NCBI RefSeq assembly: GCF_024808665.1
Contig: NZ_JANUBZ010000006.1
Coordinates: 186,001-250,000, forward strand
Length of the DNA stretch: 64,000 nucleotides
Reading direction: 5' to 3'
Source of the DNA: Mucilaginibacter empetricola
GTDB taxonomy: Bacteria; Bacteroidota; Bacteroidia; Sphingobacteriales; Sphingobacteriaceae
Shown: positions 1-64,000 of the stretch, piece by piece
Layout: the number at the start of each line of letters is the position of its first letter
Position numbering within the stretch: the stretch's first letter is position 1
Position numbers and translations under genes: made by a program
The notes under the pieces: generated by a model
What the model was told of the DNA's origin: nothing
Seen by the model: only the letters and a program-made list of their open reading frames with translations
Databases searched by the model: none

Positions 1-223
1 TTTCGGCAATGCAAATTACTTTGGCGTTGCTGTTTTTCTGGATGGTCTCCAAATCAGCCATGTGATCACCATGCCCGTGCGATAGCAGGATATAATCAGG
101 TTTTAAACTGTTTACATCAATGTTTTTGGCTAAAGGGTTGGGCGATATAAATGGATCAAATAATAGCTTTTTACCACCTGTTTCTAATTCAAAAGAGGCG
201 TGTCCATAAAAGGTTGCTTTCAT
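1..223 (-). CDS. MBL-fold metal-dependent hydrolase, UPF0173-like (3' part outside window)
   Basis: The minus strand from the ATG at 223 reads 74 codons to the window edge with no stop, beginning MKATFYGHASFELETGGKK. The segment SHGHGDH matches the HxHxDH zinc-binding motif of metallo-beta-lactamase-fold hydrolases, and the opening with an early His followed by LLFDPFISPNP is typical of the UPF0173/YtkL group, usually about 225 residues. It would be cytoplasmic because no signal peptide is visible. The substrate is unknown. The gene is oriented like ybaB downstream but is separated from it by other sequence, so an operon is not shown. Confidence 0.85.
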   Translation of the reverse strand, partial: MKATFYGHASFELETGGKKLLFDPFISPNPLAKNIDVNSLKPDYILLSHGHGDHMADLETIQKNSNAKVICIAE

Positions 224-349
224 AAAATAATGTTTAAAATGAGGTCAGTTTCAATTATAAAAATAAACGCAGCAAATATCGAAATAATAAATGTTTAAAC
301 TTTTATTAATCAGCATTAGATGCCGGTGTAATCGAAATTTTACTTCCAA

Positions 350-655
350 CTATTTTTGGAACAGACCGCCCAAACCGCCAAACATCTCTTTCGTCATGGC
401 GGCCATTTCGCTTTGGCTAACATTATCAGCTTGTTCCATCGCTTTGTTTATGGCAATTACTAAAAGCTCTTCCAATTGTTCTTTATCGGTATCTTTAAGT
501 AAGCTGTCATCAATAGTAACGCTTTGTACTACTTTATTGCCATTGGCAGTAACAGTAATTTTGCCACCCTCGGCAATGCCGGTAACAGTAACGGCATCCA
601 GCCTGGTTTTTACTTCGCCAGCCTTTTGCTGGGCTTCCATTATTTTGTCGAACAT
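350..655 (-). CDS. YbaB/EbfC family nucleoid-associated protein
   Basis: This 101-residue protein has the usual YbaB size and layout. It opens MFDKIMEAQQKAGEVKTRLD, a helical start, has a central beta segment (GGKITVTANGNKVVQSVTID), and ends in a helix containing NKAMEQ and a Gly/Met-rich tail (MFGGLGGLFQK). The family binds DNA as dimers and influences gene expression; elsewhere it is often next to recR or dnaX, which are not visible here. The ATG at 655 is favoured because it begins the conserved helix. Confidence 0.88.
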   Translation of the reverse strand: MFDKIMEAQQKAGEVKTRLDAVTVTGIAEGGKITVTANGNKVVQSVTIDDSLLKDTDKEQLEELLVIAINKAMEQADNVSQSEMAAMTKEMFGGLGGLFQK

Positions 656-671
656 GTTGTTTTTTATGTGC

Positions 672-865
672 AGATAAGTTATGTGCAGATGTGCAGATGT
701 GCAAATATGCAGATGTGCAGATTATTATTTAATTAAATATAAGTTGTCGTAAATTCAGTATTTTCATTTCCAAATCCGCACATCCCCGCATCCGAATATC
801 CCATCATTCGCACATCTGCATATCCTCACATCCCCACATTTGCACATCCCCGCATCTGCACATCC
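672..865. repeat. Two inverted arrays of short GTGCAGAT-type repeats
   Basis: Positions 672-722 contain repeated GTGCAGAT words. Positions 776-865 contain the same kind of word on the other strand (CACATC, GCACATCTGCAT). The two arrays face each other across about 50 bases of A+T-rich DNA, downstream of the serine hydrolase and upstream of ybaB. They are low-complexity intergenic repeats; short ORFs through them are not believable genes. Confidence 0.7.
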
Positions 866-866
866 G

Positions 867-2090
867 CTAATCATCACTGGTATCCCCATTACCCTTATAT
901 GCACTTTTACGCACAATAGGCATGCCAACGGCATTAAACAGGTCATCCAATTTTAAAAGGCTTCCGTTTGATAAGTTGGTTAAAAGCACCACAGTTATAT
1001 CATCCTGTATATCTCTTAAATAAATATGTCTGAAACCATGCCACCAGCCGGTATGGTAAATTACCTGTTTGCCCGGTGCTTCAAATATGCGCCATCCGTA
1101 ACCATAGCTAAAATGACCATGTATCATTGGGTTACGCGGCACGTAGGCCGAGTCCATTGTGGCTTGTTTTAATAACCTGCCATCGCGTAAAGCCCGGTCA
1201 AAAAGGTACAGATCACCAACGGTGCTGTATATGCCTTTATCACCAACAGGGCCGTCTAAAAAATTTTGCGCTACCGAATAGCGCCATTGGCCCCTGTCGT
1301 GCCCAACCACATCAACCGGAATTTTTTGATACACAGCTTTGGAGTAAACGGCGGTATGCTCCATTCCTGAAGGATTGAAGATATGCGTCTTCATAAAATC
1401 GGCGTATGATTGTCCGGTTATTTTTTCGATGATCGAACCCAATACCATGAAATTGGAATTATTGTACAAGAACCTTTTATTGGGTTTATTAAACGGGCGC
1501 GGTTTATACTGCGCAATTAACGCCATCTCATCCTGGTTAGATAATCCTTTGCGTTCGTCGCGATGTTCGGCACGGTACAGATCATCCGTAAAATAGACGT
1601 AGTTCATCATACCCGAGCGATGGGTGAGCAGCAGGCGGATGGTAACGCCATCGTACGGAAAATCGGGAAAGTATTTTTTTACATCGTCATCCAAGGTCAG
1701 TTTTCCTTGCTCCCAAAGCATCAATATGGCAGTGGAGGTCATGGTTTTGGTAACCGATGCCAGTTCAAACTGTGAGCCTATTTTTAAGCTATCGCGATGC
1801 AGATAATCGGCCCAGCCAATTGCTTTTTCATATATAACTTTGCCATGTTTAGCCACCAGCACGTTGCCATTAAAGCCACGTGTGCGGTGCAATTCCTGCA
1901 TAACGGCGTCGATATGCTTATCGGCATCTTTAGGATCATAAGCCAGTAAGGCTTTGGGATCAAATGGCACCGAGGGTTTAACCGGGGCCGCCTGAACACT
2001 ATTGATAGCTGTTTTATCGTTTTGTTTTGACGAACAGGATATGAGGATGGACGAAGAAAGGAAGGCGAATGTCAGAATACTTTTATACAC
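867..2090 (-). CDS. Serine hydrolase lipoprotein (beta-lactamase/class C PBP family)
   Basis: A 407-residue protein with an N-terminal lipoprotein signal (hydrophobic stretch, then LISC with Cys19). The catalytic motif SVTK is at residues 112-115, the YxN motif at 209-211 (YNN), and an HTG motif stands in for KTG near residue 346. Together these are the class C beta-lactamase/DD-peptidase family signatures (COG1680). Family members hydrolyse or transfer peptidoglycan peptides, esters or beta-lactams; the real substrate cannot be read from sequence. It is probably anchored in a membrane facing the periplasm. It diverges from the TPR gene at 2213. Confidence 0.88.
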   Translation of the reverse strand: MYKSILTFAFLSSSILISCSSKQNDKTAINSVQAAPVKPSVPFDPKALLAYDPKDADKHIDAVMQELHRTRGFNGNVLVAKHGKVIYEKAIGWADYLHRDSLKIGSQFELASVTKTMTSTAILMLWEQGKLTLDDDVKKYFPDFPYDGVTIRLLLTHRSGMMNYVYFTDDLYRAEHRDERKGLSNQDEMALIAQYKPRPFNKPNKRFLYNNSNFMVLGSIIEKITGQSYADFMKTHIFNPSGMEHTAVYSKAVYQKIPVDVVGHDRGQWRYSVAQNFLDGPVGDKGIYSTVGDLYLFDRALRDGRLLKQATMDSAYVPRNPMIHGHFSYGYGWRIFEAPGKQVIYHTGWWHGFRHIYLRDIQDDITVVLLTNLSNGSLLKLDDLFNAVGMPIVRKSAYKGNGDTSDD

Positions 2091-2212
2091 AAATCTTAAA
2101 AATAAATTTTACAACACTTTATCGTGTGCAAAAATCAGAAATATTACAATAGCGTTTAAACATTGTTTTAATTATTTTTTCTTTTAGTTGACAGCTCTTT
2201 ATATTTTTAGGG

Positions 2213-3244
2213 ATGAATTTTTTGAAATATTCCATACTGCTTATTTTATTCACATTAGGCTGCCAAAATATCTTCGCTCAGAACAATGAAGACGCGCATG
2301 CATTACTAAAAGAAGGTGTACAACTGAATGACCAGGGCAAATATGCCGAAGCCATTGCCAAATACGATGAGGCATTAAAGTTAGATCCGAATAATTTATA
2401 TGCCGATTTTGAAATGGCTTATTCCCTGTTTGCTTCCAATAAAGGCGATGATGGTATTCCTTATCTACAAAAAGTAATAGCCGCCGGTACTTCATTAACG
2501 CCCGGCGCTTATGATTTGCTGGGCAGTATTTACGACAGGGATAACCAAAAAGACAAGGCCATTGAGGCTTATAATGCCGGTATAAAAGCAAACCCGGCGT
2601 ATCAGCGCCTGTACTATAACCTGGGATTGGTTTATTTTAGATATAAGGACTATGCCGAAGCCGAAAAGAATGCCATTGAGGCCATTAAGCTCGACCCCAA
2701 ACATGCCAGCAGTCAGCGGATGTATGCCCTGTTGTGCTTTCATCAAAATAAAAGAGTGCCTGCACTTTTAGGTTTTTGCAGTTTTATATTGCTGGAGCCT
2801 AATACCGTGCGATCTGTTGAGGCATACAACAACATTCAGCATATTTTGCAAGGCGGCGTTTTAAAGGCCGACAATGGCAGCACCACCATTCAAATTTCGC
2901 CAAATGATAGCAAGGATATGGGGATACTCAACATGGGCATTTCATTAATCGTTGTTTCGGGGCAAACCAAAAAACTTACCGGCGCCGATCTTTTTGAATA
3001 CGAACTGAAAAGCATATTTGAGCTGGCCGGCCAGTTGTCAGAGAAAAAGACGGAAGCCGAAAAAGACTTTTTCTGGAAATATGATGCCGATTATTTCTAC
3101 AAATTGGCACAATCGCCCAATATCGCTGCCTTTGCACGTTTGGTGAGTTTAAGCAACCCGGAAAGTACCCAATGGCTGAGGGATAATCCTCAAAAGGCAA
3201 GCGACCTAATGAACTGGGTTAAGACAACCGAAAGAGGGTTTTAA
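2213..3244 (+). CDS. Secreted TPR-repeat protein
   Basis: This 343-residue protein starts with a clear signal peptide ending in FAQ (about residue 23). Residues about 30-190 form at least four TPR units: EGVQLNDQGKYAEAIAKYDE, then units around AYDLLGSIYDRDNQKDKAIE and LYYNLGLVYFRYKDYAEAEK. The C-terminal 150 residues have no recognised domain. TPRs bind other proteins, so a periplasmic scaffold role is an inference. Two small genes follow on the same strand with gaps of about 30 bases, suggesting one transcript. Confidence 0.85.
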   Translation: MNFLKYSILLILFTLGCQNIFAQNNEDAHALLKEGVQLNDQGKYAEAIAKYDEALKLDPNNLYADFEMAYSLFASNKGDDGIPYLQKVIAAGTSLTPGAYDLLGSIYDRDNQKDKAIEAYNAGIKANPAYQRLYYNLGLVYFRYKDYAEAEKNAIEAIKLDPKHASSQRMYALLCFHQNKRVPALLGFCSFILLEPNTVRSVEAYNNIQHILQGGVLKADNGSTTIQISPNDSKDMGILNMGISLIVVSGQTKKLTGADLFEYELKSIFELAGQLSEKKTEAEKDFFWKYDADYFYKLAQSPNIAAFARLVSLSNPESTQWLRDNPQKASDLMNWVKTTERGF

Positions 3245-3277
3245 ACTCCAACAACCATATAAATCCTAAAAATTATC

Positions 3278-3694
3278 ATGACCAAAAAACAATTAGCTGA
3301 ATTTATTCCATTAACTATCTTTTTATTAGCAGTAATAGGCGTTCTCTTAAAACTTCCTTTTTCTACCATGCTCGCGGCCATAAGCGGGTCTGCGACAGCT
3401 ATGCTTTATTTCTATGCTGCTTTATGGTTATATACCAAATATGAGATGCCCAAGGCAAGTAAAATTATTGCAGGGGTATTTTATAGCATAGCGCTTATAG
3501 CTTGTTTGTTTTGTTTGCTTCGATGGCCCGGTGGGAAATTTTTTGGCTATGTCAGTTATTTAGGCATGAGTATAATGCTGGCAATCTGTTTGTTAAACTA
3601 CAAATCATCTGCTTATAAACAACTATTATACCGGTGTGTTGGGTTTATAGTATTGCTTTCTATAATTTATGGATATAGAAGGTTTTCTGTTTAA
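3278..3694 (+). CDS. Small integral membrane protein, unknown function
   Basis: 138 residues with four predicted membrane segments, roughly at 10-30, 34-55, 63-82 and 88-110, plus a hydrophobic C-terminal stretch. I recognise no family. It lies 33 bases after the TPR gene and 28 before the next gene, in the same orientation, so it is probably co-transcribed. It would sit in the inner membrane. Confidence 0.7.
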   Translation: MTKKQLAEFIPLTIFLLAVIGVLLKLPFSTMLAAISGSATAMLYFYAALWLYTKYEMPKASKIIAGVFYSIALIACLFCLLRWPGGKFFGYVSYLGMSIMLAICLLNYKSSAYKQLLYRCVGFIVLLSIIYGYRRFSV

Positions 3695-3722
3695 TTGGTA
3701 ATATTTTGACGTATTCTTTGTT

Positions 3723-4232
3723 ATGAAAATTTTCTATCTCATAGTTTTAATCAAGTTATTAGTCTTTTCAAATTCTGCTGTATTTGCGCAAACTAAAGTT
3801 GATACCGCCAGACTTAGTTTTATAAGGACTCAGTATGCTCATATAAATGATAATTTAAAACTCTATAAAAAGAAGACAATTGAGGATACGGCTAAAACTA
3901 CAGAAGGAAATGAAGTAGTAAGGTTTTACAAAGGCCCGGAGATAAAAAAGATAAAAGCAATGTATTACGGGGAAACAGGAAAAGCCCTTGATGAATACTA
4001 CTTTTATAATGGCAAGTTAATTTTCTATTTTAAGGCAGAATATCATTACAATATGCCTATTAATGTTAACGGTAGCAAGATAACGTCGGTTAAAGAGACT
4101 AGATATTATTTTAATGATGATCAGCTGGTTAAGGTACTCCCTAATCCGACTAAGTCACTTTCTACAACAGCATTAGCCAAATTATCAGCGGAGACAAGGA
4201 GAGAAGCCGGAAGGTTGATGAAATTAAACTAA
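3723..4232 (+). CDS. Secreted protein of unknown function
   Basis: 169 residues with an N-terminal signal peptide ending around VFAQ (residue 23). The mature part is charged and tyrosine-rich, with repeated hydrophobic-YY patterns (AMYYGETGKALDEYYFYNGK) suggesting beta strands, similar to small Bacteroidota proteins of unknown role. No catalytic motif is visible. It is the last gene of the run starting at 2213; no clear terminator follows. Confidence 0.65.
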   Translation: MKIFYLIVLIKLLVFSNSAVFAQTKVDTARLSFIRTQYAHINDNLKLYKKKTIEDTAKTTEGNEVVRFYKGPEIKKIKAMYYGETGKALDEYYFYNGKLIFYFKAEYHYNMPINVNGSKITSVKETRYYFNDDQLVKVLPNPTKSLSTTALAKLSAETRREAGRLMKLN

Positions 4233-4338
4233 ATCTTTGTGAAGCCTCATATCTATTAATATATCCCGGTATCACAAGCCTATTTGTTTTGTACTAAAAA
4301 GATTACCCTCACTAATTTTTAAGCATCACATAAAAACA

Positions 4339-4346
4339 TAACTTTG
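4339..4346 (+). promoter_or_regulatory. Bacteroidota -7 box (TAACTTTG) upstream of fumC
   Basis: TAACTTTG fits the Bacteroidota primary sigma -7 consensus TAnnTTTG and lies 23 bases before the fumC ATG. A good -33 TTG is not obvious at the usual distance, so this rests on the -7 box and position only. Confidence 0.5.
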
Positions 4347-4369
4347 CCCAGTAAAAAAATACAAATTCC

Positions 4370-5767
4370 ATGAGTTTCAGAACTGAACACGATACCATGG
4401 GCGAGGTACAGGTACCTGCCGATAAATACTGGGGAGCACAAACAGAAAGATCACGTAATAATTTCAAAATAGGTCCGGAAGCATCTATGCCTAAAGAAAT
4501 TATTGCTGCCTTTGCTTACCTTAAAAAAGCTGCCGCTTATACCAATACCGATTGCGGCGTTTTACCTGCCGAAAAACGCGACCAGATAGCAGCCGTATGC
4601 GACGAAATATTAGCCGGTAAATTAGCGGGCGAATTTCCGCTGGTTATTTGGCAAACAGGCTCGGGCACACAATCAAACATGAACGTGAACGAGGTAATTG
4701 CTAACCGTGCACATGTTATAGCCGGAAATAAACTGGGCGAAGGAAAAACCTTTATCCATCCTAATGATGATGTAAATAAATCACAATCATCAAACGATAC
4801 CTACCCAACTGCAATGCATATTGCGGCCTACAAAATGGTAATTGATGTAACCATTCCGGGTATTGAAAAACTGCGCGATACCTTAAAAGCAAAATCAGAA
4901 GCTTTTAAAAGTGTGGTAAAAATTGGCCGTACCCATTTAATGGATGCTACGCCGCTGACCTTGGGTCAGGAATTCTCTGGCTATGTGTCGCAATTAGACC
5001 ATGGTTTAAGAGCTTTAAGAAATACGCTTGATCACCTTTCTGAGCTGGCTTTAGGTGGCACCGCTGTAGGTACGGGCATCAATACACCAAAAGGATACGA
5101 TGTAAAGGTGGCCGAATATATTGCCAAATTTACCAACCTGCCTTTCCGTACTGCCGAAAATAAATTTGAAGCATTGGCAGCACATGATGCCATTGTGGAA
5201 AGCCATGGCGCTTTAAAACAAATAGCCGTATCGTTAATGAAAATTGCTAATGATATCCGTTTGCTGGCTTCTGGTCCGCGCTCAGGTATTGGTGAAATTC
5301 ATATTCCTGATAATGAACCGGGATCATCAATTATGCCGGGCAAGGTTAATCCAACCCAAAATGAAGCCGTTACCATGGTAGCGGCACAAGTGATGGGTAA
5401 TGATGTTACCATTTCAATAGCAGGATCAAACGGTCACTACGAACTGAACGTATTTAAACCGGTTATGGCGGCAAACTTCCTGCAATCGGCCCGTTTAATT
5501 GGTGATGCCTGTGTTTCTTTTAATGACCATTGCGCAGTTGGTATTGAGCCAAACTATGCAGGCATTAAAAAGCATCTGGAAAACTCATTGATGCTGGTTA
5601 CTGCGTTGAATCCGCATATCGGGTATGAAAATGCAGCCAAAATCGCCAAAAAAGCATTGAAAGAAAACCTGTCGCTGCGTGAAGCTGCTCTTGGACTTGG
5701 TTTAGTAACCAACGAGCAGTTTGACCAATGGGTACGCCCAGAAGACATGATAGGAAGCTTAAAATAA
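4370..5767 (+). CDS. fumC: Class II fumarate hydratase
   Basis: 465 residues, the normal length of class II fumarases, which interconvert fumarate and malate in the TCA cycle without an Fe-S cluster. The lyase signature [11 protein letters not shown] is at about 317-327 and includes the catalytic serine loop. The substrate-site segments [14 protein letters not shown] (about 96-109) and [10 protein letters not shown] (about 186-195) are intact. The protein is cytosolic. The ATG follows a TAACTTTG box closely, and a hairpin follows the stop. It appears monocistronic. Confidence 0.96.
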
Positions 5768-5781
5768 GAGCCTCAATTCAC

Positions 5782-5810
5782 AAGTCCCTCTCGAACCAAG
5801 GAGGGACTTT
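5782..5810 (+). terminator. Stem-loop terminator after fumC
   Basis: AAGTCCCTC at 5782-5790 pairs with GAGGGACTT at 5801-5809 across a 10-base loop, 15 bases after the fumC stop. It is followed by a short mixed A/T stretch rather than a long T run, so its strength is uncertain. Confidence 0.65.
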
Positions 5811-5827
5811 AAAATCGCTTGTAAAAC

Positions 5828-6355
5828 ATGCAAAAACCTTCCGGCTTTCGGTTTCCAGCTTTCCTTTTCGCTTTCAGCTTTCTGCTTTCAGCTTTTAGCT
5901 TCTCCTCCTGTAAATTTAATCCAAACATGCAAACGCCTGGCGAGAGTTATTTGCAGGGCGAATGGCAACAGGACTCTATCCCTAAACAAAAACAACTGGT
6001 CAGCTATTCTCTTTATCACCTTAAATTTAGCTGCGATTCTTTTTTTGTGTCGATCAGTTCATACAGTAAAGTAAATGCCGGGGCTGATAGTTGCATGAGC
6101 AGCGGCCACTGGACAGAATACTGTAAAGGTACTTACGATCAAAAAGGTGACACCCTACATTTAGCCGGGCAGTTTTGTAATGCCGATATGAGTATTAAAG
6201 ATGATAAGGGTTGTTTCCGTTCGGGCGATTATAATGAACTTTTTAAGGTCAGTAAAAAAACAGATTCGCTGATTCAGTTTTTAAGCACCACCGGTGTTAT
6301 TCCTATAAATGCACGTTTAATTAAAAAAATATCCTGTACTCCAAAACCACTGTAA
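5828..6355 (+). CDS. Lipoprotein of unknown function
   Basis: 175 residues. The signal sequence is rich in Phe, Ala and Ser and ends in a lipobox-like SFSSC (about residue 27). The DNA coding for it is an imperfect CTTTCAGC-type repeat, like simple intergenic repeats of this group. The mature part contains several Cys residues and a WxxD-like lipocalin flavour (GEWQQDS, DKGCFRSGDYNE), but no family is certain. It ends one base before the nuclease gene, so the two are an operon. Confidence 0.7.
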   Translation: MQKPSGFRFPAFLFAFSFLLSAFSFSSCKFNPNMQTPGESYLQGEWQQDSIPKQKQLVSYSLYHLKFSCDSFFVSISSYSKVNAGADSCMSSGHWTEYCKGTYDQKGDTLHLAGQFCNADMSIKDDKGCFRSGDYNELFKVSKKTDSLIQFLSTTGVIPINARLIKKISCTPKPL

Positions 6356-6356
6356 A

Positions 6357-7148
6357 ATGAAAAACTTTTTGAAAAAATTATTATTGGTAATAGCGGTATC
6401 TTACCTGCCATTACAATCTATGGCATGGGGTACCCAGGGCCACCGTATTTGCGGGCAAATTGCCAACAACTATTTAACACCCAAAACCCGTAAAGCTATC
6501 GAGGCTATTTTGGGTAATGAATCAATTGCTATGGCGAGTAACTGGGCCGATTTTATTAAATCAGACCCTGCATTTAGCTATTTATCATCATGGCATTATA
6601 TTGATTTCGATAAAGCTTACAGCTATCCCGAAATGGTTGACTTTTTGAATCACGATACCAATACAGATGCCTATACCAAGCTGAACTTTTTAATAGCGGA
6701 GCTGAAAAAACCTGATTTGAGCAAAGAAAACAAATTACTTTATCTGCGTATGCTGATTCATATTATTGAGGATGTACACCAGCCTATGCACACCGCTCAT
6801 GCTGACGACAAAGGCGGTAACGATTTTAAAGTAAACTGGTTTAGCACCTCAACTAACTTGCATTCTGTTTGGGATTCGCAGTTGATAGATTTTCAGCAGT
6901 TGAGCTATACCGAATATGCAACCTGGATTAACCATAGCACTTTAGCACAACGTACTGCATGGCAAAAAGAGCCGATCAGCCAATGGTTGTTTGAATCGAA
7001 CCAGATTGCTGAAAAACTGTACACCGAAATAAAACCTGGCGATACGCTGAACTACAAATACAACTTTACCCATATTGAAATAGTGAACCAACAATTGCTT
7101 AAAGCAGGAGTGAGGTTAGCCGGCGTGCTGAATGCTATTTTTGGGTAA
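6357..7148 (+). CDS. Secreted S1/P1-family nuclease
   Basis: 263 residues. The signal peptide ends at Ala23, making Trp24 the mature N-terminus, exactly as in S1/P1 zinc nucleases, where that residue ligates zinc. Other ligands are visible: WGTQGHR (His29), NWADF, HYIDF, and HIIEDVHQPMH, which supplies His and Asp ligands. The family cleaves single-stranded DNA and RNA, and sometimes 3'-nucleotides, in the periplasm or outside the cell. It is coupled to the upstream lipoprotein gene by a one-base gap. All motif residues are present, so it is probably active. Confidence 0.92.
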   Translation: MKNFLKKLLLVIAVSYLPLQSMAWGTQGHRICGQIANNYLTPKTRKAIEAILGNESIAMASNWADFIKSDPAFSYLSSWHYIDFDKAYSYPEMVDFLNHDTNTDAYTKLNFLIAELKKPDLSKENKLLYLRMLIHIIEDVHQPMHTAHADDKGGNDFKVNWFSTSTNLHSVWDSQLIDFQQLSYTEYATWINHSTLAQRTAWQKEPISQWLFESNQIAEKLYTEIKPGDTLNYKYNFTHIEIVNQQLLKAGVRLAGVLNAIFG

Positions 7149-7263
7149 ATTGGTTGATTGGGTGAGTTGTTGATTGAGTTGATTAGGTTAAACAGCAACG
7201 AGCTTAAAAATATCACAATAACTATGGGTTTAAAACTAAGAGTGTTCGAAACATTAAAAAGGG

Positions 7264-7334
7264 TGTCATGCTGAGGCACTCGAAGCATGTGGGCAAAGGC
7301 CTCTGCGCTCACCCTTCGAGTGCCTCAGGGTGAC
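7264..7334. repeat. REP-like long palindrome
   Basis: The 21-base arm at 7264-7284 (GTCATGCTGAGGCACTCGAAG) pairs with 7314-7334 at 19 of 21 positions. This is the common CATGCTGAGG...CCTCAGCATG type of intergenic palindrome of Sphingobacteriaceae. It lies in a 550-base gene-free stretch after the nuclease gene. Confidence 0.7.
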
Positions 7335-7397
7335 ATCCCTATCATATTTCGTAATAAAAACCAAGGTTTCGAACATTCAAGGTTTCAAACCCATCGT

Positions 7398-7602
7398 TAT
7401 TTAAGGAAGTAATTTTTCAACCCTCTTTTTTGCTTGCAAAAGAGAGGATGAACGAGCGAAGCGATGTTCGGGTGAGTCAACTCTGCGAGCAGCATTGACG
7501 TAAATGCATTTGCGGTGTCGACTCATCCCGACGTTCTCCGCCTTTAGGCGGATGGTCGACCTTCTCTCCGCTTCGCGCAAAGAAGGTTTGAAAAAGTTGT
7601 TT
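7398..7602 (+). repeat. MITE-like intergenic repeat, copy A
   Basis: A unit of about 200 bases with structured ends: a CTCTTTTTTGCTTGCAAAAGAGAG-type hairpin on the left and CCTTCTCTCCGCTTCG...AAAGAAGG on the right. The same unit occurs inverted at about 16183-16405, nearly identical in the right half and differing mainly in a short middle piece. It has no credible coding content. Short ORFs through it in both copies are repeat shadows. Confidence 0.75.
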
Positions 7603-7700
7603 TCAATACATAATAACAGCGTCAAACGTAAGGCTCTTTTTAACGTCCTTTAGACACTTTCGCTTTTTTTTAAACTTAACACTACTCACCCAACAAAAAA

Positions 7701-8135
7701 ATGAAAATACTAATGGTTTGCCTGGGTAATATCTGCCGTTCGCCGTTGGCGCATGGTGTGTTGGAACATATGGCTAATGAGCAGGGATTGGATTGGGAAG
7801 TTGATTCTGCCGGAACGGGTAACTGGCATGTTGGCGAAGGGCCTGACAGGCGTTCCGTTCGTACTGCACGTGAGCATGGTGTAGATATCAGCAAACAGGT
7901 TTGCAGGCAGTTTAAGGTGAGTGATTTTGATGATTTTGATCACATTTTTGTGATGGATAAAAATAACCTGAACGATGTACTGGCCCAGGCCCGTAACAAA
8001 GCCGACGAACAAAAAGTAAAGTTGCTGCTGAGCGATAAAATTGTACCCGATCCTTATTATGACGATAAACAGTTTGAGCCCGTTTATACCATGATTGAAG
8101 CGGGCTGCCGCAGTATTATTAAACAATTGGCTTAA
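7701..8135 (+). CDS. Low-molecular-weight protein-tyrosine phosphatase
   Basis: 144 residues. The catalytic loop CLGNICRS at 7-14 gives Cys7 and Arg13 of the C-x5-R-S motif. The general acid is in VPDPYY near residue 118. The family dephosphorylates tyrosine in proteins and in bacteria often acts on capsule/exopolysaccharide kinases, but no kinase is visible here. It is cytosolic. The whole family length is present. It stands alone, 90 bases before the next small gene. Confidence 0.93.
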   Translation: MKILMVCLGNICRSPLAHGVLEHMANEQGLDWEVDSAGTGNWHVGEGPDRRSVRTAREHGVDISKQVCRQFKVSDFDDFDHIFVMDKNNLNDVLAQARNKADEQKVKLLLSDKIVPDPYYDDKQFEPVYTMIEAGCRSIIKQLA

Positions 8136-8225
8136 AAATGAACTGTAACGGTGCTAATTGCGTATAATTAGCAGTATTTTTAGGCGTAATTTTTGTCTCA
8201 AATTAAATACCATTTAAGCTAATAA

Positions 8226-8468
8226 ATGATTTTGCACACCATATGTACTTTAATTAATAGCCACTTGCTTAATATGATGTATTTGTATTTGGGGCCGGGT
8301 ATGGATGGGGGAGCAATATCAATGATTATTGCTTTTTTAGTGTCGTCAGTTACTTTTTTAGTTTCACTAATCTGGTACCCGGTTAAAAAGATAAAGATTT
8401 TCTTTAAAAACATATTTAATAAAACTACGTCATCAGCTCCCCAAAAAGATAGTCCCGATAATAAATAA
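8226..8468 (+). CDS. Small membrane protein preceding a sulfotransferase
   Basis: 80 residues with one strong hydrophobic segment (about 32-52) and a basic cytosolic tail. It has a YLGPGMDGG motif before the segment, resembling the Y-x-D/G-PGTGS motif of small membrane proteins found in glycan loci. The start could instead be one of the later Met codons just before YLYLGPG. It is followed after 40 bases by the sulfotransferase gene in the same orientation. Confidence 0.6.
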   Translation: MILHTICTLINSHLLNMMYLYLGPGMDGGAISMIIAFLVSSVTFLVSLIWYPVKKIKIFFKNIFNKTTSSAPQKDSPDNK

Positions 8469-8508
8469 ATTGCCAGGGGATTGATCTTATAGTTGTTAAT
8501 TACAGGCC

Positions 8509-9546
8509 ATGTCTTCAAATAGTTATTCCAGCGCTTCAAGGGTATTACATCAAAGCTATTTGAATAATTATATGGTTGCCAAAACCAGTTTTGATGTGGA
8601 GAAACTGATCTACCTAAAAAAAGCACAAAGAAACAGTTTAAATGAAGTTGTATTTGTTACCGGCCTTGCCCGGGCGGGTACCACAGCTTTATTTAATGCA
8701 TTGTACAACACCGGGAGTTTTGGCTCATTGACCTATGCTGATATGCCTTTTTTGCTGATGCCAAATTTGGTTAAGCTTTTTTATAATGTGCCACCTTCTG
8801 CCTTTGTAGAGCGTGCCCATCAGGATGGGCTGCTGATTAATAATAAAAGTCCCGAAGCATTTGATGAGTTTTTTTGGAAGGTGTTTTTGAACAATACATA
8901 CATACAGAAAGATAAACTTGTACCGCACTTAGTTGATGATGCAATAATTGAAGAATATAAAAAGTATATTCTGTTAGTGGCCTATAGTTGCAAAAAGGAC
9001 GGCTACTTAAGTAAAAACAATAACAATATACTTCGGATGGGTTCCTTATTGAAAGCCCTCCCAAATGCTAAATTTATAGTTTTATACAGGGAGCCATTGA
9101 GCCATGCCTGGTCTTTATTAAATCAGCACCGCAATTTTTCCAAACTGCAGCAACAGGATCCTTTTGCGGTTGATTACTTTAATTATCTTGGTCATCATGA
9201 ATTTGGATTAAATCATAAGCCCTTTGTTTTTAATGCGGAACAAAGCTTAAATGGCGATGTGAATGACATTAATTACTGGTTGCAAAATTGGTATAACTAC
9301 TATACTTTTCTGTTAGCAAATTATAATGACCGGCTGCATTTAGTAGCGTTTGAAGATCTTTGCGATGAACCTGTTATAGTAACAGATTATTTAAACAAGC
9401 ATATCGAACTGAAAACGCCGCTTGTTATTACAGAAAAACACGCTCCGAAGGCTATGCCTGTTATAGAATATAGTGCAGATTTTTATAGTAAGTGCACAGA
9501 CATTTATAGCACACTTAACTCAAAAAGAACCTATAATATTGGATAG
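8509..9546 (+). CDS. Sulfotransferase family protein
   Basis: 345 residues. GLARAGTTAL (about 49-58) matches the 5'-phosphosulfate loop that binds PAPS, and KFIVLYREPLSHAWSLLNQH (about 186-205) matches the 3'-phosphate-binding motif. Such enzymes move sulfate from PAPS to sugars, lipids or proteins. The acceptor cannot be read. It is cytosolic. It is followed after 12 bases by an arylsulfotransferase-like membrane protein and preceded by a small membrane protein, so the three genes probably act together on a sulfated surface molecule. Confidence 0.82.
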   Translation: MSSNSYSSASRVLHQSYLNNYMVAKTSFDVEKLIYLKKAQRNSLNEVVFVTGLARAGTTALFNALYNTGSFGSLTYADMPFLLMPNLVKLFYNVPPSAFVERAHQDGLLINNKSPEAFDEFFWKVFLNNTYIQKDKLVPHLVDDAIIEEYKKYILLVAYSCKKDGYLSKNNNNILRMGSLLKALPNAKFIVLYREPLSHAWSLLNQHRNFSKLQQQDPFAVDYFNYLGHHEFGLNHKPFVFNAEQSLNGDVNDINYWLQNWYNYYTFLLANYNDRLHLVAFEDLCDEPVIVTDYLNKHIELKTPLVITEKHAPKAMPVIEYSADFYSKCTDIYSTLNSKRTYNIG

Positions 9547-9558
9547 GCAGGAATTGAA

Positions 9559-10821
9559 ATGAAGAAAGCATTAAGATATTTCAAAATAAGTTATGTTGTA
9601 TTAATAGCATTGATGCTCACCGCCTGGCTGGTGAGATATAGCGTGTTGCAGGAAAACGGAATTAACCCCAAAATTGAAAAGGCAATTGTAAGCTTTGCAG
9701 CGTTTCCAACTACTATACATTCTTTTTTTCGCTCAGGAGCAATAAGGGACGTTCGCTATGTTGACGATGCGACCACGCCCGCCGGGCTTCATTATTTTGT
9801 TGATACGGCGCAAATTCCCAAAGGCTATTTGCTTATTTCAACATTTAAAGAAAATAAAGAGCTTGAGATTAGGCTGTTGGATTTAAGAAAAAATATTGTT
9901 GTTAAAAAATGGACGCTGAACCCGGATACCATTATGCAGTATGCCCCTCATCTGGCATTAAATCGTTTTACCATCAGGCTGTTTCATCCCTTATTTTTAA
10001 AAGATTCCTCATTAATATGTAACGCCAATTACTTTTTGTTTAAGATTAATAAAGATTCGAAAATTGTATGGGTAAACAAAAATGAGTTTCATCACTCCAT
10101 TCAATATGCCAGTGATACTGCTGTTTGGGCCTGCGAAACGGCAATTAACCAACATACAAGCTATTGGCTTGGTCCGAAGGATACGCTACTTAATACCGAC
10201 ATTAGCCTGGTTAATAGTAACACGGGTAAAGTGGTGTTCGAAAAATCTATTTATGATATTTTAAATCAAAACGGCTATGCTTACCTGCTGGCAGTAGGTG
10301 CTTTTGAAAATGATGACTTCCATTTAAACGAAATATGCCCGGCACTAACGGATGGCAAGTATTGGAAAAAGGGTGATTTGCTGATTTCTTTGCGACAAAA
10401 AAGTGCAGTGTTTTTGTATCGGCCATCAACCAATAAAATTTTGTGGCTGCAAATGGGGCCATGGGCCAACCAGCACAGTTGTTCTTTTTCGGATGATGAA
10501 AATATTATGATTTTGGGTAACGATATCGTAAGAAATGAAAAGCATATGAATTTCTTACACCAGCACAATAATATTTATACCTACAACTTTAAAAATAATA
10601 CAACCGATACACCGTACAGCAAAATGATGGGCATATTAAAACCTCAAACTTATACCGAGGGAAGATGTGGCGTTTTGCCAAACGGCGACGTTCTATTTGA
10701 TGAAACAGACCGGGGCAAGGTATATATTTTTGATCATGATAAACTAAAACTTACCTATTGCGACCGGATTGACAGTAAGCACATCAAAATACTTAATTGG
10801 GTTAGATACGTGCCCAATTAA
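9559..10821 (+). CDS. Arylsulfotransferase-like membrane-anchored protein
   Basis: 420 residues with an N-terminal membrane anchor (about 12-30). The central and C-terminal part has beta-propeller features of the arylsulfotransferase (ASST-type) family: HHSIQ near 175, FHLNEICP near 253, and GDLLISLRQKSAVFLY then GPWANQHSC near 273-315. ASST enzymes use aryl sulfates rather than PAPS and act in the periplasm. Catalytic His residues are plausible in HHSIQ and QHSC but not proven. It is paired with the PAPS sulfotransferase upstream. Its end overlaps the end of the convergent acetyltransferase gene by four bases. Confidence 0.65.
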   Translation: MKKALRYFKISYVVLIALMLTAWLVRYSVLQENGINPKIEKAIVSFAAFPTTIHSFFRSGAIRDVRYVDDATTPAGLHYFVDTAQIPKGYLLISTFKENKELEIRLLDLRKNIVVKKWTLNPDTIMQYAPHLALNRFTIRLFHPLFLKDSSLICNANYFLFKINKDSKIVWVNKNEFHHSIQYASDTAVWACETAINQHTSYWLGPKDTLLNTDISLVNSNTGKVVFEKSIYDILNQNGYAYLLAVGAFENDDFHLNEICPALTDGKYWKKGDLLISLRQKSAVFLYRPSTNKILWLQMGPWANQHSCSFSDDENIMILGNDIVRNEKHMNFLHQHNNIYTYNFKNNTTDTPYSKMMGILKPQTYTEGRCGVLPNGDVLFDETDRGKVYIFDHDKLKLTYCDRIDSKHIKILNWVRYVPN

Positions 10822-11330
10822 GAATAAGCCAATTTCTCAATTCTGAAATAAGCGAGTTCTTCGCCGTCTCTTTTAAAATTAGCCATTCGTTTTAAGCCAG
10901 CGTTTTTCAATACTTTTTGCGAACCGGTATTTTCCAATGTGGTTACGGCAATAATTTCATGGGCATCGGTATGTGTAAAGCCATAGGCTACCATAATGTG
11001 GGCCATTTCGCTGGCTATGCCTTTTCCCCAGTATTTTTTGTTTAGTACATAACCCAGTTCAACTTTGCCGGGTTGGTAGTAGTAGTTTCTTAGTAAACAA
11101 ACGCCTATAAAATCGTCATCACCATTGTTAAAAATCCCCCAGCGGCCAAGTGTTTTGCCTTCGGCATAATCAATCAATGCGGTTTGAAAAATAGCTTTGT
11201 TTTCTTGTAAGCTTCGTTTAGGTAAGTGCTGCGTTACATGTTCATCTTCAAACAATGATAAATAAGTGTCTTCTTCTGTCGGTTCAAAATTTCTAATTAC
11301 AAAACGGGGCGTTTGGACTATTATGGTCAT
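10818..11330 (-). CDS. GNAT-family N-acetyltransferase (RimJ/RimL-like)
   Basis: 170 residues. The opening TPRFVIRNFEPTEEDTYLSL and the acetyl-CoA motif ELGYVLNKKYWGKGIASEMA (about 96-115) with the later TLENTGSQKVLKNAGL are standard for the RimJ/RimL-type GNAT fold. The acceptor (protein N-terminus, amino acid or drug) is unknown. It is cytosolic and monocistronic, converging on the arylsulfotransferase-like gene with a four-base overlap. Confidence 0.88.
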   Translation of the reverse strand: MTIIVQTPRFVIRNFEPTEEDTYLSLFEDEHVTQHLPKRSLQENKAIFQTALIDYAEGKTLGRWGIFNNGDDDFIGVCLLRNYYYQPGKVELGYVLNKKYWGKGIASEMAHIMVAYGFTHTDAHEIIAVTTLENTGSQKVLKNAGLKRMANFKRDGEELAYFRIEKLAYS

Positions 11331-11433
11331 TAATTCAAATTTATATTAATAATGAATATGTAAGTTGAAATGATTGTCATTTAAAGCCATTTTTGGCTAA
11401 TAAAAACCTTTATAACCTTTAAAACTATAATAT

Positions 11434-11441
11434 TACCTTTG
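11434..11441 (+). promoter_or_regulatory. -7 box (TACCTTTG) ending four bases before the hisS ATG
   Basis: TACCTTTG fits TAnnTTTG. The ATG of hisS is at 11446, so a normal start site about 5-7 bases downstream would fall on or just after the start codon, which would make the mRNA leaderless. No Shine-Dalgarno sequence is visible before the ATG. Confidence 0.5.
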
Positions 11442-11445
11442 CCGA

Positions 11446-12828
11446 ATGGCATCTATTAAACCATCAGTACCCAAAGGCACCCGCGATTTCTCCCCCACCG
11501 AAATGGTGAGGCGTAATTTTATTTTCGATACGATAAAAAGTGTTTTCCGTAAATACGGTTATCAGCAGATAGAAACGCCATCTATGGAAAACCTATCCAC
11601 CCTTACCGGCAAATATGGCGATGAGGGCGATAAGCTGATATTTAAAGTATTGAATAGTGGCGATTTTTGGAGTGATGCCGAAAGTAAAAAGCAGAAATCG
11701 GAAGATTTCGAGTTGAGTTCAAAAACACTTACGCCGATAATTTCTGAAAAAGCATTACGCTACGATTTAACTGTTCCATTTGCGCGTTATGTGGTGATGC
11801 ATCAAAATGAAATTACTTTTCCATTTAAACGTTTCCAGGTGCAGCCAGTTTGGCGTGCCGATAGGCCACAAAAAGGCCGCTATCGCGAGTTTTATCAATG
11901 CGATGCCGATGTTGTAGGCTCAGATTCTTTGTTGAACGAAGCAGAATTTATCCTGATTTATGACGAAGCCCTAACCAAGCTTGGATTAAAGGATTTCACC
12001 ATAAAAATAAATAATAGAAAAATTCTATCGGGCATTGCTGAGATTATAGATAAGGCAGATAATATAATTGACCTTACGGTAGCCATTGATAAACTGGATA
12101 AAATTGGTCTTGATGGCGTTATAAAGGAGCTATTAGAACGCGGTTTTATCGAAACGGACATCGAAAAAATAAAACCTGTTATTTTGTTAGAAGGCTCAAA
12201 TGAGGAGAAGTTGGCAAGCCTACGTTCTGCATTATCAACCTCGGTAACAGGCTTAAAGGGCTGCGAGGAAATAGAAACAGTATTTAATTATATAGCCAAC
12301 TGCCAACTGCAAACTGCCACACTGGAGCTGGATATTACTTTGGCCCGCGGATTAAACTATTATACGGGAGCCATATTTGAGGTAAAGACCAACGACGTTG
12401 CTATGGGCAGCATCGGCGGCGGTGGCCGTTATGACGATTTGACGGGGATGTTCGGCTTAAAAGGCTTAACCGGAGTAGGTATATCTTTTGGTGCCGACAG
12501 GATTTATGATGTGTTGGAAGAGTTAAACCTTTTCCCGGAAACAAGCAATCAATCAACCCAATTGTTGATCTGTTGCTTCGATAAAGAGGGCGAAAAATTT
12601 GCTTTCCCTATTCTACAGCAGCTGCGTAACAAAGATATCAATGCAGAACTTTACCCGGCCGGTGCTAAATTGAAAAAGCAACTGGATTATGCTAACGGAA
12701 AGAATATTCCTTTCACTATCATCATCGGTAGCGAAGAAATTGAGAGCGGTTTGCTAACCGTTAAAAATATGACTACCGGCACGCAGGAAAAGAAAACAGT
12801 TGAGGAGATTTTGACCTCTACTTTTTAA
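11446..12828 (+). CDS. hisS: Histidyl-tRNA synthetase
   Basis: 460 residues, a class II synthetase charging tRNA-His. PKGTRDFSP at the start and [12 protein letters not shown] (motif 1-2 region) precede [20 protein letters not shown], which carries the motif 2 arginine. [15 protein letters not shown] is the His-A motif, and [13 protein letters not shown] is the second histidine motif, leading into a C-terminal anticodon-binding domain (about 365-460). The length fits the family. The ATG is required because the GTRDFSP motif begins ten residues later. Confidence 0.96.
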
Positions 12829-12845
12829 CCGGAAAAATATATTCC

Positions 12846-12890
12846 CACAAAAAAAGCGATGGGTTTTAAAACCCATCGCTTTTTTTGTGG
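12846..12890. terminator. Bidirectional terminator between hisS and the TonB receptor gene
   Basis: A near-perfect palindrome: CACAAAAAAAGCGATGGG pairs with CCCATCGCTTTTTTTGTG around TTTTAAAA. It has a T run on each strand and lies between the ends of two convergent genes, so it can stop transcription both ways. Confidence 0.9.
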
Positions 12891-12907
12891 GGTATTAAAT
12901 AACCTAA

Positions 12908-15442
12908 TTATGATTTGGTGTGTGCCGAAAGATCAAATGGTACTACCACTTTAAAGCTGATGTTACGGCCCATGTTGAAGATGCCGGGTTGTACGCCAGC
13001 CGGTACAACAGCATTATCAAAATACTTTAACCGGCTCATATTACTTTGATAGTTTTTGTTGGCGAGGTTGGTGCCTTCAATAAAAATCTCCAATATCTTT
13101 TTACCATTTTTATCAACCACATTGCCACCAATACCTGCGCTAATCAGGTTATAGCCTGCTGTGTAGGTTTCTGTTCCGTAGGCAGAGAAGTAATGGCCTT
13201 GCGCGTTGAAATGGTCAAAGCCAAGGAAAGCGTAAAGATTTTTAAAGTCGCCCATACCTTTGGCCCAGGTGCCTCTCAACTCAGAGTGTGTATGCATTGG
13301 CGGGATAAAAGGTAAATATTTTAAGCTATCGGGTACTTTAGCGCCGGTACCCAGGTTGGTGCCATACGTTAAGGTAAGCGAGTTTTCAAAGTGTAACCAT
13401 GAAACAGGGTGAATATCTAAACTAAACTCGCCGCCGGCAATGCGGGCCTTGCTTTGTACATAAGTAAACTTACTGTACTGGCCCTGTGGGTTGGGTGAAC
13501 CATCGGCATTTACCCTTTCGGCGTTGCCATTTGCATCTAAAATTTGTTCCTGAAAAATGTAGTTTTGGATATTGTTATCAAAAAACTCAGCACTTGCAGA
13601 TACATTTGGCAGCGTTAAAAATGCACCAATATCTTCCTGTAAGCTAAACTCAGGTTTAAAATTACTGTTCCCTACGTGATAAATTTGTGAACCAGGATCC
13701 GCTCCATTGGCCGATAATTCTGCAATACTTGGCGCCCTGAAACCACGTGCAACATTTCCTTTTAACAAAAAGCTATCCGAGAAGTTATAGGTTGCACCTA
13801 TACTGCCCGATGTGCCCGAAAATGTTTTGTTTAGCGCACTAAACTGCTGCGTAACATTTGGGGTAGTAGTAGGATTAGGACCGGTATAAAGTTTTGGGAA
13901 ATATTGTGTGGTGGTATCAACATAGGCTGCCTGTCCACTAAACGAACGACTGTCCTGGCGCAAGCCTCCCGAAAGATCAAGCTTTCCGTAAGTTTTCTTC
14001 ATCACGAAGAACGGACCGATATCAAACTGGTGATAGGCTGGTATAGGGAAATCAGTACTGTAGCCTAAATTATTGGTTTGGTACATGCCGTTTACACCAA
14101 CAGTGGTTTCAAAGCCTTTACCCAGGTCAAAATCGTATTTAACATCATAGGTATAGGTGGTAAGCTCCAGGTTTAATCCCGGTACGTCAGCATCCTCGGG
14201 ATGCGTATATTCCCTGCGGTGGCTATATTGATAACCGAGGTTTACAAAAAGGTTTCCGCCGCCTAAAATAAAATCACTGTTATCATAAATACGATAAAGT
14301 TGTACATGCTGATGCAGCGTAGGGATGGCATATGAATTTAATTCAGACTCCGGAACTATTGGTCTGTAGGTATCCGCATCGGTGATCTGTTTGGTAAACT
14401 GGCGCGTTAACGAATCACGACTACCATCGGGAATATCTTGCAAATCATCAAAAAGCGAAGCATTTAAATAGGTTGATCCCCATGATTTATTTAAGCCGAT
14501 CATCGCCCTGGCGTCCTTTTCCTGGAAACCGGTAGCAAAAACCCGCCCATCATGTTGATTCTGATAATCTTTCGCCTCTTTGTCGGATATTACTGTTCCC
14601 CAAACCAGTCCATTATTATTGCCTTGTAGTTTGAATGAGCCATTGATCAAGCCATTATTGGTGCCATAAATACCCTGCACCGAGCCCAGCATTTTACCAT
14701 CGGGAACCGAAGGCGCGGTAATCAAGTTTACAACACCACCAATAGCATCAGAGCCATAAGTTAAACTGGCCGGGCCCTTGATTATTTCCACCCGGTCGAT
14801 AGCGTTTTGATCTACCTCAATACCGTGCTCATCACCCCATTGCTGCCCTTCCTGACGAATGCCATCCTGTAAGGTAATTACCCGGTTATAGCCCAAACCG
14901 TGTATATATGGTTTTGAAATGTTAGGGCCGGTGGTTACGGCACTTACTCCCGGCAGGTTAGCCACTTCGTCAATCACGTTGCCCGAGGCAGAATGCTGAT
15001 CGATATAAGCTTTGCCGACCGCTACCATAGGCACCGGATCACGTTTTATTTCGGTGGCTTTGCTTACACCGGTAATAATAACTTCGCCCGTTTCAATTGA
15101 TGATGATTGCAGCTGTATATTTAATACGGTGGTTTTACTGAAGTCAACCTCCTGGGTAAACGTAGCATATCCAATATAACTTACCTGCACCAGGTGAATA
15201 CCTTTTGGTAATCCCGTTAATGAATAATGTCCGTTAGCATCAGTAATAGTTCCGCTTTTTATATCCGGCACGGCAACTGATGCGCCAATAATGGCTGATC
15301 CATCTTTTTTATCTGTCACCACTCCTTTTAGGGTACCGTTACCATCATCGGGCGACAGTTTGCCTGCCGCCATGGCCGTTGCCGATAGTACCAATAAAAG
15401 AAAAGCAGTTATATATGATTGAATTTTAATTCTCATTTGCAT
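12908..15442 (-). CDS. TonB-dependent outer-membrane receptor
   Basis: 844 residues. Signal peptide (about 1-25), then a carboxypeptidase-like beta-sandwich (about 36-115, GVVTDKKDGSAIIGASVAVP), then the plug (about 125-240, with LPGVSAVTTGPNISKPYIHG and VEIIKGPASLTYGSDAIGGV), then a 22-strand barrel ending near the C-terminus in aromatic residues. It imports a ligand across the outer membrane using TonB energy. The plug style and the small Cys/His protein encoded upstream on the same strand suggest metal (zinc or copper) rather than glycan, but this is an inference. No SusD-like partner is present. Confidence 0.88.
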   Translation of the reverse strand: MQMRIKIQSYITAFLLLVLSATAMAAGKLSPDDGNGTLKGVVTDKKDGSAIIGASVAVPDIKSGTITDANGHYSLTGLPKGIHLVQVSYIGYATFTQEVDFSKTTVLNIQLQSSSIETGEVIITGVSKATEIKRDPVPMVAVGKAYIDQHSASGNVIDEVANLPGVSAVTTGPNISKPYIHGLGYNRVITLQDGIRQEGQQWGDEHGIEVDQNAIDRVEIIKGPASLTYGSDAIGGVVNLITAPSVPDGKMLGSVQGIYGTNNGLINGSFKLQGNNNGLVWGTVISDKEAKDYQNQHDGRVFATGFQEKDARAMIGLNKSWGSTYLNASLFDDLQDIPDGSRDSLTRQFTKQITDADTYRPIVPESELNSYAIPTLHQHVQLYRIYDNSDFILGGGNLFVNLGYQYSHRREYTHPEDADVPGLNLELTTYTYDVKYDFDLGKGFETTVGVNGMYQTNNLGYSTDFPIPAYHQFDIGPFFVMKKTYGKLDLSGGLRQDSRSFSGQAAYVDTTTQYFPKLYTGPNPTTTPNVTQQFSALNKTFSGTSGSIGATYNFSDSFLLKGNVARGFRAPSIAELSANGADPGSQIYHVGNSNFKPEFSLQEDIGAFLTLPNVSASAEFFDNNIQNYIFQEQILDANGNAERVNADGSPNPQGQYSKFTYVQSKARIAGGEFSLDIHPVSWLHFENSLTLTYGTNLGTGAKVPDSLKYLPFIPPMHTHSELRGTWAKGMGDFKNLYAFLGFDHFNAQGHYFSAYGTETYTAGYNLISAGIGGNVVDKNGKKILEIFIEGTNLANKNYQSNMSRLKYFDNAVVPAGVQPGIFNMGRNISFKVVVPFDLSAHTKS

Positions 15443-15594
15443 GAAGTAGAAATATCTTAATATTAAACTTATTAGCGATAGATTTTAATCTATCATCAGT
15501 CGATTATAAATAATTTGTTTTGCTGACTAAACATTTCACTTGACGCACTTTTATTTAAAATAGTGACGCCTTAATGAATTTGATAGCCTTAATT

Positions 15595-15963
15595 TTATGA
15601 TTTATAATCAGATGAAGGTGGCGCGCGTCCGCCGGAAAGGATGAGCTGAATGCTCTTGAAGCTATACCCGGTATTTTTAAATACATGTAAACTTACAGCG
15701 ACAGAGCTAAAATAAGTGTTGCTGTTAATTACCATGGTATTATGGTGCATAACATCGCATAAATAACATTTATCGCTAACTGTAGTTTGCGATAAGCCTT
15801 TGGTATAGCTGTAAGTTTTTGGATGTATATTATTAATATTATGCTGATGCGCAAATACCATATACTGCCCGGCTATAAAGCAAATGAGCAATATCTTTGA
15901 ATAGATAATATGATATTTGGCCGTTTTCAAACCTGTTAATGAGTTTTTTACAACTTTAAGCAA
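15595..15963 (-). CDS. Small Cys/His-containing protein upstream of the TonB receptor
   Basis: 122 residues with one hydrophobic segment (about 23-38), then FAHQHNINNIH, a CYLCDVMHHN motif (about 86-95) and a GGRAPPS tail. Cys-x-x-Cys next to paired His suggests metal binding, and similar small proteins accompany metal-linked TonB receptors in Bacteroidota. It probably faces the periplasm. It is transcribed before the receptor with a gap of about 150 bases, so co-regulation is likely but not proven. Confidence 0.65.
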   Translation of the reverse strand: MLKVVKNSLTGLKTAKYHIIYSKILLICFIAGQYMVFAHQHNINNIHPKTYSYTKGLSQTTVSDKCYLCDVMHHNTMVINSNTYFSSVAVSLHVFKNTGYSFKSIQLILSGGRAPPSSDYKS

Positions 15964-16032
15964 AAGTAATTAATAAAACGGTGTAAAGACTGTCATATTG
16001 TAACAATCTTGCTAAATGCAACAAAGTACTAT

Positions 16033-16528
16033 TTGGTTCACTGGAGGATTAGTTCACTGGTTCACCGGTTTATTAGTTCATTGGTGGTAGGTAGTAGACT
16101 TACACTCGAGACTTTGATAAGGGTTACGAATATCTAACTTGGGTGTTATGCAGAGCAATGTCATTATTTAAGGAAAATCCCTTTTCTAATTGCTAAAACT
16201 ACCTTCTTTGCGCGAAGCGGAGAGAAGGTCGACCATCCGCCTAAAGGCGGAGAACGTCGGGATGAGTCAACACGCTAATGCATTTACGTTAATGCTGCTC
16301 GCAGAGTTTACTCACCCGATCTACTCCGCCTTTAGGCGGATGGATCTCCCTCTCTTTTGCAAGCAAAAAAGAGGGTAGGAAAAATTTGATTCCTTAACTT
16401 GATGACATTACTTAGTATAAGACCCTTTTTATTCTTTTCGGTATTCATATTAGTATATCACCAATGAACCAATAAACAAGTGAACCAATGAACCAATGAC
16501 CTAATGAACTAACGCACCAATGAACTAT
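16033..16528. repeat. Inverted arrays of TTCATTGGTTCACT-type repeats around MITE-like copy B
   Basis: Positions 16033-16088 hold repeats of TTCACTGGTTCAC/TTAGTTCATTGG. Positions 16458-16528 hold the complementary words (CCAATGAACC, AATGAACTAA). They flank copy B of the MITE-like unit at about 16183-16405, which is inverted relative to copy A at 7398-7602. The whole stretch from 15964 to 16538 has no believable gene. Confidence 0.75.
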
Positions 16529-16538
16529 ATTTGTAAAC

Positions 16539-16886
16539 ATGAAACCTGCTGAAATTAATTTAAAATGGGATGCGTTGCAGCAGCGAATTGCTGAAGATTT
16601 TGATAGCGAAAAACCCGATATAAAAGTGATGCTGTTTTTAATAGGAGTGCAGGAGCTTGGGCAGGGCCCCCGCAAGTTTAGCAAACGGCAAAAAGAAGAG
16701 CTGATGCATATTGCTAACTGTAAATTATTTAGCATGCTGGGCTTTTATGAGCTGGAAGGACTGGATCAGGATGGCTGGCCGCATTGGAAACTGGTAAAAA
16801 CGGTGCCCAACTATACCCTGTTAGAGCAGGAATTTATGATTAAATCATTAATTATCAGTTATTTTGAAGAATTGGAAATTAGTTAG
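16539..16886 (+). CDS. Conserved hypothetical protein
   Basis: 115 residues, soluble and helical, opening MKPAEINLKWDALQQRIAED. It contains IGVQELGQGPRKFSKRQKEE and a C-terminal LEQEFMIKSLIISYFEE. It looks like a widespread small Bacteroidota protein, but I know no function. It precedes the cyclophilin gene by 35 bases in the same orientation and may share its transcript. Confidence 0.7.
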   Translation: MKPAEINLKWDALQQRIAEDFDSEKPDIKVMLFLIGVQELGQGPRKFSKRQKEELMHIANCKLFSMLGFYELEGLDQDGWPHWKLVKTVPNYTLLEQEFMIKSLIISYFEELEIS

Positions 16887-16921
16887 CTAAATGCTTATTT
16901 TAACATGATTATTCAATAAAT

Positions 16922-17635
16922 ATGAAGAAACTTTTTACAACGCTTTTGCTGGCCGTATTTATTTTAACTACCGCTTTTGCGGGCAGTCCTAAAAATCAGT
17001 ATGTGCGTATAAAAACCAGTTATGGTAGTTGCATCATCCGTTTGTATAACGAAACACCCAAGCATCGCGACAATTTTATTAAGCTGGTAAAACAGGGCTT
17101 TTATAACGGAACGCTATTTCATAGGGTGATACAAAACTTTATGATACAGGGCGGTGATCCGGATTCAAAAAATCCCGAAAAGGCTAAGCCAGGTGTTGAG
17201 CTGGGCAATGGCGATGTGGGCTATACCATACCTGCCGAGTTTAGGGACAGTTTGTTTCATAAAAGAGGGGTGTTGGCGGCTGCGCGGGATGATAATCCTA
17301 CCAAAGCATCAAGCGGCTGCCAGTTTTATATTGTAGAAGGCAAACGGTTTACCGACGGTAAAATGGATACGCTGGAACAAACCCGCTTAAAAGGGCATAA
17401 AATTCCGGCATGGGAAAGGGATTTCTATAAATCAATTGGCGGTGCGCCCCATCTGGATCAAAATTATACCGTGTATGGCGAGGTAGTTTATGGCATTGAT
17501 ATGGTTGATCGTATTGCTGCCGTAAAGAAAGACAAAAACGACCGCCCGCTGGAAGATGTGCCGATGACGGTGGAGTTGCTGAGCAAGAAGGAATGTAAAC
17601 AGTTGGATGCAATTCTCAACCCCCCAGCCCCCTAA
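16922..17635 (+). CDS. Secreted cyclophilin-type peptidyl-prolyl isomerase
   Basis: 237 residues. Signal peptide ends around AFAG (residue 20). The cyclophilin core is clear: FHRVIQNFMIQGGDP (about 61-75), including the catalytic Arg, Phe and Gln, and SSGCQFYIV (about 126-134). An insert of about 30 residues (TDGKMDTLEQTRLKGHKIPA) separates this from LDQNYTVYGEVVYGIDMVDRI. It speeds proline isomerization in periplasmic protein folding. The stop codon falls inside a CCCCCTAAAGGGGG palindrome. Confidence 0.93.
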   Translation: MKKLFTTLLLAVFILTTAFAGSPKNQYVRIKTSYGSCIIRLYNETPKHRDNFIKLVKQGFYNGTLFHRVIQNFMIQGGDPDSKNPEKAKPGVELGNGDVGYTIPAEFRDSLFHKRGVLAAARDDNPTKASSGCQFYIVEGKRFTDGKMDTLEQTRLKGHKIPAWERDFYKSIGGAPHLDQNYTVYGEVVYGIDMVDRIAAVKKDKNDRPLEDVPMTVELLSKKECKQLDAILNPPAP

Positions 17636-17699
17636 AGGGGGAGTTAATAAACTCAAAAAAAGCTTAAATTTATAACTATAAAAATTTCCCCTTTAGGGG
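17628..17699. repeat. Two C-run/G-run palindromes between cyclophilin and exonuclease genes
   Basis: CCCCC-TAAA-GGGGG at 17628-17641 and CCCC-TTTA-GGGG at 17688-17699 are the common Bacteroidota CCCCTTTAGGGG intergenic words. The first may help end the cyclophilin transcript. The AAGGGG just after the second, at about 17703-17707, lies close to the exonuclease ATG. Confidence 0.6.
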
Positions 17700-17709
17700 A
17701 TTAAGGGGT

Positions 17710-18477
17710 ATGAAGATAATTACTTATAACGTTAACGGTATCCGCTCGGCAATGAGCAAAAACTTTTTAGGCTGGCTGCAGGCTACTGATGCCGATGTGG
17801 TTTGTATGCAGGAAATTAAGGCTTCGCCCGATGTGCTGACCGATCTGCACTTAATTGAGCAATTAGGTTATGAACATTATTGGTATCCTGCAGAAAAAAA
17901 GGGATACAGCGGTACGGCTATCCTCACCAAAAAAACACCTAATAAAGTTGAATATGGTTGCGGCATTGCTGATTTTGACAGAGAGGGACGTAATATCCGT
18001 GTTGATTTTGACGATGTTTCGGTGATGAGCGTTTATTTCCCATCAGGCTCAAGCGGTGATGATAGGCAGGTATTTAAATACCGCTTTTTGGATGAATTTG
18101 GTAAGTATCTCGAACTGTTGCAATCACAATGCCCTAAGTTAGTGGTATGCGGCGATTATAATATTTGTCACAGACCTATTGATATCCATAACCCCAAATC
18201 GAACGCCAATTCTTCGGGCTTTTTGCCGGAAGAGCGGGAATGGATGGAGAACTTTATTGAGTCGGGTTATATTGATACTTTCAGGCATATGAATAAAGAG
18301 CCGCATAATTATACGTGGTGGAGTTTCAGGGCCAATGCAAGAGCGAAGAACCTTGGCTGGCGCATTGATTATGCTATGGCTACGCGTGCATTAGAAAATA
18401 ATATAAAAAGAGCGGCCATATTGCCCGAGGCAAGGCATTCGGATCATTGCCCGGTGTTGTTGGAATTGGAGTTTTAA
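17710..18477 (+). CDS. xth: Exodeoxyribonuclease III
   Basis: 255 residues, the usual size of the ExoIII/AP-endonuclease family, which cuts at abasic sites and trims 3' ends in base-excision repair. The N-terminus ITYNVNGIRSAMSKNFLGWL, then CMQEIKA (metal-binding Glu), VCGDYNICHRPIDIHNPK, GWRIDYAMAT and the final HSDHCPVLLELEF (catalytic Asp-His) are all intact. It is cytosolic and stands alone. Confidence 0.94.
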   Translation: MKIITYNVNGIRSAMSKNFLGWLQATDADVVCMQEIKASPDVLTDLHLIEQLGYEHYWYPAEKKGYSGTAILTKKTPNKVEYGCGIADFDREGRNIRVDFDDVSVMSVYFPSGSSGDDRQVFKYRFLDEFGKYLELLQSQCPKLVVCGDYNICHRPIDIHNPKSNANSSGFLPEEREWMENFIESGYIDTFRHMNKEPHNYTWWSFRANARAKNLGWRIDYAMATRALENNIKRAAILPEARHSDHCPVLLELEF

Positions 18478-18533
18478 ATTCTTACAGCTTTTTCCATAGC
18501 GATTAGTTAAAACCTTGGTTTTAACTAATCAAG

Positions 18534-18880
18534 GTTGTCATGCTGAGTGATAAAATCCGGGGACTGTGAAGGTGAAATGACAAAAAATGCGCCGTAGGTG
18601 CAAAATATCGGTAGAAATATTGTTGTGACCAATTTTAGCGTGCTGTAGGTACGCCACTTGCATGCGTATGGGTTTCGTACCTACGGCACGACATAATTGT
18701 TGTCGTTTTTTCTACCAATATTCGACCCCGATGGGGTCATCCACGCTGAAAAACTTAGTTTTTAAAACTAAGTTTAGTACCGCTATATGTCATGGGTAGC
18801 GGTAGCGAAGGATCTTCTGCTTCAGAAAAGCATGCGGTCATGCATATTGAAGAAGATTCTTCACTCCGTTCAGAATGACA
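18534..18880. repeat. Gene-free stretch with REP-like palindromes upstream of comM
   Basis: The 510 bases between the exonuclease and comM have no good ORF. CGTGCTGTAGGTACG (18639-18653) pairs with 18676-18690 at 14 of 15 positions, with outer GGTAGAAA words also pairing. An AGATTCTTCACTCCGTTCAG word at about 18855 is a common Bacteroidota intergenic repeat. Confidence 0.65.
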
Positions 18881-18988
18881 ACAATGCTTTTTGGAATGTT
18901 TCGAACACCTTTAATTTTAAAACCCATCGCTATCTTTTCTCCATCAATTAAATTATATAAATTACGCACTAAATAAACTTTATCATTT

Positions 18989-20041
18989 GTGCTAATTAAA
19001 ACTTTTGGGAGTGCAGTATACGGCATCGAGGCTGTTACCATAACAGTTGAGGTAAACATCAGCGGCGGCAAAAACTATTATATTGTGGGCCTGCCGGATA
19101 ATGCCGTGCGCGAATCTATGCAGCGGGTTGAGGCTGCCCTGCAAACCAACAGTTTCCGGATGCCGCGACAAAAGATAGTAGTGAATATGGCTCCCGCAGA
19201 CATCCGCAAAGAAGGATCGGCCTATGATCTTACTATTGCTACAGCCATATTGGCCAGTTCAGGCCAGATAGAAAACGAAAACCTTGACAAGTATTTAATT
19301 ATGGGCGAGCTTTCGCTGGATGGCGGACTGCAACCTATAAAAGGTGCTTTGCCCATTGCTATACAGGCGCGGAAAGAGGGTTTTAAAGGATTTATTTTGC
19401 CCAAACAAAATGCCCGCGAAGCCGCCATAGTGAATGACCTGGAAGTATACGGCGTGGAAACCATAAAAGAAGTAGCCGACTTTTTTAATGGCGATGTGCA
19501 ATTAGTGGCCGAAGTAGTTAATACCCGCGAAGAATTTTTTAAAAGCCTCACCAATTACGATAGTGATTTTAGCGAAGTACGCGGACAGGAAAATATAAAA
19601 CGGGCGCTGGAGATTGCCGCCGCAGGCGGGCATAATGTGATATTGATTGGTCCGCCTGGAGCAGGTAAAACTATGCTGGCGCGACGGCTGCCATCCATTT
19701 TGCCGCCATTGAGTTTATACGAATCTTTAGAAACTACCAAGATCCATTCTGTAGCCGGTAAGCTGGCGGCAGCTGATGCTTTGGTAACCACACGGCCATT
19801 CCGCTCGCCGCACCATACTATTAGTGATGTGGCGCTGGTTGGCGGGGGCAGCAACCCGCAGCCGGGTGAAATTTCACTGGCACATAACGGTGTTTTGTTT
19901 CTGGATGAATTGCCGGAGTTTAAACGCAGTGCCCTCGAAGTAATGCGCCAGCCGCTGGAAGAACGCCGGGTAACCATATCGCGCGCTAAGTTTACGGTTG
20001 ACTACCCAAGCTCGTTTATGCTGGTGGCGAGTATGAACCCC
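18989..20041 (+). pseudogene. comM: comM (yifB) Mg-chelatase-like ATPase, 5' part, interrupted by the 33-kb element
   Basis: 351 codons from a GTG start, opening [20 protein letters not shown] as in ComM/YifB. The N-terminal Lon-like domain is followed by the AAA+ ATPase with Walker A GPPGAGKT (about 221-228) and the helicase motif FLDELPEF. It stops in mid-motif at LVASMNP, where the family continues CPCGYF. That continuation is found at 53295, so the gene is split by insertion. ComM is a helicase for branch migration during natural transformation, so the split probably removes that function. A 351-residue fragment ends at the TGA created by the junction (20042-20044). Confidence 0.95.
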
Positions 20042-21512
20042 TGAGGTTGTGTTGCTTATTTCCACCATTTTGGGAAAGCGGGGGCGCGTAGGCTAAGTTG
20101 ATCGTGATGTCTTCTTTGCCGATTTCGATGCCGGTTGTGATGGTTTCAACGATGGCCCGTTTCTGCTCAAAGCTCATATCTCCCCATTGGTCATATAACG
20201 CCTTGGCTTCCGTTAATACCCGGTCAGTGGACATTAGCTGGATGGTGCGAACATCAATTTCAGCTTCTAGTTGAGGTAGCTGTGTATCCATTTGGGAAAC
20301 TCGTTCTTCCATTGGCTTGTATTCCAATGCAAAGCCTTCTTTAGAGAGCTCTCCGTCTAAGCGTAGTGTCAAAAGATCGTTCATGCGTTTGGCAAGCCTG
20401 TTCCGTTCTTTAGTGGTGGTAGCAAGGAGGGCTTTCTTTTCTTCCAACTGTAAATCAGTTTGTTCAATGTAGTCAGCGGGATTGATGCCATTTAAATAGT
20501 CTTTTAAATAGGTTTGATATATTTCATCAATATCATCAACACCAATCCTGTTTTTGCATTTCTTGCAACTGAATACCCGAGACGTATGGTATACGTACAT
20601 AGCGGTACCACAGCTACACTGAACAAAGCCGGATAGTAAATACATTGCTTTGCGCCCTGGCTTTTTCCGTTTGACTTCGGTAGTGTCCAGTATGGCATTG
20701 CATTGATTCCATACATCGGGTGCAACAATCGCAGGACAAGGCAACCGAATCCATTCGTTTTGTGGTTTCAACACCCATTGTTTGCCGTCACCAAGACTTT
20801 TGGTGTAGTTAGCAATCCGTTCACCTTTGGCAGTTGGATCACGTAATAACCTGGCTACAGTGGTGTCAGAAAAGGCGCTGCCATTGCGGGTCCTGTATCC
20901 CAACTTGTTCAAGGCATCAGCAGTTGATTTTTTGCGTTGATGTTTCAGAAAGAGCTCATAAATCAATTTGCGTATCGGGGCTTCTGCTTCATCAATGACG
21001 AGTTCCTTGCCATCCCAGCGGTATCCAAATGAACTTTGCCCGCCTAATGGTTTGCCCATTCGTGCGCGGATTGGAACAGAGGCGGCAACACGAGAGGCGA
21101 TTTCTTCCCGTTCCCATTCTGCCATTGCAGAAATAATGGTGAAAAATAATCTTCCGGCCGGAGAGCTGGTATCAATGTTTTCAGACAATGATATAAGGTC
21201 AGCATTCTCATGGCGAAAGATTTCGGCAAATTCTAGGAGTTCTTTGGTGCTGCGGGCCAGACGGGCCAGTTTGGAAAATACCAGGCCGGTGATATGGCCG
21301 CTTCTGATGTCTGCGAGCATCCGTTTCGCTTCGGGGTGTCCCATGACAGACTTTCCACTTACTGCTTCAAGCCGGTATACTTCCATCACCTGCCAGCCTT
21401 TGGCTTCGATGTAGTAACGGGCGCGTTGTTCGTGATGTTCGGGGCTTTCTTCTTTAACTTGGAGTTCGGTACTTACACGTATCCAAATACCAACATGCTT
21501 TGGTTGCGTCAT
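20016..21512 (-). CDS. Large serine recombinase (element integrase)
   Basis: 498 residues. Catalytic Ser14 is in WIRVST, in a resolvase domain (about 5-150). The recombinase domain (about 165-280) is followed by a zinc ribbon (CSCG then SCKKC, about 318-342) and a long coiled coil (about 370-420). Residues 1-490 come from the element; the last eight, RGSYSPPA, are read from host comM antisense across attL and end at a host stop. In the excised circle the frame would instead continue into the HTH gene at the other end. It is the enzyme expected to insert and excise the element. Confidence 0.93.
20031..20055. other. attL junction of the serine-recombinase element
   Basis: The chromosomal side is the comM sequence ending ATGAACCCC, the shared dinucleotide is TG at 20042-20043, and the element side begins AGGTTGTGTTGC. 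Compared with attR (53283-53308), only TG is common, as expected for a large serine recombinase. Joining the outer halves gives AACCCC-TG-TCCATGC, which restores the comM frame (Asn-Pro-Cys-Pro-Cys). Confidence 0.88.
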
Positions 21513-21604
21513 TGGAATTGCTTTTAAATTGTGAAAGGAATAGTTTTATATTAAAGATAGCGGTTTTTGAATATTTGAAAAGGGGGGCTTTCCCCATCTA
21601 ACGG

Positions 21605-21632
21605 TTGACGGTCAAACTTTATAATAGCTTTG
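21605..21632 (+). promoter_or_regulatory. Bacteroidota promoter with overlapping TTGAC palindrome
   Basis: TTG at 21605-21607 and TAGCTTTG at 21625-21632 are separated by 17 bases, a good -33/-7 pair for the lipoprotein gene at 21726. The -33 part lies in TTGAC-G-GTCAA, a short palindrome that could bind a regulator such as the element's XRE or double-HTH protein (inference). Confidence 0.6.
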
Positions 21633-21725
21633 CTCAATGTGCCCGTTAAAACACCCTAAGAAATAGCGTTAAAATACTCTGGAATTTATAGGGTAGTTAC
21701 AGTACATTTATAAAAACCTCACACA

Positions 21726-22187
21726 ATGCAAATTAAACCGATTACACTATCTATTGTGATTGTTGCCTTTAGCATCCTCGCAAGTTGTAAAGTAATACTT
21801 ATTGGAGCTTATGACCAAGTTACTGACCAAGGCATTCAAAAAATCCAAACAGACGTTTCGCAGTTATTAATAACGCTAAAAAAGAATCTGGTAAATAATA
21901 ATGCTTCTGCCAATCAATATAGCAATTTTGATAAAACGTATAGCGCAATCGAAGGAGAGGTCGAAAGCCTCAACATCCGATGTAAAGCACTTCCTAAATA
22001 TTCTATTGTCGTCGGCCAACTTGGTGCAGTGAATAAGAATATTATCGATTTAGAGTCATTGCATAAAATTGATGACTTTAAAGCTATACGCGATACATCA
22101 ATAATGAACAATGTACTCAGTACCTTAGAAGTCCAATTTACAGCAATGGTTTCTTTACAAAATGGCTTGAAAAACGAAAAAAATTAA
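21726..22187 (+). CDS. Predicted lipoprotein, unknown
   Basis: 153 residues. The signal peptide ends in a lipobox-like LASC (Cys20). The mature part is almost all helical and rich in Asn, Gln and Lys, with heptad-like patterns. No known domain. It is followed three bases later by the next gene, so they are translated together. A matched promoter precedes it. The two-gene unit is the only cargo beside the recombinase, between the integrase and a good terminator. Confidence 0.7.
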   Translation: MQIKPITLSIVIVAFSILASCKVILIGAYDQVTDQGIQKIQTDVSQLLITLKKNLVNNNASANQYSNFDKTYSAIEGEVESLNIRCKALPKYSIVVGQLGAVNKNIIDLESLHKIDDFKAIRDTSIMNNVLSTLEVQFTAMVSLQNGLKNEKN

Positions 22188-22190
22188 ATT

Positions 22191-22523
22191 ATGGCAGCTT
22201 TAAATCTTGATGATCTCTTTAATAAAATGGTAGGCGCGGCAACGACAAGCTTAAGTGGTAAATGGCCTGCTATTAGTGCGTTAGCAACAACGTCATTAAA
22301 AACGTTAGCCCAGAACTTAGTCAATGTACAAGAATTGCTTTTAGCTGAAAGTATTTCCCAGGCACAAGCAACCTTGATGATCGACATGCAAAAAAATAGC
22401 TTACAAACTGTCTTGTTATCCGAAGAGGGATTGGGGTTAATAGCAGCGCAAGATGCTATTAACGCAGTTATTGGAGTAGTTAAAGACGCAGTTAATGTAG
22501 CAATTGGATTTGCATTGCTCTAA
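22191..22523 (+). CDS. Small hydrophobic-helix protein paired with the lipoprotein gene
   Basis: 110 residues, low in charge and rich in Ala, Leu, Thr and Val, with three amphipathic or hydrophobic helices (for example KWPAISALATTSLKTLAQNL and NAVIGVVKDAVNVAIGFALL). This resembles phasin-like or pore-associated small proteins, but no family is assigned. It has no signal peptide. It starts three bases after the lipoprotein stop and is followed by a strong hairpin terminator, so the two form a closed unit. Confidence 0.65.
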   Translation: MAALNLDDLFNKMVGAATTSLSGKWPAISALATTSLKTLAQNLVNVQELLLAESISQAQATLMIDMQKNSLQTVLLSEEGLGLIAAQDAINAVIGVVKDAVNVAIGFALL

Positions 22524-22555
22524 ATCGCAAATAAGTAGCTATTCATTAAATAAAT

Positions 22556-22576
22556 ACAGCCCCTGAAAGGGGCTGT
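22556..22576 (+). terminator. Stem-loop after the two-gene lipoprotein unit
   Basis: ACAGCCCCT pairs perfectly with AGGGGCTGT around GAA, 33 bases after the stop at 22523. It also lies past the 3' end of the convergent RuvC-like gene at 22611, so it could serve both strands. The following T-rich stretch is short. Confidence 0.8.
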
Positions 22577-22610
22577 GCATTTGTCATCGCTTTGCCTATA
22601 TTTTGTTGTG

Positions 22611-23087
22611 TTAATCGGGGAATTTTTCCTGCAATGCCAAGTGTGCAACCAATACTGCTTCAAACATCCTAAGATGATATTTATTGCGATTGGTGAGTTC
22701 ACGCTGTTGGTGATTGGCTAGGACGGGATACAGCGTTGCAGTGTAATTTATGACATCGCGCTTGTTTCTGATTCTTGGCAATGCCTCCTTAATTTCTGCC
22801 TGGCTTCGGTAGTCCACCATGCAACCGTGATAGGTAATCATTTTTTGTACCTTTTGTAGCAGATTGACGATTCCATCTGTATGGTGGCTGATTCGCGGAA
22901 TCTTCACAATGACGATTTTAACGTTATGTTTTTTGATGTACTGTTCGTAGTGTGCGATGATAGTATCACCTTTTTCTTCAGACCAACTGGCCTTGAATGA
23001 TATTGTATTCCATACCTTTAATTGGTTTCCTTCAAGGATCGCAATACCCGATGAACGGGTGCCAATGCTAATTCCCAGAATCACCAT
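22611..23087 (-). CDS. RuvC-like (RNase H fold) protein with altered catalytic residues
   Basis: 158 residues from the ATG at 23087 (a longer start at 23123 overlaps the previous gene further). The start VILGISIGTRSSGIAIL matches the first strand-loop of RuvC-type nucleases, where GIDPGT is usual, but Ser replaces the catalytic Asp. The second strand has VKIP where RuvC has an acidic residue, and the last helix has FEAVLVAHLA. So the fold is plausible but activity is doubtful. It overlaps the upstream gene by 20 bases, so they form an operon. A role in element DNA processing is an inference. Confidence 0.6.
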   Translation of the reverse strand: MVILGISIGTRSSGIAILEGNQLKVWNTISFKASWSEEKGDTIIAHYEQYIKKHNVKIVIVKIPRISHHTDGIVNLLQKVQKMITYHGCMVDYRSQAEIKEALPRIRNKRDVINYTATLYPVLANHQQRELTNRNKYHLRMFEAVLVAHLALQEKFPD

Positions 23088-23334
23088 GACCGTAGTGTTT
23101 ATAGTTATTAACGCTATTAACAAAAATTGCGGCCCGAGACTTGTGCACCTTATGGGCTGGAATCACACAGGCTGCATCTAAGTATTCTTCCAATAAGTAA
23201 TGTGGTACTTCCTTGGTGTAACGAAGAAATTGTGCAAGTGAGGACGGATTGTTTAAGCGCTCCGCGATTTCATTGGCAAGCTGGATTTCCTCATGGCTAT
23301 AGTTATCGCGTACATACTGATCAAATGATTTCAT
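23068..23334 (-). CDS. Small protein overlapping the RuvC-like gene, unknown
   Basis: 88 residues from the ATG at 23334 (KSFDQYVRDNYSHEEIQLAN); a longer start at 23361 has less support. Helical, with AHKVHKSRAAIFVNSVNNY near the end. No known domain. Its 3' end overlaps the start of the RuvC-like gene, so the two are translated together. The partner and function are unknown. Confidence 0.6.
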   Translation of the reverse strand: MKSFDQYVRDNYSHEEIQLANEIAERLNNPSSLAQFLRYTKEVPHYLLEEYLDAACVIPAHKVHKSRAAIFVNSVNNYKHYGHGDSGN

Positions 23335-23426
23335 GATTATGTTGTTATCTAATAATTGCAACGATCGGTCAGTCGATTTTTTTTATTATTTCGAGCGTCT
23401 CGTTCGATACTATGGAATAAAGTCGA

Positions 23427-23451
23427 TATCCTTTTTCCGTTGGTAAGGATA
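23427..23451. other. Short inverted repeat in the 340-base gap before the integrase gene's 3' end
   Basis: TATCCTT (23427-23433) pairs with AAGGATA (23445-23451). Upstream at about 23393 is TCGAGCGTCTCGTTCGA, another imperfect palindrome. The gap 23335-23673 has no gene and could hold the promoter of the overlapping pair on the minus strand. Confidence 0.4.
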
Positions 23452-23673
23452 CCAAGGAGTATAGTTTCTTATAAGGGAGGTAAAAAAAAATCTAAACTCG
23501 GAAAATCACTTTAAAGGACAATCCTATAGGACAAAGTAGAATCTTTTCAATGCGCTGTTAGTGTGCAATACGATCCTCAGTCAGTCATTTAAATAGCAGA
23601 TGTAATTTAAAGAATACCGGTATCCATAATACCAGCCACCCTTTGAATTAAATACAATATTTCTTTCAATGAC

Positions 23674-24567
23674 TTATATATTGTTTAGCGGATGTTTAGT
23701 CATTTGTGATCGTAAATGTTCCGCACTGGCAGATAAGTAAATCGTTGTTGTGCTGATATCGCTATGCCCCATCATTTTAGACAAGCTATATATGTCGCAC
23801 CCTCCTTCCAGCATTAAGGTGGCAAATGTGTGTCGCAGTTTATGAACGCTGAACGATAAGCCAAATGCATCCCGCATTTGCTCCACAAGTTTTTTTAAGC
23901 CATTTTCGGTGAATCCAACATTACCTCGCAGTGAACAGAAAAATTCAGCGTTGATCTTGCCCAATCGCTTTCGTTCCTCTATATATCGTTTTAAGCTTTG
24001 CGCCAGTGTGTAGCTAATAGGAATTATTCTGTCTTTATTGCCTTTTCCTTGCCTGACAAAGAGCGTAAGGTTATTGAGATCGACATCGGAATATTTCAAA
24101 TGTAACAGCTCTTGTTTGCGTAACCCCGCAAATATAAAGGTCGAAAAGAGGGCATGGTTTCGATAGCGGAGAAATGAATACTCGTAGGGATAGTTATAAA
24201 CCAGTTCCAATAGCCTCAACGCATCTTGCTTGGTGAGTTTAGGCGGCAGACATTTTTCTTTTTTGGGTATTTCAATATCACTAATGGGATTCTTTTCCAT
24301 ATAGCCCTGTTTTATACACCAACGGAAAAAGACCAGCAATGATTTATGGTAGACCAGGAAGGTATTCACCGACCATTTTCGTTCTGTTCTCCCCAAGAAA
24401 AACAAAGCACGAACCTTTTCGTCGGTAACAGCATTGAGGTCATTGATGCCCGTAAAGCGGCAAAAACAACTGATGACATATTTGTATCTCCGGATGGTGT
24501 TTGGTGAATAGCCCTTAAAAGAGAGCGAGTAATCACAAAACTTTTGTGATAGGAGCTCAATATCCAT
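23674..24567 (-). CDS. Tyrosine recombinase (site-specific integrase 1)
   Basis: 297 residues from the ATG at 24567 (a start at 24624 is possible). A SAM-like core-binding domain (IELLSQKFCDYSLSFKGYSP onward) precedes the catalytic domain with GLRKQELLHL (Arg), KGNKDRIIPI (Lys), HKLRHTFATL (His-x-x-Arg), GHSD (His) and TTTIYLS (Tyr nucleophile). All five are present. It lies just downstream, on the same strand, of a tRNA-Lys 3' half, the arrangement of an attP next to its integrase. It cannot be the enzyme that inserted this element at comM, because those junctions are of serine type. Confidence 0.9.
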   Translation of the reverse strand: MDIELLSQKFCDYSLSFKGYSPNTIRRYKYVISCFCRFTGINDLNAVTDEKVRALFFLGRTERKWSVNTFLVYHKSLLVFFRWCIKQGYMEKNPISDIEIPKKEKCLPPKLTKQDALRLLELVYNYPYEYSFLRYRNHALFSTFIFAGLRKQELLHLKYSDVDLNNLTLFVRQGKGNKDRIIPISYTLAQSLKRYIEERKRLGKINAEFFCSLRGNVGFTENGLKKLVEQMRDAFGLSFSVHKLRHTFATLMLEGGCDIYSLSKMMGHSDISTTTIYLSASAEHLRSQMTKHPLNNI

Positions 24568-24694
24568 GATGGTATGGAGCAGTTTATTTGATGATTGTTG
24601 TACCGCCAACGGCCTGTTTACCAAAAGAGCTGGTCTCAGGCAACGCTTTTTTGGCCGATTATTTCCTGAATACCTTTTGTTTAAAGGCTATTTG

Positions 24695-24736
24695 TGCCCC
24701 CAGCAGGATTCGAACCTGCGACCGTCTCCTTAAAAG
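24695..24736 (-). other. 3' half of a tRNA-Lys(UUU) gene, probable attP identity segment
   Basis: Read on the minus strand, the segment begins at the anticodon loop CTTTTAA. It continues through the anticodon stem half GGAGA, a five-base variable region, a perfect T arm (GCAGG-TTCGAAT-CCTGC) and the acceptor half TGGGGGC plus discriminator A. The 5' half is absent: upstream bases do not pair with GGAGA. Phage and element attP sites often copy a tRNA 3' half next to the integrase gene, which is the arrangement here. Confidence 0.75.
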
Positions 24737-25086
24737 TTGTTTGAAGCATGCTTTTCATTTAAAAAGGCTTATTTAGTAAGGGCGAAATCAGATTTTTAAA
24801 AGTTTCCAGTGGACTTTTTGACGGCCTGTTTATCGGCAAAACAATTATCTATATACTGCTCGTATTAGTTTATAATTGTGATTTCGAATCACCTGATAAG
24901 TATGCCTTTTTCTGAAAAAAAATCAAATTTAAATGAGATAGCTCTACTTGTTGCTTTTTATTTAGGTGAGGGCGTGGACCGTATCCTTGTATATTGAGTA
25001 TGCTTTCAGGAAAGTTCATAGTAGAGTAATTTATTGCAACCGTGAAAATTCAAATTTATCGGCTGTGCCAGATTTTTTAAATTAAA

Positions 25087-25111
25087 GCCCCCACAAAATA
25101 ATTGTGGGGGC
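25087..25111. terminator. Strong stem-loop in a gene-free stretch
   Basis: GCCCCCACAA pairs with TTGTGGGGGC around AATAA. It lies about 70 bases past the end of the minus-strand gene at 25183 and could be its terminator. The stretch 24737-25086 shows nothing else. Confidence 0.7.
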
Positions 25112-25182
25112 AAAGCTTTGCTTTTAGTTTTTTAAATAATCATTCGCTATTGAGCAACGTTAGAATTAAATTCTCAAGATAT

Positions 25183-25590
25183 TTAATTATTCTTTCGATT
25201 TTTCTTCTTTTGAAAGTCACTCTTGCGGATCACTTTTTTTGGTAAATCCAAATCAGGATTTCCTTTCCTCCATTGGTTTTTTTCTGCGCTCAACTTGAAG
25301 GTTTTTCTATCTAATTCCAAAAGCGAAGTCTTTTGAAAGATGAAATTCTCGTCCCTTCTGCGTTTGTTGGCAATTCTATCCTTATCGATTTCATCAATAA
25401 ATCTGTGGACATATCGAGCAAGTCTAAATAAAAGATATAACCCTCCAATGATTGAACATGGTATGGAGACAAACCGAGGAACGGTTTGGTTTAAATTTGT
25501 CGTCCAATAGTTAGCGCCAGGCATAATAAAAACAATCAGTGTAAACCCTTCAAAAAAAGCCCAAGGCGGTCTTTTAAATTGGGGAGTCAT
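25183..25590 (-). CDS. Small membrane protein with a basic tail
   Basis: 135 residues. Two hydrophobic segments (about 10-30 and 40-60) are followed by a cytosolic tail very rich in Lys, Arg and Asp (RRRDENFIFQKTSLLELDRK). No family is recognised. It has its own hairpin terminator. It could anchor a nucleic-acid-binding complex of the element, but this is only suggested by charge. Confidence 0.6.
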   Translation of the reverse strand: MTPQFKRPPWAFFEGFTLIVFIMPGANYWTTNLNQTVPRFVSIPCSIIGGLYLLFRLARYVHRFIDEIDKDRIANKRRRDENFIFQKTSLLELDRKTFKLSAEKNQWRKGNPDLDLPKKVIRKSDFQKKKNRKNN

Positions 25591-25913
25591 GGTAAAAAGT
25601 TTTTAAAGATTATTTAAAAGAACAATTTTACGATTTCCTCCGTAAGCGGCTCGATGCGTACCCTATGTTCGTGCAATTTGACACAGTTCTTTACTGATGA
25701 TATATTGCTTGAGATTAATGTACTTTATTCAAAGCAGGCTCCGGCATACTGTCGACAGTGTAAAACCAATGTGAAGTTCGGGAGGTTAGAGGCCCGAGCT
25801 TTTTTGATTTGATGGCAATTTAGTAATTTGACATCTAATTTACAACAAGTTAAATGAATTTTTAGTTTTACGAATAGGATTGCTTTGTAATGAGAAGGAT
25901 TTCATAAACCAAA

Positions 25914-25945
25914 ACTGCCGTCCTAACTTACGTTAAGAAGGCAGT
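25914..25945. repeat. Imperfect hairpin similar to one at 35270-35304
   Basis: ACTGCC (25914-25919) and TAAC pair with GTTA and GGCAGT (25940-25945). The sequence ACTGCCGTCC-TAA is shared with 35270-35304. It sits about 70 bases past the stop of the second tyrosine recombinase and could be its terminator or a recombination site. The stretch 25591-25913 shows no gene. Confidence 0.5.
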
Positions 25946-26015
25946 GGGGTTAATAGCGGCATCATAGCATGTTCATCATCAGTATGTAAATCGATACATC
26001 ACTTTTTATTGAAAC

Positions 26016-26936
26016 TTAAATTGAAATTTTTCCGATGTCATCGATCATGTCTTCCGTTCTCATTGAACGGGCATACCGCATGGTCATTGCAATATCAGTG
26101 TGTCCCATCATTTTCTGCACCTTGAACACGTTTACGTTTGCTTCGCAGAGTTTACAAGCGAACGTGTGTCTAAACTGGTGAAGGTGGAATTTTACGCCAG
26201 ACTTCAGTATGAGGCTTTTCACCCAGTGTTTTAATCCATGCCGTGTTAGTCCGCTATCTCCCTTAGTGGCGACAATCAACCATTCTGTCTTTAATTTTCT
26301 CCTTTCATTAAGATAGTCCTTTATATGCATAGCCAGGGTTGGGTGCATTTTAAGCACGCGGGTCTTTTTTGACTTCGATGTTTCTGCACGTACCGTTAGC
26401 TCGTTCTTTATCAGATCGAGGTCGCTGACATGAAGCGAAATAAGCTCGCCTTTACGCAGCCCGCAGAACAAGAGAATACTTACCATCATGGTATCTCTTC
26501 GGATTGTTAGGGCATTAGCGGAGCATCGGACAATTGAAGAATATATTTTATTGATGTCGCTGTTTTCTAATTTTCGGAAGTCGTCATAGTTAGGCCGGGG
26601 CGGCTTAATATCTTTCAGCGGGCTTTCTATGATAAATCCGCGCTTTTTCAGCCACACAAAGAAGACGTTCAATTTGCTCCACTGCGTTTTAATGGTGGAT
26701 TTTTTAACCCCTGATGTTACCGTTTTTCCCACCATTCGTGGACGGGTTTCGATTCGTCTGAAAAATTCGTTTAACATTTCCGGAGTTAATTCTTTAGGAG
26801 AAGTGACTTCAGGCATAATTTTTAGAAACAGAAGAAAGACGGCGTTATAACCTCTTGTTGTTTCAGGGCGAAGTCTGCGCGAATAGTTGCATTCCAAGAT
26901 GAATTCTTGGAACAGCGCATTAATAGTATTCATCAC
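26016..26936 (-). CDS. Tyrosine recombinase (site-specific integrase 2)
   Basis: 306 residues. N-terminal core-binding domain (about 5-90), then the catalytic domain with GLRKGELISLHVSDLD (Arg), TSKSKKTRVLKM (Lys), HQFRHTFACKL (His-x-x-Arg), GHTDIAM (His) and MTMRYAR (Tyr). All key residues are intact. It is divergent from the ATPase gene at 27025, with about 90 bases between starts. Which DNA it acts on is not known; it is only distantly like the first tyrosine recombinase. Confidence 0.9.
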   Translation of the reverse strand: MMNTINALFQEFILECNYSRRLRPETTRGYNAVFLLFLKIMPEVTSPKELTPEMLNEFFRRIETRPRMVGKTVTSGVKKSTIKTQWSKLNVFFVWLKKRGFIIESPLKDIKPPRPNYDDFRKLENSDINKIYSSIVRCSANALTIRRDTMMVSILLFCGLRKGELISLHVSDLDLIKNELTVRAETSKSKKTRVLKMHPTLAMHIKDYLNERRKLKTEWLIVATKGDSGLTRHGLKHWVKSLILKSGVKFHLHQFRHTFACKLCEANVNVFKVQKMMGHTDIAMTMRYARSMRTEDMIDDIGKISI

Positions 26937-27024
26937 ATTAGTGTGCCCTATTCACTACCTAAATCTAAGAGAGCAATATCCTCTCTATCATGACAGTTAG
27001 ATCTCTCGTACCATTCATTACCAA

Positions 27025-28206
27025 ATGAGTACCGCTGACCATTCAAAACCATTCACCCCCATTGGCTACACGAACTTTCGCAATTCAAATAAGCTCTTTG
27101 GGATAAAATTGCAAGACAGATTTTCGCATATATATTCTATTGGCCGGACAGGCAGTGGAAAGACCTCATTGCTGTTAAATATGGCAATCGATGATATTCA
27201 TAAAGGTTATGGCGTGATACTTATTGAGCCTCATGGAGACGCATGTATGGCCCTTTTATCTGCAATCCCGGCGCATCGCAAACATGATGTTGTATATTTT
27301 GATGCCACGAATCCGCTGCACCGTACCGGCTTTAACCCCTTATTAAATGTTCCTATTGAGGAACGGCACATTGTAGCCTCTGAAATCGTATTATCATTTA
27401 AGAAAATATGGGGTGATAGCTGGGGGCCACGATTGGAATATATCTTGCGCTACACCATTTTAACGCTCTTGGAATACCCTACAGCTACATTGCTTGATAT
27501 TCAGCCGTTGCTCCTAGACTACTCCTTCAGAAACATGGTGCTGCACTATACTGATAACACCGCGATCTTGTCCTTTTGGCATAATGAGTTTGACAAGTAT
27601 TCAGCAAGCTTTAAGTCGGAAGCAATTATGCCGATTTTAAATAAAGCAGGCGTATTTGCTGCCAACGCGATTTTAAAAGAAATTGTTGGACAGCAAGAGA
27701 GTATTTCCATTGAAGCAATCATGAACAAAGGCAATATCTTAATATGCAACTTGTCCAAAGGAATGATTGGTGAAGATGTCTCTCAAATACTCGGCAGCTT
27801 GTTAACGACTGCTATTCAAACTGCCGCCATGAGAAGAGCAAGACTTGCTGAGCATGAAAGAGCACCATGTATGGTCTATATTGATGAGTGTCATGCTTTT
27901 ATCACGACCTCATTTGCCAGTATGCTTTCAGAAGTGCGGAAGTACAAAGTGGCGTTATTTTTAACACATCAATACTTGGAGCAATTGCCCGAGGAAGTCA
28001 GAAGCGGCATACTCGGAAATGTCGGCACCATAATTTGTTTCAAGCTCGGAACCGCAGATGCTAAGGTCATGGCTGAGGAATTTTATCCCGTATTTACCGT
28101 TGATGATTTTATCAATCTTCCTCGATTTCATATTTACTTAAAGCTTCTTATTGACGGCGTGGGGAGTCGGGGATTCAGTGCTATCACAACTTTTTTCTAT
28201 AGTTAA
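27025..28206 (+). CDS. VirD4/HerA-like DNA-translocating ATPase (short form)
   Basis: 393 residues. Walker A is GRTGSGKTS (about 40-48) and Walker B MVYIDECHAF (about 283-292). IEPHGDACMALL and the arginine-finger region near VRSGILGNVGTIICF match conjugative coupling-protein/HerA ATPases. It is paralogous to the C-terminal two thirds of the protein at 35989 but lacks its N-terminal 400 residues and C-terminal extension. Such proteins pump DNA through membranes during conjugation or act in defence. No membrane segment is visible, unlike true VirD4. Confidence 0.78.
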   Translation: MSTADHSKPFTPIGYTNFRNSNKLFGIKLQDRFSHIYSIGRTGSGKTSLLLNMAIDDIHKGYGVILIEPHGDACMALLSAIPAHRKHDVVYFDATNPLHRTGFNPLLNVPIEERHIVASEIVLSFKKIWGDSWGPRLEYILRYTILTLLEYPTATLLDIQPLLLDYSFRNMVLHYTDNTAILSFWHNEFDKYSASFKSEAIMPILNKAGVFAANAILKEIVGQQESISIEAIMNKGNILICNLSKGMIGEDVSQILGSLLTTAIQTAAMRRARLAEHERAPCMVYIDECHAFITTSFASMLSEVRKYKVALFLTHQYLEQLPEEVRSGILGNVGTIICFKLGTADAKVMAEEFYPVFTVDDFINLPRFHIYLKLLIDGVGSRGFSAITTFFYS

Positions 28207-28584
28207 ATCGCATTCTCTTTGACCAACACGAAATGCGACTCAACTCTCATTTCAATGACATTACTAAAATAAAAAAGACCGGCCTATGACCGATCTAAGA
28301 ATAATAAAATCATTCAACTTTGCTTTAGGGTTACCAGATTTTATATGAAACCATATAACCTAATCTGGCTAATTCTTTTAGGCTGGGGCCTAAAATACTC
28401 AGGATACTTAAAGTACTATAACTTATGAATGTAAAAAGAAGCTAAGCCAAGCAACTATTAATAAGTCCTACAACCCCAGTATAATACTGGTTTGCCCTTC
28501 CTCTATTTCTAGAATCTCTCTTGATTTCTTGCAAAGTGCTTGTTGTATGTATAGTACCAAATTAACTGAATAAAATCAAATTTT
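28207..28584. other. Gene-free region with several small hairpins between convergent genes
   Basis: CCAGATT (28334-28340) pairs with AATCTGG (28362-28368), TTTTAGG (28376-28382) with CCTAAAA (28389-28395), and CCAGTAT-A-ATACTGG is at 28476-28490. They lie between the ends of the ATPase gene (+) and the unknown gene (-), so they may be terminators. No gene is visible. Confidence 0.45.
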
Positions 28585-29265
28585 TTAATTAGACCAGAAA
28601 TATGACTTTGCTCCATAACGTTTAAATTTACCGTCTTTCGTAAGTCGATGTATTTGAAAATACGGCCTGACAGCATGTTCCGCAACACCTTGATAGGCCA
28701 TGAATTTACTTCTGGTGACTTGTAGTCCTAAGTTAAAGTTAGCGATATTGAACATTTTTTCCCCATTGTTATTTGCGGAGATAACAGACGAACTACTACT
28801 TGATCCGGAAATCAAGGTGGTAAATCCATTTGCTACCCAAAGCTCAGTAATAATCACCCAATCATAATCCCATGTAATGGTTTTTTTACTTATTCCATCT
28901 AATATTTCGTGTTTCAATCGATCAATAGGTAATTGTTGATGACCCATTTCAAATCCCTGAGTAACAACTGAATTACTTTTTGTAAAGGTAAATTTTGCAT
29001 GGCTGGGCTGTTTTGCAGATGCACTATGAAATTCAGAAGACACAGAATCGCTTGAAGTAAATAATTCTGACATGATTGCCTGTGGAGCAACCGTAGTAAT
29101 AGTAATACCAATATCATGTAGCGTTGTTGTCCACTCAAATTTCGCTGTTCTACCGTGATAATACCCGATATTTCCCAAAGAAATATTTTGATTAACGGGC
29201 CAATTTGGATATCTGCCTAATTCATCTCTTGAATTTTTGACATAAATTCTGTCTATTTTGCTCAT
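28585..29265 (-). CDS. Hypothetical protein in the mobile element, unknown fold
   Basis: 226 residues, no signal or membrane segment. Opens MSKIDRIYVKNSRDELGRYP, with NISLGNIGYYHGRTAKFEWT. Later WVIITELWVANGFTTLISGS leads into a Ser run (SSSSSS) and a beta-rich end. No catalytic motif and no recognised domain. It is transcribed away from the ArdC-like gene, with a 22-base palindrome between them. It could be an effector or an element-specific factor; nothing in the sequence decides it. Confidence 0.65.
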   Translation of the reverse strand: MSKIDRIYVKNSRDELGRYPNWPVNQNISLGNIGYYHGRTAKFEWTTTLHDIGITITTVAPQAIMSELFTSSDSVSSEFHSASAKQPSHAKFTFTKSNSVVTQGFEMGHQQLPIDRLKHEILDGISKKTITWDYDWVIITELWVANGFTTLISGSSSSSSVISANNNGEKMFNIANFNLGLQVTRSKFMAYQGVAEHAVRPYFQIHRLTKDGKFKRYGAKSYFWSN

Positions 29266-29400
29266 ATAAGTAACTGATAATAAGGTTAATTAAGAACTAA
29301 GGTAATCAAATTTAACAATAAAAATAAATCTGCTTAATAAACGCTATTTTTTCTTTGGCTTAATCCTATGGATACAGCGCCATTTGTGGTCTTTTATACC

Positions 29401-29422
29401 CTGTACGCTCGCGAGCGTACAG
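29401..29422. promoter_or_regulatory. Perfect 22-base palindrome in the divergent region before the ArdC-like gene
   Basis: CTGTACGCTCG is followed directly by its reverse complement, giving a perfect palindrome with no spacer, about 90 bases before the likely ATG at 29513. A two-fold site of this kind could bind a dimeric regulator controlling the divergent genes (28585 and 29513). Confidence 0.6.
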
Positions 29423-29512
29423 GTAATTTATATAAATAGTATTGCCTCCCTTTTTTCTGTTTTCATGCTCCCGTACAATCAAAGAAAATTCTTTGAATTA
29501 AACTTGTACACC

Positions 29513-30433
29513 ATGAACACACAAAATCAACACCTTGATGTATTCGCCATCATTACTAATCGGATTATCGAACAACTAGAAAAGCAAGTCATTCCTTGGC
29601 GAAAGCCCTGGACGGAAGGCGGCCATCCGCAGAACCTATTCACCAAACGCCCCTATACCGGCATCAACACCTGGCTGCTTGGATCATTAGGGTATTCCCA
29701 AAACTATTTCCTCACCTGGAAGCAGCTTAAGGCAGTAGGGGCAAGTGTTAAAAAGGGAGAAAAAGGAACAATGATAGTATTTTGGAAGACTGTTCTACAA
29801 CAGCATTCTAAAAACAATACTGAACCTCCACAAACAAAGTCAGTCCTGCGGTATTATTATGTTTTTAACATTGCCCAGATTGATAATTTGCCAGAGGTGA
29901 TAACCATTCCGTTTTCACCGGAAATCAATATGCACCTGGGAGCCTGTGATGAAATCATTGAAGCAATGCCACATTGCCCGGCCATTAAACACAGCAAACA
30001 AAAGGCATATTATGATCCGATCAAGGATTGTATCAATATTCCTAAACAGAGTTCGTTTGATGCCATTTCCGGCTATTACAGCACGCTATTCCATGAGCTG
30101 ATTCACAGCACCGGCCATCAATCCCGGTTGAATCGTAATGAGATTACTGAGCTCAACAAGCATGATGTCGAACGGTACAACATTGAAAACCTTACCGCTG
30201 AAATAGGTACATGCTACCTAAATTCAATTACCGGTATTGCTGTGAAGGAGTTCGACGACAATACCGGTGATATAATGGATATAAGAAGGTGGACTGAAGC
30301 ATTGAAGAATGATAGATGGATGATTGTATCTGCCAGTATGCAAGCACAGAACGCGATTGAATACATCTTCAATGTGCAGCAAAATGCCAACAAAGAGCTC
30401 GTTGAAGAAACGGAAATTGCAAAGACCCATTAA
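29513..30433 (+). CDS. ArdC-like antirestriction/ssDNA-binding zincin protein
   Basis: 306 residues from the ATG at 29513; the open frame extends upstream but the family starts at MNTQNQHLDVFAIITNRIIE. The N-terminal ssDNA-binding domain has IPWRKPWTEGG and PYTGINTWLL with LTWKQLKAVGASVKKGEKGT. The C-terminal zincin domain has HELIHSTGH near residue 200, the HExxH zinc motif. ArdC proteins of plasmids and ICEs protect incoming DNA from restriction. A terminator follows directly. Confidence 0.88.
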   Translation: MNTQNQHLDVFAIITNRIIEQLEKQVIPWRKPWTEGGHPQNLFTKRPYTGINTWLLGSLGYSQNYFLTWKQLKAVGASVKKGEKGTMIVFWKTVLQQHSKNNTEPPQTKSVLRYYYVFNIAQIDNLPEVITIPFSPEINMHLGACDEIIEAMPHCPAIKHSKQKAYYDPIKDCINIPKQSSFDAISGYYSTLFHELIHSTGHQSRLNRNEITELNKHDVERYNIENLTAEIGTCYLNSITGIAVKEFDDNTGDIMDIRRWTEALKNDRWMIVSASMQAQNAIEYIFNVQQNANKELVEETEIAKTH

Positions 30434-30442
30434 GGGTCTTTT
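30421..30442 (+). terminator. Intrinsic terminator of the ArdC-like gene
   Basis: AAAGACCC pairs with GGGTCTTT around ATTAA, followed by TTTTTTG. The stem begins inside the last codons of the gene. Confidence 0.9.
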
Positions 30443-30470
30443 TTGTGTTTCCACACCCCCAATAATGAGA

Positions 30471-31307
30471 TTATTGACTCAGGCTACTATTAAAAAAAAG
30501 ACGATCCATATTGTTAAAAATTTGTGCTGCTTGTAGAATGCCACCGCAGCATCCGCTTTCTCGGCAAATGGTCACTATCTCTGCTCTTTCGATCAAATTA
30601 TGCACAAATTCTTGAGATGAAAGGTTAAAATGGGCGAAAGGCTTTGTAAAAAGCTCTTCCATTCGCCAATATGGCCAGGCTGTAGTTTTACCCAGAATGT
30701 CCATTGAAAATACGTCACAATCAAAATCAAGAATATAAGGGTATTCTGGCTTTTCATTACTCCATCCTGGTTTGCCCGGCAAATTGAAGCCGAAAATGGA
30801 GCGAATTTTTTCTGATTCAGTGTCGATGCTTGAATCGCCTAAACACCCTTTGGAATCGAGACAATCCCATAAATGAGGAATGCTGTAAAATGCGTGAGCA
30901 TCACCTACGTGATCAATATAAGATCCGTTTAACTGTGAACTCATTGAAGTTTCCTTTGCCCCAATCAGTAGAGCGTCATTAATAAAACTAAGCTGCATCC
31001 CAGCCAGTAGCCAGTCATTATCGAGAGTACACAAATCAAATTCTGTAAAACGAAAAAAATCAGGCTGAGACGGTAAATTAACACGGAACTGTTTTGTCAT
31101 TTCTATCGCTGCCGATGATGGTTTTCGAGCGTCATCATGATAATCAAAATAGATCACGTTTAATGATGTCTTTACTTGATTTTTGTACCTCAAAAAGTGT
31201 AAAATGTTTAACAGATACCGGTGATCATCATATACAATTACGTATTTTTCATCGTAATTATAGACATTGATATTTGCACGATATGCTAATTCTAAAATAT
31301 TATCCAT
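30471..31307 (-). CDS. UPF0489 family protein
   Basis: 278 residues from the ATG at 31307. The motifs FDYHDDARKP (about 53-62), ILDFDCDVFS (about 199-208) and ICRESGCCGG (about 256-265) are the signature of UPF0489, which has an arginase/deacetylase-like look, with acidic residues that could bind metals. The reaction is unknown. It is cytosolic. Such a gene inside a mobile element is unusual. It converges on the ArdC-like gene. The TPR gene lies about 100 bases upstream on the same strand. Confidence 0.72.
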   Translation of the reverse strand: MDNILELAYRANINVYNYDEKYVIVYDDHRYLLNILHFLRYKNQVKTSLNVIYFDYHDDARKPSSAAIEMTKQFRVNLPSQPDFFRFTEFDLCTLDNDWLLAGMQLSFINDALLIGAKETSMSSQLNGSYIDHVGDAHAFYSIPHLWDCLDSKGCLGDSSIDTESEKIRSIFGFNLPGKPGWSNEKPEYPYILDFDCDVFSMDILGKTTAWPYWRMEELFTKPFAHFNLSSQEFVHNLIERAEIVTICRESGCCGGILQAAQIFNNMDRLFFNSSLSQ

Positions 31308-31403
31308 AACCAAATTTACTCGTTTTTTAACGAAGGTATAGGTTTGATATTTTACTAAAAATCACTGATAGATTGAGAGGCGGGCAAGGCTCTAGCACGC
31401 TGA

Positions 31404-32807
31404 TTAATTTTTTAAAAGCGTTTGAGCCTGTTTAGCATTTATGAGAAAATTAGTGAAGTTTTTTGCACCCCATTTGGAATTGTCTTCATCAATCTGTTGT
31501 GTGTACAGAAGAATACCTTCCCTCATTGGTTTTGGAATTAGTGTTATGCTTTTTAGTTCTTTAAGCAATAAGACAATTTGAAAACTTATTTCAACAGATT
31601 TTCCCCATTGATAAGGCGAGTTTTCCAAATCCCTATATTTTACAGACGACAAACAATCCTTTAGCGCATCTATTAATAATTTACCATCACGAGTGACTTT
31701 AACTAACGCATATTTTGCTTCAGCTTTGTTCTTCTGTAAAAGTGCCCACTCATACTTTGCATTCGGTTCACTCCAAAACTTTTCTGCGTCTTCGTAGCAT
31801 GAAATCGCCATCTTTGCGTTTTTTATTTTTTCAGTTTCCAAAAAGAGAGCTTTTTGCTTATAAACATTACCTAAATTGTTGAGTACCCTTGGCTTTAACC
31901 TATTACCACGAGGGTCACTTATGAACTCAAACAGATCAACACATTCGGTGAGCAGCTTCCCAGCAACGATTAGATTGCTTATATCCTTATTAAATTCAAA
32001 AATTCTCACATACGTAATCGCCTTTTGATCTTTTAAGTCAACTTCCATAACTACGTTATCTTTGTTGAACTCCAATCCCTCATCGAAAATCGGAATGGCT
32101 TTTTGCAGTAATTCGATGCCTGTTCTTTCACCCAGTCTACGATATGCCAGCCCAAGCGAATTTGCCATAGGTGATTTGGCGATTACGGGCGCGTTGTCAT
32201 ATATGTCTTCAAGAGTCGCCATGTAATTGTTCAGTGCATCAAGATCAGCTTCCCGCGAGCAAATCTCTTGAAATATATTGGCTGTTATGAGGTCAATCTC
32301 GGGATCTTCAGAGGTTAAGGAATTTGCTCCTTTAGTGAGCAATGTTTTTAGACCGTTCATGTCATTTTCCTGACAATAGTGAATGAAGCCAGTAATCAAA
32401 TAATTTTTGAAGAGAGAATTGAAATGTTCATCAGCGGTATCTTCTATTGCTGCCGCAAAAATACCATGGGCTTTGCCAAATTGCTGTCTTTCCATCTGGA
32501 TAGTCGCAGCTTCTGATATGTTTTGAGAAAAATTCTTTTTAGCCATAGATTTATCACCCCGCACGATATTTCCGTACTTGCTCTTTATTTTATTTAGCGC
32601 TTCTTGAATAGATATGTTTCTGGACGGTTCAAGTAAAATCAAACTTTCATTTTCTGTTATAAATGCGACGAAATCCTGATAGTCCGTCAGATTAATGTTG
32701 ATAAAAAAAGTTAGGTTATAGATATTTTTATTTCCACCGACAATGTCACCATCATTAACAGTGTTATTATGTTGAGATACTTTATTTGAGCTTTCATCAT
32801 CATCCAT
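31404..32807 (-). CDS. TPR-like protein with an N-terminal NNTVxxGDIVGGN motif
   Basis: 467 residues from the ATG at 32807 (a start at 32834 is possible). That ATG overlaps the stop of the upstream membrane-protein gene in ATGGATGA, so translation is coupled. Near the start is SQHNNTVNDGDIVGGNKN, a Gly/Asn motif also present at the C-terminus of the upstream protein. The rest (about 100-460) is helical repeats of TPR type, for example GLAYRRLGERTGIELLQKA and NNLGNVYKQKALFLE. There is no enzyme motif. It is a likely adaptor or regulator. Confidence 0.75.
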   Translation of the reverse strand: MDDDESSNKVSQHNNTVNDGDIVGGNKNIYNLTFFININLTDYQDFVAFITENESLILLEPSRNISIQEALNKIKSKYGNIVRGDKSMAKKNFSQNISEAATIQMERQQFGKAHGIFAAAIEDTADEHFNSLFKNYLITGFIHYCQENDMNGLKTLLTKGANSLTSEDPEIDLITANIFQEICSREADLDALNNYMATLEDIYDNAPVIAKSPMANSLGLAYRRLGERTGIELLQKAIPIFDEGLEFNKDNVVMEVDLKDQKAITYVRIFEFNKDISNLIVAGKLLTECVDLFEFISDPRGNRLKPRVLNNLGNVYKQKALFLETEKIKNAKMAISCYEDAEKFWSEPNAKYEWALLQKNKAEAKYALVKVTRDGKLLIDALKDCLSSVKYRDLENSPYQWGKSVEISFQIVLLLKELKSITLIPKPMREGILLYTQQIDEDNSKWGAKNFTNFLINAKQAQTLLKN

Positions 32808-32985
32808 TTGATAGCTTGTTTTCGTCTCCGCCAATTATATTACCCACAGTAACTTTATTGTTGCTTTGGACAACGCCATTATTTCGAATGTCGTTTTTTA
32901 TCGAAATAACTTTGTTTAAAGCAAACAGACTGATCAATAAACTTATTATTGACGTAATGCTTCCGATAATGTTAAGCGTCTCCAT
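32800..32985 (-). CDS. Small single-pass membrane protein sharing the GGD/N motif
   Basis: 61 residues. One hydrophobic segment (about 5-26, IIGSITSIISLLISLFALN) is followed by a charged link and a C-terminal tail, NNKVTVGNIIGGDENK. The tail aligns with NNTVNDGDIVGGNKN at the start of the next protein. The stop overlaps the next start. The shared motif suggests the two proteins assemble, the small one as membrane anchor (inference). No similar pair is known to me. Confidence 0.7.
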   Translation of the reverse strand: METLNIIGSITSIISLLISLFALNKVISIKNDIRNNGVVQSNNKVTVGNIIGGDENKLSNG

Positions 32986-33109
32986 ATTATACCTTATTCT
33001 ACATACTATTCAAACGTAAAGTTAACCCTTATCCTACACAAATGTGTCCTGTATAAGTTGCTTTTTATCAACAAGTTGTGTTTTATCCACAAAGGAAATA
33101 AGGCATTCC

Positions 33110-33530
33110 TCCCTCCCAAACTCCACAAAAGCACCGCCAGGTTTCCTTCAAATGATATAGCCGCTTCCAGCCACCATATCATTTGAACAGCATTTTCCGC
33201 CTCCGCGGGCTGAACCTGTCATTGCTTTTGAAGTCGTAAGGTCGTCCGTCATGAAAGCTTTCTCTGTATAGTAATACCCTTCACTGCGTTCAGCATATTA
33301 CAATACAAGCGCTTTCTGTGTCTGGCTCGCCTGCTCTCTCGCAAAAGGCTTCACAAAGGGCATTGTGCTTTATGGCCCATTCCCAGCCCTATAATAAAGC
33401 ACAATGCCCTTTGTTCGTGCTTGGCATACTATGCAGCCACTGCGTTCCCTCTGCATAGACCTTTTGCTCAGCTCGCAGCCAGCTTCGTTGCTCTGCGCTG
33501 GCTTCGGACGGCTCGCGGGGAAGAAATATC
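33110..33530. repeat. Array of stem-loops with no gene
   Basis: Several inverted repeats follow one another. TCAAATGATAT (33148-33158) pairs with 33176-33186. A GAAAGC...TAGTAATA stem (about 33257-33281) pairs with TATTACAATAC...GCTTTC. The 21-base arm 33353-33373 pairs perfectly with 33394-33414. CTATGCAG pairs with CTGCATAG (about 33429-33458), and AGCCAGC with GCTGGCT nearby. Two loops share CACTGCGTTC. It is G+C-richer than its surroundings. A 62-codon ORF inside is not convincing. The role is unknown. Confidence 0.7.
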
Positions 33531-33629
33531 GTTTATTGAATACAGAGTTATTATCATTCCAATTAAATCAAAGGTTTCATTAATAGGATTTTATTGGAGA
33601 TCGTATTAATGGAGTTGATTTATATGCAC

Positions 33630-35177
33630 CTAAATTTTTGCCCCTAACATCGCGCTTTTATTCCGGCAGTGTTGATTTTCGCTGAATTTTGCCCGAACAA
33701 TTTCATTTCCCCAAATCTTGCGCCCTGCATGTTTAGGATTCTCGAAGAAATGCTTGTTGCGCGAAGCAAAATAAAGGTCAATAGAATGCTTGCATTCATC
33801 GACGGACATATAGTCACTGTTGTGGATCACTGTTTTGGCCAAGCCAGCAAAGACTGATTCGATTACATTAAGAAACTGTGTGGATGCCGGCAAAGGAACA
33901 AGCTTGATTATTGGCTTTTCAATTTTGTTATGGTCTGCAATATGATTTTTGAGAATGTTAGAATTATGCCAACTTACAGCATCCCAGCATAAATACAATG
34001 TTTCTTGATTGTTGTATTGCTTCGCAAGCAGGTCGATGAGCTTAATCATTTCAAAGGTGTTCTTCTTTGCGGAGAAAAAATGAGTGATTTGATTAGTCGA
34101 TAATTCTAATGCTGCGGTACAGATCACGATCCCTTTGGCCTTTTGCTTTTCCGGCACGATATTCGGACCCTCTGTTTTGTGCTTCAAGGTGCGACCTCCT
34201 TTAATCTTTATAGACACTGGCCCGTATTCATCTATGGAGAAGAATTTTTCATTGGGCTTAAGCTTTTGCAGGGTGGACTGTATCTTTCTTATCTTCTCCC
34301 GAAATTTGGGATCGGGGCTTGTCAGCATCTCTCTTGATTTCGTATACCGGTATCCCATTTGATTCACACAGCGGCAGATTTGCCAGTAGTGCACTTGTGG
34401 AGAGTACAATTTATTATAAACAATAGTCAGCGCCGTTAAGCTCCAGCTCGTTCTGTTGAGCCCGTGTAGCTTAGGTGATTCATGGATTAGCCTCAGCAAT
34501 TTTTCCTTACGGGCTTTAACAGCTTTGGCCGTGCTTTGATTTCGTGGATTGGGTGCGAAATCGAAAGCCTTTAAGCCTTTTTTCTTATAACCATCAATCC
34601 ACTGACCAAGTGTTTTGTAACTCGTTTCCACCTTGTCAATTATTTGTTTGCGCGCTGCGCCTTGTTGGGCCATTTCTAAAGATTTGGCGATCTGCCAGAG
34701 CCGGTGGTTATTCGAATTTCGCCAACTTTTAATTGTAGCGATATCATCGGGGGCGATGTAGTCCAATAACTTTTGCAGTGTCGGGGTAATATTATCTTTC
34801 AGCCAAGCAAAAAGAAGCGGCTTGAATGTAGGGAAGGCGTATGTGTCTGTACTGAGTTCAGCGTATTTATTCCAAACCTTAACTGGCTCAAGCGTTGATG
34901 TTTTTTCTTCAGCAATTAATGCAGGTATAATGAGTAAGAACTGGCTATACTTTGGCGTAGACCAATGCGCCCTTTTGGGCTCACTGGGATAAAATCCGAA
35001 ATCGTTCAGCCGCTCTGGATATTCAGCCCTGATTTTCTCAAATTCACGCTTATAGCGCCATGTTGTAATCGTGGATACCCGTAACTCTTTTGCAAGCAAA
35101 TAGGAATGATATTCGCCGTCAATAAATCGTTGCCGCAAAATTTTAGCCTTTTCCAAGGAAAGCTGGTAGCGCTGCAT
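33630..35177 (-). CDS. IS630-like DDE transposase
   Basis: 515 residues, longer than most IS630 transposases (about 350) because of an N-terminal HTH region and a linker of about 150 residues. The DDE core is visible: FSIDEYGPV (first Asp), LCWDAVSWHN (second Asp) and LNVIESVFAGLAK (Glu). No clear terminal inverted repeats or TA duplication were found, so the ends of an IS are not defined. It may be a domesticated or degenerate copy. Confidence 0.8.
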   Translation of the reverse strand: MQRYQLSLEKAKILRQRFIDGEYHSYLLAKELRVSTITTWRYKREFEKIRAEYPERLNDFGFYPSEPKRAHWSTPKYSQFLLIIPALIAEEKTSTLEPVKVWNKYAELSTDTYAFPTFKPLLFAWLKDNITPTLQKLLDYIAPDDIATIKSWRNSNNHRLWQIAKSLEMAQQGAARKQIIDKVETSYKTLGQWIDGYKKKGLKAFDFAPNPRNQSTAKAVKARKEKLLRLIHESPKLHGLNRTSWSLTALTIVYNKLYSPQVHYWQICRCVNQMGYRYTKSREMLTSPDPKFREKIRKIQSTLQKLKPNEKFFSIDEYGPVSIKIKGGRTLKHKTEGPNIVPEKQKAKGIVICTAALELSTNQITHFFSAKKNTFEMIKLIDLLAKQYNNQETLYLCWDAVSWHNSNILKNHIADHNKIEKPIIKLVPLPASTQFLNVIESVFAGLAKTVIHNSDYMSVDECKHSIDLYFASRNKHFFENPKHAGRKIWGNEIVRAKFSENQHCRNKSAMLGAKI

Positions 35178-35183
35178 GGCTGT

Positions 35184-35208
35184 AATTGTTATTTAATGAA
35201 TAACAATT
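35184..35208. promoter_or_regulatory. Palindrome just upstream of the transposase start
   Basis: AATTGTTATT pairs perfectly with AATAACAATT around TAATG. It starts seven bases before the transposase ATG. It may be an operator or part of the lost inverted repeat of the IS. Confidence 0.5.
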
Positions 35209-35269
35209 GAGTATCAATGTTTGATTTCGAAAACAATTATAAAAAATCCATCAAAGGTATCCGGCTCAC

Positions 35270-35304
35270 ACTGCCGTCCCTAATTCCCGTAAGGAACTAC
35301 GGCA
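35270..35304. repeat. Hairpin related to the one at 25914-25945
   Basis: TGCCGT (35272-35277) pairs with ACGGCA (35299-35304), and TTCC with GGAA inside. The left side repeats the ACTGCCGTCC-TAA of 25914. It lies between the transposase and the ATPase operon, in a stretch (35178-35521) with no convincing gene. Confidence 0.5.
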
Positions 35305-35521
35305 TAAACCCACACGCTTTTGCGCAGGGGCCATTTATTCCGTTCCTCCTTGCAGGAATTACCCACGCCGGAAAAATCGATTTCTTTTTTCTCTTTTTGT
35401 TTTTTGGAAATAATGGTAATAAGAGGGGTAACGCATTAACGGTGAAAACACGGGTTGACGTAAAGCTTTTCTTTTCAGAACTTTAGCTATCACCATTGTA
35501 TAACCTAAACCTTAATAGCTC

Positions 35522-35989
35522 ATGGCAAGCCAAACAACTGTCCATGCCCATAACTCCCAACACTTTGAGGATTTGCAGCTCTCATCACGGGAGTTCTATG
35601 AGGTATTAAAAAATATGATTTTGGAATACCAATATCCCGATGTAATCTGTAGTCCGGTTACACTCAAAGAGAGTGGTATCTTTTCGTCAGCGCGGGAGTA
35701 TTTACGTATTTCCAGAGGACGGCACCACTATTACGTTTGTGCCAGCCCGTTTGGCCGAAGCTTCTTTATCAGTTGGTGGTACCAGGAAAATGCCCATACT
35801 TCAGCAAATGTCGCGCGAAAATTTGGCCTGTTCGGAAGAGCAATAGCACAGCGCATGGAAAGCAAAACGTTTTATGAACTGGATACTGAACTCATGTTCA
35901 CCACCAGCATTACGGCCATCATTCAAATGGTCGTGGATAAAGTCAAAGCGGATAGAGGTTTTCGCAAGGACGTAATTGATATGCCCTGA
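35522..35989 (+). CDS. Hypothetical protein coupled to the large ATPase
   Basis: 155 residues, soluble, no known domain. It opens MASQTTVHAHNSQHFEDLQL and contains RISRGRHHYYVCASPFGRSF and WWYQENAH. Its stop overlaps the start of the ATPase gene (TGATG), so the two are translated together and probably work together, perhaps as an accessory of DNA transfer. The function is unknown. Confidence 0.75.
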   Translation: MASQTTVHAHNSQHFEDLQLSSREFYEVLKNMILEYQYPDVICSPVTLKESGIFSSAREYLRISRGRHHYYVCASPFGRSFFISWWYQENAHTSANVARKFGLFGRAIAQRMESKTFYELDTELMFTTSITAIIQMVVDKVKADRGFRKDVIDMP

Positions 35990-38904
35990 TGATTTCTAGC
36001 TCACAGGCATTAACCAACCAGTTCTACGAATGGGAGCAATTGGGGAGGGGCTGGCACAAAGCACAGCACCTGGTTGATCTTGAGCCGGCCTTTACGCCAT
36101 TCTTTGGCCATTTCCTCACGCAACCCATTATTGATGACGGAAAGCGCGAGCATTGGCTACGGAGCTTTCTTGCAGGATGGAAATCGAAAGATACCGAAGT
36201 TGCTGTTGTATCTGATCACCCGCCATTGTCTTTTCCCAATACCGACAACACAGACCTCTGTATCTATACGATCACCATACCCAAGGACTTTAAACAAAGC
36301 ACCGAACGGCTTGAACAGCTCCTTATCATGCTTTCATACCGTAAAAGCCATCTCAGCTTTGAAATCATAGCTTCCAGTGACCAAATCAGCTTGCAATGGG
36401 TCTGCCGGGACTATGACGCTACATTTGTGCGCATCCAAATTGAAGCATTTTTCCCTGACTGCGTGGTACTTGAAGCGGAGGAGGATAAGGTAGTCGCCCT
36501 CTATGATAATGATCTGCCGCTTTATACGGTGGATTTTGGCTTGGCAGAGGAGTTTATGCGTCCCATAGCACCCTTTCAATCATCCGACCCAGACGGCTAC
36601 ACACCCTTATTTGGCATTCTTTCTCGCCTGGACGGCGAGCAATCCGTAATTATGCAAATACTATTTAGCGGTACGCACAATGCCTGGGCAGAAAGTATTA
36701 TGACTGCGGTAACGAATGAAGGCGGCAAGCAGTCATTTTTCTTTGATGCCCCGGAAATGCCCTTGCTGGCTAAAGAAAAAACAGCCCGGCCGCTCTTTGG
36801 CGTAACAGTTCGGGCAATGACGTTTGCAGACACAGTGTCTGATGCAGGTATATTGTTGCAACAAGTCGCTACTGCCATTATCCATGCTTCAAAAAGTCCT
36901 CACAATAGCCTTATTCCGCTTTCAGATGCAGCATATACCATTGATGAGCGTATTAGTGACATCATACAAAGAACAACGCACCGTGTTGGCATGCTGCTCA
37001 ATAGCAAAGAGCTGGCAACACTGGTGCATTTTCCGGCCACCCATAGCGCCAAATTGCAAACAACAACCCGCGCCACCAAAAAGGCCCCGGAATACCTTAT
37101 CGATGAATCGTATATATTTGGCATCAATGAACATCGCGGTGTGCAACATAGCGTGGGCATATCCGGCGAACAGCGGCTGCGCCATCTGCATATTATGGGT
37201 GCAACGGGCACCGGCAAATCAACGTTGCTGAAAGCCCTCATCATGCAAGATATTTACGATGGGGCTGGCCTGATGTGCCTTGACCCGCACGGTGATTTAG
37301 TGGAAGATATACTGGCAAACATTCCTGAAGAACGCATCCAAGATGTGGTATTGATTGATCCTCACGATGCCGACTTTCCGATAGCTTTCAATATTTTGGT
37401 GGCGCATTCTGATACGGAAAGAGAATTGGTGGCCTCTGATTTGGTCGCAGTATTTCGGCGTTTTAGCACATCATGGGGAGATGCCATGAATAGCGTCTTT
37501 GCAAATGCTATTTTGGCATTCATGTATAACACGAAGCAATACCATTTGGGCGATCTCAGGCGATTTCTCATTGAAGCTTCATACCGTGCGCACATCCTGG
37601 CCACTGTCACCGATCCTGATATTGTGTACTATTGGCAGGTTGAGTACCCCATACTGAAAAGCAATTCCATTGGCTCTATTTTGACCAGGCTTGATGCCTT
37701 TTTACGGCCTCGGGTGATTCGTAATATGCTTTGCCAAAACAAGAGCATTGATTTTGGTCAGTTGATGGATAGCAATAAAATTGTACTAGTGAAGCTGTCG
37801 CAGGGTTTATTAGGGATGGAAAATAGCTATCTCTTGGGGGCCTTTATCGTTTCCAAATTGCAGCAAACTGCCATGGCCCGGCAAATGCAAGAAGCAAAAG
37901 ACCGCGTTCCATTCTTTTGCTACATTGACGAATTTCAGCATTTCATCACCCCCTCAATGGCCTCTATTTTGTCGGGAGCCAGGAAATATGGATTAGGATT
38001 AGTGCTCTCGCACCAGGATATACAACAGGTTGCCAAATATGATCCTGAGATTGCCAGCAGCGTTTTAGCCAATGCCGGTACGCGAATGTGCTTTCGGCTC
38101 GGCGATACCGATGCCAAGCGCCTGGAAGATGGCTTTGCTTTTTTTACTGCCAAAGACTTTCAAAATCTTCCCATCGGCGAAGCTATTGTCCGGGTCAATA
38201 CTGCTGACAACGATTTTAACCTGACAGTGATTCCATATAATTTGGATACTACGGTGAATTATGTAGAGAAAATCATCGAATTTTCCCGCGTCCACTATAG
38301 CGTTCCTATCCAGCCGCAACCATCAGCTCCCATTGAGCCTGAACCGGGTCCAGTTCCGCAACAGCCGGCACCGAAGGAACCCATTGTGCCATTGGCAGAT
38401 GAAGAGCCTACCACCAGTGCCAAGCAAGAACATATACGGGAACACCGCTATTTGCAGACCTTTGTCAAAGCAATGGCCGAAGCGCACGGATACATTGCGC
38501 AGCTGGAGGTGCCGACACCGGACGGCACCGGTCAGGTTGATGTGCTGTTAGAAAAAAACGGTGTTACTATCGCCGTTGAAATATCGGTGACCACCAGTCC
38601 CGAGTGGGAATTGCACAATATTAAAAAATGCCTGGCTGCGGGATACAATCGTATTGTCGTCTGTACGTCCCAATCATCCAAACTTACGTTGATACAGCGG
38701 CAGATCACCGCGCACCTTACCCCGGCAGAGCAGCAAAAAGTGGATGCCGTTCTGAGCAACGACATCCACACCATATTTGAAAGCACACAACAAGCAAAGC
38801 CAACCGAAACCCTGGTTAAGGGGTATAGGGTAAAAGTGAATTATGAGCCGAATGCCAATCGTCAAGATTTGCTGCAAAGCGTTATCAAAGCGGCAAAAAA
38901 ATAG
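35989..38904 (+). CDS. VirD4/HerA-like ATPase with a C-terminal nuclease-like domain
   Basis: 971 residues. The N-terminal 390 residues are of unknown type. Walker A is GATGTGKST (about 404-412), with CLDPHGDLVEDIL after it, and Walker B FFCYIDEFQHF (about 641-651). A Pro-rich linker (about 770-815) leads to a C-terminal domain with GQVDVLLEKNGVTIAVEISV near 845-865, like a PD-(D/E)xK core. The usual ExK is E-I-S, so it may bind rather than cut DNA. It is a coupling or translocation ATPase. Its paralogue is at 27025. Confidence 0.8.
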   Translation: MISSSQALTNQFYEWEQLGRGWHKAQHLVDLEPAFTPFFGHFLTQPIIDDGKREHWLRSFLAGWKSKDTEVAVVSDHPPLSFPNTDNTDLCIYTITIPKDFKQSTERLEQLLIMLSYRKSHLSFEIIASSDQISLQWVCRDYDATFVRIQIEAFFPDCVVLEAEEDKVVALYDNDLPLYTVDFGLAEEFMRPIAPFQSSDPDGYTPLFGILSRLDGEQSVIMQILFSGTHNAWAESIMTAVTNEGGKQSFFFDAPEMPLLAKEKTARPLFGVTVRAMTFADTVSDAGILLQQVATAIIHASKSPHNSLIPLSDAAYTIDERISDIIQRTTHRVGMLLNSKELATLVHFPATHSAKLQTTTRATKKAPEYLIDESYIFGINEHRGVQHSVGISGEQRLRHLHIMGATGTGKSTLLKALIMQDIYDGAGLMCLDPHGDLVEDILANIPEERIQDVVLIDPHDADFPIAFNILVAHSDTERELVASDLVAVFRRFSTSWGDAMNSVFANAILAFMYNTKQYHLGDLRRFLIEASYRAHILATVTDPDIVYYWQVEYPILKSNSIGSILTRLDAFLRPRVIRNMLCQNKSIDFGQLMDSNKIVLVKLSQGLLGMENSYLLGAFIVSKLQQTAMARQMQEAKDRVPFFCYIDEFQHFITPSMASILSGARKYGLGLVLSHQDIQQVAKYDPEIASSVLANAGTRMCFRLGDTDAKRLEDGFAFFTAKDFQNLPIGEAIVRVNTADNDFNLTVIPYNLDTTVNYVEKIIEFSRVHYSVPIQPQPSAPIEPEPGPVPQQPAPKEPIVPLADEEPTTSAKQEHIREHRYLQTFVKAMAEAHGYIAQLEVPTPDGTGQVDVLLEKNGVTIAVEISVTTSPEWELHNIKKCLAAGYNRIVVCTSQSSKLTLIQRQITAHLTPAEQQKVDAVLSNDIHTIFESTQQAKPTETLVKGYRVKVNYEPNANRQDLLQSVIKAAKK

Positions 38905-38905
38905 C

Positions 38906-39202
38906 TTAGTTCGTTTTCTTATTCTGTGGCACGCCAGTCGGTTTACTTGCCCCCTCCCAGCCAAAACTTTCCGTAATGATGTTTGCTACTTTGGTATTAT
39001 CAACGCCTTGCTTTTTAGCCATTTCTTCCAAAAGCTGTACTTGTGCCTTCTGGTATCGCAAGAAGCTTGGAATATTAAAAATTGATCTGAAAATATACAG
39101 GTGGGCAAAGAAGATGCCATAGCCAAATACAAGGAATAGGAGGGCATGAGCGAGTATGCCATCAATTGGCGACTCTGCCTGGGCAATAATAGAATTGAGC
39201 AT
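38906..39202 (-). CDS. Small membrane protein of unknown function
   Basis: 98 residues. A hydrophobic N-terminal half (about 10-40) is followed by a soluble tail with KKQGVDNTKVANIITESFGW. It ends two bases from the end of the convergent ATPase gene. No family is recognised. Confidence 0.6.
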   Translation of the reverse strand: MLNSIIAQAESPIDGILAHALLFLVFGYGIFFAHLYIFRSIFNIPSFLRYQKAQVQLLEEMAKKQGVDNTKVANIITESFGWEGASKPTGVPQNKKTN

Positions 39203-39419
39203 AATAATAAGGATTAGGTGAGTGATTGGTTTATTGAAATAAAAATAAACAATCGCTTTTTAATTCATACCCCGTCTTTTCACGGTTTTTAGAGAGGGTT
39301 ACAACACCCATACTCAATGAAGCAGATTGTTATCATTGATTCGGAAATAGAGAAATGTGAGACGGAATACTAATAAGGTGCGAAGTGCAAGCAATTGAGC
39401 GGTGCATCTGCCGGGCTGG

Positions 39420-39779
39420 CTATTTGCTATTCAATAACTTTTCCACGATCTTATTCAAACGTGCTATTTCTTCATCTTTGCTTTGAAGCATCTTTTCGTA
39501 CAATTCCTTTTGTCCGGAAATAACGTTCTCCACATAGCCGAACGACTGTTGGGTGCCTTTATTAGATTGAAGATTAATGATGGCTGGCTGACTCGACAGA
39601 ATATCCATTGGAGAGACGCCCAAGATGTCAGCAAGCTTCACCAGCATACTGGATTCCAATTTGGTTTGATTGGTTTCAATGCGAGAATAGGCATTTTGCG
39701 CAATACCTAACTTTGCAGCAACGTTTTCCTGCGAAAATCCTCGCATTTCCCGAATGATCCTAATTTTCTCTCCGAACAT
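39420..39779 (-). CDS. XRE-family transcriptional regulator
   Basis: 119 residues. The Cro/CI-type helix-turn-helix covers about 3-60 (IREMRGFSQENVAAKLGIAQ, then YSRIETNQTKLES). A C-terminal coiled coil (about 85-119) should make dimers. It is divergent from the secreted-protein genes at 39891 and likely regulates them or the element. Confidence 0.9.
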   Translation of the reverse strand: MFGEKIRIIREMRGFSQENVAAKLGIAQNAYSRIETNQTKLESSMLVKLADILGVSPMDILSSQPAIINLQSNKGTQQSFGYVENVISGQKELYEKMLQSKDEEIARLNKIVEKLLNSK

Positions 39780-39890
39780 GGTAATCGAATGTTTTTTTAA
39801 AAGTAGCTAAAATTAGGATAAAATATCCATTTTTCAGGTGGGAAAAGCGAAACAGCATAAGGAACTTTACATCATTCAACTACATGCCTT

Positions 39891-40739
39891 ATGCTGACAA
39901 AGTCCTATCCATTCTTTTTTAGATGCCTAAGCATCCTCATGCTATTTTGCGCTGTAGCAGTAGTATCTGTCCACGCCCAACAAAGTGCCGTTGTCACCAA
40001 CGCCACTATCATCCAATTGCACAAAGCCGGTATCAGCAAAGACATTATCTCTACCAAGATCGCTAATGCTGCGTGCAGCTTTGACCTGTCAACGGAAGGC
40101 ATCATTGCGCTGAAAAAAGAAGGCGTCCCGGATGACATCATCACCATCATGATTGCCAAAGGCAGTACTGAAATGCCCAATACCGCTACCAATCCCGAAT
40201 TGGCATTAGAACCGGGCCTTTATTATTTCAACCCGGCAACCCATGAATATATTGAAATGGATGCCGCCATCCTCACCAATAGCAAAGCCGGAGGGCTAGG
40301 CGAGGCCATGGAGCGCAGCGTCAGCGGGTTGTTCAATGCCAAATTGAAAGCAACGCTTTCCGGCAAAGCAGCCAACATGAAAATCGCCATGGCCAGTCCC
40401 TTGTTCGTGTTCGTATTCGATAAGGACAAAACCGGGTTCAATGACAACAACCAGGCGAAAAGCAATGTCGAAAGCCCGAATGAATTTTTCCTGGTGAAGC
40501 TCGCCCAAGGCAAGCGAGACCGTGAAATGGTGGTGGCAAAGGAGAATTCGGTGGGCGGCAATATCGGCATCGATGATAAGTTGAAAGTGCCCTTTCATTA
40601 CAAGAAGCTCCAAAAAGGCTTGTATGAGGTATCACCCGACAATCCATTGGCACCAGGCGAGTACTGCTTCATGTTTGCCGCATCAACCGCCAGCACCCAG
40701 GGCATCACCCATAAAGTCTATGATTTCAGCATCCAATAA
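39891..40739 (+). CDS. Secreted protein with two small helical repeats
   Basis: 282 residues. Signal peptide ends at VHAQ (about 30). Residues 35-90 form two helical units (IIQLHKAGISKDIISTKI and IIALKKEGVPDDIITIMI) known from many secreted bacterial proteins of unknown function. The rest is a beta-rich domain (about 110-282). The first of three secreted-protein genes in a row; the exact role is unknown. Confidence 0.7.
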   Translation: MLTKSYPFFFRCLSILMLFCAVAVVSVHAQQSAVVTNATIIQLHKAGISKDIISTKIANAACSFDLSTEGIIALKKEGVPDDIITIMIAKGSTEMPNTATNPELALEPGLYYFNPATHEYIEMDAAILTNSKAGGLGEAMERSVSGLFNAKLKATLSGKAANMKIAMASPLFVFVFDKDKTGFNDNNQAKSNVESPNEFFLVKLAQGKRDREMVVAKENSVGGNIGIDDKLKVPFHYKKLQKGLYEVSPDNPLAPGEYCFMFAASTASTQGITHKVYDFSIQ

Positions 40740-40751
40740 CCCTTTATCACT

Positions 40752-41024
40752 ATGAAGAAAACACTCTGTCTGTTCCTTGTGCCAGTGCTCTTGTGCGCCT
40801 GCCAAAAGAAGTACTGCTGGAAGTGCACCACCATCACCTACACCAGTACCGCCCCCTCGGGTTCTGTATTTACGGGTTATACCAACGACACGACGAAGCA
40901 TCCGTTTAGTGTCTGCGATAAGACTGCCACCGAAATAAAAGCCTATGAAGTAAATGCATCCTCAGTCCTGACCGAAGGCAATATTATCGTTAACACGTCC
41001 ACGACAACAACCTGTAACAAATAA
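40752..41024 (+). CDS. Small lipoprotein, unknown
   Basis: 90 residues with a lipoprotein signal ending LLCAC (Cys17). It contains KYCWKCTT and further Cys residues, then a Thr/Ser-rich region. It may form disulfides. It begins 12 bases after the previous gene. Confidence 0.7.
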   Translation: MKKTLCLFLVPVLLCACQKKYCWKCTTITYTSTAPSGSVFTGYTNDTTKHPFSVCDKTATEIKAYEVNASSVLTEGNIIVNTSTTTTCNK

Positions 41025-41039
41025 ATCCCTTTCCCGATT

Positions 41040-41537
41040 ATGAAAACTCATACAACAATGAAATCGCACACACAACTCCTATTACTCGCATCCATGTTCG
41101 CTGTCTTAATGGAGTCATGCAGCAAAGGAGGCAGTTCTGCCAATCCGCAACCTGTTGCCCCAAAGGTTGAAACGACCACCGATATGCTCGTGAAAGCGCC
41201 CTGGAAGATTTCAACGGTGGCTTTTGTCAACACCGTCACATTGCTGGCCGAAGCGGTGCCTGTTCCCGATAGCCTGAAGAATCTTGTGCTGACATTTAAT
41301 GCTGATTTTAGCTATAGCGAAACCGGCGCCAAGACAGAGACCGGCACCTGGGCATTCGTACCCCAGCAGGAAAATATGATCGCTCTGACATCCGGCACGC
41401 CCGCGGTCACGGTCAACTGGAATTACACCGTGTCTGATAGCGCTTTTGGTTTGATAAACAATGCAATGGTGACCTATACCAATCCGCTCAAGCCGCTGCA
41501 AGATTATCGGGGTGAAGCACTTGGATTTACTCATTAG
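41040..41537 (+). CDS. Lipocalin-like lipoprotein
   Basis: 165 residues, or 159 from a second ATG at 41058 (MKSHTQLLLL). The lipobox is MESC. The mature part has KAPWKISTVAF, LTFNADFSYSETG and GTWAFVPQQENMIAL, a pattern seen in Bacteroidota lipocalin-like proteins. It is the last of the three-gene run. Confidence 0.72.
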   Translation: MKTHTTMKSHTQLLLLASMFAVLMESCSKGGSSANPQPVAPKVETTTDMLVKAPWKISTVAFVNTVTLLAEAVPVPDSLKNLVLTFNADFSYSETGAKTETGTWAFVPQQENMIALTSGTPAVTVNWNYTVSDSAFGLINNAMVTYTNPLKPLQDYRGEALGFTH

Positions 41538-41614
41538 AGGGTTCTAGCCTCCCTATTTTGTCAGCTAACAAAGGCATACAATGGATAAAAAAATATCCAT
41601 TAAATCCTTTGTCT

Positions 41615-41740
41615 ATGCCTGTTCGAAATCGTAAGTATGAAAATGTATTGCAGTTTATCTTTGGGGTTATCATTGTTCTCGTTCTTTGCCAAGCGGTGTG
41701 GAATGTCATCGCGCGGATTATTAAGCACCTTTTTAAGTGA
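41615..41740 (+). CDS. Very small membrane protein
   Basis: 41 residues from the ATG at 41615. MPVRNRKYENVLQF leads into a membrane helix (FIFGVIIVLVLCQAVW) and a basic end. It has its own terminator, which supports it. A longer frame starts at 41558. Immediately upstream, at about 41580-41601, is the inverted repeat ATGGATA-TATCCAT. Confidence 0.5.
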   Translation: MPVRNRKYENVLQFIFGVIIVLVLCQAVWNVIARIIKHLFK

Positions 41741-41748
41741 CACTGCTC

Positions 41749-41777
41749 AAACACCTCAAATAGGGGTGTTATTTTTT
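41749..41777 (+). terminator. Intrinsic terminator after the small membrane protein
   Basis: AACACC pairs with GGTGTT around a ten-base loop, followed by ATTTTTTTG. A typical T run supports function on the plus strand. Confidence 0.8.
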
Positions 41778-41778
41778 T

Positions 41779-42370
41779 GTAAATAAGATAATGCGATGCA
41801 ATAATTCGGGTGATAAAGCCATCATTATTTGCTTGCTATTAACCAGTTGATTTATTTGTTTTATTGTAATGAGAAAGTTACATTGTGTAATTTCTCGAAA
41901 ATTCAAGAATGTTTCTAATTTCGTAACGAGATCAAAAATACCTATTATCACAACTATCGATGTATATCCTTTGCACCCCAAAACATATCTTTATTAATCA
42001 TTTGCTACCAACTATCAGTCGTACAGAATGACGTGTAAAACTGAATGTAAAAAAGCTTGTTTGATATATATTGCTTCAGTAAAATATCACAAGACTACAA
42101 TATTATCCCAAGGCAACACTATTCTAATCAACGAAGCCAAGTTTAATCGATTTATTGATACTTCATGTCATCAATATTCAAGAAAGAGGACCTTCTTCAT
42201 ATCATAGGATTTAATTTATTGAAATGCAGGACTCATTCCAATATGATCTTAATTCAATAAATATGTAGGCGTCCTTTAGGGTGATTAATAACAATAAGAT
42301 ATGTATAGATGCCTCAATTGATTAATTAAAATAATAGAAAATGTTTTAAAAATATTACATAAAAGCACGA
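41779..42370. other. A+T-rich gene-free region before the Rhs genes
   Basis: No convincing gene: the 70-codon minus ORF here has poor composition. The region probably carries the Rhs promoter; no clear -33/-7 pair was found. Confidence 0.5.
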
Positions 42371-45300
42371 ATGAGAATTAATAGAAATAACTATAAAAAA
42401 ACAATTTGCTTATCGGTATTCATTATTTGTTTTTTTACCGCAAATAGAATTTTAGCGCAAACTGTAACTGACCCAAATTCCACTTATCTTGAGTTTGATC
42501 TCAAGAAAACGCTGCCAACCTCGCCAGAAGCCGCCATGTTGGGTAAATTCGGAGATATTCCGATAGGCTATTATACAGGTACCGCGGATATATCAATACC
42601 TTTATACACGATTAAAGAGGGGGATTTATCCATTCCCATAAATCTTTCTTATCACAATTCCGGAGTCAAAGTTGAAGATGAAGCAACTTGGGTGGGATTG
42701 GGCTGGAATCTGGAGCCGGGAGGATCAATAATAAAAATTGTGAATGGAAGGGATGATGGAAATATAGGAGATGGTTTACCGTTTCAACCTGGTTATCAAT
42801 ATTTATTTAATCGAAGCATTACTGGCGCATATTCAACTACCGGCCAAATTGGAGATGGGGACTGGATTTGTAATACTGCTAATGGCGCCTCTAGCCCCCC
42901 ACAGGATGTTTCAATAGGCGATACCACTGCGGTCATTGGCGCACTAACACAGGGCTATGGCCAACCGGATATATATCAATACAGTTTTCCGGGTGGTTAC
43001 TCAGGCAAATTTTATATCAATCCGATATCTAAATTGCCAGTTTTAATAGATAAAAAAGAGAATGTGACTTTTACATCAAATACGTCAACAGCCTGGATTG
43101 CAACCACACTCAACGGAGACAAATACGAATTCAATGCATTGGAGCAGTCCTATACAAATACATTGCAAGGGTATTCGGGGGAGACCTGGAGGTTGACTAA
43201 GATTACGCTAAATAATGGAAAAGTGATTACTTTTTCTTATTATAATAGCGGTAACTCAGGTATGACATACAATGAATCTTACCATGACCCTTACTTGCTA
43301 GTTCCTGTCAGTGCTAATGATTTTGGTGTTGTTAAGCACTATGATAATACGTACAGCTACGGCCAGACGTTAACTCAAATTAAAACAGACGATGTAATTA
43401 TTAATTTTAATCTGGAAAACAGGGCTGATTTAAGTCCTGTGAATTCAGTTAATAATGGCACATTATATCCTAAGCAACTAAAATCGATGGATATTGTTAG
43501 TCCTCTGACAGGACAGTTGCTAAAGACTTATAACTTCAATTACAGTTATTTTACGAGTTCAACAGATCCATCTTTTACGTATATCAGTACCTTTACAAAC
43601 GAGTCTACGTTGATGACCTATTCGAGCCTGCGTTTGAGGTTGGATTCTTTACAGGAGGAGGGGTATACAGGCAACAATCAGCCAGTTTATAATCCCGCCT
43701 ATAAATTCACGTATAATACCTCTGTAACATTACCCTCAAAGTCGTCTTATTCACGTGATTTTTGGGGGTTTTATAACGGAAAATTGAACACTAACCTGAT
43801 TCCCGACCTCAAATATTTTTACTATTCGAACTTTGACAATTATAAAAATGTGCCAACGGCTACGTTGAATGCTTTTAGTGGCGCTAACCGCACTGTTGAC
43901 ACCGCTTTGATGATGGCAGGTATGCTGAAAAGAATAACATATCCTACAGGAGGTTCCACGGCTTTTGCATATCAACCGAATGATTTTTCAAATTATAGTT
44001 ACCCTGATATCAGCCAAATAAATGCCACGGTGTCGTCGATATCGGTACAAGATCAAAACAATCCGACAGATCAAAAAACAGCGACATTCACCTTGTCAAC
44101 AGCACAAACAGTTCAGTTCAATAACTATATCGAAGGTGGCCCAACTCCCACGGCGCCATCTTTTTATGCCATTGAGCCATCAACTATTACCTTATCCAGC
44201 ACGGTTAACGGGACAACTACTATTGTAAAACAATGGACCGTTACAACGGATATGCAAGCAGCTTATAATAGTAACGACGTGATTTCGTGGTTAAGCGATC
44301 CGGTGGCACTTCAAGCGAATGTTCCATATACTATTTCAGTAGAATTGCCAGATGCTTTGGGCTCACAAAATACTGCTTCAGCACAAGCTATTGTATTATC
44401 GACTTTTCAATATTATGCGCCTGCTACAAATCCGCCTCAAGTAAGCTATGGAGGAGGGGTGCGCATAGCTTCAATAACGAATTATGACCAAACAGGGGTG
44501 GTAATAAGTAACAAAATGTTGAAATATGTAAATACAGACGGGACATCATCTGGTAAGCTAATGTCCAATCTGGATTACCTCTATTTTAGGAATTTGACAA
44601 GTACAATATATGTGGGGCCACCGGACAACCAATACGTCAATTGGGTGGTAGGGCCAATTTGGTTTATCAGTTCGCAAAGTGTTATTCCATATTCTAACAG
44701 TGCGGGGGGCAACATGGTAGGTTATTCGAGGGTAGAGGAAATTGAGACAGGTATAGGCAATACTACAGATGGGATGCATGTCTACAATTATCTCAACATT
44801 GCAGATCAAACCAGGCCGAATAGTCCTAATATACCAAATCTTACCAATGGATTGATTACCGAAGAGGATTTTTTAAAATCTACAGGTGACGCGGTAAAAA
44901 CAGTAAGCTATTTGTATAGCGATCATAATATGGTCACGCATCCAACGGGTATTAGTTATACCGGAGCCAAGATATTTAGCAATTTCATAGGGTCAGATCC
45001 ATGCAGTACTCAGTATAATCTTGAAACAAATCCCAATAAATACGAGATCGATTTTTATCCGATCAACTCTGCCTGGAACTTATTAAATAGTAAACAAACA
45101 AAAGATTACTTTAATGGCAATGTGGTCACTACAACGCAGGGTTTTGTTTATAATAATATTGGTCAATTGGTTAGAGACAGCATTATCAATAGCAAAGGCG
45201 AGATTTTGACCACCTATAATAAATTCCCCAATGATGCAGATACGATTAATACGCTTATCAATAAACAGTTAGTTGATTCCAGTTTTTACAATAATATTCT

Positions 45301-46069
45301 GGAACAACACAAGCTGAATAATGAGGTTGAAACCTCCCAGACTAAAATTTCTTATGCAGTAATCAATAATCAGTTGGTAAGAAGTGAAATCGATCGCTCC
45401 TTTAATGGTAATCCTTTATTTACTGACGCTACTTTTAATCAATACGGGCCGAATAAAAACATTCAGCAGGTTTCTGAACATGGTATCGTTCCTTCCGCAC
45501 TTATTTGGGACTATACCAATAGCTATGTAATAGCAGAAGTAAAAAACGCTAATATTGCGGATATAGCCTATAGCAGTTTTGAACCCAATCAAGCTGGGAA
45601 TTGGGCTGTAAATCCGTCTGCCATAGCAAATCCTGTTGGAATTACCGGAAATCATTCATGCACTCTAGGCGGCGGTACTATCAGCAAATCGGGACTAAAT
45701 GCTTCTAAAACATATATTGTTTCTTATTGGACCAATACGGGTACGCCATTAACTATAGCGGGAACAGTAACCGGTTATCCAAAGGCAGGCGTTACTTTAA
45801 ATGGATGGACTTATTATGAATACCTGATTACCGGGCAGACTACTATTACTTTAAGTGGCGGCGGTACTATCGATGAATTACGCTTATATCCTTTGGGGAC
45901 ACAGATGACGTCATATACCTATAATCCACCAATTGGTATCACCAGCATGATTAATGCTAAAAGTCAGATCAATTATTACGAATATGATCCGTTTTTGCGA
46001 TTACTGAACATTAAAGATCAGTACGGAAATATCGTTAAAAGTTACACCTATCATTACCAAGGACAATAA
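42371..46069 (+). CDS. Rhs-associated secreted protein, first of a pair
   Basis: 1232 residues. Signal peptide ends at LAQ (about 29). Residues 45-130 have the Bacteroidota start EAAMLGKFGDIPIGYYTGTA with SYHNSGVKVEDEATWVGLGW, known from proteins paired with Rhs partners. The rest has YD-type repeats and a carbohydrate-binding-like domain (about 1050-1170). It lacks the Rhs core and tip. It is followed after 30 bases by the full Rhs gene; the two probably assemble outside the cell. Confidence 0.82.
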   Translation: MRINRNNYKKTICLSVFIICFFTANRILAQTVTDPNSTYLEFDLKKTLPTSPEAAMLGKFGDIPIGYYTGTADISIPLYTIKEGDLSIPINLSYHNSGVKVEDEATWVGLGWNLEPGGSIIKIVNGRDDGNIGDGLPFQPGYQYLFNRSITGAYSTTGQIGDGDWICNTANGASSPPQDVSIGDTTAVIGALTQGYGQPDIYQYSFPGGYSGKFYINPISKLPVLIDKKENVTFTSNTSTAWIATTLNGDKYEFNALEQSYTNTLQGYSGETWRLTKITLNNGKVITFSYYNSGNSGMTYNESYHDPYLLVPVSANDFGVVKHYDNTYSYGQTLTQIKTDDVIINFNLENRADLSPVNSVNNGTLYPKQLKSMDIVSPLTGQLLKTYNFNYSYFTSSTDPSFTYISTFTNESTLMTYSSLRLRLDSLQEEGYTGNNQPVYNPAYKFTYNTSVTLPSKSSYSRDFWGFYNGKLNTNLIPDLKYFYYSNFDNYKNVPTATLNAFSGANRTVDTALMMAGMLKRITYPTGGSTAFAYQPNDFSNYSYPDISQINATVSSISVQDQNNPTDQKTATFTLSTAQTVQFNNYIEGGPTPTAPSFYAIEPSTITLSSTVNGTTTIVKQWTVTTDMQAAYNSNDVISWLSDPVALQANVPYTISVELPDALGSQNTASAQAIVLSTFQYYAPATNPPQVSYGGGVRIASITNYDQTGVVISNKMLKYVNTDGTSSGKLMSNLDYLYFRNLTSTIYVGPPDNQYVNWVVGPIWFISSQSVIPYSNSAGGNMVGYSRVEEIETGIGNTTDGMHVYNYLNIADQTRPNSPNIPNLTNGLITEEDFLKSTGDAVKTVSYLYSDHNMVTHPTGISYTGAKIFSNFIGSDPCSTQYNLETNPNKYEIDFYPINSAWNLLNSKQTKDYFNGNVVTTTQGFVYNNIGQLVRDSIINSKGEILTTYNKFPNDADTINTLINKQLVDSSFYNNILEQHKLNNEVETSQTKISYAVINNQLVRSEIDRSFNGNPLFTDATFNQYGPNKNIQQVSEHGIVPSALIWDYTNSYVIAEVKNANIADIAYSSFEPNQAGNWAVNPSAIANPVGITGNHSCTLGGGTISKSGLNASKTYIVSYWTNTGTPLTIAGTVTGYPKAGVTLNGWTYYEYLITGQTTITLSGGGTIDELRLYPLGTQMTSYTYNPPIGITSMINAKSQINYYEYDPFLRLLNIKDQYGNIVKSYTYHYQGQ

Positions 46070-46098
46070 GAACGGTCATCCTCAAACCAGCACATCAC

Positions 46099-49000
46099 AT
46101 GCAAAAGATATATTCTACAAATAAAACCAGGCTTTTTATTGCAATGATATTGAGCTTCTTTGCGCTGAAAGGGATTTGCCAGCCCTCAATCAGTTACAGC
46201 AATAGTACGTTGACCTTTACAGTAGGCTCGCATATTGCGCCTATCTTTCCGGTCGTGAGCGGCACCAGTTTGCCTTATGCCTACGGCCAGACGATGACCA
46301 TAGCGGGCAGCGGGGTGTCGGGTTATTTGAACGGCACAGGGACAGCCGCCAAATTTTCAGTACCGGAATCAGTCGTTGCCGATGCCAGTGGCAATATCTA
46401 TGTGACGGATGGGTTTAACGGCTCGATTCGTGAAATATCGCCGACAGGGGTAGTAACTACCTTTTCAGGATCTGGCGCAGGCGGTGAAGTCAACGGTAGT
46501 GCAGGTACTGCCAGATTCGATCTCCCTATGGGCATATCATTTGATGGCAGCGGAAATCTGTATGTAGCGGATTTTTATGGAAATGTAATCCGTATGGTGA
46601 GCCCCACTGGAACGGCAAGTACCTATGCGGGAACCGGCACAGCAGGTTATGTAGATGGCCCTATAGCCAGCGCAGAATTCAACCATCCTATGGGCACAGC
46701 CGTAGATGCTGCAGGTAACGTATATGTATCCGATAATTACAATAGTGTTATCCGCAAGATTACCCCTGCGGGTGTGGTCAGCACTTTTGCGGGCAGCGGC
46801 ACCCCAGGCGATGATGATGGCGTAGGTACGGCGGCCCAGTTCAACAATCCACAGGGTTTAACCTTTGATGCTTCGGGTAACTTATATGTAGCCGATAAAA
46901 ATAACAATGTGATCCGCAAGATCACTCCGGCGGGAGTGGTGAGCACCTATGCTGCGGATAGCTATGAAGCGCTGGTTAATGGAGACAGCCCTACAGCCAG
47001 TTTTTTCTACCCGGTAGCGGCAGCGGTAGATGCAGTAGGAAACATGTATGTTTCAGACCAATATTACAGCGTCATCCGAAAGATCACACCGGGCGGCGTA
47101 GTCAGTACATTGGCAGGTAGCGGTACCGTTGGCTCAGCGGATGGCATCGGCACAGCAGCCAGTTTTAACAGCCCTAATGGAATAACGGTAGATGCAACCG
47201 GGAATATCTACGTTGCCGATGCAAGCAATAACAAAATTCGCAAGATCATCACGGGTGCTTACAGCATCACCCCGGCCTTACCGGCGGGCGTGGTGTTCGA
47301 TCGCGCCACAGGTGGTATCAGCGGAATACCGACAGTAGCAACCCCCACCGCCACTACCTATACCATAACGGCTGTCAATAGTCTGGGGCCCGGCCCTCCT
47401 GCCACAATTACCTTGGCAGTCAACCCGCAAAGTAGTGTTAACGTTAGTCAAAATCAAAACTATATAACGACTTTTACACCAAGACAAGCAGGAATTACAA
47501 ATAATGCTGCTCTGGCAACAGCAAGTACCGATAAAAATAATGTAGAAATCAATGTGCAATATTTTGATGGTTTAGGCAGGCCTATACAAACAGTGCAGGT
47601 AAAAGGATCACCAACTGGAAGAGATATAGTGCAGCCAATAGCATATGACCAATTTGGAAGAGAGACAAGCAAATATTTACCCTATGCAGTACAGCCGACA
47701 GCTGCAAGTGACGGAAGCTACAAAACAATTGCTTTGACAGATCAATCGGCGTTTTACGCCAGCCCGACAGGAAATACCTGGAATGCTCCGGCAGTTGTCA
47801 GTACACAGTACCCGGTTAGCAGCACAAATTATGAGCCATCGCCACTGAACAGAGTTGTAGAACAAGGTGATCCGGGAACGTCCTGGCAATTAAGTACAAG
47901 TGGAATAAGCGGCAGCGGGCATACGACTACTGTAGATTATGAAAGTAATGATCAAACTGTATTTAACTCCTCGATATTAACCAACAACCCTGGCAGTCGT
48001 ATGGTAGCCCTCTATACAACCGTCATTAATAGTGATTTGAGTCAAACTCTAGTGCGGGCGTCCAACACGGCCACTTATAATACGGGAACCCTTTACCTGA
48101 CCATTACGCGAGGTGAAAACTGGAATCCGACAAGTGACGGCTGCCTTAATACTACCGAAGAATATAAAGATATAGAGGGGCACGTAATATTAAAACGAAC
48201 TTATAATAATACGGGCAGTCAAATACAAATGCTAAGTACGTATTATATATACGATAATTTGGGCAATTTAGCCTTTGTGTTGCCACCGCAGTCTAATCCA
48301 GATGCGACCAACGCAATCAGCCAAACAACTTTAAATAACCTGTGTTACCAATACCATTATGACCAACGGAATAGGCTTATCCAAAAGCAATTACCAGGCA
48401 AAGGCGTTGAAGAAATGGTCTATGACCAGATAGATCAACTGTTATATGACCGTGACCCTTATAAAAAAGCCCTTGGCGAGTGGGGATATACCAAGTATGA
48501 TGGATTGGGACGGGTAATAACTACTGGTATTACGATAGATACAAGTTCCCGGGCTCCCTTACAGAGTTATGTAAACAATATGATTGCCCTGACAGATACG
48601 GTTAGCCAATGGGAAGTGCCCGTAACAGCTAACGGTATACAAGGTTACAGTGATACCGCATTCCCATGGGGCAATAACCAGATACCACTGGTGGTGAACT
48701 ATTATGACAATTATAGCTTTCCGGGACAACCGTCAACCGTGGTTTCACCAACCGGTGCCAGTACAATGACCAGGGGTTTGCCAACGGCTACCAAAACAGC
48801 GGTGCTGAATACGTCCGGCACTCCTTCCGCCACACCGGATATGCTATGGACGGTTCATTATTATGATGACCTGGGCAGGGTAACCCAAACCTATAACCAG
48901 CATTATCTTGGGGGTGTATTAAGTGCCAATAACTATGATGTGATCAAAACCGCTTATAGTTTCACCAATATACCGCTCACGGTAACCAGGATACATTCCA

Positions 49001-50853
49001 TTAGCGCTGTCCGAAATACCACTACGATAACAAATCAGTATGTATACGATCACATGGATCGCAAGGTAGGCACCTGGGAACAGCTTACCTACAGCCCTGG
49101 AATTGCCACCAGCCGCACGCTGATCTCCAACGTTATTTATAACGAGCTGGGCCAGGTGATGACTAAAAACCTGAATAGTTTGGATAGCCTTACTTTTTCA
49201 CAAAACATTGCTTACAATTACAATGAAAGGGGCTGGATGTTGGGCAGCAGTGCACCTTTATTCCAGATGCAGCTTCAGTATAATAATGTAAACAATGTAG
49301 CTGGCATCAGCCCCGTTGCGCAATACAACGGCAATATTGCCAGCCAGAGCTGGGGTACAAGTAGTATGCCTAATGCTAATAGTTATACTTATGCCTACGA
49401 TCAACTGAACAGGCTGATCTCTGGTACTGGCACCACGGGAAATACGGAAAATAATATCACTTATGACCTGAACGGAAATATCAGTACGCTTAATCGTTAC
49501 CAAACAACCTCAAATACCTTAATAGATCAACTGGCTTATACTTATATCAATGCTGCCGGTAACTATACCAATCAGCTGCAATACGTAAACGATAACAGTG
49601 GTTATTTCGGCACTACCGATTTAGTAAACGGAACAACCAATTATACTTATGACAATAATGGCAATATATTAAGCGGTATCAACACGGCCGTAACGACACA
49701 GAATAAGAATTATACTTATAATATGCTCAACCTGCCCGTTACCATCACCAAACCGACGGGAACGGTAACCTATACCTATGATGCCAGTGGCAGAAAGCTG
49801 AGGAAAGTAAGCGTAATAGGTGGCATTACAAAGACCACGGACTATATTGATGGCATCGAATATGATAACAGCAATACTTTTATCGGTTTTATACAAACAG
49901 AGGAAGGTAAGGTAGTACCCACCTCAACTACTAATAATTATATGAGCTATGATTATTACTATTATTTGGGCGATAATCTGGGCAATACAAGAGTAACATT
50001 CGATACCAAAAACGGCTTGATAACCCAGCTTCAAACAGATGACTATTATCCATTTGGGCTGGAGATCAACAGCCTTGTCAACAGTACTAAAAATGAATAT
50101 CTTTACAACAAGAAAGAGTTACAGGAGGAGTTAGGGCAATACGATTATGGTGCGAGGTTCTATGATCCAGTGATTGGGAAATGGACAGCTGTGGACCCTT
50201 TAGTTGAAGTAGGACAAGAAAGCATGACCCCATACGGTTATGTTTTTGATGATCCAATCAGTCATACAGATCCCGACGGTAAGGTTCCTTGCTGTGCTGT
50301 TGAAATAAGTGTGCTTGAAGCAGGCTTTACAGCGGCCGGTGAAGTGGAGGGTGGAAGTTTTGGTTCAGGGACACCAATTGCAGGTGGAATTGTACTTGGT
50401 ACACTAGGAGCTGTCGCCTCAGTTTATATTGGTGAACATCTTCCGAGCTATAGTGTTTCAATTAACACCGCTCATTCAGGCGGGAGCCCTGTGATGCAGC
50501 GTGATGGAAACTTACAACCAACGCCAATATTGCAGGGAGCTAGTAACAAAAATAGATTGCCAGATGTAGGAACGCCTAACACAATGGATACTAACAAACC
50601 AGGAACAACCACAAAGGTTTATGGTCCTAATGGACAGGTGCAAAAGGAATACAATAAAGGGCATCCTGAAGTCCATACACCTAGTAACGAAAGGAGTGAT
50701 CATGTGCATGATCACAGACCTAATCCAAATCCTGGAAACCCGACAAAAACAAAAAGGATGCCTGGAAGGGCCCCTAAACCCAATGAGATGCAAAAAGATA
50801 AAGCGAAACAACAGCAAAAGCAACAACAAAATAACACTAATTCAAGTACCTAG
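46099..50853 (+). CDS. Rhs polymorphic toxin with NHL propeller
   Basis: 1584 residues. Signal peptide; NHL repeats (about 74-382, units such as ASGNIYVTDGFNGSIREI); a putative Ig-like piece (He_PIG-like) near 390-440; a DUF6443 domain (about 447-600); many Rhs/YD repeats; and the core RFYDPVIGKWTAVDPL (about 1352). After DPDGKVP (about 1393) comes a variable tip of about 190 residues with HSGG, TKVYGPNGQVQKEYNKGHPE and SDHVHDHRPN, resembling polymorphic toxin type 24, but uncertain. It is an antibacterial contact toxin candidate. Confidence 0.82.
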   Translation: MQKIYSTNKTRLFIAMILSFFALKGICQPSISYSNSTLTFTVGSHIAPIFPVVSGTSLPYAYGQTMTIAGSGVSGYLNGTGTAAKFSVPESVVADASGNIYVTDGFNGSIREISPTGVVTTFSGSGAGGEVNGSAGTARFDLPMGISFDGSGNLYVADFYGNVIRMVSPTGTASTYAGTGTAGYVDGPIASAEFNHPMGTAVDAAGNVYVSDNYNSVIRKITPAGVVSTFAGSGTPGDDDGVGTAAQFNNPQGLTFDASGNLYVADKNNNVIRKITPAGVVSTYAADSYEALVNGDSPTASFFYPVAAAVDAVGNMYVSDQYYSVIRKITPGGVVSTLAGSGTVGSADGIGTAASFNSPNGITVDATGNIYVADASNNKIRKIITGAYSITPALPAGVVFDRATGGISGIPTVATPTATTYTITAVNSLGPGPPATITLAVNPQSSVNVSQNQNYITTFTPRQAGITNNAALATASTDKNNVEINVQYFDGLGRPIQTVQVKGSPTGRDIVQPIAYDQFGRETSKYLPYAVQPTAASDGSYKTIALTDQSAFYASPTGNTWNAPAVVSTQYPVSSTNYEPSPLNRVVEQGDPGTSWQLSTSGISGSGHTTTVDYESNDQTVFNSSILTNNPGSRMVALYTTVINSDLSQTLVRASNTATYNTGTLYLTITRGENWNPTSDGCLNTTEEYKDIEGHVILKRTYNNTGSQIQMLSTYYIYDNLGNLAFVLPPQSNPDATNAISQTTLNNLCYQYHYDQRNRLIQKQLPGKGVEEMVYDQIDQLLYDRDPYKKALGEWGYTKYDGLGRVITTGITIDTSSRAPLQSYVNNMIALTDTVSQWEVPVTANGIQGYSDTAFPWGNNQIPLVVNYYDNYSFPGQPSTVVSPTGASTMTRGLPTATKTAVLNTSGTPSATPDMLWTVHYYDDLGRVTQTYNQHYLGGVLSANNYDVIKTAYSFTNIPLTVTRIHSISAVRNTTTITNQYVYDHMDRKVGTWEQLTYSPGIATSRTLISNVIYNELGQVMTKNLNSLDSLTFSQNIAYNYNERGWMLGSSAPLFQMQLQYNNVNNVAGISPVAQYNGNIASQSWGTSSMPNANSYTYAYDQLNRLISGTGTTGNTENNITYDLNGNISTLNRYQTTSNTLIDQLAYTYINAAGNYTNQLQYVNDNSGYFGTTDLVNGTTNYTYDNNGNILSGINTAVTTQNKNYTYNMLNLPVTITKPTGTVTYTYDASGRKLRKVSVIGGITKTTDYIDGIEYDNSNTFIGFIQTEEGKVVPTSTTNNYMSYDYYYYLGDNLGNTRVTFDTKNGLITQLQTDDYYPFGLEINSLVNSTKNEYLYNKKELQEELGQYDYGARFYDPVIGKWTAVDPLVEVGQESMTPYGYVFDDPISHTDPDGKVPCCAVEISVLEAGFTAAGEVEGGSFGSGTPIAGGIVLGTLGAVASVYIGEHLPSYSVSINTAHSGGSPVMQRDGNLQPTPILQGASNKNRLPDVGTPNTMDTNKPGTTTKVYGPNGQVQKEYNKGHPEVHTPSNERSDHVHDHRPNPNPGNPTKTKRMPGRAPKPNEMQKDKAKQQQKQQQNNTNSST

Positions 50854-51231
50854 ATGAAATTAATAGGCAGAGATCACATTCTATTTGAACGATTGACGAG
50901 CGACATTCAGATTATTAGCTCATCAATAACGAAGTTTAATATATTCATAACTAATGATGATGAGCTTGTTATCGAAATCGATTTTAAACTTCTATATCAA
51001 TCCGAATCAGTTTTGAAATTGAGGTTCAAGGGAGTCAAGGAATATTCGTTTTATTGGAACATAAGACATAGCTTCTATCATGTGGAGACTTATAAGCTCA
51101 TAAAAAAGGAAGATCTCTTTTATGTGAGCTTCGATCCAGAAGATGAAAGCTTATTGGATACTTCTGAAGGTGATCAAGACTTCATACTGTTTAGTGAGTT
51201 TGAGGGCTATTACATTGCCTCTTTGGCATAG
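50854..51231 (+). CDS. Putative immunity protein for the Rhs tip
   Basis: 125 residues, acidic, no signal peptide. It begins directly after the Rhs stop (TAG then ATG), the standard place for an immunity gene. Features include DDELVIEIDFKLLYQSES and VSFDPEDESLLD. No family is recognised. It should bind and block the tip in the cytosol (inference from position). Confidence 0.65.
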   Translation: MKLIGRDHILFERLTSDIQIISSSITKFNIFITNDDELVIEIDFKLLYQSESVLKLRFKGVKEYSFYWNIRHSFYHVETYKLIKKEDLFYVSFDPEDESLLDTSEGDQDFILFSEFEGYYIASLA

Positions 51232-51309
51232 CAGATTCATAGCCTGGATCGTGATGGTGGCGCGACAAGCGCAAAACTTCATGTGAATTTGATACTAAAA
51301 ACTCATGAT

Positions 51310-51346
51310 AACAAAAGCCTGGCAAAGTGCCGGGCTTTTGTTATTT
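51310..51346. terminator. Stem-loop terminator between the immunity gene and the HTH remnant
   Basis: AACAAAAGCCTGGCA pairs with TGCCGGGCTTTTGTT around AAG, followed by ATTTT; the A-rich left arm also gives a T run on the other strand. It is probably bidirectional. Confidence 0.85.
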
Positions 51347-51544
51347 TAGATGGGCCTTCCTAGCCTTATAATCCCTAATAAGTGCGTCGATAACCATATA
51401 GACTTGTGTCTGTTCTTCCTCTGATAGAGAAGTTATTTCGTTTATAGGGGTTAGTATAACGGAGTCTAACTTAGTATCGGTTATTTCAGAAAGGTAATCT
51501 AATGATATATCTAAAGCTCTAGAAAGACATGCTACAACTTCAAC
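51341..51544 (-). pseudogene. C-terminal remnant of an XRE regulator
   Basis: One minus-strand frame gives VEVVACLSRALDISLDYLSE then SEEEQTQVYMVIDALIRDYK, the end of XRE-type regulators (the pattern after the HTH). It is bounded upstream by a stop, and the HTH part is absent. Not in a normal gene; a broken regulator near the right end of the element. Confidence 0.65.
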
Positions 51545-51645
51545 CTATTATTAAACGCATTGAAGTTTGAAACTTGTTTTTTAGATTTGCCCCAACCGCG
51601 ATTTTGTTTTCCCAAATTCCATCTAAAATTAGTTTATTTGGGGAT

Positions 51646-52752
51646 ATGGTTTTTAAAAAAGAACTGCGCGCACTTTGGAATAAATTAACTTCGGACATCA
51701 CTGAAATTCCTGAAATTTTAAAACCTTCTTATTTCCCCGGCTTAGATGGACTAAGGGCTATCTCTATAATTATTGTGGTGATAAGCCATTTATTTAAAGT
51801 AGGGTGGTCAAAATATTTTGACGGTGAGATGGGCGTGGAGATTTTTTTTGTAATTAGTGGGTTTCTTATTACAACTCTTCTTTTAAAAGAAAAAGTCAAG
51901 TTTGGTAAAGTATCATTGAAACAATTTTATATTAGAAGAGCATTAAGAATTTTTCCAGTGGCTTATCTATATCTATTTAGTTTATTAATACTCACCATCG
52001 TTTTTAATCTAAATACCACATTGAAAATGTTCCTTTCGGCGGGAGCGTATATTGTTAATATTCCATTAATTCATGGAAAAAACTGGCAAACAGCACATTT
52101 TTGGAGTTTATCGGTGGAAGAACAATTTTACTTGATTTTCCCATTCTTTCTAATCAGAAATCCCAACAGATTTTTAATTTTTATCGCTACATTTTTACTA
52201 GTCTTGCCGTTGATCGTATTGGTTGGGATACTACCGTTAAACTTTTATAATAGTCACCTTTTCATACATAAATTTATCCGCCTTTTTGCGTTCTTATTTG
52301 CGCTGGGGACTGCATCAATTTTGATTGGTGCGGCGATTTCGATATTGCTTTTTAAAGAAGTAATTATTTTGAAATGGCCTTCAATTTACTTTTTGAGTTT
52401 TTTTATTTTCGTTCTTGCAATAGTCATCCGCTATCAAGATTTCTTGAATGATTATGTCAGGGAATATATATTTGCACTTTTGATAGGGTACACAATTATA
52501 CTAAATTTAAAAAAAGACAATTTCTTCTCTGTAATACTGAATCATCCTTTAATGATTAAACTTGGGGTTCTTTCTTATAGTATTTATGTTTGGCAGCAGT
52601 TGTTTACGAACGAACAGCCCTGGAGTGGGCAATTTAAATATAGTGATAATATTTTATTGAATTTATTTGTCCTTTTTATTGTGGCTTACTGTTCTTATAA
52701 TTTTTATGAACGTAAATTTTTAAAGCTTAAAAGAAGATATACCACCGTATGA
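51646..52752 (+). CDS. Acyltransferase 3 family membrane protein
   Basis: 368 residues from the ATG at 51646 (GGGG just before it); the frame is open from 51574. SYFPGLDGLRAISIIIVVIS with a conserved His (SHLF), FFVISGFLITTLLL and RRALRIFPVAY are family signatures of OatA-like O-acyltransferases. About ten membrane helices. It transfers acyl groups to surface sugars. Being on a mobile element, it may alter the host surface (inference). Confidence 0.88.
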   Translation: MVFKKELRALWNKLTSDITEIPEILKPSYFPGLDGLRAISIIIVVISHLFKVGWSKYFDGEMGVEIFFVISGFLITTLLLKEKVKFGKVSLKQFYIRRALRIFPVAYLYLFSLLILTIVFNLNTTLKMFLSAGAYIVNIPLIHGKNWQTAHFWSLSVEEQFYLIFPFFLIRNPNRFLIFIATFLLVLPLIVLVGILPLNFYNSHLFIHKFIRLFAFLFALGTASILIGAAISILLFKEVIILKWPSIYFLSFFIFVLAIVIRYQDFLNDYVREYIFALLIGYTIILNLKKDNFFSVILNHPLMIKLGVLSYSIYVWQQLFTNEQPWSGQFKYSDNILLNLFVLFIVAYCSYNFYERKFLKLKRRYTTV

Positions 52753-52824
52753 TATTTAAGAATCGCCTAACAGATATGGAAAACACTCTAATGATTATAA
52801 AATCGAATCAATAAAAAATACCGC

Positions 52825-53301
52825 TCAATCTTGGCGGTATTGTGTTTTTTGAGGCCCTGAAAGTTCAAGCCACAAGTTGTAAATTACAGTTCTAATAGTT
52901 GCATTTTTAATCAGGTATCCTGCTTCATAACGTTTAACAGTGGCTATATCAATAGCCAACAGCTTTGCACATTTTGTAATGTTTAACCCGTTGCAATATC
53001 GAACTTGTTTTAACTTCCCAGCCATACTTTCTGTTTCGTGGGAAAATGGATAGTACCCAATAAAAGAAATTATAACCGGATAATACTGCACCTGCGGAAC
53101 AAACCTGCCATTCTCCCAATACGTGATAGTGTCTTCGGATACGTTAATCATTGCCGCAATCTCTTTTTGCAATAAGCCTTTGTCCATCCGAACTTTTTTA
53201 ATATGTTCACCTAATGTTTGCGGAGTGATAGGATACCCCTTTTTGTATGGTCTTACAACTGTTTTCTGGTATTGGTAAAAAGGCAACGCAGGGATGTCCA
53301 T
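52825..53301 (-). CDS. Double helix-turn-helix (XRE-type) protein at the right end of the element
   Basis: 158 residues in the integrated state; its ATG (53299-53301) is host comM antisense DNA outside the element. Two HTH segments: TLGEHIKKVRMDKGLLQKEI with NVSEDTITYWENGR (about 28-65), and KLKQVRYCNGLNITKCAKLL with DIATVKRYEAG (about 93-130). The family occurs with recombinases in other bacteria. In the circular element residues 3-158 would be in frame with the recombinase's first 490 codons, so it may be a fusion or have its own later start. Confidence 0.8.
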   Translation of the reverse strand: MDIPALPFYQYQKTVVRPYKKGYPITPQTLGEHIKKVRMDKGLLQKEIAAMINVSEDTITYWENGRFVPQVQYYPVIISFIGYYPFSHETESMAGKLKQVRYCNGLNITKCAKLLAIDIATVKRYEAGYLIKNATIRTVIYNLWLELSGPQKTQYRQD

Positions 53302-53308
53302 GCGGATA
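53283..53308. other. attR junction of the serine-recombinase element
   Basis: The element side ends GCAACGCAGGGA, TG is at 53295-53296, and the host comM side continues TCCATGCGGATAC. The arm GCAACGCA mirrors TGTGTTGC of attL at 7 of 8 bases, so the two halves form a symmetric attP around TG. Confidence 0.88.
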
Positions 53309-53780
53309 CTTCAATCACCCCGAGAAGGAATGTATCTGCCCGCCGGGAACGGTGCAGAAATATTTGAGCAAAATATCTGGTCCGCTGTTGGATCGTATAG
53401 ACCTGCACGTAGAAGTAACCCCGGTAAACTTTACCGAACTGGCATCAGACCGCCTGGCCGAAAGGAGCGAATTTATTCGCGAAAGGGTAATCAAAGCACG
53501 GGATATACAGGCCGAACGTTTCGACAACCGACCCGATCTACATGCCAATGCCCAGATGAGTCCGCAAATGGTACGCGACATTTGCAAAATAAGCGAAGCC
53601 GGACAAAGTCTGCTTAAAAAAGCGATGGAAAAACTGGGCCTCTCCGCCCGGGCATATGACCGTATCCTGAAAGTATCCCGCACCATTGCCGACCTGGCCG
53701 GCAGCGAAGAAATTCAATTAGAGCATTTGGCAGAAGCTATCCAGTTCAGGAGTTTGGACAGGGAGGGGTGGGCTGGGTAG
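53295..53780 (+). pseudogene. comM: comM (yifB) 3' part, separated from its start by the element
   Basis: 161 codons (plus stop) that continue the family from CPCGYFNHPEKECICPPG, a zinc-like Cys motif, then LDRIDLHVEVTPV, then the C-terminal chelatase domain (RVIKARDIQAERF; LGLSARAYDRILKVSRTIAD). With 351 codons from the left part it gives 512 residues, the usual ComM size. It is now without its own start. Confidence 0.95.
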
Positions 53781-54232
53781 TGGCCGGTGCGGAGACGCAG
53801 TCTCCGGGCATATTGGTCCGTAGTTTGGAAACTACGGACAGCAATAAGCAAAAGGCGAATAAAAGTGGAAACAATATTATAATTCCAGGCAATGATGACT
53901 TAACTAATAACGGAAATGATCCAAATGATCCGATGCGAGGAGGTCGTCAAAATCAAAGAGACCAAAGTATAAAACGTTACCCAAAGGAGTTTCAAAAGTG
54001 GTATCATAAAGAATACAAGCCCGACGTACACCCCGGTAGAAACGCGACGCCTGAAGAGCTTGAAGAAGGCTATCAGGATTGGTTAGATCAAAACAGTAAA
54101 ACTGTTGGAACAGGATTAACATGGGGACTTATCGGTTGGGGGGCATATGAAGGTGTCAAATGGGGAATAGCAGGATTGGCTGCTATAGAAACGGGCGGTA
54201 CGTCGTTAATTGCAGCAGGGAGTTTACCATAA
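53768..54232 (+). CDS. Orphan Rhs-tip-like protein
   Basis: 154 residues, overlapping the comM end by 13 bases. The N-terminal 20 residues are encoded by two palindromes, so the true start may be later. It contains PMRGGRQNQRDQSIKRYPKE, then WYHKEYKPDVHPGRNATPEE and a hydrophobic C-terminus (TGLTWGLIGWGAYEGVKWGI). It resembles variable C-terminal tips of Rhs proteins without the Rhs body. Followed after 15 bases by a likely immunity gene. Confidence 0.55.
   Translation: MGWVVAGAETQSPGILVRSLETTDSNKQKANKSGNNIIIPGNDDLTNNGNDPNDPMRGGRQNQRDQSIKRYPKEFQKWYHKEYKPDVHPGRNATPEELEEGYQDWLDQNSKTVGTGLTWGLIGWGAYEGVKWGIAGLAAIETGGTSLIAAGSLP
53791..53839. repeat. Two REP-like palindromes after comM
   Basis: GGAGAC-GCA-GTCTCC at 53791-53805 and GTCCGTAGTTT-GG-AAACTACGGAC at 53816-53839. 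They sit just past the comM stop and may act as terminators or REP elements. Confidence 0.7.
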
Positions 54233-54247
54233 AATAAATCAACGAAA

Positions 54248-54742
54248 ATGACTACAGAATTTTATAAAGCAATAAAATCTATTAATAACGAAGCACTTTC
54301 TGAGGAAGATAAAGAGGAGTTATTGAGACTATTTATGGTGACAAATGATTCTCTCATAAGAGATTATATCGCTATAGTCTTTTCTGACACTCATTTTGAC
54401 AAAGCAGTTCCATATATATTGAAGAAAATCAAAGATAAAAAATTACGTAACAATAATGGGACATTAATAGCTGCTTTAAGGGAATTAGACGCGAGTGAAC
54501 ATTTTAATGAGTTTGCGAAAATAATCTGTACTCAAGACTATGAGGCAAGATTATGGGCACTAGACTTGATAGAAGATTTTGTAAATATAGTTCCTTTGAG
54601 GTTAAAGAAGAGAGCATTAAATACTTTGTCTTCTTATAAGGAATCCAGTGATTCCTTTCAGCAAATGGATGACGAACATAGTAGATTGGACTTTATAAAT
54701 CAAGCCGTTGAAATAATAGAGTCATCAGAAAAAAAAGTCTAA
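54248..54742 (+). CDS. Putative immunity protein (HEAT-like helical)
   Basis: 164 residues, acidic and all-helical, with HEAT-like pairs (VPYILKKIKDKKLRNNNGTL; YEARLWALDLIEDFVNIVPL). No signal peptide. Located directly after an Rhs-tip-like gene, with a strong terminator after it, the usual layout of a toxin tip and its immunity gene. No family assigned. Confidence 0.6.
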   Translation: MTTEFYKAIKSINNEALSEEDKEELLRLFMVTNDSLIRDYIAIVFSDTHFDKAVPYILKKIKDKKLRNNNGTLIAALRELDASEHFNEFAKIICTQDYEARLWALDLIEDFVNIVPLRLKKRALNTLSSYKESSDSFQQMDDEHSRLDFINQAVEIIESSEKKV

Positions 54743-54783
54743 ATACCAAAGCCCGGCAGTCTATACAGCCGGGCTTTGGTATT
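54742..54783. terminator. Strong bidirectional-type terminator
   Basis: AATACCAAAGCCCGGC pairs perfectly (16 bases) with GCCGGGCTTTGGTATT around a ten-base loop, starting at the last base of the stop codon of the immunity-like gene. Confidence 0.9.
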
Positions 54784-54935
54784 ATAATGCGAACATATTA
54801 TTAATAAAGAAACCCTTTGTATAACATTAATAATTTAAGAGCAGATATAGTATAACGGGCCAGCCTTTCATGCGGGCCACAAGCCGGGGACGCTTGCGGC
54901 AGCGAATGATAAAAGCAATTTTGTATTTTTAAAGT

Positions 54936-55481
54936 ATGAGTCGTAATTATAAGTTTCATAATCCAGAAGGTTTATACTTTGTAAGTTTTGCAACCGTATT
55001 TTGGGTAGATGTATTTGTGAGACGGCTGTATTTTGATTGCCTGGTTGAAAATCTGAACCATTGTGTGGAAGAAAAAGGTATGGAGATTTATGCGTGGTGT
55101 ATAATGTCCAGTCATGTTCATTTAGTTTTTAAATCAACCATTCAAAAACCTGACGAATTGATCAGGGACTTCAAATCATATACCTCAAAGAAGCTTATTG
55201 CTTTAATTGCTGATAATACACAGGAAAGCAGAAGAGAATGGCTGTTAAACTCGTTTAAGAAAGCGGCATTAACAAATTCAAATAATGCTAAGAATCAGTT
55301 TTGGCAACAGCATAATAATCCGATTGAATTATGGAGTAATGATGTGATTCAGCAGAAAATTGATTATACTCACAATAACCCGGTAGAAGCTGGCTTTGTT
55401 GAAAGTGATTATGAGTATTTATATAGCAGTGCAAGGGATTATTGCGATATCAAAGGCTTAGTTAAAGTGATTGTGGATTAA
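54936..55481 (+). CDS. REP-associated tyrosine transposase (RAYT, IS200/IS605-like)
   Basis: 181 residues. The HUH motif is SSHVHLVF (about 68-75), and the catalytic Tyr is in IDYTHNNPVEAGFV (about 146-159), typical of RAYT proteins. These single-copy Y1 transposases are thought to spread REP repeats, and the repeats are on both sides here. All key residues are present. Confidence 0.88.
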   Translation: MSRNYKFHNPEGLYFVSFATVFWVDVFVRRLYFDCLVENLNHCVEEKGMEIYAWCIMSSHVHLVFKSTIQKPDELIRDFKSYTSKKLIALIADNTQESRREWLLNSFKKAALTNSNNAKNQFWQQHNNPIELWSNDVIQQKIDYTHNNPVEAGFVESDYEYLYSSARDYCDIKGLVKVIVD

Positions 55482-55647
55482 CAAAGGGTGTTGTTTTATA
55501 TAACGTTTACCTGAATAACTGGTTAGCCTTGCATGCGGGCCACAAGCCAGGGACGCTTGCGGCAGCTAATGATTTTGGTCATAATTAAATATTTGATAAT
55601 AAGTGATTTATGGTTTATATTTACTATATAAACCAAAATTACTAAAC

Positions 55648-56316
55648 ATGAAAATTTCAACCTTCCTTATCGGCTGTTTGCTGATTAGCCCTGCTTTTGT
55701 AAAAGCTCAGAAAATAGAAATTTCTGCATCTGAACCCGATGCAAAAATAATTGTTGACGGTCAGCAGCTTGGTACCGGCACCGCCAAAATAAAAGTACCA
55801 ACAAACTCTTGTGTTGATGTTAAAGTGATAAAGCCAGGCTTTTTGAAATATGAACAAAGTTTCTGCAATAAAAAAGGAATGGCAGAACCTCCTAAAAAGC
55901 AATTTTTTGATATGCAGAAAGATGATGCGGAAGAAGCCTCGCTGAAAACCGATCAGGCTAATGTGGATTTTTCTGTGGAGGTAAACAAAAAACTGGATCC
56001 GAACGATGTTTGGAAACGTGCATATCAGGTGGTGACAGATTATTTTGATGCTATAGAAGTAGCAGACAAAGAAACGTCATATTTGAGAACTGCCTGGAGT
56101 GTACAAACCTTTCAGCAAAACACCATAAGAACCAGACTAATTATTAAACTTGCCAAAAGTGACCCATTGACATACAAAATAAAATTGGTTAGTGAGTATT
56201 CAGGCTATCCGTTAACCAGCGTTAAATCTGATGAACTGTTTCACGAGTGGGATCGCATTTTAAGAAAATATCAGAATGTTATTTCGGATATGAATTCGCG
56301 TTTAGGTAATCAATAG
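55648..56316 (+). CDS. Secreted PEGA-like protein
   Basis: 222 residues from the ATG at 55648; an upstream extension is less likely. Signal peptide ends at VKAQ (about 20). Residues 22-65 (SEPDAKIIVDGQQLGTGTAK and VIKPGFLKYEQSFC) resemble the PEGA surface domain. The remainder (about 90-222) is of unknown type. Periplasmic or surface location. Confidence 0.7.
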   Translation: MKISTFLIGCLLISPAFVKAQKIEISASEPDAKIIVDGQQLGTGTAKIKVPTNSCVDVKVIKPGFLKYEQSFCNKKGMAEPPKKQFFDMQKDDAEEASLKTDQANVDFSVEVNKKLDPNDVWKRAYQVVTDYFDAIEVADKETSYLRTAWSVQTFQQNTIRTRLIIKLAKSDPLTYKIKLVSEYSGYPLTSVKSDELFHEWDRILRKYQNVISDMNSRLGNQ

Positions 56317-56741
56317 CACAGATTCATTTCTTTTAAGCCTGAATGTAAGCTTTTGATATTTTAAGGCTAAATACCCCCTTGCGACAGCGAATGATTGCGG
56401 GTTAAATGACCGTGTTGTTTTATATGGCGTTTTTCTGGAAAGCGGGATAACCTTGCGTGCTGGCCACAAGCCGGGGACGCTTGCGGCAGCGACAGAAAAG
56501 ATTTTGTCGTCTGAAACAGTAATTCCGTAAAAAATCGCATTTTTTGTTTTTTTTGTCTCCGGTTGTTTCATATTTGGTGTAACTATTTGATTTACAATAC
56601 TGACTGTTTCTCTGTCGCAGTGTGTTTCTTTTTGTGTCGTGTTGCTGTGAAACAGTACAACAGCTGCATAGATAGCTCTCTTATCCATAGTTATTAACAA
56701 AAGTTTAATACTATCGGTAAGTGCAGATTTTATTGGGATGG

Positions 56742-56749
56742 TATTTTTG
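56742..56749 (+). promoter_or_regulatory. -7 box (TATTTTTG) before the DUF2062 gene
   Basis: TATTTTTG fits TAnnTTTG, 14 bases before the ATG at 56764, leaving a leader of only about eight bases. An upstream in-frame TTG (56752) is less likely to be the start. Confidence 0.5.
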
Positions 56750-56763
56750 CGTTGCCTAATATC

Positions 56764-57249
56764 ATGCAACCGCTTATAACCCATATCACCAAACAAATTA
56801 AATCCCTGTTTACCAAAAAAACCTGGACAGGTTTGGTGACCCAGGTATACGCTCCCGGTCAGTCTGACGAGCTGAAAGCCTTTTCTGCAGCACTAGGTAT
56901 ATTTATGGGGATAATACCCATATGGGGTTTTCAAACTATTGCGGCTATATTTTTGGCTGTCGCCTTTAAATTAAATAAAGCGTTAGTTGTTATATTTTCG
57001 CAGGTGAGCTTTCCCGCCATTTTTCCTTTAATTATTTGGCTAAGCCTCAAAGTTGGTCAATATTGGGTAGGCGGGAGTGATGCTGATCTATCATTCAAAA
57101 ATATCAACAGCCATTTACTGCAATACGTTTACGGGAGCCTAACACTTGCCATATTTGCAGCCTTGTTAACCGGGGTAATTACCTTTTTGCTGCTCAAAAG
57201 TTTCAGGTTGTTGAAGCTGTACAGGTTGAGGGGATTGGTTGAGGCTTAG
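56764..57249 (+). CDS. DUF2062 family membrane protein
   Basis: 161 residues from the ATG at 56764. Three hydrophobic segments (about 43-65, 73-98, 121-150), with SAALGIFMGIIPIWGFQT and FSQVSFPAIFPLIIW, match DUF2062, often found in glycan-related genes. Function unknown; inner membrane. Confidence 0.82.
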   Translation: MQPLITHITKQIKSLFTKKTWTGLVTQVYAPGQSDELKAFSAALGIFMGIIPIWGFQTIAAIFLAVAFKLNKALVVIFSQVSFPAIFPLIIWLSLKVGQYWVGGSDADLSFKNINSHLLQYVYGSLTLAIFAALLTGVITFLLLKSFRLLKLYRLRGLVEA

Positions 57250-57361
57250 TTCCCCTTTTAATTGTTACAACTTACATTAGTACTATTTTAACATTTCATT
57301 ATATTTGGCGCAGATCCTTTAATGGATATGTACATTTATTAATCATCCGAATCTACAGCTG

Positions 57362-60031
57362 ATGCATCATCTTCGCAATCATCTCTCCAAATTGAGTGTT
57401 TCTTTAAAATTTGCTTTTTTACTGGCCCTTTTATTTACCGGCGTCCAAACACTATCCGCCCAAACTGTTTACGAATTAAATAGCGGCTGGAAATGTGCAC
57501 CCATCAAAATAGTTAGTGACAAAGGTGAAGCTATTTCGGTCGCTAATTATTTGCTTAAGGGTTGGTATCCTGCAATTGTTCCGGGTACGGTGTTGACCTC
57601 GCAAATTGCCAATAAACAAGTGCCTGATCCGTTTTACGGGATGAATAATGAGTTGATCCCCGATATTTATAAAACCGGGAGGGATTATTATACCTATTGG
57701 TTCGTAAAGGATTTTAAAGAATTGCCGGCAACAGGTAGCGGGCAGGTTTACCTGAACTTTAGGGGTGTAAACTATAGCTTTGACGTTTTTTTAAACGGAC
57801 ATAAACTGAATGACAAGCGCCACGAAGGCATGTTTTTACGCGCGAATTATAACATTACCCCATGGCTTGCCAAAAATGGCTATAACCGTTTAGCAGTTAT
57901 TGTTTATCCGGTAGATGTTGTGGGTAACCCTAACGGCGGCCAGGGCGGCGACGGCAACATTGCTCGCAACGTTAGTTTGCAATATACTGCAGGCTGGGAC
58001 TGGATAAAACCAATCCGCGATAGAAATACCGGTATTTGGGATAAAGTAACGATAGAGAAAACGGGTGCGGTGAAAATTATTGATCCGCATGTAATTACCC
58101 TGGTTCCGGGTGCCAGGCAGGTTGAGGCGGCACAGCAGCCTGCTATTATAAAGGTATCCGCCGATTTGGAGAATGCTACTAATAAGCCGGTAACTGGTGT
58201 TTTAAGATATAACCTTGATGGTGTTCAGGTTGCTAAGAAAATTACCCTGAAACCTAATACTACACAAGCTGTTCAATTGGCTGATTATACTTTAAAGAGT
58301 CCTAAATTATGGTGGCCCAATGGTTATGGTCCTCAAAATTTATATAACCTGCAGCTTCAGTTTGTAACTGCTGGGAATCAACTATCCGACAAAAAGAATA
58401 TTGAAGTAGGCGTGCGTGAGCTGACTTCTGAATGGAATGCGCATACCCGCAGCAGGCAAATTAATGTTAACGGCCAAAAGATTTTTATAAAAGGCGGTAA
58501 CTGGATTGTATCAGATGAATTACTGCGTTTTTCGAAGGAACGTTATGATGCCGAAGTACGTTTTCACCAGGATATGAACCTTAACCTGATAAGGGTTTGG
58601 GGCGGCGGTTTAACCGAAAGGCCTGAGTTTTATGAGGCTTGCGATAAATATGGGCTACTGGTATTTCAGGATATGTGGGGATCAGGCGATTGTAATGGCC
58701 GCTGGGTTGATCCAATGAAGCTGGATGATCAGGCTACACGCCGTAAATATCCTGATAATCACCCGCTGTTTTTAGAATCGGTAAAAGACCAGGTAAAAAT
58801 GCTGCGTAACTATGCTTCCTTAGCCATCTGGTGCGGTGGTAATGAAATTACTCCGCCTGATGATATTTTAGCCGCTATACGCGATACCATTATGCCTAAG
58901 CTGGACAATACACGCTGGTTTGTTGAATTTTCTAATTCGACTGCCATGTCGCAGGATTCAACAGGTGTCAATAGTGATGGGCCTTACGGAATACAACCCT
59001 TATCAACTTTTTGGCAGCACAGAACTTATCCGTTTAACTCAGAAGTAGGTTCAGTAGGTATAGGCGATATAGAGTCATTAAAAAGATTTATCCCGGCGGC
59101 TAACCTGGTTATTCCGGAAGAAGAGGATGGTAAAGGCAAGGTGAAGTATGATTCTGTTTGGGAGTACCATACCTATATCGGGTATCACTATACTGATAAT
59201 TATGGCAAACCTAAAGATGTGGCTGATTTTGCAGCTAAAGCGCAGCTGGTAAATTATGATCAGTACCGTGGTTTAATGGAAGGTTTTAGCTCACATATGT
59301 GGGATTGGTATACCGGAGTAATTATCTGGAAAACACAAAACCCTTGGACAGCCATGCGCGGGCAGATGTATGATTATTATCTTGACCCCAATGCCTGCCT
59401 ATACGGTTTACACAGCGGGAGCGAACCGGTACATATTATGTATAATGCCATTGATGGTACAGTGAGTACAGTTAATAACACCTTTAAGGCTAAACAAAAA
59501 ATCACCGTTTCGGTAAAGTTGTTTGATATTAATGGAGCGGAAACGTCATTAGCTAAGATCTATAAAGACTCTGTAACAACAGGCTCGGCAGCTGTCACTA
59601 ATATTCAAAAAGCAGTTGCAGAAGCAAGTAATAGCAAAGGTGTGTTTTTATCATTGCGGTTAATTGATGCTAGCAATAAGATCATTAGCGATAACTTTTA
59701 CTGGTTGCCTGATAATACCGGAAACTATTCGGGCTTGCAGGAAATGAAAGCGGCGCAATTGTCTGTTTCGGTAAAGCAAATTGCAAAAGGGAAAGTAGAA
59801 GTTACGTTGAGCAACAGCAAAAATGCTCCCGTTGCCTTTTTTAACAGACTGTCATTAATTAATCCGGTAACAAAAAAGAGGATACTTCCGGTTTTTTATT
59901 CGGATAACTATGTATCTGTTTTACCCGGTGAAGCGAAAAAGGTAATAATAGATTATAATCTGCCGGTGGCCAATGCAGAGGTAGCTATAAGCGGATGGAA
60001 CCTGCCTGAAAAATGGATAACCATTAAATAG
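57362..60031 (+). CDS. Secreted GH2 family glycoside hydrolase
   Basis: 889 residues. Signal peptide ends at LSAQ (about 34). Sugar-binding (about 40-220) and immunoglobulin-like (about 230-340) domains lead to a TIM barrel with IRVWGGGLTERPEFYEACD; the acid/base is Glu495 in WCGGNE and the nucleophile Glu561 in NSEVG. Resembles exo-beta-D-glucosaminidases and mannosidases of GH2; the exact substrate is open. Periplasmic or surface. Confidence 0.88.
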   Translation: MHHLRNHLSKLSVSLKFAFLLALLFTGVQTLSAQTVYELNSGWKCAPIKIVSDKGEAISVANYLLKGWYPAIVPGTVLTSQIANKQVPDPFYGMNNELIPDIYKTGRDYYTYWFVKDFKELPATGSGQVYLNFRGVNYSFDVFLNGHKLNDKRHEGMFLRANYNITPWLAKNGYNRLAVIVYPVDVVGNPNGGQGGDGNIARNVSLQYTAGWDWIKPIRDRNTGIWDKVTIEKTGAVKIIDPHVITLVPGARQVEAAQQPAIIKVSADLENATNKPVTGVLRYNLDGVQVAKKITLKPNTTQAVQLADYTLKSPKLWWPNGYGPQNLYNLQLQFVTAGNQLSDKKNIEVGVRELTSEWNAHTRSRQINVNGQKIFIKGGNWIVSDELLRFSKERYDAEVRFHQDMNLNLIRVWGGGLTERPEFYEACDKYGLLVFQDMWGSGDCNGRWVDPMKLDDQATRRKYPDNHPLFLESVKDQVKMLRNYASLAIWCGGNEITPPDDILAAIRDTIMPKLDNTRWFVEFSNSTAMSQDSTGVNSDGPYGIQPLSTFWQHRTYPFNSEVGSVGIGDIESLKRFIPAANLVIPEEEDGKGKVKYDSVWEYHTYIGYHYTDNYGKPKDVADFAAKAQLVNYDQYRGLMEGFSSHMWDWYTGVIIWKTQNPWTAMRGQMYDYYLDPNACLYGLHSGSEPVHIMYNAIDGTVSTVNNTFKAKQKITVSVKLFDINGAETSLAKIYKDSVTTGSAAVTNIQKAVAEASNSKGVFLSLRLIDASNKIISDNFYWLPDNTGNYSGLQEMKAAQLSVSVKQIAKGKVEVTLSNSKNAPVAFFNRLSLINPVTKKRILPVFYSDNYVSVLPGEAKKVIIDYNLPVANAEVAISGWNLPEKWITIK

Positions 60032-60047
60032 GCCCCCTCTAAATCTC

Positions 60048-60065
60048 CTCCGCCAGTTGGCGGAG
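60048..60065. terminator. Hairpin after the GH2 gene
   Basis: CTCCGCCA pairs with TGGCGGAG around GT, 17 bases after the GH2 stop, and may serve the convergent RemB-like gene as well. It lacks a long T run, and the surrounding words (CTCCGCCAGTTGGCGGAG) are also common repeats. Confidence 0.6.
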
Positions 60066-60135
60066 AGACTTTTAGCTTCGCCCGCGTTTATTCTTTACGG
60101 CATTCATGAGGGTTTCGCCGTTTAGGCGAGGCTGC

Positions 60136-61749
60136 TTAAAAATCAGTATAAATATTGCGGAATGAGCTGCGTAAGCCGATAGTAAACAGGGTTGTTTTTG
60201 CGTTAAACATGCTGTTTTTTTCGTCTCTGTATAGCGCGCTAAATTCAAGGCGCAGGTTGTATTTTGGGTTTAGCAAATAAGCTACTTTGCCTTGCGCATA
60301 ATAGTAATCTGTAGCTAAGCCCTGACCCAGGTAATTGCCGAATTTATGAACGGCATCATTATAGGAAATGAAAATATTCTGCCCATAATCCAGGCCATCA
60401 ACGTCCAGTCCAAAATAAGCGTAATCTAATTGCCCCTGGAAATCAAATCGTCCTACCGAATAGTTTAATATACCTACCCACTCGCGGAAGTTGGCGCCAA
60501 ACGGATCGGCAAGCGGCTGGTCATCCTGGCTATAATTACTGGTTTGATCAAATGACGAATAAGTATATGGTTTGGCTGAATTGTATTCGGCCAAATAGTT
60601 CAATCCCTGTACATGAAATAAATCCGCACCGCGCACACCTAGCTGAAATCCAAATTTATTGGTGTAAGCGCCGTCACTGCTAAAGAAATCCTGCGCGCGA
60701 AACTCATTTAATGCAAACTGGCCGTAAAGAATGGTTTTGTTAAATATTTTAAATTTTGATGTCAATCCCAATAAATTCTTATCCGGGTCATGTTCGCTGT
60801 TGTTCATAGTTGGCAAAAAGATGAACGGACTAGCCAGGCTGGGATCAAATCCTCGTTTTTGTCCTGTTGAGTCACGTGTTGCCGCCATTACGTTTTGGAA
60901 CAAGCCGACCGAAAATCTTTTACTCACATTCCAGTCTACGTATTGAAAATAACCCCATTTTTTGCGAGTGCTGTTATCGCCTGGTATTTTAGGCGCGTTC
61001 GGATCATCCATAAATGCATACATGGTCATGTATTTAACATTGCCCAGTGTTACGTTGATTTTAAAGAACGGATAGTTGGATGCAAAATCAGACAGCAGCA
61101 TGGAGCGATAGCCATCGCCAATAAACGTTTTATCCTTCCCCAAAGTAAAATTTACGTACTTAATAGGTGTGTATGACAATAGGAACGAAGAGTAAAGCCA
61201 ATTTTTGGTGTTTTGGCCCGGATTCAAGTCTTTCCCTTCACCCGGGATATAATAAGAACTATTTATCAGTTGTGTAATATAGGTGGGAAACTGCGCCTCG
61301 TTTTCATAAATGCTCCCATAAAAGGAGAATTTGTTACCAATGCTGCCACCCATCTGGTAGCCTATGGTAGTATTCCACACTGAGGTATGGCCCGAAAAAT
61401 CACGACCCACACCTACATCCGGCAGGAAATCGCCATATAGGGTATAATTACCGCCTTTAACATCAATCTGATGCTCATTAAACACCTTACGGCCCAGCCA
61501 GGTTGAGCGTTGTTTTACTCCAACATTCATCAGGGAGTCATAGGTCTTTTTTATTAAGCTATCGTCAACGAAATAAGGTTTTATAGCCGTGTGTATGCGG
61601 GTATCGGTGCTGTACAGGTCAGCACTGAATTTTTGATAAAACTGATAAGAATAAGGTTGGTAATCAGACTGTGCCGTAGCCATATTTATGGCTGATATGG
61701 TTATGGCCAATATGATTAAACCTTTTTTATATTTATTGAGCAAATGCAT
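60136..61749 (-). CDS. RemB/Wzi-like outer-membrane protein, copy 2
   Basis: 537 residues from the ATG at 61749, where a signal peptide begins (MHLLNKYKKGLIILAI, ending TAQ); the frame is open to 61806. Wzi-type beta barrel: GKDKTFIGDGYRSMLLSDFA and GVRGADLFHVQGLNYLAEYN are typical. In Flavobacterium, RemB is a gliding motility protein; Wzi-type proteins help attach capsule. It ends in IYTDF, as does its neighbour. Confidence 0.78.
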   Translation of the reverse strand: MHLLNKYKKGLIILAITISAINMATAQSDYQPYSYQFYQKFSADLYSTDTRIHTAIKPYFVDDSLIKKTYDSLMNVGVKQRSTWLGRKVFNEHQIDVKGGNYTLYGDFLPDVGVGRDFSGHTSVWNTTIGYQMGGSIGNKFSFYGSIYENEAQFPTYITQLINSSYYIPGEGKDLNPGQNTKNWLYSSFLLSYTPIKYVNFTLGKDKTFIGDGYRSMLLSDFASNYPFFKINVTLGNVKYMTMYAFMDDPNAPKIPGDNSTRKKWGYFQYVDWNVSKRFSVGLFQNVMAATRDSTGQKRGFDPSLASPFIFLPTMNNSEHDPDKNLLGLTSKFKIFNKTILYGQFALNEFRAQDFFSSDGAYTNKFGFQLGVRGADLFHVQGLNYLAEYNSAKPYTYSSFDQTSNYSQDDQPLADPFGANFREWVGILNYSVGRFDFQGQLDYAYFGLDVDGLDYGQNIFISYNDAVHKFGNYLGQGLATDYYYAQGKVAYLLNPKYNLRLEFSALYRDEKNSMFNAKTTLFTIGLRSSFRNIYTDF

Positions 61750-61806
61750 AATTTCAGTTAGAAGTTGTTTTTGTTTTGTTTGACCCATTAATTGCAGTCT
61801 GTTCAA

Positions 61807-63423
61807 TTAAAAATCTGTATAAAGATCCCTGAAGGTGCTTCGCAATCCAAAGGTTACCCAGGTTGTTTTGCTGCTGGTTATACTGCTTGTTTCATCGCGA
61901 TATACCAATCCCAGTTCAAATCTTAAATTATATTTCGGGTTGATTAAATAAGCAACTTTACCTTCAGCGTATTTAAAACTGGTATTTGTGCCTTGGCCAA
62001 TTACTGTTCCCGGTGTAATAACTGCAGGTATTAATATGTCGCTTCCGTAATTTACATTGTCATAATTTACACCCAGTTTGGCATAATTCAATTCGCCCTG
62101 AAAATCAAACTTGCCAATAGAGTAATTTAAAAGGCCCACTATTTCTTTAAAATCGGCACCAAACGGATCGCCAAGTGGTTCGTTATATTGGGTATAATTT
62201 ACTAGTGGATATTGATGCGAATAGGTATAAGGCTTAACCGTATTATATTCAACCAGGTAATTCAGCGCGTGCACTTTAAACAAATCGGCACCACGGAAGC
62301 CTAACTGGTAGCCGTATTCTGTGCCGGTGTTAGCCGGAGCAGATTGTTGGTCAAACAATAGTTGCCCATACAGGGTGGTTTTGTTTAACACCTTGTATTT
62401 GCCGTTAAAGCCGAATAAAGTGTGATCGGGTATTTGGGTCGATGGTGCCAGGGCTTTTGAAAAAAATATCGGGTTAATAAAATTAACATCAAAAGGGTGA
62501 TTGGTGCCGTCGTCGTCCGATTCGGCAGCAATTATGGCATTAAAAAAGCCCAGCGATGCCCTGTTGCTTATTGTCCAGTCGATATAATGGAAGGCAGCCC
62601 ATTTTTTTCTGTATGGTGCATGCTGATCTGGGAATGTAGTTGCCGTTTGATCCTGTAATAGCGACCACATGGCCATGTATTGTACCTTTTTACCCAGATT
62701 AAAGGTTATCCGGAATAAAGGGTAATTGGCAGAAAAATCTGATAATAATAAAGAACGATATCCATCGCCGATGAAGGTTTTATCAACCCCCATCACCAGG
62801 CTGATTGATTTTGTGGGATTATAGCCAATCAGGCCTGTGGCATATGACCAGTCTGGTGTTCCTAACGTAAACTCAAGCGCCTGGCCCGGCACCATGCCTG
62901 TGGTGTGGATATAATCGGTCAAATATTCAGGGAAAGTACCCTGATTTTCATAAGCGCTGGTATAAAAAAAGAATTTTGTTCCGATAGTACCACCTACCTG
63001 AAAACCACGTGTGTTCAGGTAAGTACTCTTTTTGCCGCTCAGATCTTTTCCGATCAACAAATCGGGCAGATAATCGGCATAAAAAGTGAATTCCTTATTA
63101 CGATCATCGAAACCATGTTCGTTAAATAACTTACGGCTCAACCAGCTTTTACGGCTGCTATCAACTCCTAAATTCATCAACGAATCATATGTGGTTCTTA
63201 GTGCATTAGCGTCGCTTATAAGGTAAGGCTTAACGGCGGTATGTAAGTTGGTATTATCGAAGTAAAGCTGATCATTCAGTTTCTGGTAAAACTGATAAGA
63301 ATAGGGCTGGTAAATAACTTGAGCATAGGTTAGCTTACAGCAGAAAGTTAAAATTACTCCAATAGCGAAGAATTTTATCGCCCAATTTTTAATTACCATA
63401 GGGAAAAGTACAGGTTGTTTCAA
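61807..63423 (-). CDS. RemB/Wzi-like outer-membrane protein, copy 1
   Basis: 538 residues. Signal peptide ends at TYAQ (about 35; an ATG at residue 9 is also possible). Highly similar over its whole length to the next gene (VDKTFIGDGYRSLLLSDFSA; GFRGADLFKVHALNYLVEYN; ending YTDF). A recent tandem duplication. Both are on the minus strand; this gene comes first, so they form an operon. Surface location. Confidence 0.78.
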   Translation of the reverse strand: MKQPVLFPMVIKNWAIKFFAIGVILTFCCKLTYAQVIYQPYSYQFYQKLNDQLYFDNTNLHTAVKPYLISDANALRTTYDSLMNLGVDSSRKSWLSRKLFNEHGFDDRNKEFTFYADYLPDLLIGKDLSGKKSTYLNTRGFQVGGTIGTKFFFYTSAYENQGTFPEYLTDYIHTTGMVPGQALEFTLGTPDWSYATGLIGYNPTKSISLVMGVDKTFIGDGYRSLLLSDFSANYPLFRITFNLGKKVQYMAMWSLLQDQTATTFPDQHAPYRKKWAAFHYIDWTISNRASLGFFNAIIAAESDDDGTNHPFDVNFINPIFFSKALAPSTQIPDHTLFGFNGKYKVLNKTTLYGQLLFDQQSAPANTGTEYGYQLGFRGADLFKVHALNYLVEYNTVKPYTYSHQYPLVNYTQYNEPLGDPFGADFKEIVGLLNYSIGKFDFQGELNYAKLGVNYDNVNYGSDILIPAVITPGTVIGQGTNTSFKYAEGKVAYLINPKYNLRFELGLVYRDETSSITSSKTTWVTFGLRSTFRDLYTDF

Positions 63424-63628
63424 ATATTATTAATTACTACGATAATGGTGTCAGCATAGTTGCCGGTTTTAAAAGATAGCAGCAGATCCGGTAGAGCTAA
63501 ATCACATACTCATTTAATATTTGATAAATCTAAAAATAATTTGGCTTGGATGGGTTGATAAGGGACGAAAAAAACCAAATATTAAGAATAATGACAGCAA
63601 ATAGTACTTTTTCGGGCGGTTAATTCAT

Positions 63629-64000
63629 TCAGGCGTTTCCCTGGGCATATGGCTTGCACCTGCCAAGCCAGCTGCTTAACCATTGTTTATCGGCCGGCGT
63701 TAGGCTTACCCGCTGGTAATAATTGGCAACCCTGATGCCGTTAAATGCGGTAACAAAAAGGCTGGGTGTCTGTTTATTTATACCGGCGATAGTTAAAGAG
63801 CCTACCTGCCCATCAACACCTACAGCGCCTGGAGTAACTGTATTGCAGGCAATTTGGGCAGCTTTTGAGGCGCTGATGATACAAGGATTTACCGAGCAAT
63901 CAAACAGTGCATTTGCAACTTGCTGATCGTTTACGGTATCCAATTGCAAAGTGTCCCAATAGTTTGTTTTATAAAAACTTTGTACGTCGGTTTGCAAATC
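63629..64000 (-). CDS. GH108-like muramidase, C-terminal part (start outside window)
   Basis: The last 124 codons or so, open to the window edge. YKTNYWDTLQLDTVNDQQVA, ALFDCSVNPCIISASKAAQI and GVDGQVGSLTIAGINK match the ZliS/GH108 lysozyme family with its peptidoglycan-binding part. The catalytic Glu is expected in the missing N-terminal half. The ATG inside the window (63997) is not the real start. It would cut peptidoglycan. Confidence 0.75.
   Translation of the reverse strand, partial: DLQTDVQSFYKTNYWDTLQLDTVNDQQVANALFDCSVNPCIISASKAAQIACNTVTPGAVGVDGQVGSLTIAGINKQTPSLFVTAFNGIRVANYYQRVSLTPADKQWLSSWLGRCKPYAQGNA

Follow-up and report, generated by a model that had tools for sequence, protein, structure and literature searches.

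A large serine integrase gene very probably split from its helix-turn-helix tail by integration into comM

The window, a stretch of 64,000 nucleotides of Mucilaginibacter empetricola analysed here as a whole, carries a comM/yifB-type Mg-chelatase gene interrupted by a 33-kb element between the residues MNP and CPCG. The crossover core is the 2-bp TG/CA, with one TG copy at each end of the element, and its position is fixed because the intact comM of five other genomes reads ATGAATCCN TG YCC at the target. The att sites would thus be short with a 2-bp core, as for large serine integrases. The two attP arms are complementary at 12 of 20 positions, which 157 of 100000 random pairs equalled or bettered. 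The features are:

18989..20043, + strand: comM/yifB-like Mg-chelatase gene, 5' part, disrupted
20016..21512, - strand: large serine recombinase, integrated short form, 498 codons (Pfam, frame)
20016..20041, - strand: the recombinase's host-encoded tail and stop, antisense to comM (from intact comM elsewhere)
20042..20043, no strand: crossover core TG (CA on the gene strand), recombinase-side end
20044..20063, - strand: attP arm within recombinase codons (arm complementarity)
29384..30433, + strand: antirestriction protein, ArdC-type (PF08401, E 1.9e-28)
35989..38904, + strand: coupling ATPase, TrwB/TraG-type (PF10412, E 9.1e-13)
52825..53295, - strand: the integrase gene's detached 3' part, 156 codons, two XRE-type helix-turn-helix (HTH) motifs
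53275..53294, - strand: attP arm within HTH codons (arm complementarity)
53295..53296, no strand: crossover core TG (CA), HTH-side end
53297..53780, + strand: comM/yifB-like Mg-chelatase gene, 3' part, disrupted
53299..53301, - strand: the HTH half's host-derived ATG (found in 5 of 20 elements)

An integrase, defined ends and a coupling protein are all present, and the TrwB/TraG-type ATPase suggests that this is an integrative conjugative or mobilizable element; no relaxase domain was found in the 20 cargo ORFs scanned with Pfam, which are part of the element's ORFs. The recombinase has the resolvase catalytic domain and the Recombinase domain of large serine recombinases (PF00239, E 3.6e-30, and PF07508, E 2.7e-17, both above cutoff), and a zinc ribbon match below cutoff (PF13408, 15.7 bits against 25.3). 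Its residues 46-441 align to YokA chains in the PDB. The motif R12 V13 S14 T15 (P0004 numbering), whose serine we take to be catalytic, is invariant in all 18 aligned fusions of the kind described below. NCBIfam scores led us to reject identity with CcrABC (CcrB 141 of 900 bits, CcrC 128 of 900, CcrA 51 of 700) and with XisF (83 of 375 bits). At the other end, the HTH ORF (52825-53301, - strand) has 158 codons, the first two of which (ATG GAC) are host-derived up to the core. Its first HTH motif is recognized by PF01381 (E 2.1e-9) and by profile A1, and its second is supported by alignment and PDB matches. The HTH was also rejected as a VC1465-type Xer activation factor (NCBIfam, 37 of 70 bits).

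The original prediction was that recombinase codon 490 and HTH codon 3 meet at the core in the same phase, and the frames of the window agree: the core C closes codon 490 and the core A opens HTH codon 3. Joined through the core, the two halves form a single open frame of 646 codons, reading KQHNL and then IPALPFYQYQ across the junction. In the integrated state the 490 element codons are followed by eight host codons (RGSYSPPA) and a host TAA, just as had been proposed, and the short form retains the catalytic domain. In other elements this host tail differs in length and sequence. The attP would accordingly lie inside the integrase coding sequence, as in self-splitting integrases of the SSV type, without the tyrosine recombinase fold of the latter, since Pfam gives a serine recombinase.

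The open joined frame is not a chance feature of the window. Of 21 two-ended comM elements tried, 20 could be evaluated (G015, tried as a pair, has no comM match at its HTH end); in all 20 the halves share a phase without a stop, and the other two frames hit a stop after 2-76 codons. In 14 of these pairs a single contig carries both ends, and in six the ends share only the genome; one pair consists of the outermost ends of a tandem array, and in one element (G009) the HTH part has just 86 codons. The naive probability of such a shared open phase is 3e-10, which is no true p-value because the elements are related. The stronger point is that the phase is 0 in 18 elements and 1 on both sides in the other two, which belong to proteobacterial bins and whose two ends shift together. 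The 21 pairs exclude L021 and L023, where the recombinase falls short of the comM junction, as well as loci whose HTH or comM end could not be located or is at a different site (including L014, L016, L017, L018, L020, L022, L024, L025 and L027-L033). Five pairs at other att sites (L020, L022, L024, L028 and L030) were tested separately: at the palindromic core that scores best, the phase is the same in four, and the fifth gives a three-way tie.

It had further been proposed that integration switches between a fused and a separate form, the HTH gene gaining a host-encoded ATG. A fused form in the excised state is supported by the frame and by the natural fusions; a distinct, conserved HTH product is not supported by the start codons. 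The host ATG exists in the window, yet it is not a general feature, being found at -6 in only 5 of 20 elements. An ATG at the core occurs in 6 of 20, one element having both, and the remaining HTH halves have GTG or TTG codons, a farther host ATG or a later ATG. The region upstream of the HTH half gene is occupied by host sequence.

Recombinase-HTH proteins encoded by one uninterrupted gene do occur. They make up 26 of the 120 database matches listed out of 5173, so that 26 is a minimum for the database. Of the 26, 25 measure 633-659 aa (the remaining one 576 aa), a range that takes in the 640-650 residues for which a search had been suggested, and 22 have an identical join motif. Among the other 94 matches listed, 82 end in the pattern expected from antisense comM. 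A tandem array (G004:C24) carries, in order, the 5' part of comM, the split recombinase of one copy, the HTH of that copy fused to the recombinase of the other, the split HTH of the latter and the 3' part of comM; its middle junction is an intact fusion of 649 codons. Together with the stop-free joined frame and its conserved continuity, these cases support the prediction that the excised form would encode a 646-residue fusion. Other loci count against it. The fused gene of L021 and L023 is internal to the element, with some 0.2 kb between it and the comM junction, and integration leaves it unsplit. At the tandem junction of G212 a stop directly precedes the HTH, though the recombinase gene is absent there.

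Other collections were searched as well. Among 395 genomes sampled across the phylum, eight, including the window's own, gave 10 matches; all of these end no later than position 525 of the 640 in the fusion model, so that no fusion was seen in this sample. The plasmid collection gave nothing at 1e-60. In the phage collection 9 records matched at 1e-30 and 658 at 1e-8, with less than 60% identity among the matches listed. IMG/VR encodes relatives at five loci, of which the three covering the recombinase are unfused, with frames ending at 484-500 codons, and the other two match partly. A database search seeded solely in the HTH part of the fusion returned nothing at E 1e-8 among 72 candidates. 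That search missed fusions already known from the other one, and the HTH has few shared exact words.

Substitution patterns point to purifying selection on the HTH half. Its dN/dS is 0.09-0.33 (12 unsaturated pairs among the closest 14 of 253), with 0.09-0.21 in five pairs between recombinase-bearing genomes and 0.23-0.33 in seven pairs involving a genome without it. For the recombinase it is 0.03-0.12 (7 unsaturated among the closest 14 of 120 pairs). The HTH frame is broken in none of 22 places with a recombinase in the genome versus 5 of 20 in genomes lacking a match at 1e-40 (p 0.018). The broken frames are in G086, in G233 and in one of two places in G116, where the sequence was read, and, from the table only, in G248 and in G268; in-frame stops in G212 (two places) and G135 were not scored as broken because their HTH frames run at least 142 codons from the core. 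The HTH may also act alone, because 15 of the 20 places in genomes without a recombinase match, two of them partial matches, keep an unbroken frame.

We propose that attP lies within the integrase gene and that each DNA state has its own enzyme form, Int-L or Int-S, an explanation to which we give a probability of about 0.75. The att position, the conserved frame continuity, the natural fusions, the tandem restoration and the selection on the HTH can be read from the sequences themselves, and the architecture, an attP in the integrase gene that integration splits, is very probably correct. The excised circle would encode Int-L (646 aa here), a large serine integrase that carries two XRE-type HTH motifs in a tail at its C-terminus. 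When attP crosses over with the attB of comM, the gene would be cut after codon 490, and the integrated element, with start codon and upstream region unchanged, would make Int-S, in which a few host residues follow the standard large-serine-integrase domains. The HTH part would end up at the element's far end, behind host DNA, until excision rejoined it to the integrase. That both forms are produced, and that the tail acts in the circular phase, we infer. Full-length Int-L is likely to be the form under selection. The tail would most likely bind att or element DNA, Int-L then favouring integration or repressing element genes, and its loss upon integration would help to fix the integrated state; the odds that it alters the direction or state of recombination seem to us about even. 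We think it unlikely that each state encodes the isoform favouring it, giving a self-reinforcing, sequence-encoded memory switch whose tail is joined and removed by recombination.

Four other explanations deserve consideration. The tail might serve autoregulation only: in the circular state Int-L would repress transfer genes or the promoter of the integrase, Int-S could not, and integration would change nothing except expression. The two XRE-type motifs fit this, as do PDB sequence relatives that are repressors and antitoxins (e.g., P22 C2, SinR and HipB), but the operator is hypothetical, and we regard the idea as somewhat doubtful. Integration might instead inactivate the integrase, as with the archaeal SSV-type enzymes, such that excision requires a complete copy from another element. 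The att-in-gene logic is alike as far as the review's account goes (PMC8371274), and the tandem array does contain a full gene. Yet in Int-S the catalytic domain and the Recombinase domain are both retained, and the purifying selection on the recombinase part is not what a pseudogene would show, which makes such self-trapping unlikely.

The tail might also be a built-in recombination directionality factor (RDF), in which case Int-L would favour attL x attR and keep the circle out, Int-S, lacking the tail, would keep the element in, and every DNA state would encode its own stabilising enzyme. Such a layout has been solved in PDB chains, with YokA joined to YotN, presumably a directionality factor. 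We consider this quite unlikely, as the HTH is XRE-like, family and PDB searches connected it with none of the known serine-integrase RDFs, and integration would rest on weak Int-L activity, even though engineered C-terminal integrase-RDF fusions are described as driving attL x attR and lowering attP x attB activity (PMC5737554). The weakest explanation holds that attP, which often adjoins integrase genes, fell by chance at the integrase 3' end next to a regulator gene and that the read-through is functionless, and we judge it very unlikely in spite of the unbroken HTH frames in 15 of 20 places in genomes without a recombinase match, given the 20 of 20 stop-free joins with their co-varying phase, the lack of a conserved HTH start codon, the natural fusions and the fusion retained in L021.

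An integrase with state-specific forms, our preferred reading, has several partial parallels. Archaeal 'suicidal' SSV-type integrases (SSV1, pTN3, pT26-2) likewise have attP in the integrase gene and are split by integration, but they are tyrosine recombinases cut into inactive halves, whereas here a bacterial serine recombinase would lose only an HTH tail (PMC8371274). In mycobacteriophage BPs and its relatives, which have integration-dependent immunity, attP lies in a regulatory gene and the C-terminally shortened product is active; there it is the repressor that becomes shorter and loses a degradation tag, while here the integrase itself would be altered (PMC4557955). The engineered phiC31 Int-gp3 and Bxb1 Int-gp47 also combine, in one polypeptide, the integrase with a regulatory domain that follows its C-terminus, yet those fusions are man-made and permanent, whereas here recombination would make and break the join to a putative regulator (PMC5737554). 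Wolbachia phage WO of the sr1 type has a serine recombinase, a magnesium chelatase insertion and HTH_XRE genes at the 3' end (PMC9203015); the chelatase adjoins the recombinase, and WOVitA2 is of the sr1 type (PMC5447182). We looked for the split-frame design at the ends of WOVitA2 and saw no HTH frame at the far one in the deposited record, which thus gives no support for it in this phage. Homologs of Mg-chelatase genes are the targets of 12.4% of predicted site-specific large serine recombinases (PMC10083194), and a gene-splitting fusion is absent from the description of these enzymes in the portion of that source available to us.

A bacterial, serine-type self-splitting integrase looks new, because the review, in the part that treats them, describes such integrases as exclusively archaeal (PMC8371274). 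Self-splitting integrases would then extend from archaeal tyrosine to bacterial serine enzymes, with both products possibly active. What makes serine integrases change direction is a main concern of the field, and matched natural forms of one enzyme may allow it to be tested; a fusion made by recombination would offer a ready one-gene switch for genome engineering.

The element is an insertion of ~33 kb whose ends are the dinucleotide TG at 20042-20043 and again at 53295-53296 of the window. When its flanks are joined, they read as a comM/yifB-like Mg-chelatase (...SMNPCPCGYF...), and five intact comM genes of other genomes confirmed the break point and the 2-bp core (CA on the gene strand). 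The features concerned are:

20016-21512, minus strand: recombinase gene
23674-24624 and 26016-26936, minus strand: two tyrosine recombinases (Phage_integrase domain)
33630-35177, minus strand: DDE-superfamily transposase
46099-50853, plus strand: protein of 1584 aa containing DUF6443, NHL/teneurin-like and RHS repeats; the protein before it (1232 aa) has no Pfam match
52825-53301, minus strand: HTH half

The recombinase gene enters the left junction on the minus strand, the core C being the last base of codon 490, after which the frame runs on for eight codons of host DNA (RGSYSPPA) to a host TAA. At the far end, the HTH ORF starts at a host-derived ATG and the core A is the first base of its third codon. 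Joined through CA, the two give a frame open for 646 codons; the original prediction, that integration splits a recombinase-HTH fusion frame, was correct in its coordinates and its arithmetic. The arms of the predicted circle junction, attP, pair at 12 of 20 positions, and the residues at the join (QHN + IPALPF) may reflect translation of the att palindrome.

Like large serine integrases, the recombinase has a Resolvase and a Recombinase domain; curated scores ruled out CcrA/B/C and XisF. Its solved-structure matches include YokA chains aligned across residues 46-441, so the usual enzyme fits within the 490-codon form, to which the HTH part is added. This part has two XRE-type motifs, and among its PDB sequence relatives are repressors of the Cro/CI type, controller proteins and antitoxins. 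A TrwB/TraG-type coupling ATPase and ArdC, carried along with cargo, point to an integrative conjugative or mobilizable element and not to a phage; a scan of 20 element ORFs turned up no relaxase, and the plasmid and phage collections contained no close relative. A serine recombinase defines the ends of the element, and the two tyrosine recombinases inside it are possibly remnants of nested elements.

The arrangement recurs in related elements. Drawing on 33 loci that encode a related recombinase and on the family's genomes, we assembled 21 elements flanked by comM on either side (the window's included); one (G015) had an HTH end without comM match and was not judged, leaving 20. In all 20, the recombinase and HTH frames meet the core in a common phase without an intervening stop, while the other two frames hit a stop within 2-76 codons. 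Both ends lie on one contig in 14 pairs (one being the outer pair of a tandem array) and only in the same genome in six. The phase is 0 in 18 elements and 1 on both sides in the other two, which come from one deltaproteobacterial bin and one Caulobacter bin. Five pairs outside the main comM site were tested via their best palindromic core: phases agree in four (L020/L061, L022/L052, L024/L057 and L028/L056, the last with 19 of 20 attP arm positions pairing), and in L030/L059 in one of three tied cores. The Lutibacter pair L024/L057 is a related element inserted elsewhere in comM, near residue 238, in opposite orientation, and has its halves in phase. By sequence comparison, an att site inside the integrase gene is a real, conserved architecture. 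On the opposing side, the HTH part has just 86 codons in genome G009.

Fused proteins, anticipated at 640-650 residues, turned up in the databases. The 646-residue joined sequence found 5173 proteins; among the best 120, which include the window's own, 26 of at least 560 aa continue into the HTH part (25 of 633-659 aa, one of 576 aa) and 94 are shorter. The motif I[PHL]AL[PA][FC] stands at the join in 22 of these 26 fusions and in none of the 94 shorter proteins, 82 of which end in the pattern expected from antisense comM. The two classes look like pre- and post-integration states of a single gene. Counting against the reading, a phylum-wide sample of 395 genomes contained 10 matches, spread over 8 genomes (one of them the window's), and none passed position 525 of the 640-position fusion model.

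An assembled fusion is found in a Mucilaginibacter bin (G004), whose contig C24 carries, in this order, the comM 5' part and a split recombinase (50.8-52.3 kb), the HTH of this element joined in frame to the recombinase of its neighbour (90.0-91.9 kb, 649 codons, stop-free), and the neighbour's split HTH (105.1-105.5 kb) with the comM 3' part. This is the order that should result from a second element inserting at the end of the first. Further fused frames occur at the Pedobacter locus L021 (635 codons) and in G016:C25 and G021:C3, both running to the contig end. At L021 and the Sphingobacterium locus L023, whose recombinase frame is broken, the fused gene lies inside the element, with the comM junction 0.18-0.25 kb beyond. 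There the fusion outlives integration; this favours a working role for the long protein, but it shows that splitting is not universal. The Sphingobacterium locus L097 likewise goes with a fused recombinase-HTH gene at this distance from the junction, and L021 and L097 share an end sequence type (...CGA|CA) with genome G212.

The original prediction also gave the integrated HTH gene a host ATG. This stands for the window but finds no support as a conserved design: a host ATG at -6 occurs in only five of 20 elements (the window, G002, G003, G009 and G011). Six have an ATG at the core (G003 has both), and the remaining candidates are codons GTG or TTG, a host ATG at greater distance (G228, G019) or an ATG deeper in the frame. 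The host sequence upstream is antisense. A separate HTH protein may be made in some hosts. In G212, which has recombinase-less units, their non-coding left arm lies at the comM junction and also directly before an HTH, where it puts a stop in the HTH frame, against a read-through fusion. Contig C26 of this genome has three HTH units between comM halves (L105, L196, L197; no recombinase match at 1e-40), and close to the comM 5' part is an enolase-like gene. This has the appearance of non-autonomous units stacked together, or of a rearrangement. In G131:C58 (L200), an intact comM stands beside an extra comM 3' fragment adjoining an HTH unit, as would be left if a later event had restored comM.

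The HTH half is under constraint. Its closest copies (12 unsaturated of the 14 closest among 253 pairs) have dN/dS of 0.09-0.33, a rough range since dS exceeds 1 in several pairs: 0.09-0.21 in five pairs between recombinase-bearing genomes and 0.23-0.33 in seven involving a genome without recombinase. The recombinase has 0.03-0.12 (7 unsaturated of the 14 closest among 120). The HTH is broken in none of 22 places in 19 genomes with recombinase (G000 included) and in five of 20 places in 17 genomes without a match at 1e-40 (p 0.018). This difference is modest evidence that the HTH is retained on account of the recombinase. The other 15 places are unbroken (two being partial matches), so a stand-alone HTH role is possible.

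By sequence, attP lies inside the integrase gene, joined or tandem DNA carrying the long frame (Int-L) and integrated DNA the short one (Int-S). Presumably both proteins are made, and the HTH tail would work in the circular phase. The att-coupled control originally proposed is plausible. We give a probability of about one half to the tail altering the direction or state of recombination, its most likely role being to promote integration or to regulate the circle phase; the readings overlap and their probabilities do not sum to one. That the tail merely autoregulates is unlikely, though the best of the rivals. Self-trapping by integration is somewhat more doubtful, and a built-in directionality factor more doubtful still. 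Passive geometry is improbable.

Several published systems offer parallels. Archaeal SSV-type integrases, tyrosine enzymes described as exclusively archaeal, split their own gene (PMC8371274); in BPs-type phages attP lies within the repressor gene (PMC4557955); serine integrase-RDF fusions exist as engineered proteins (PMC5737554); and large serine recombinases frequently target Mg-chelatase genes (PMC10083194). Phage WO sr1 resembles our element in its chelatase site, serine recombinase and HTH_XRE genes at the 3' end (PMC9203015), but no HTH frame was seen at the ends of the WOVitA2 record. Our literature search, with subscription literature mostly outside it and absence therefore unproven, recognised no description of a bacterial serine integrase split in this way. 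What looks new here is that att-coupled gene truncation, known in kind, strikes the serine integrase itself.
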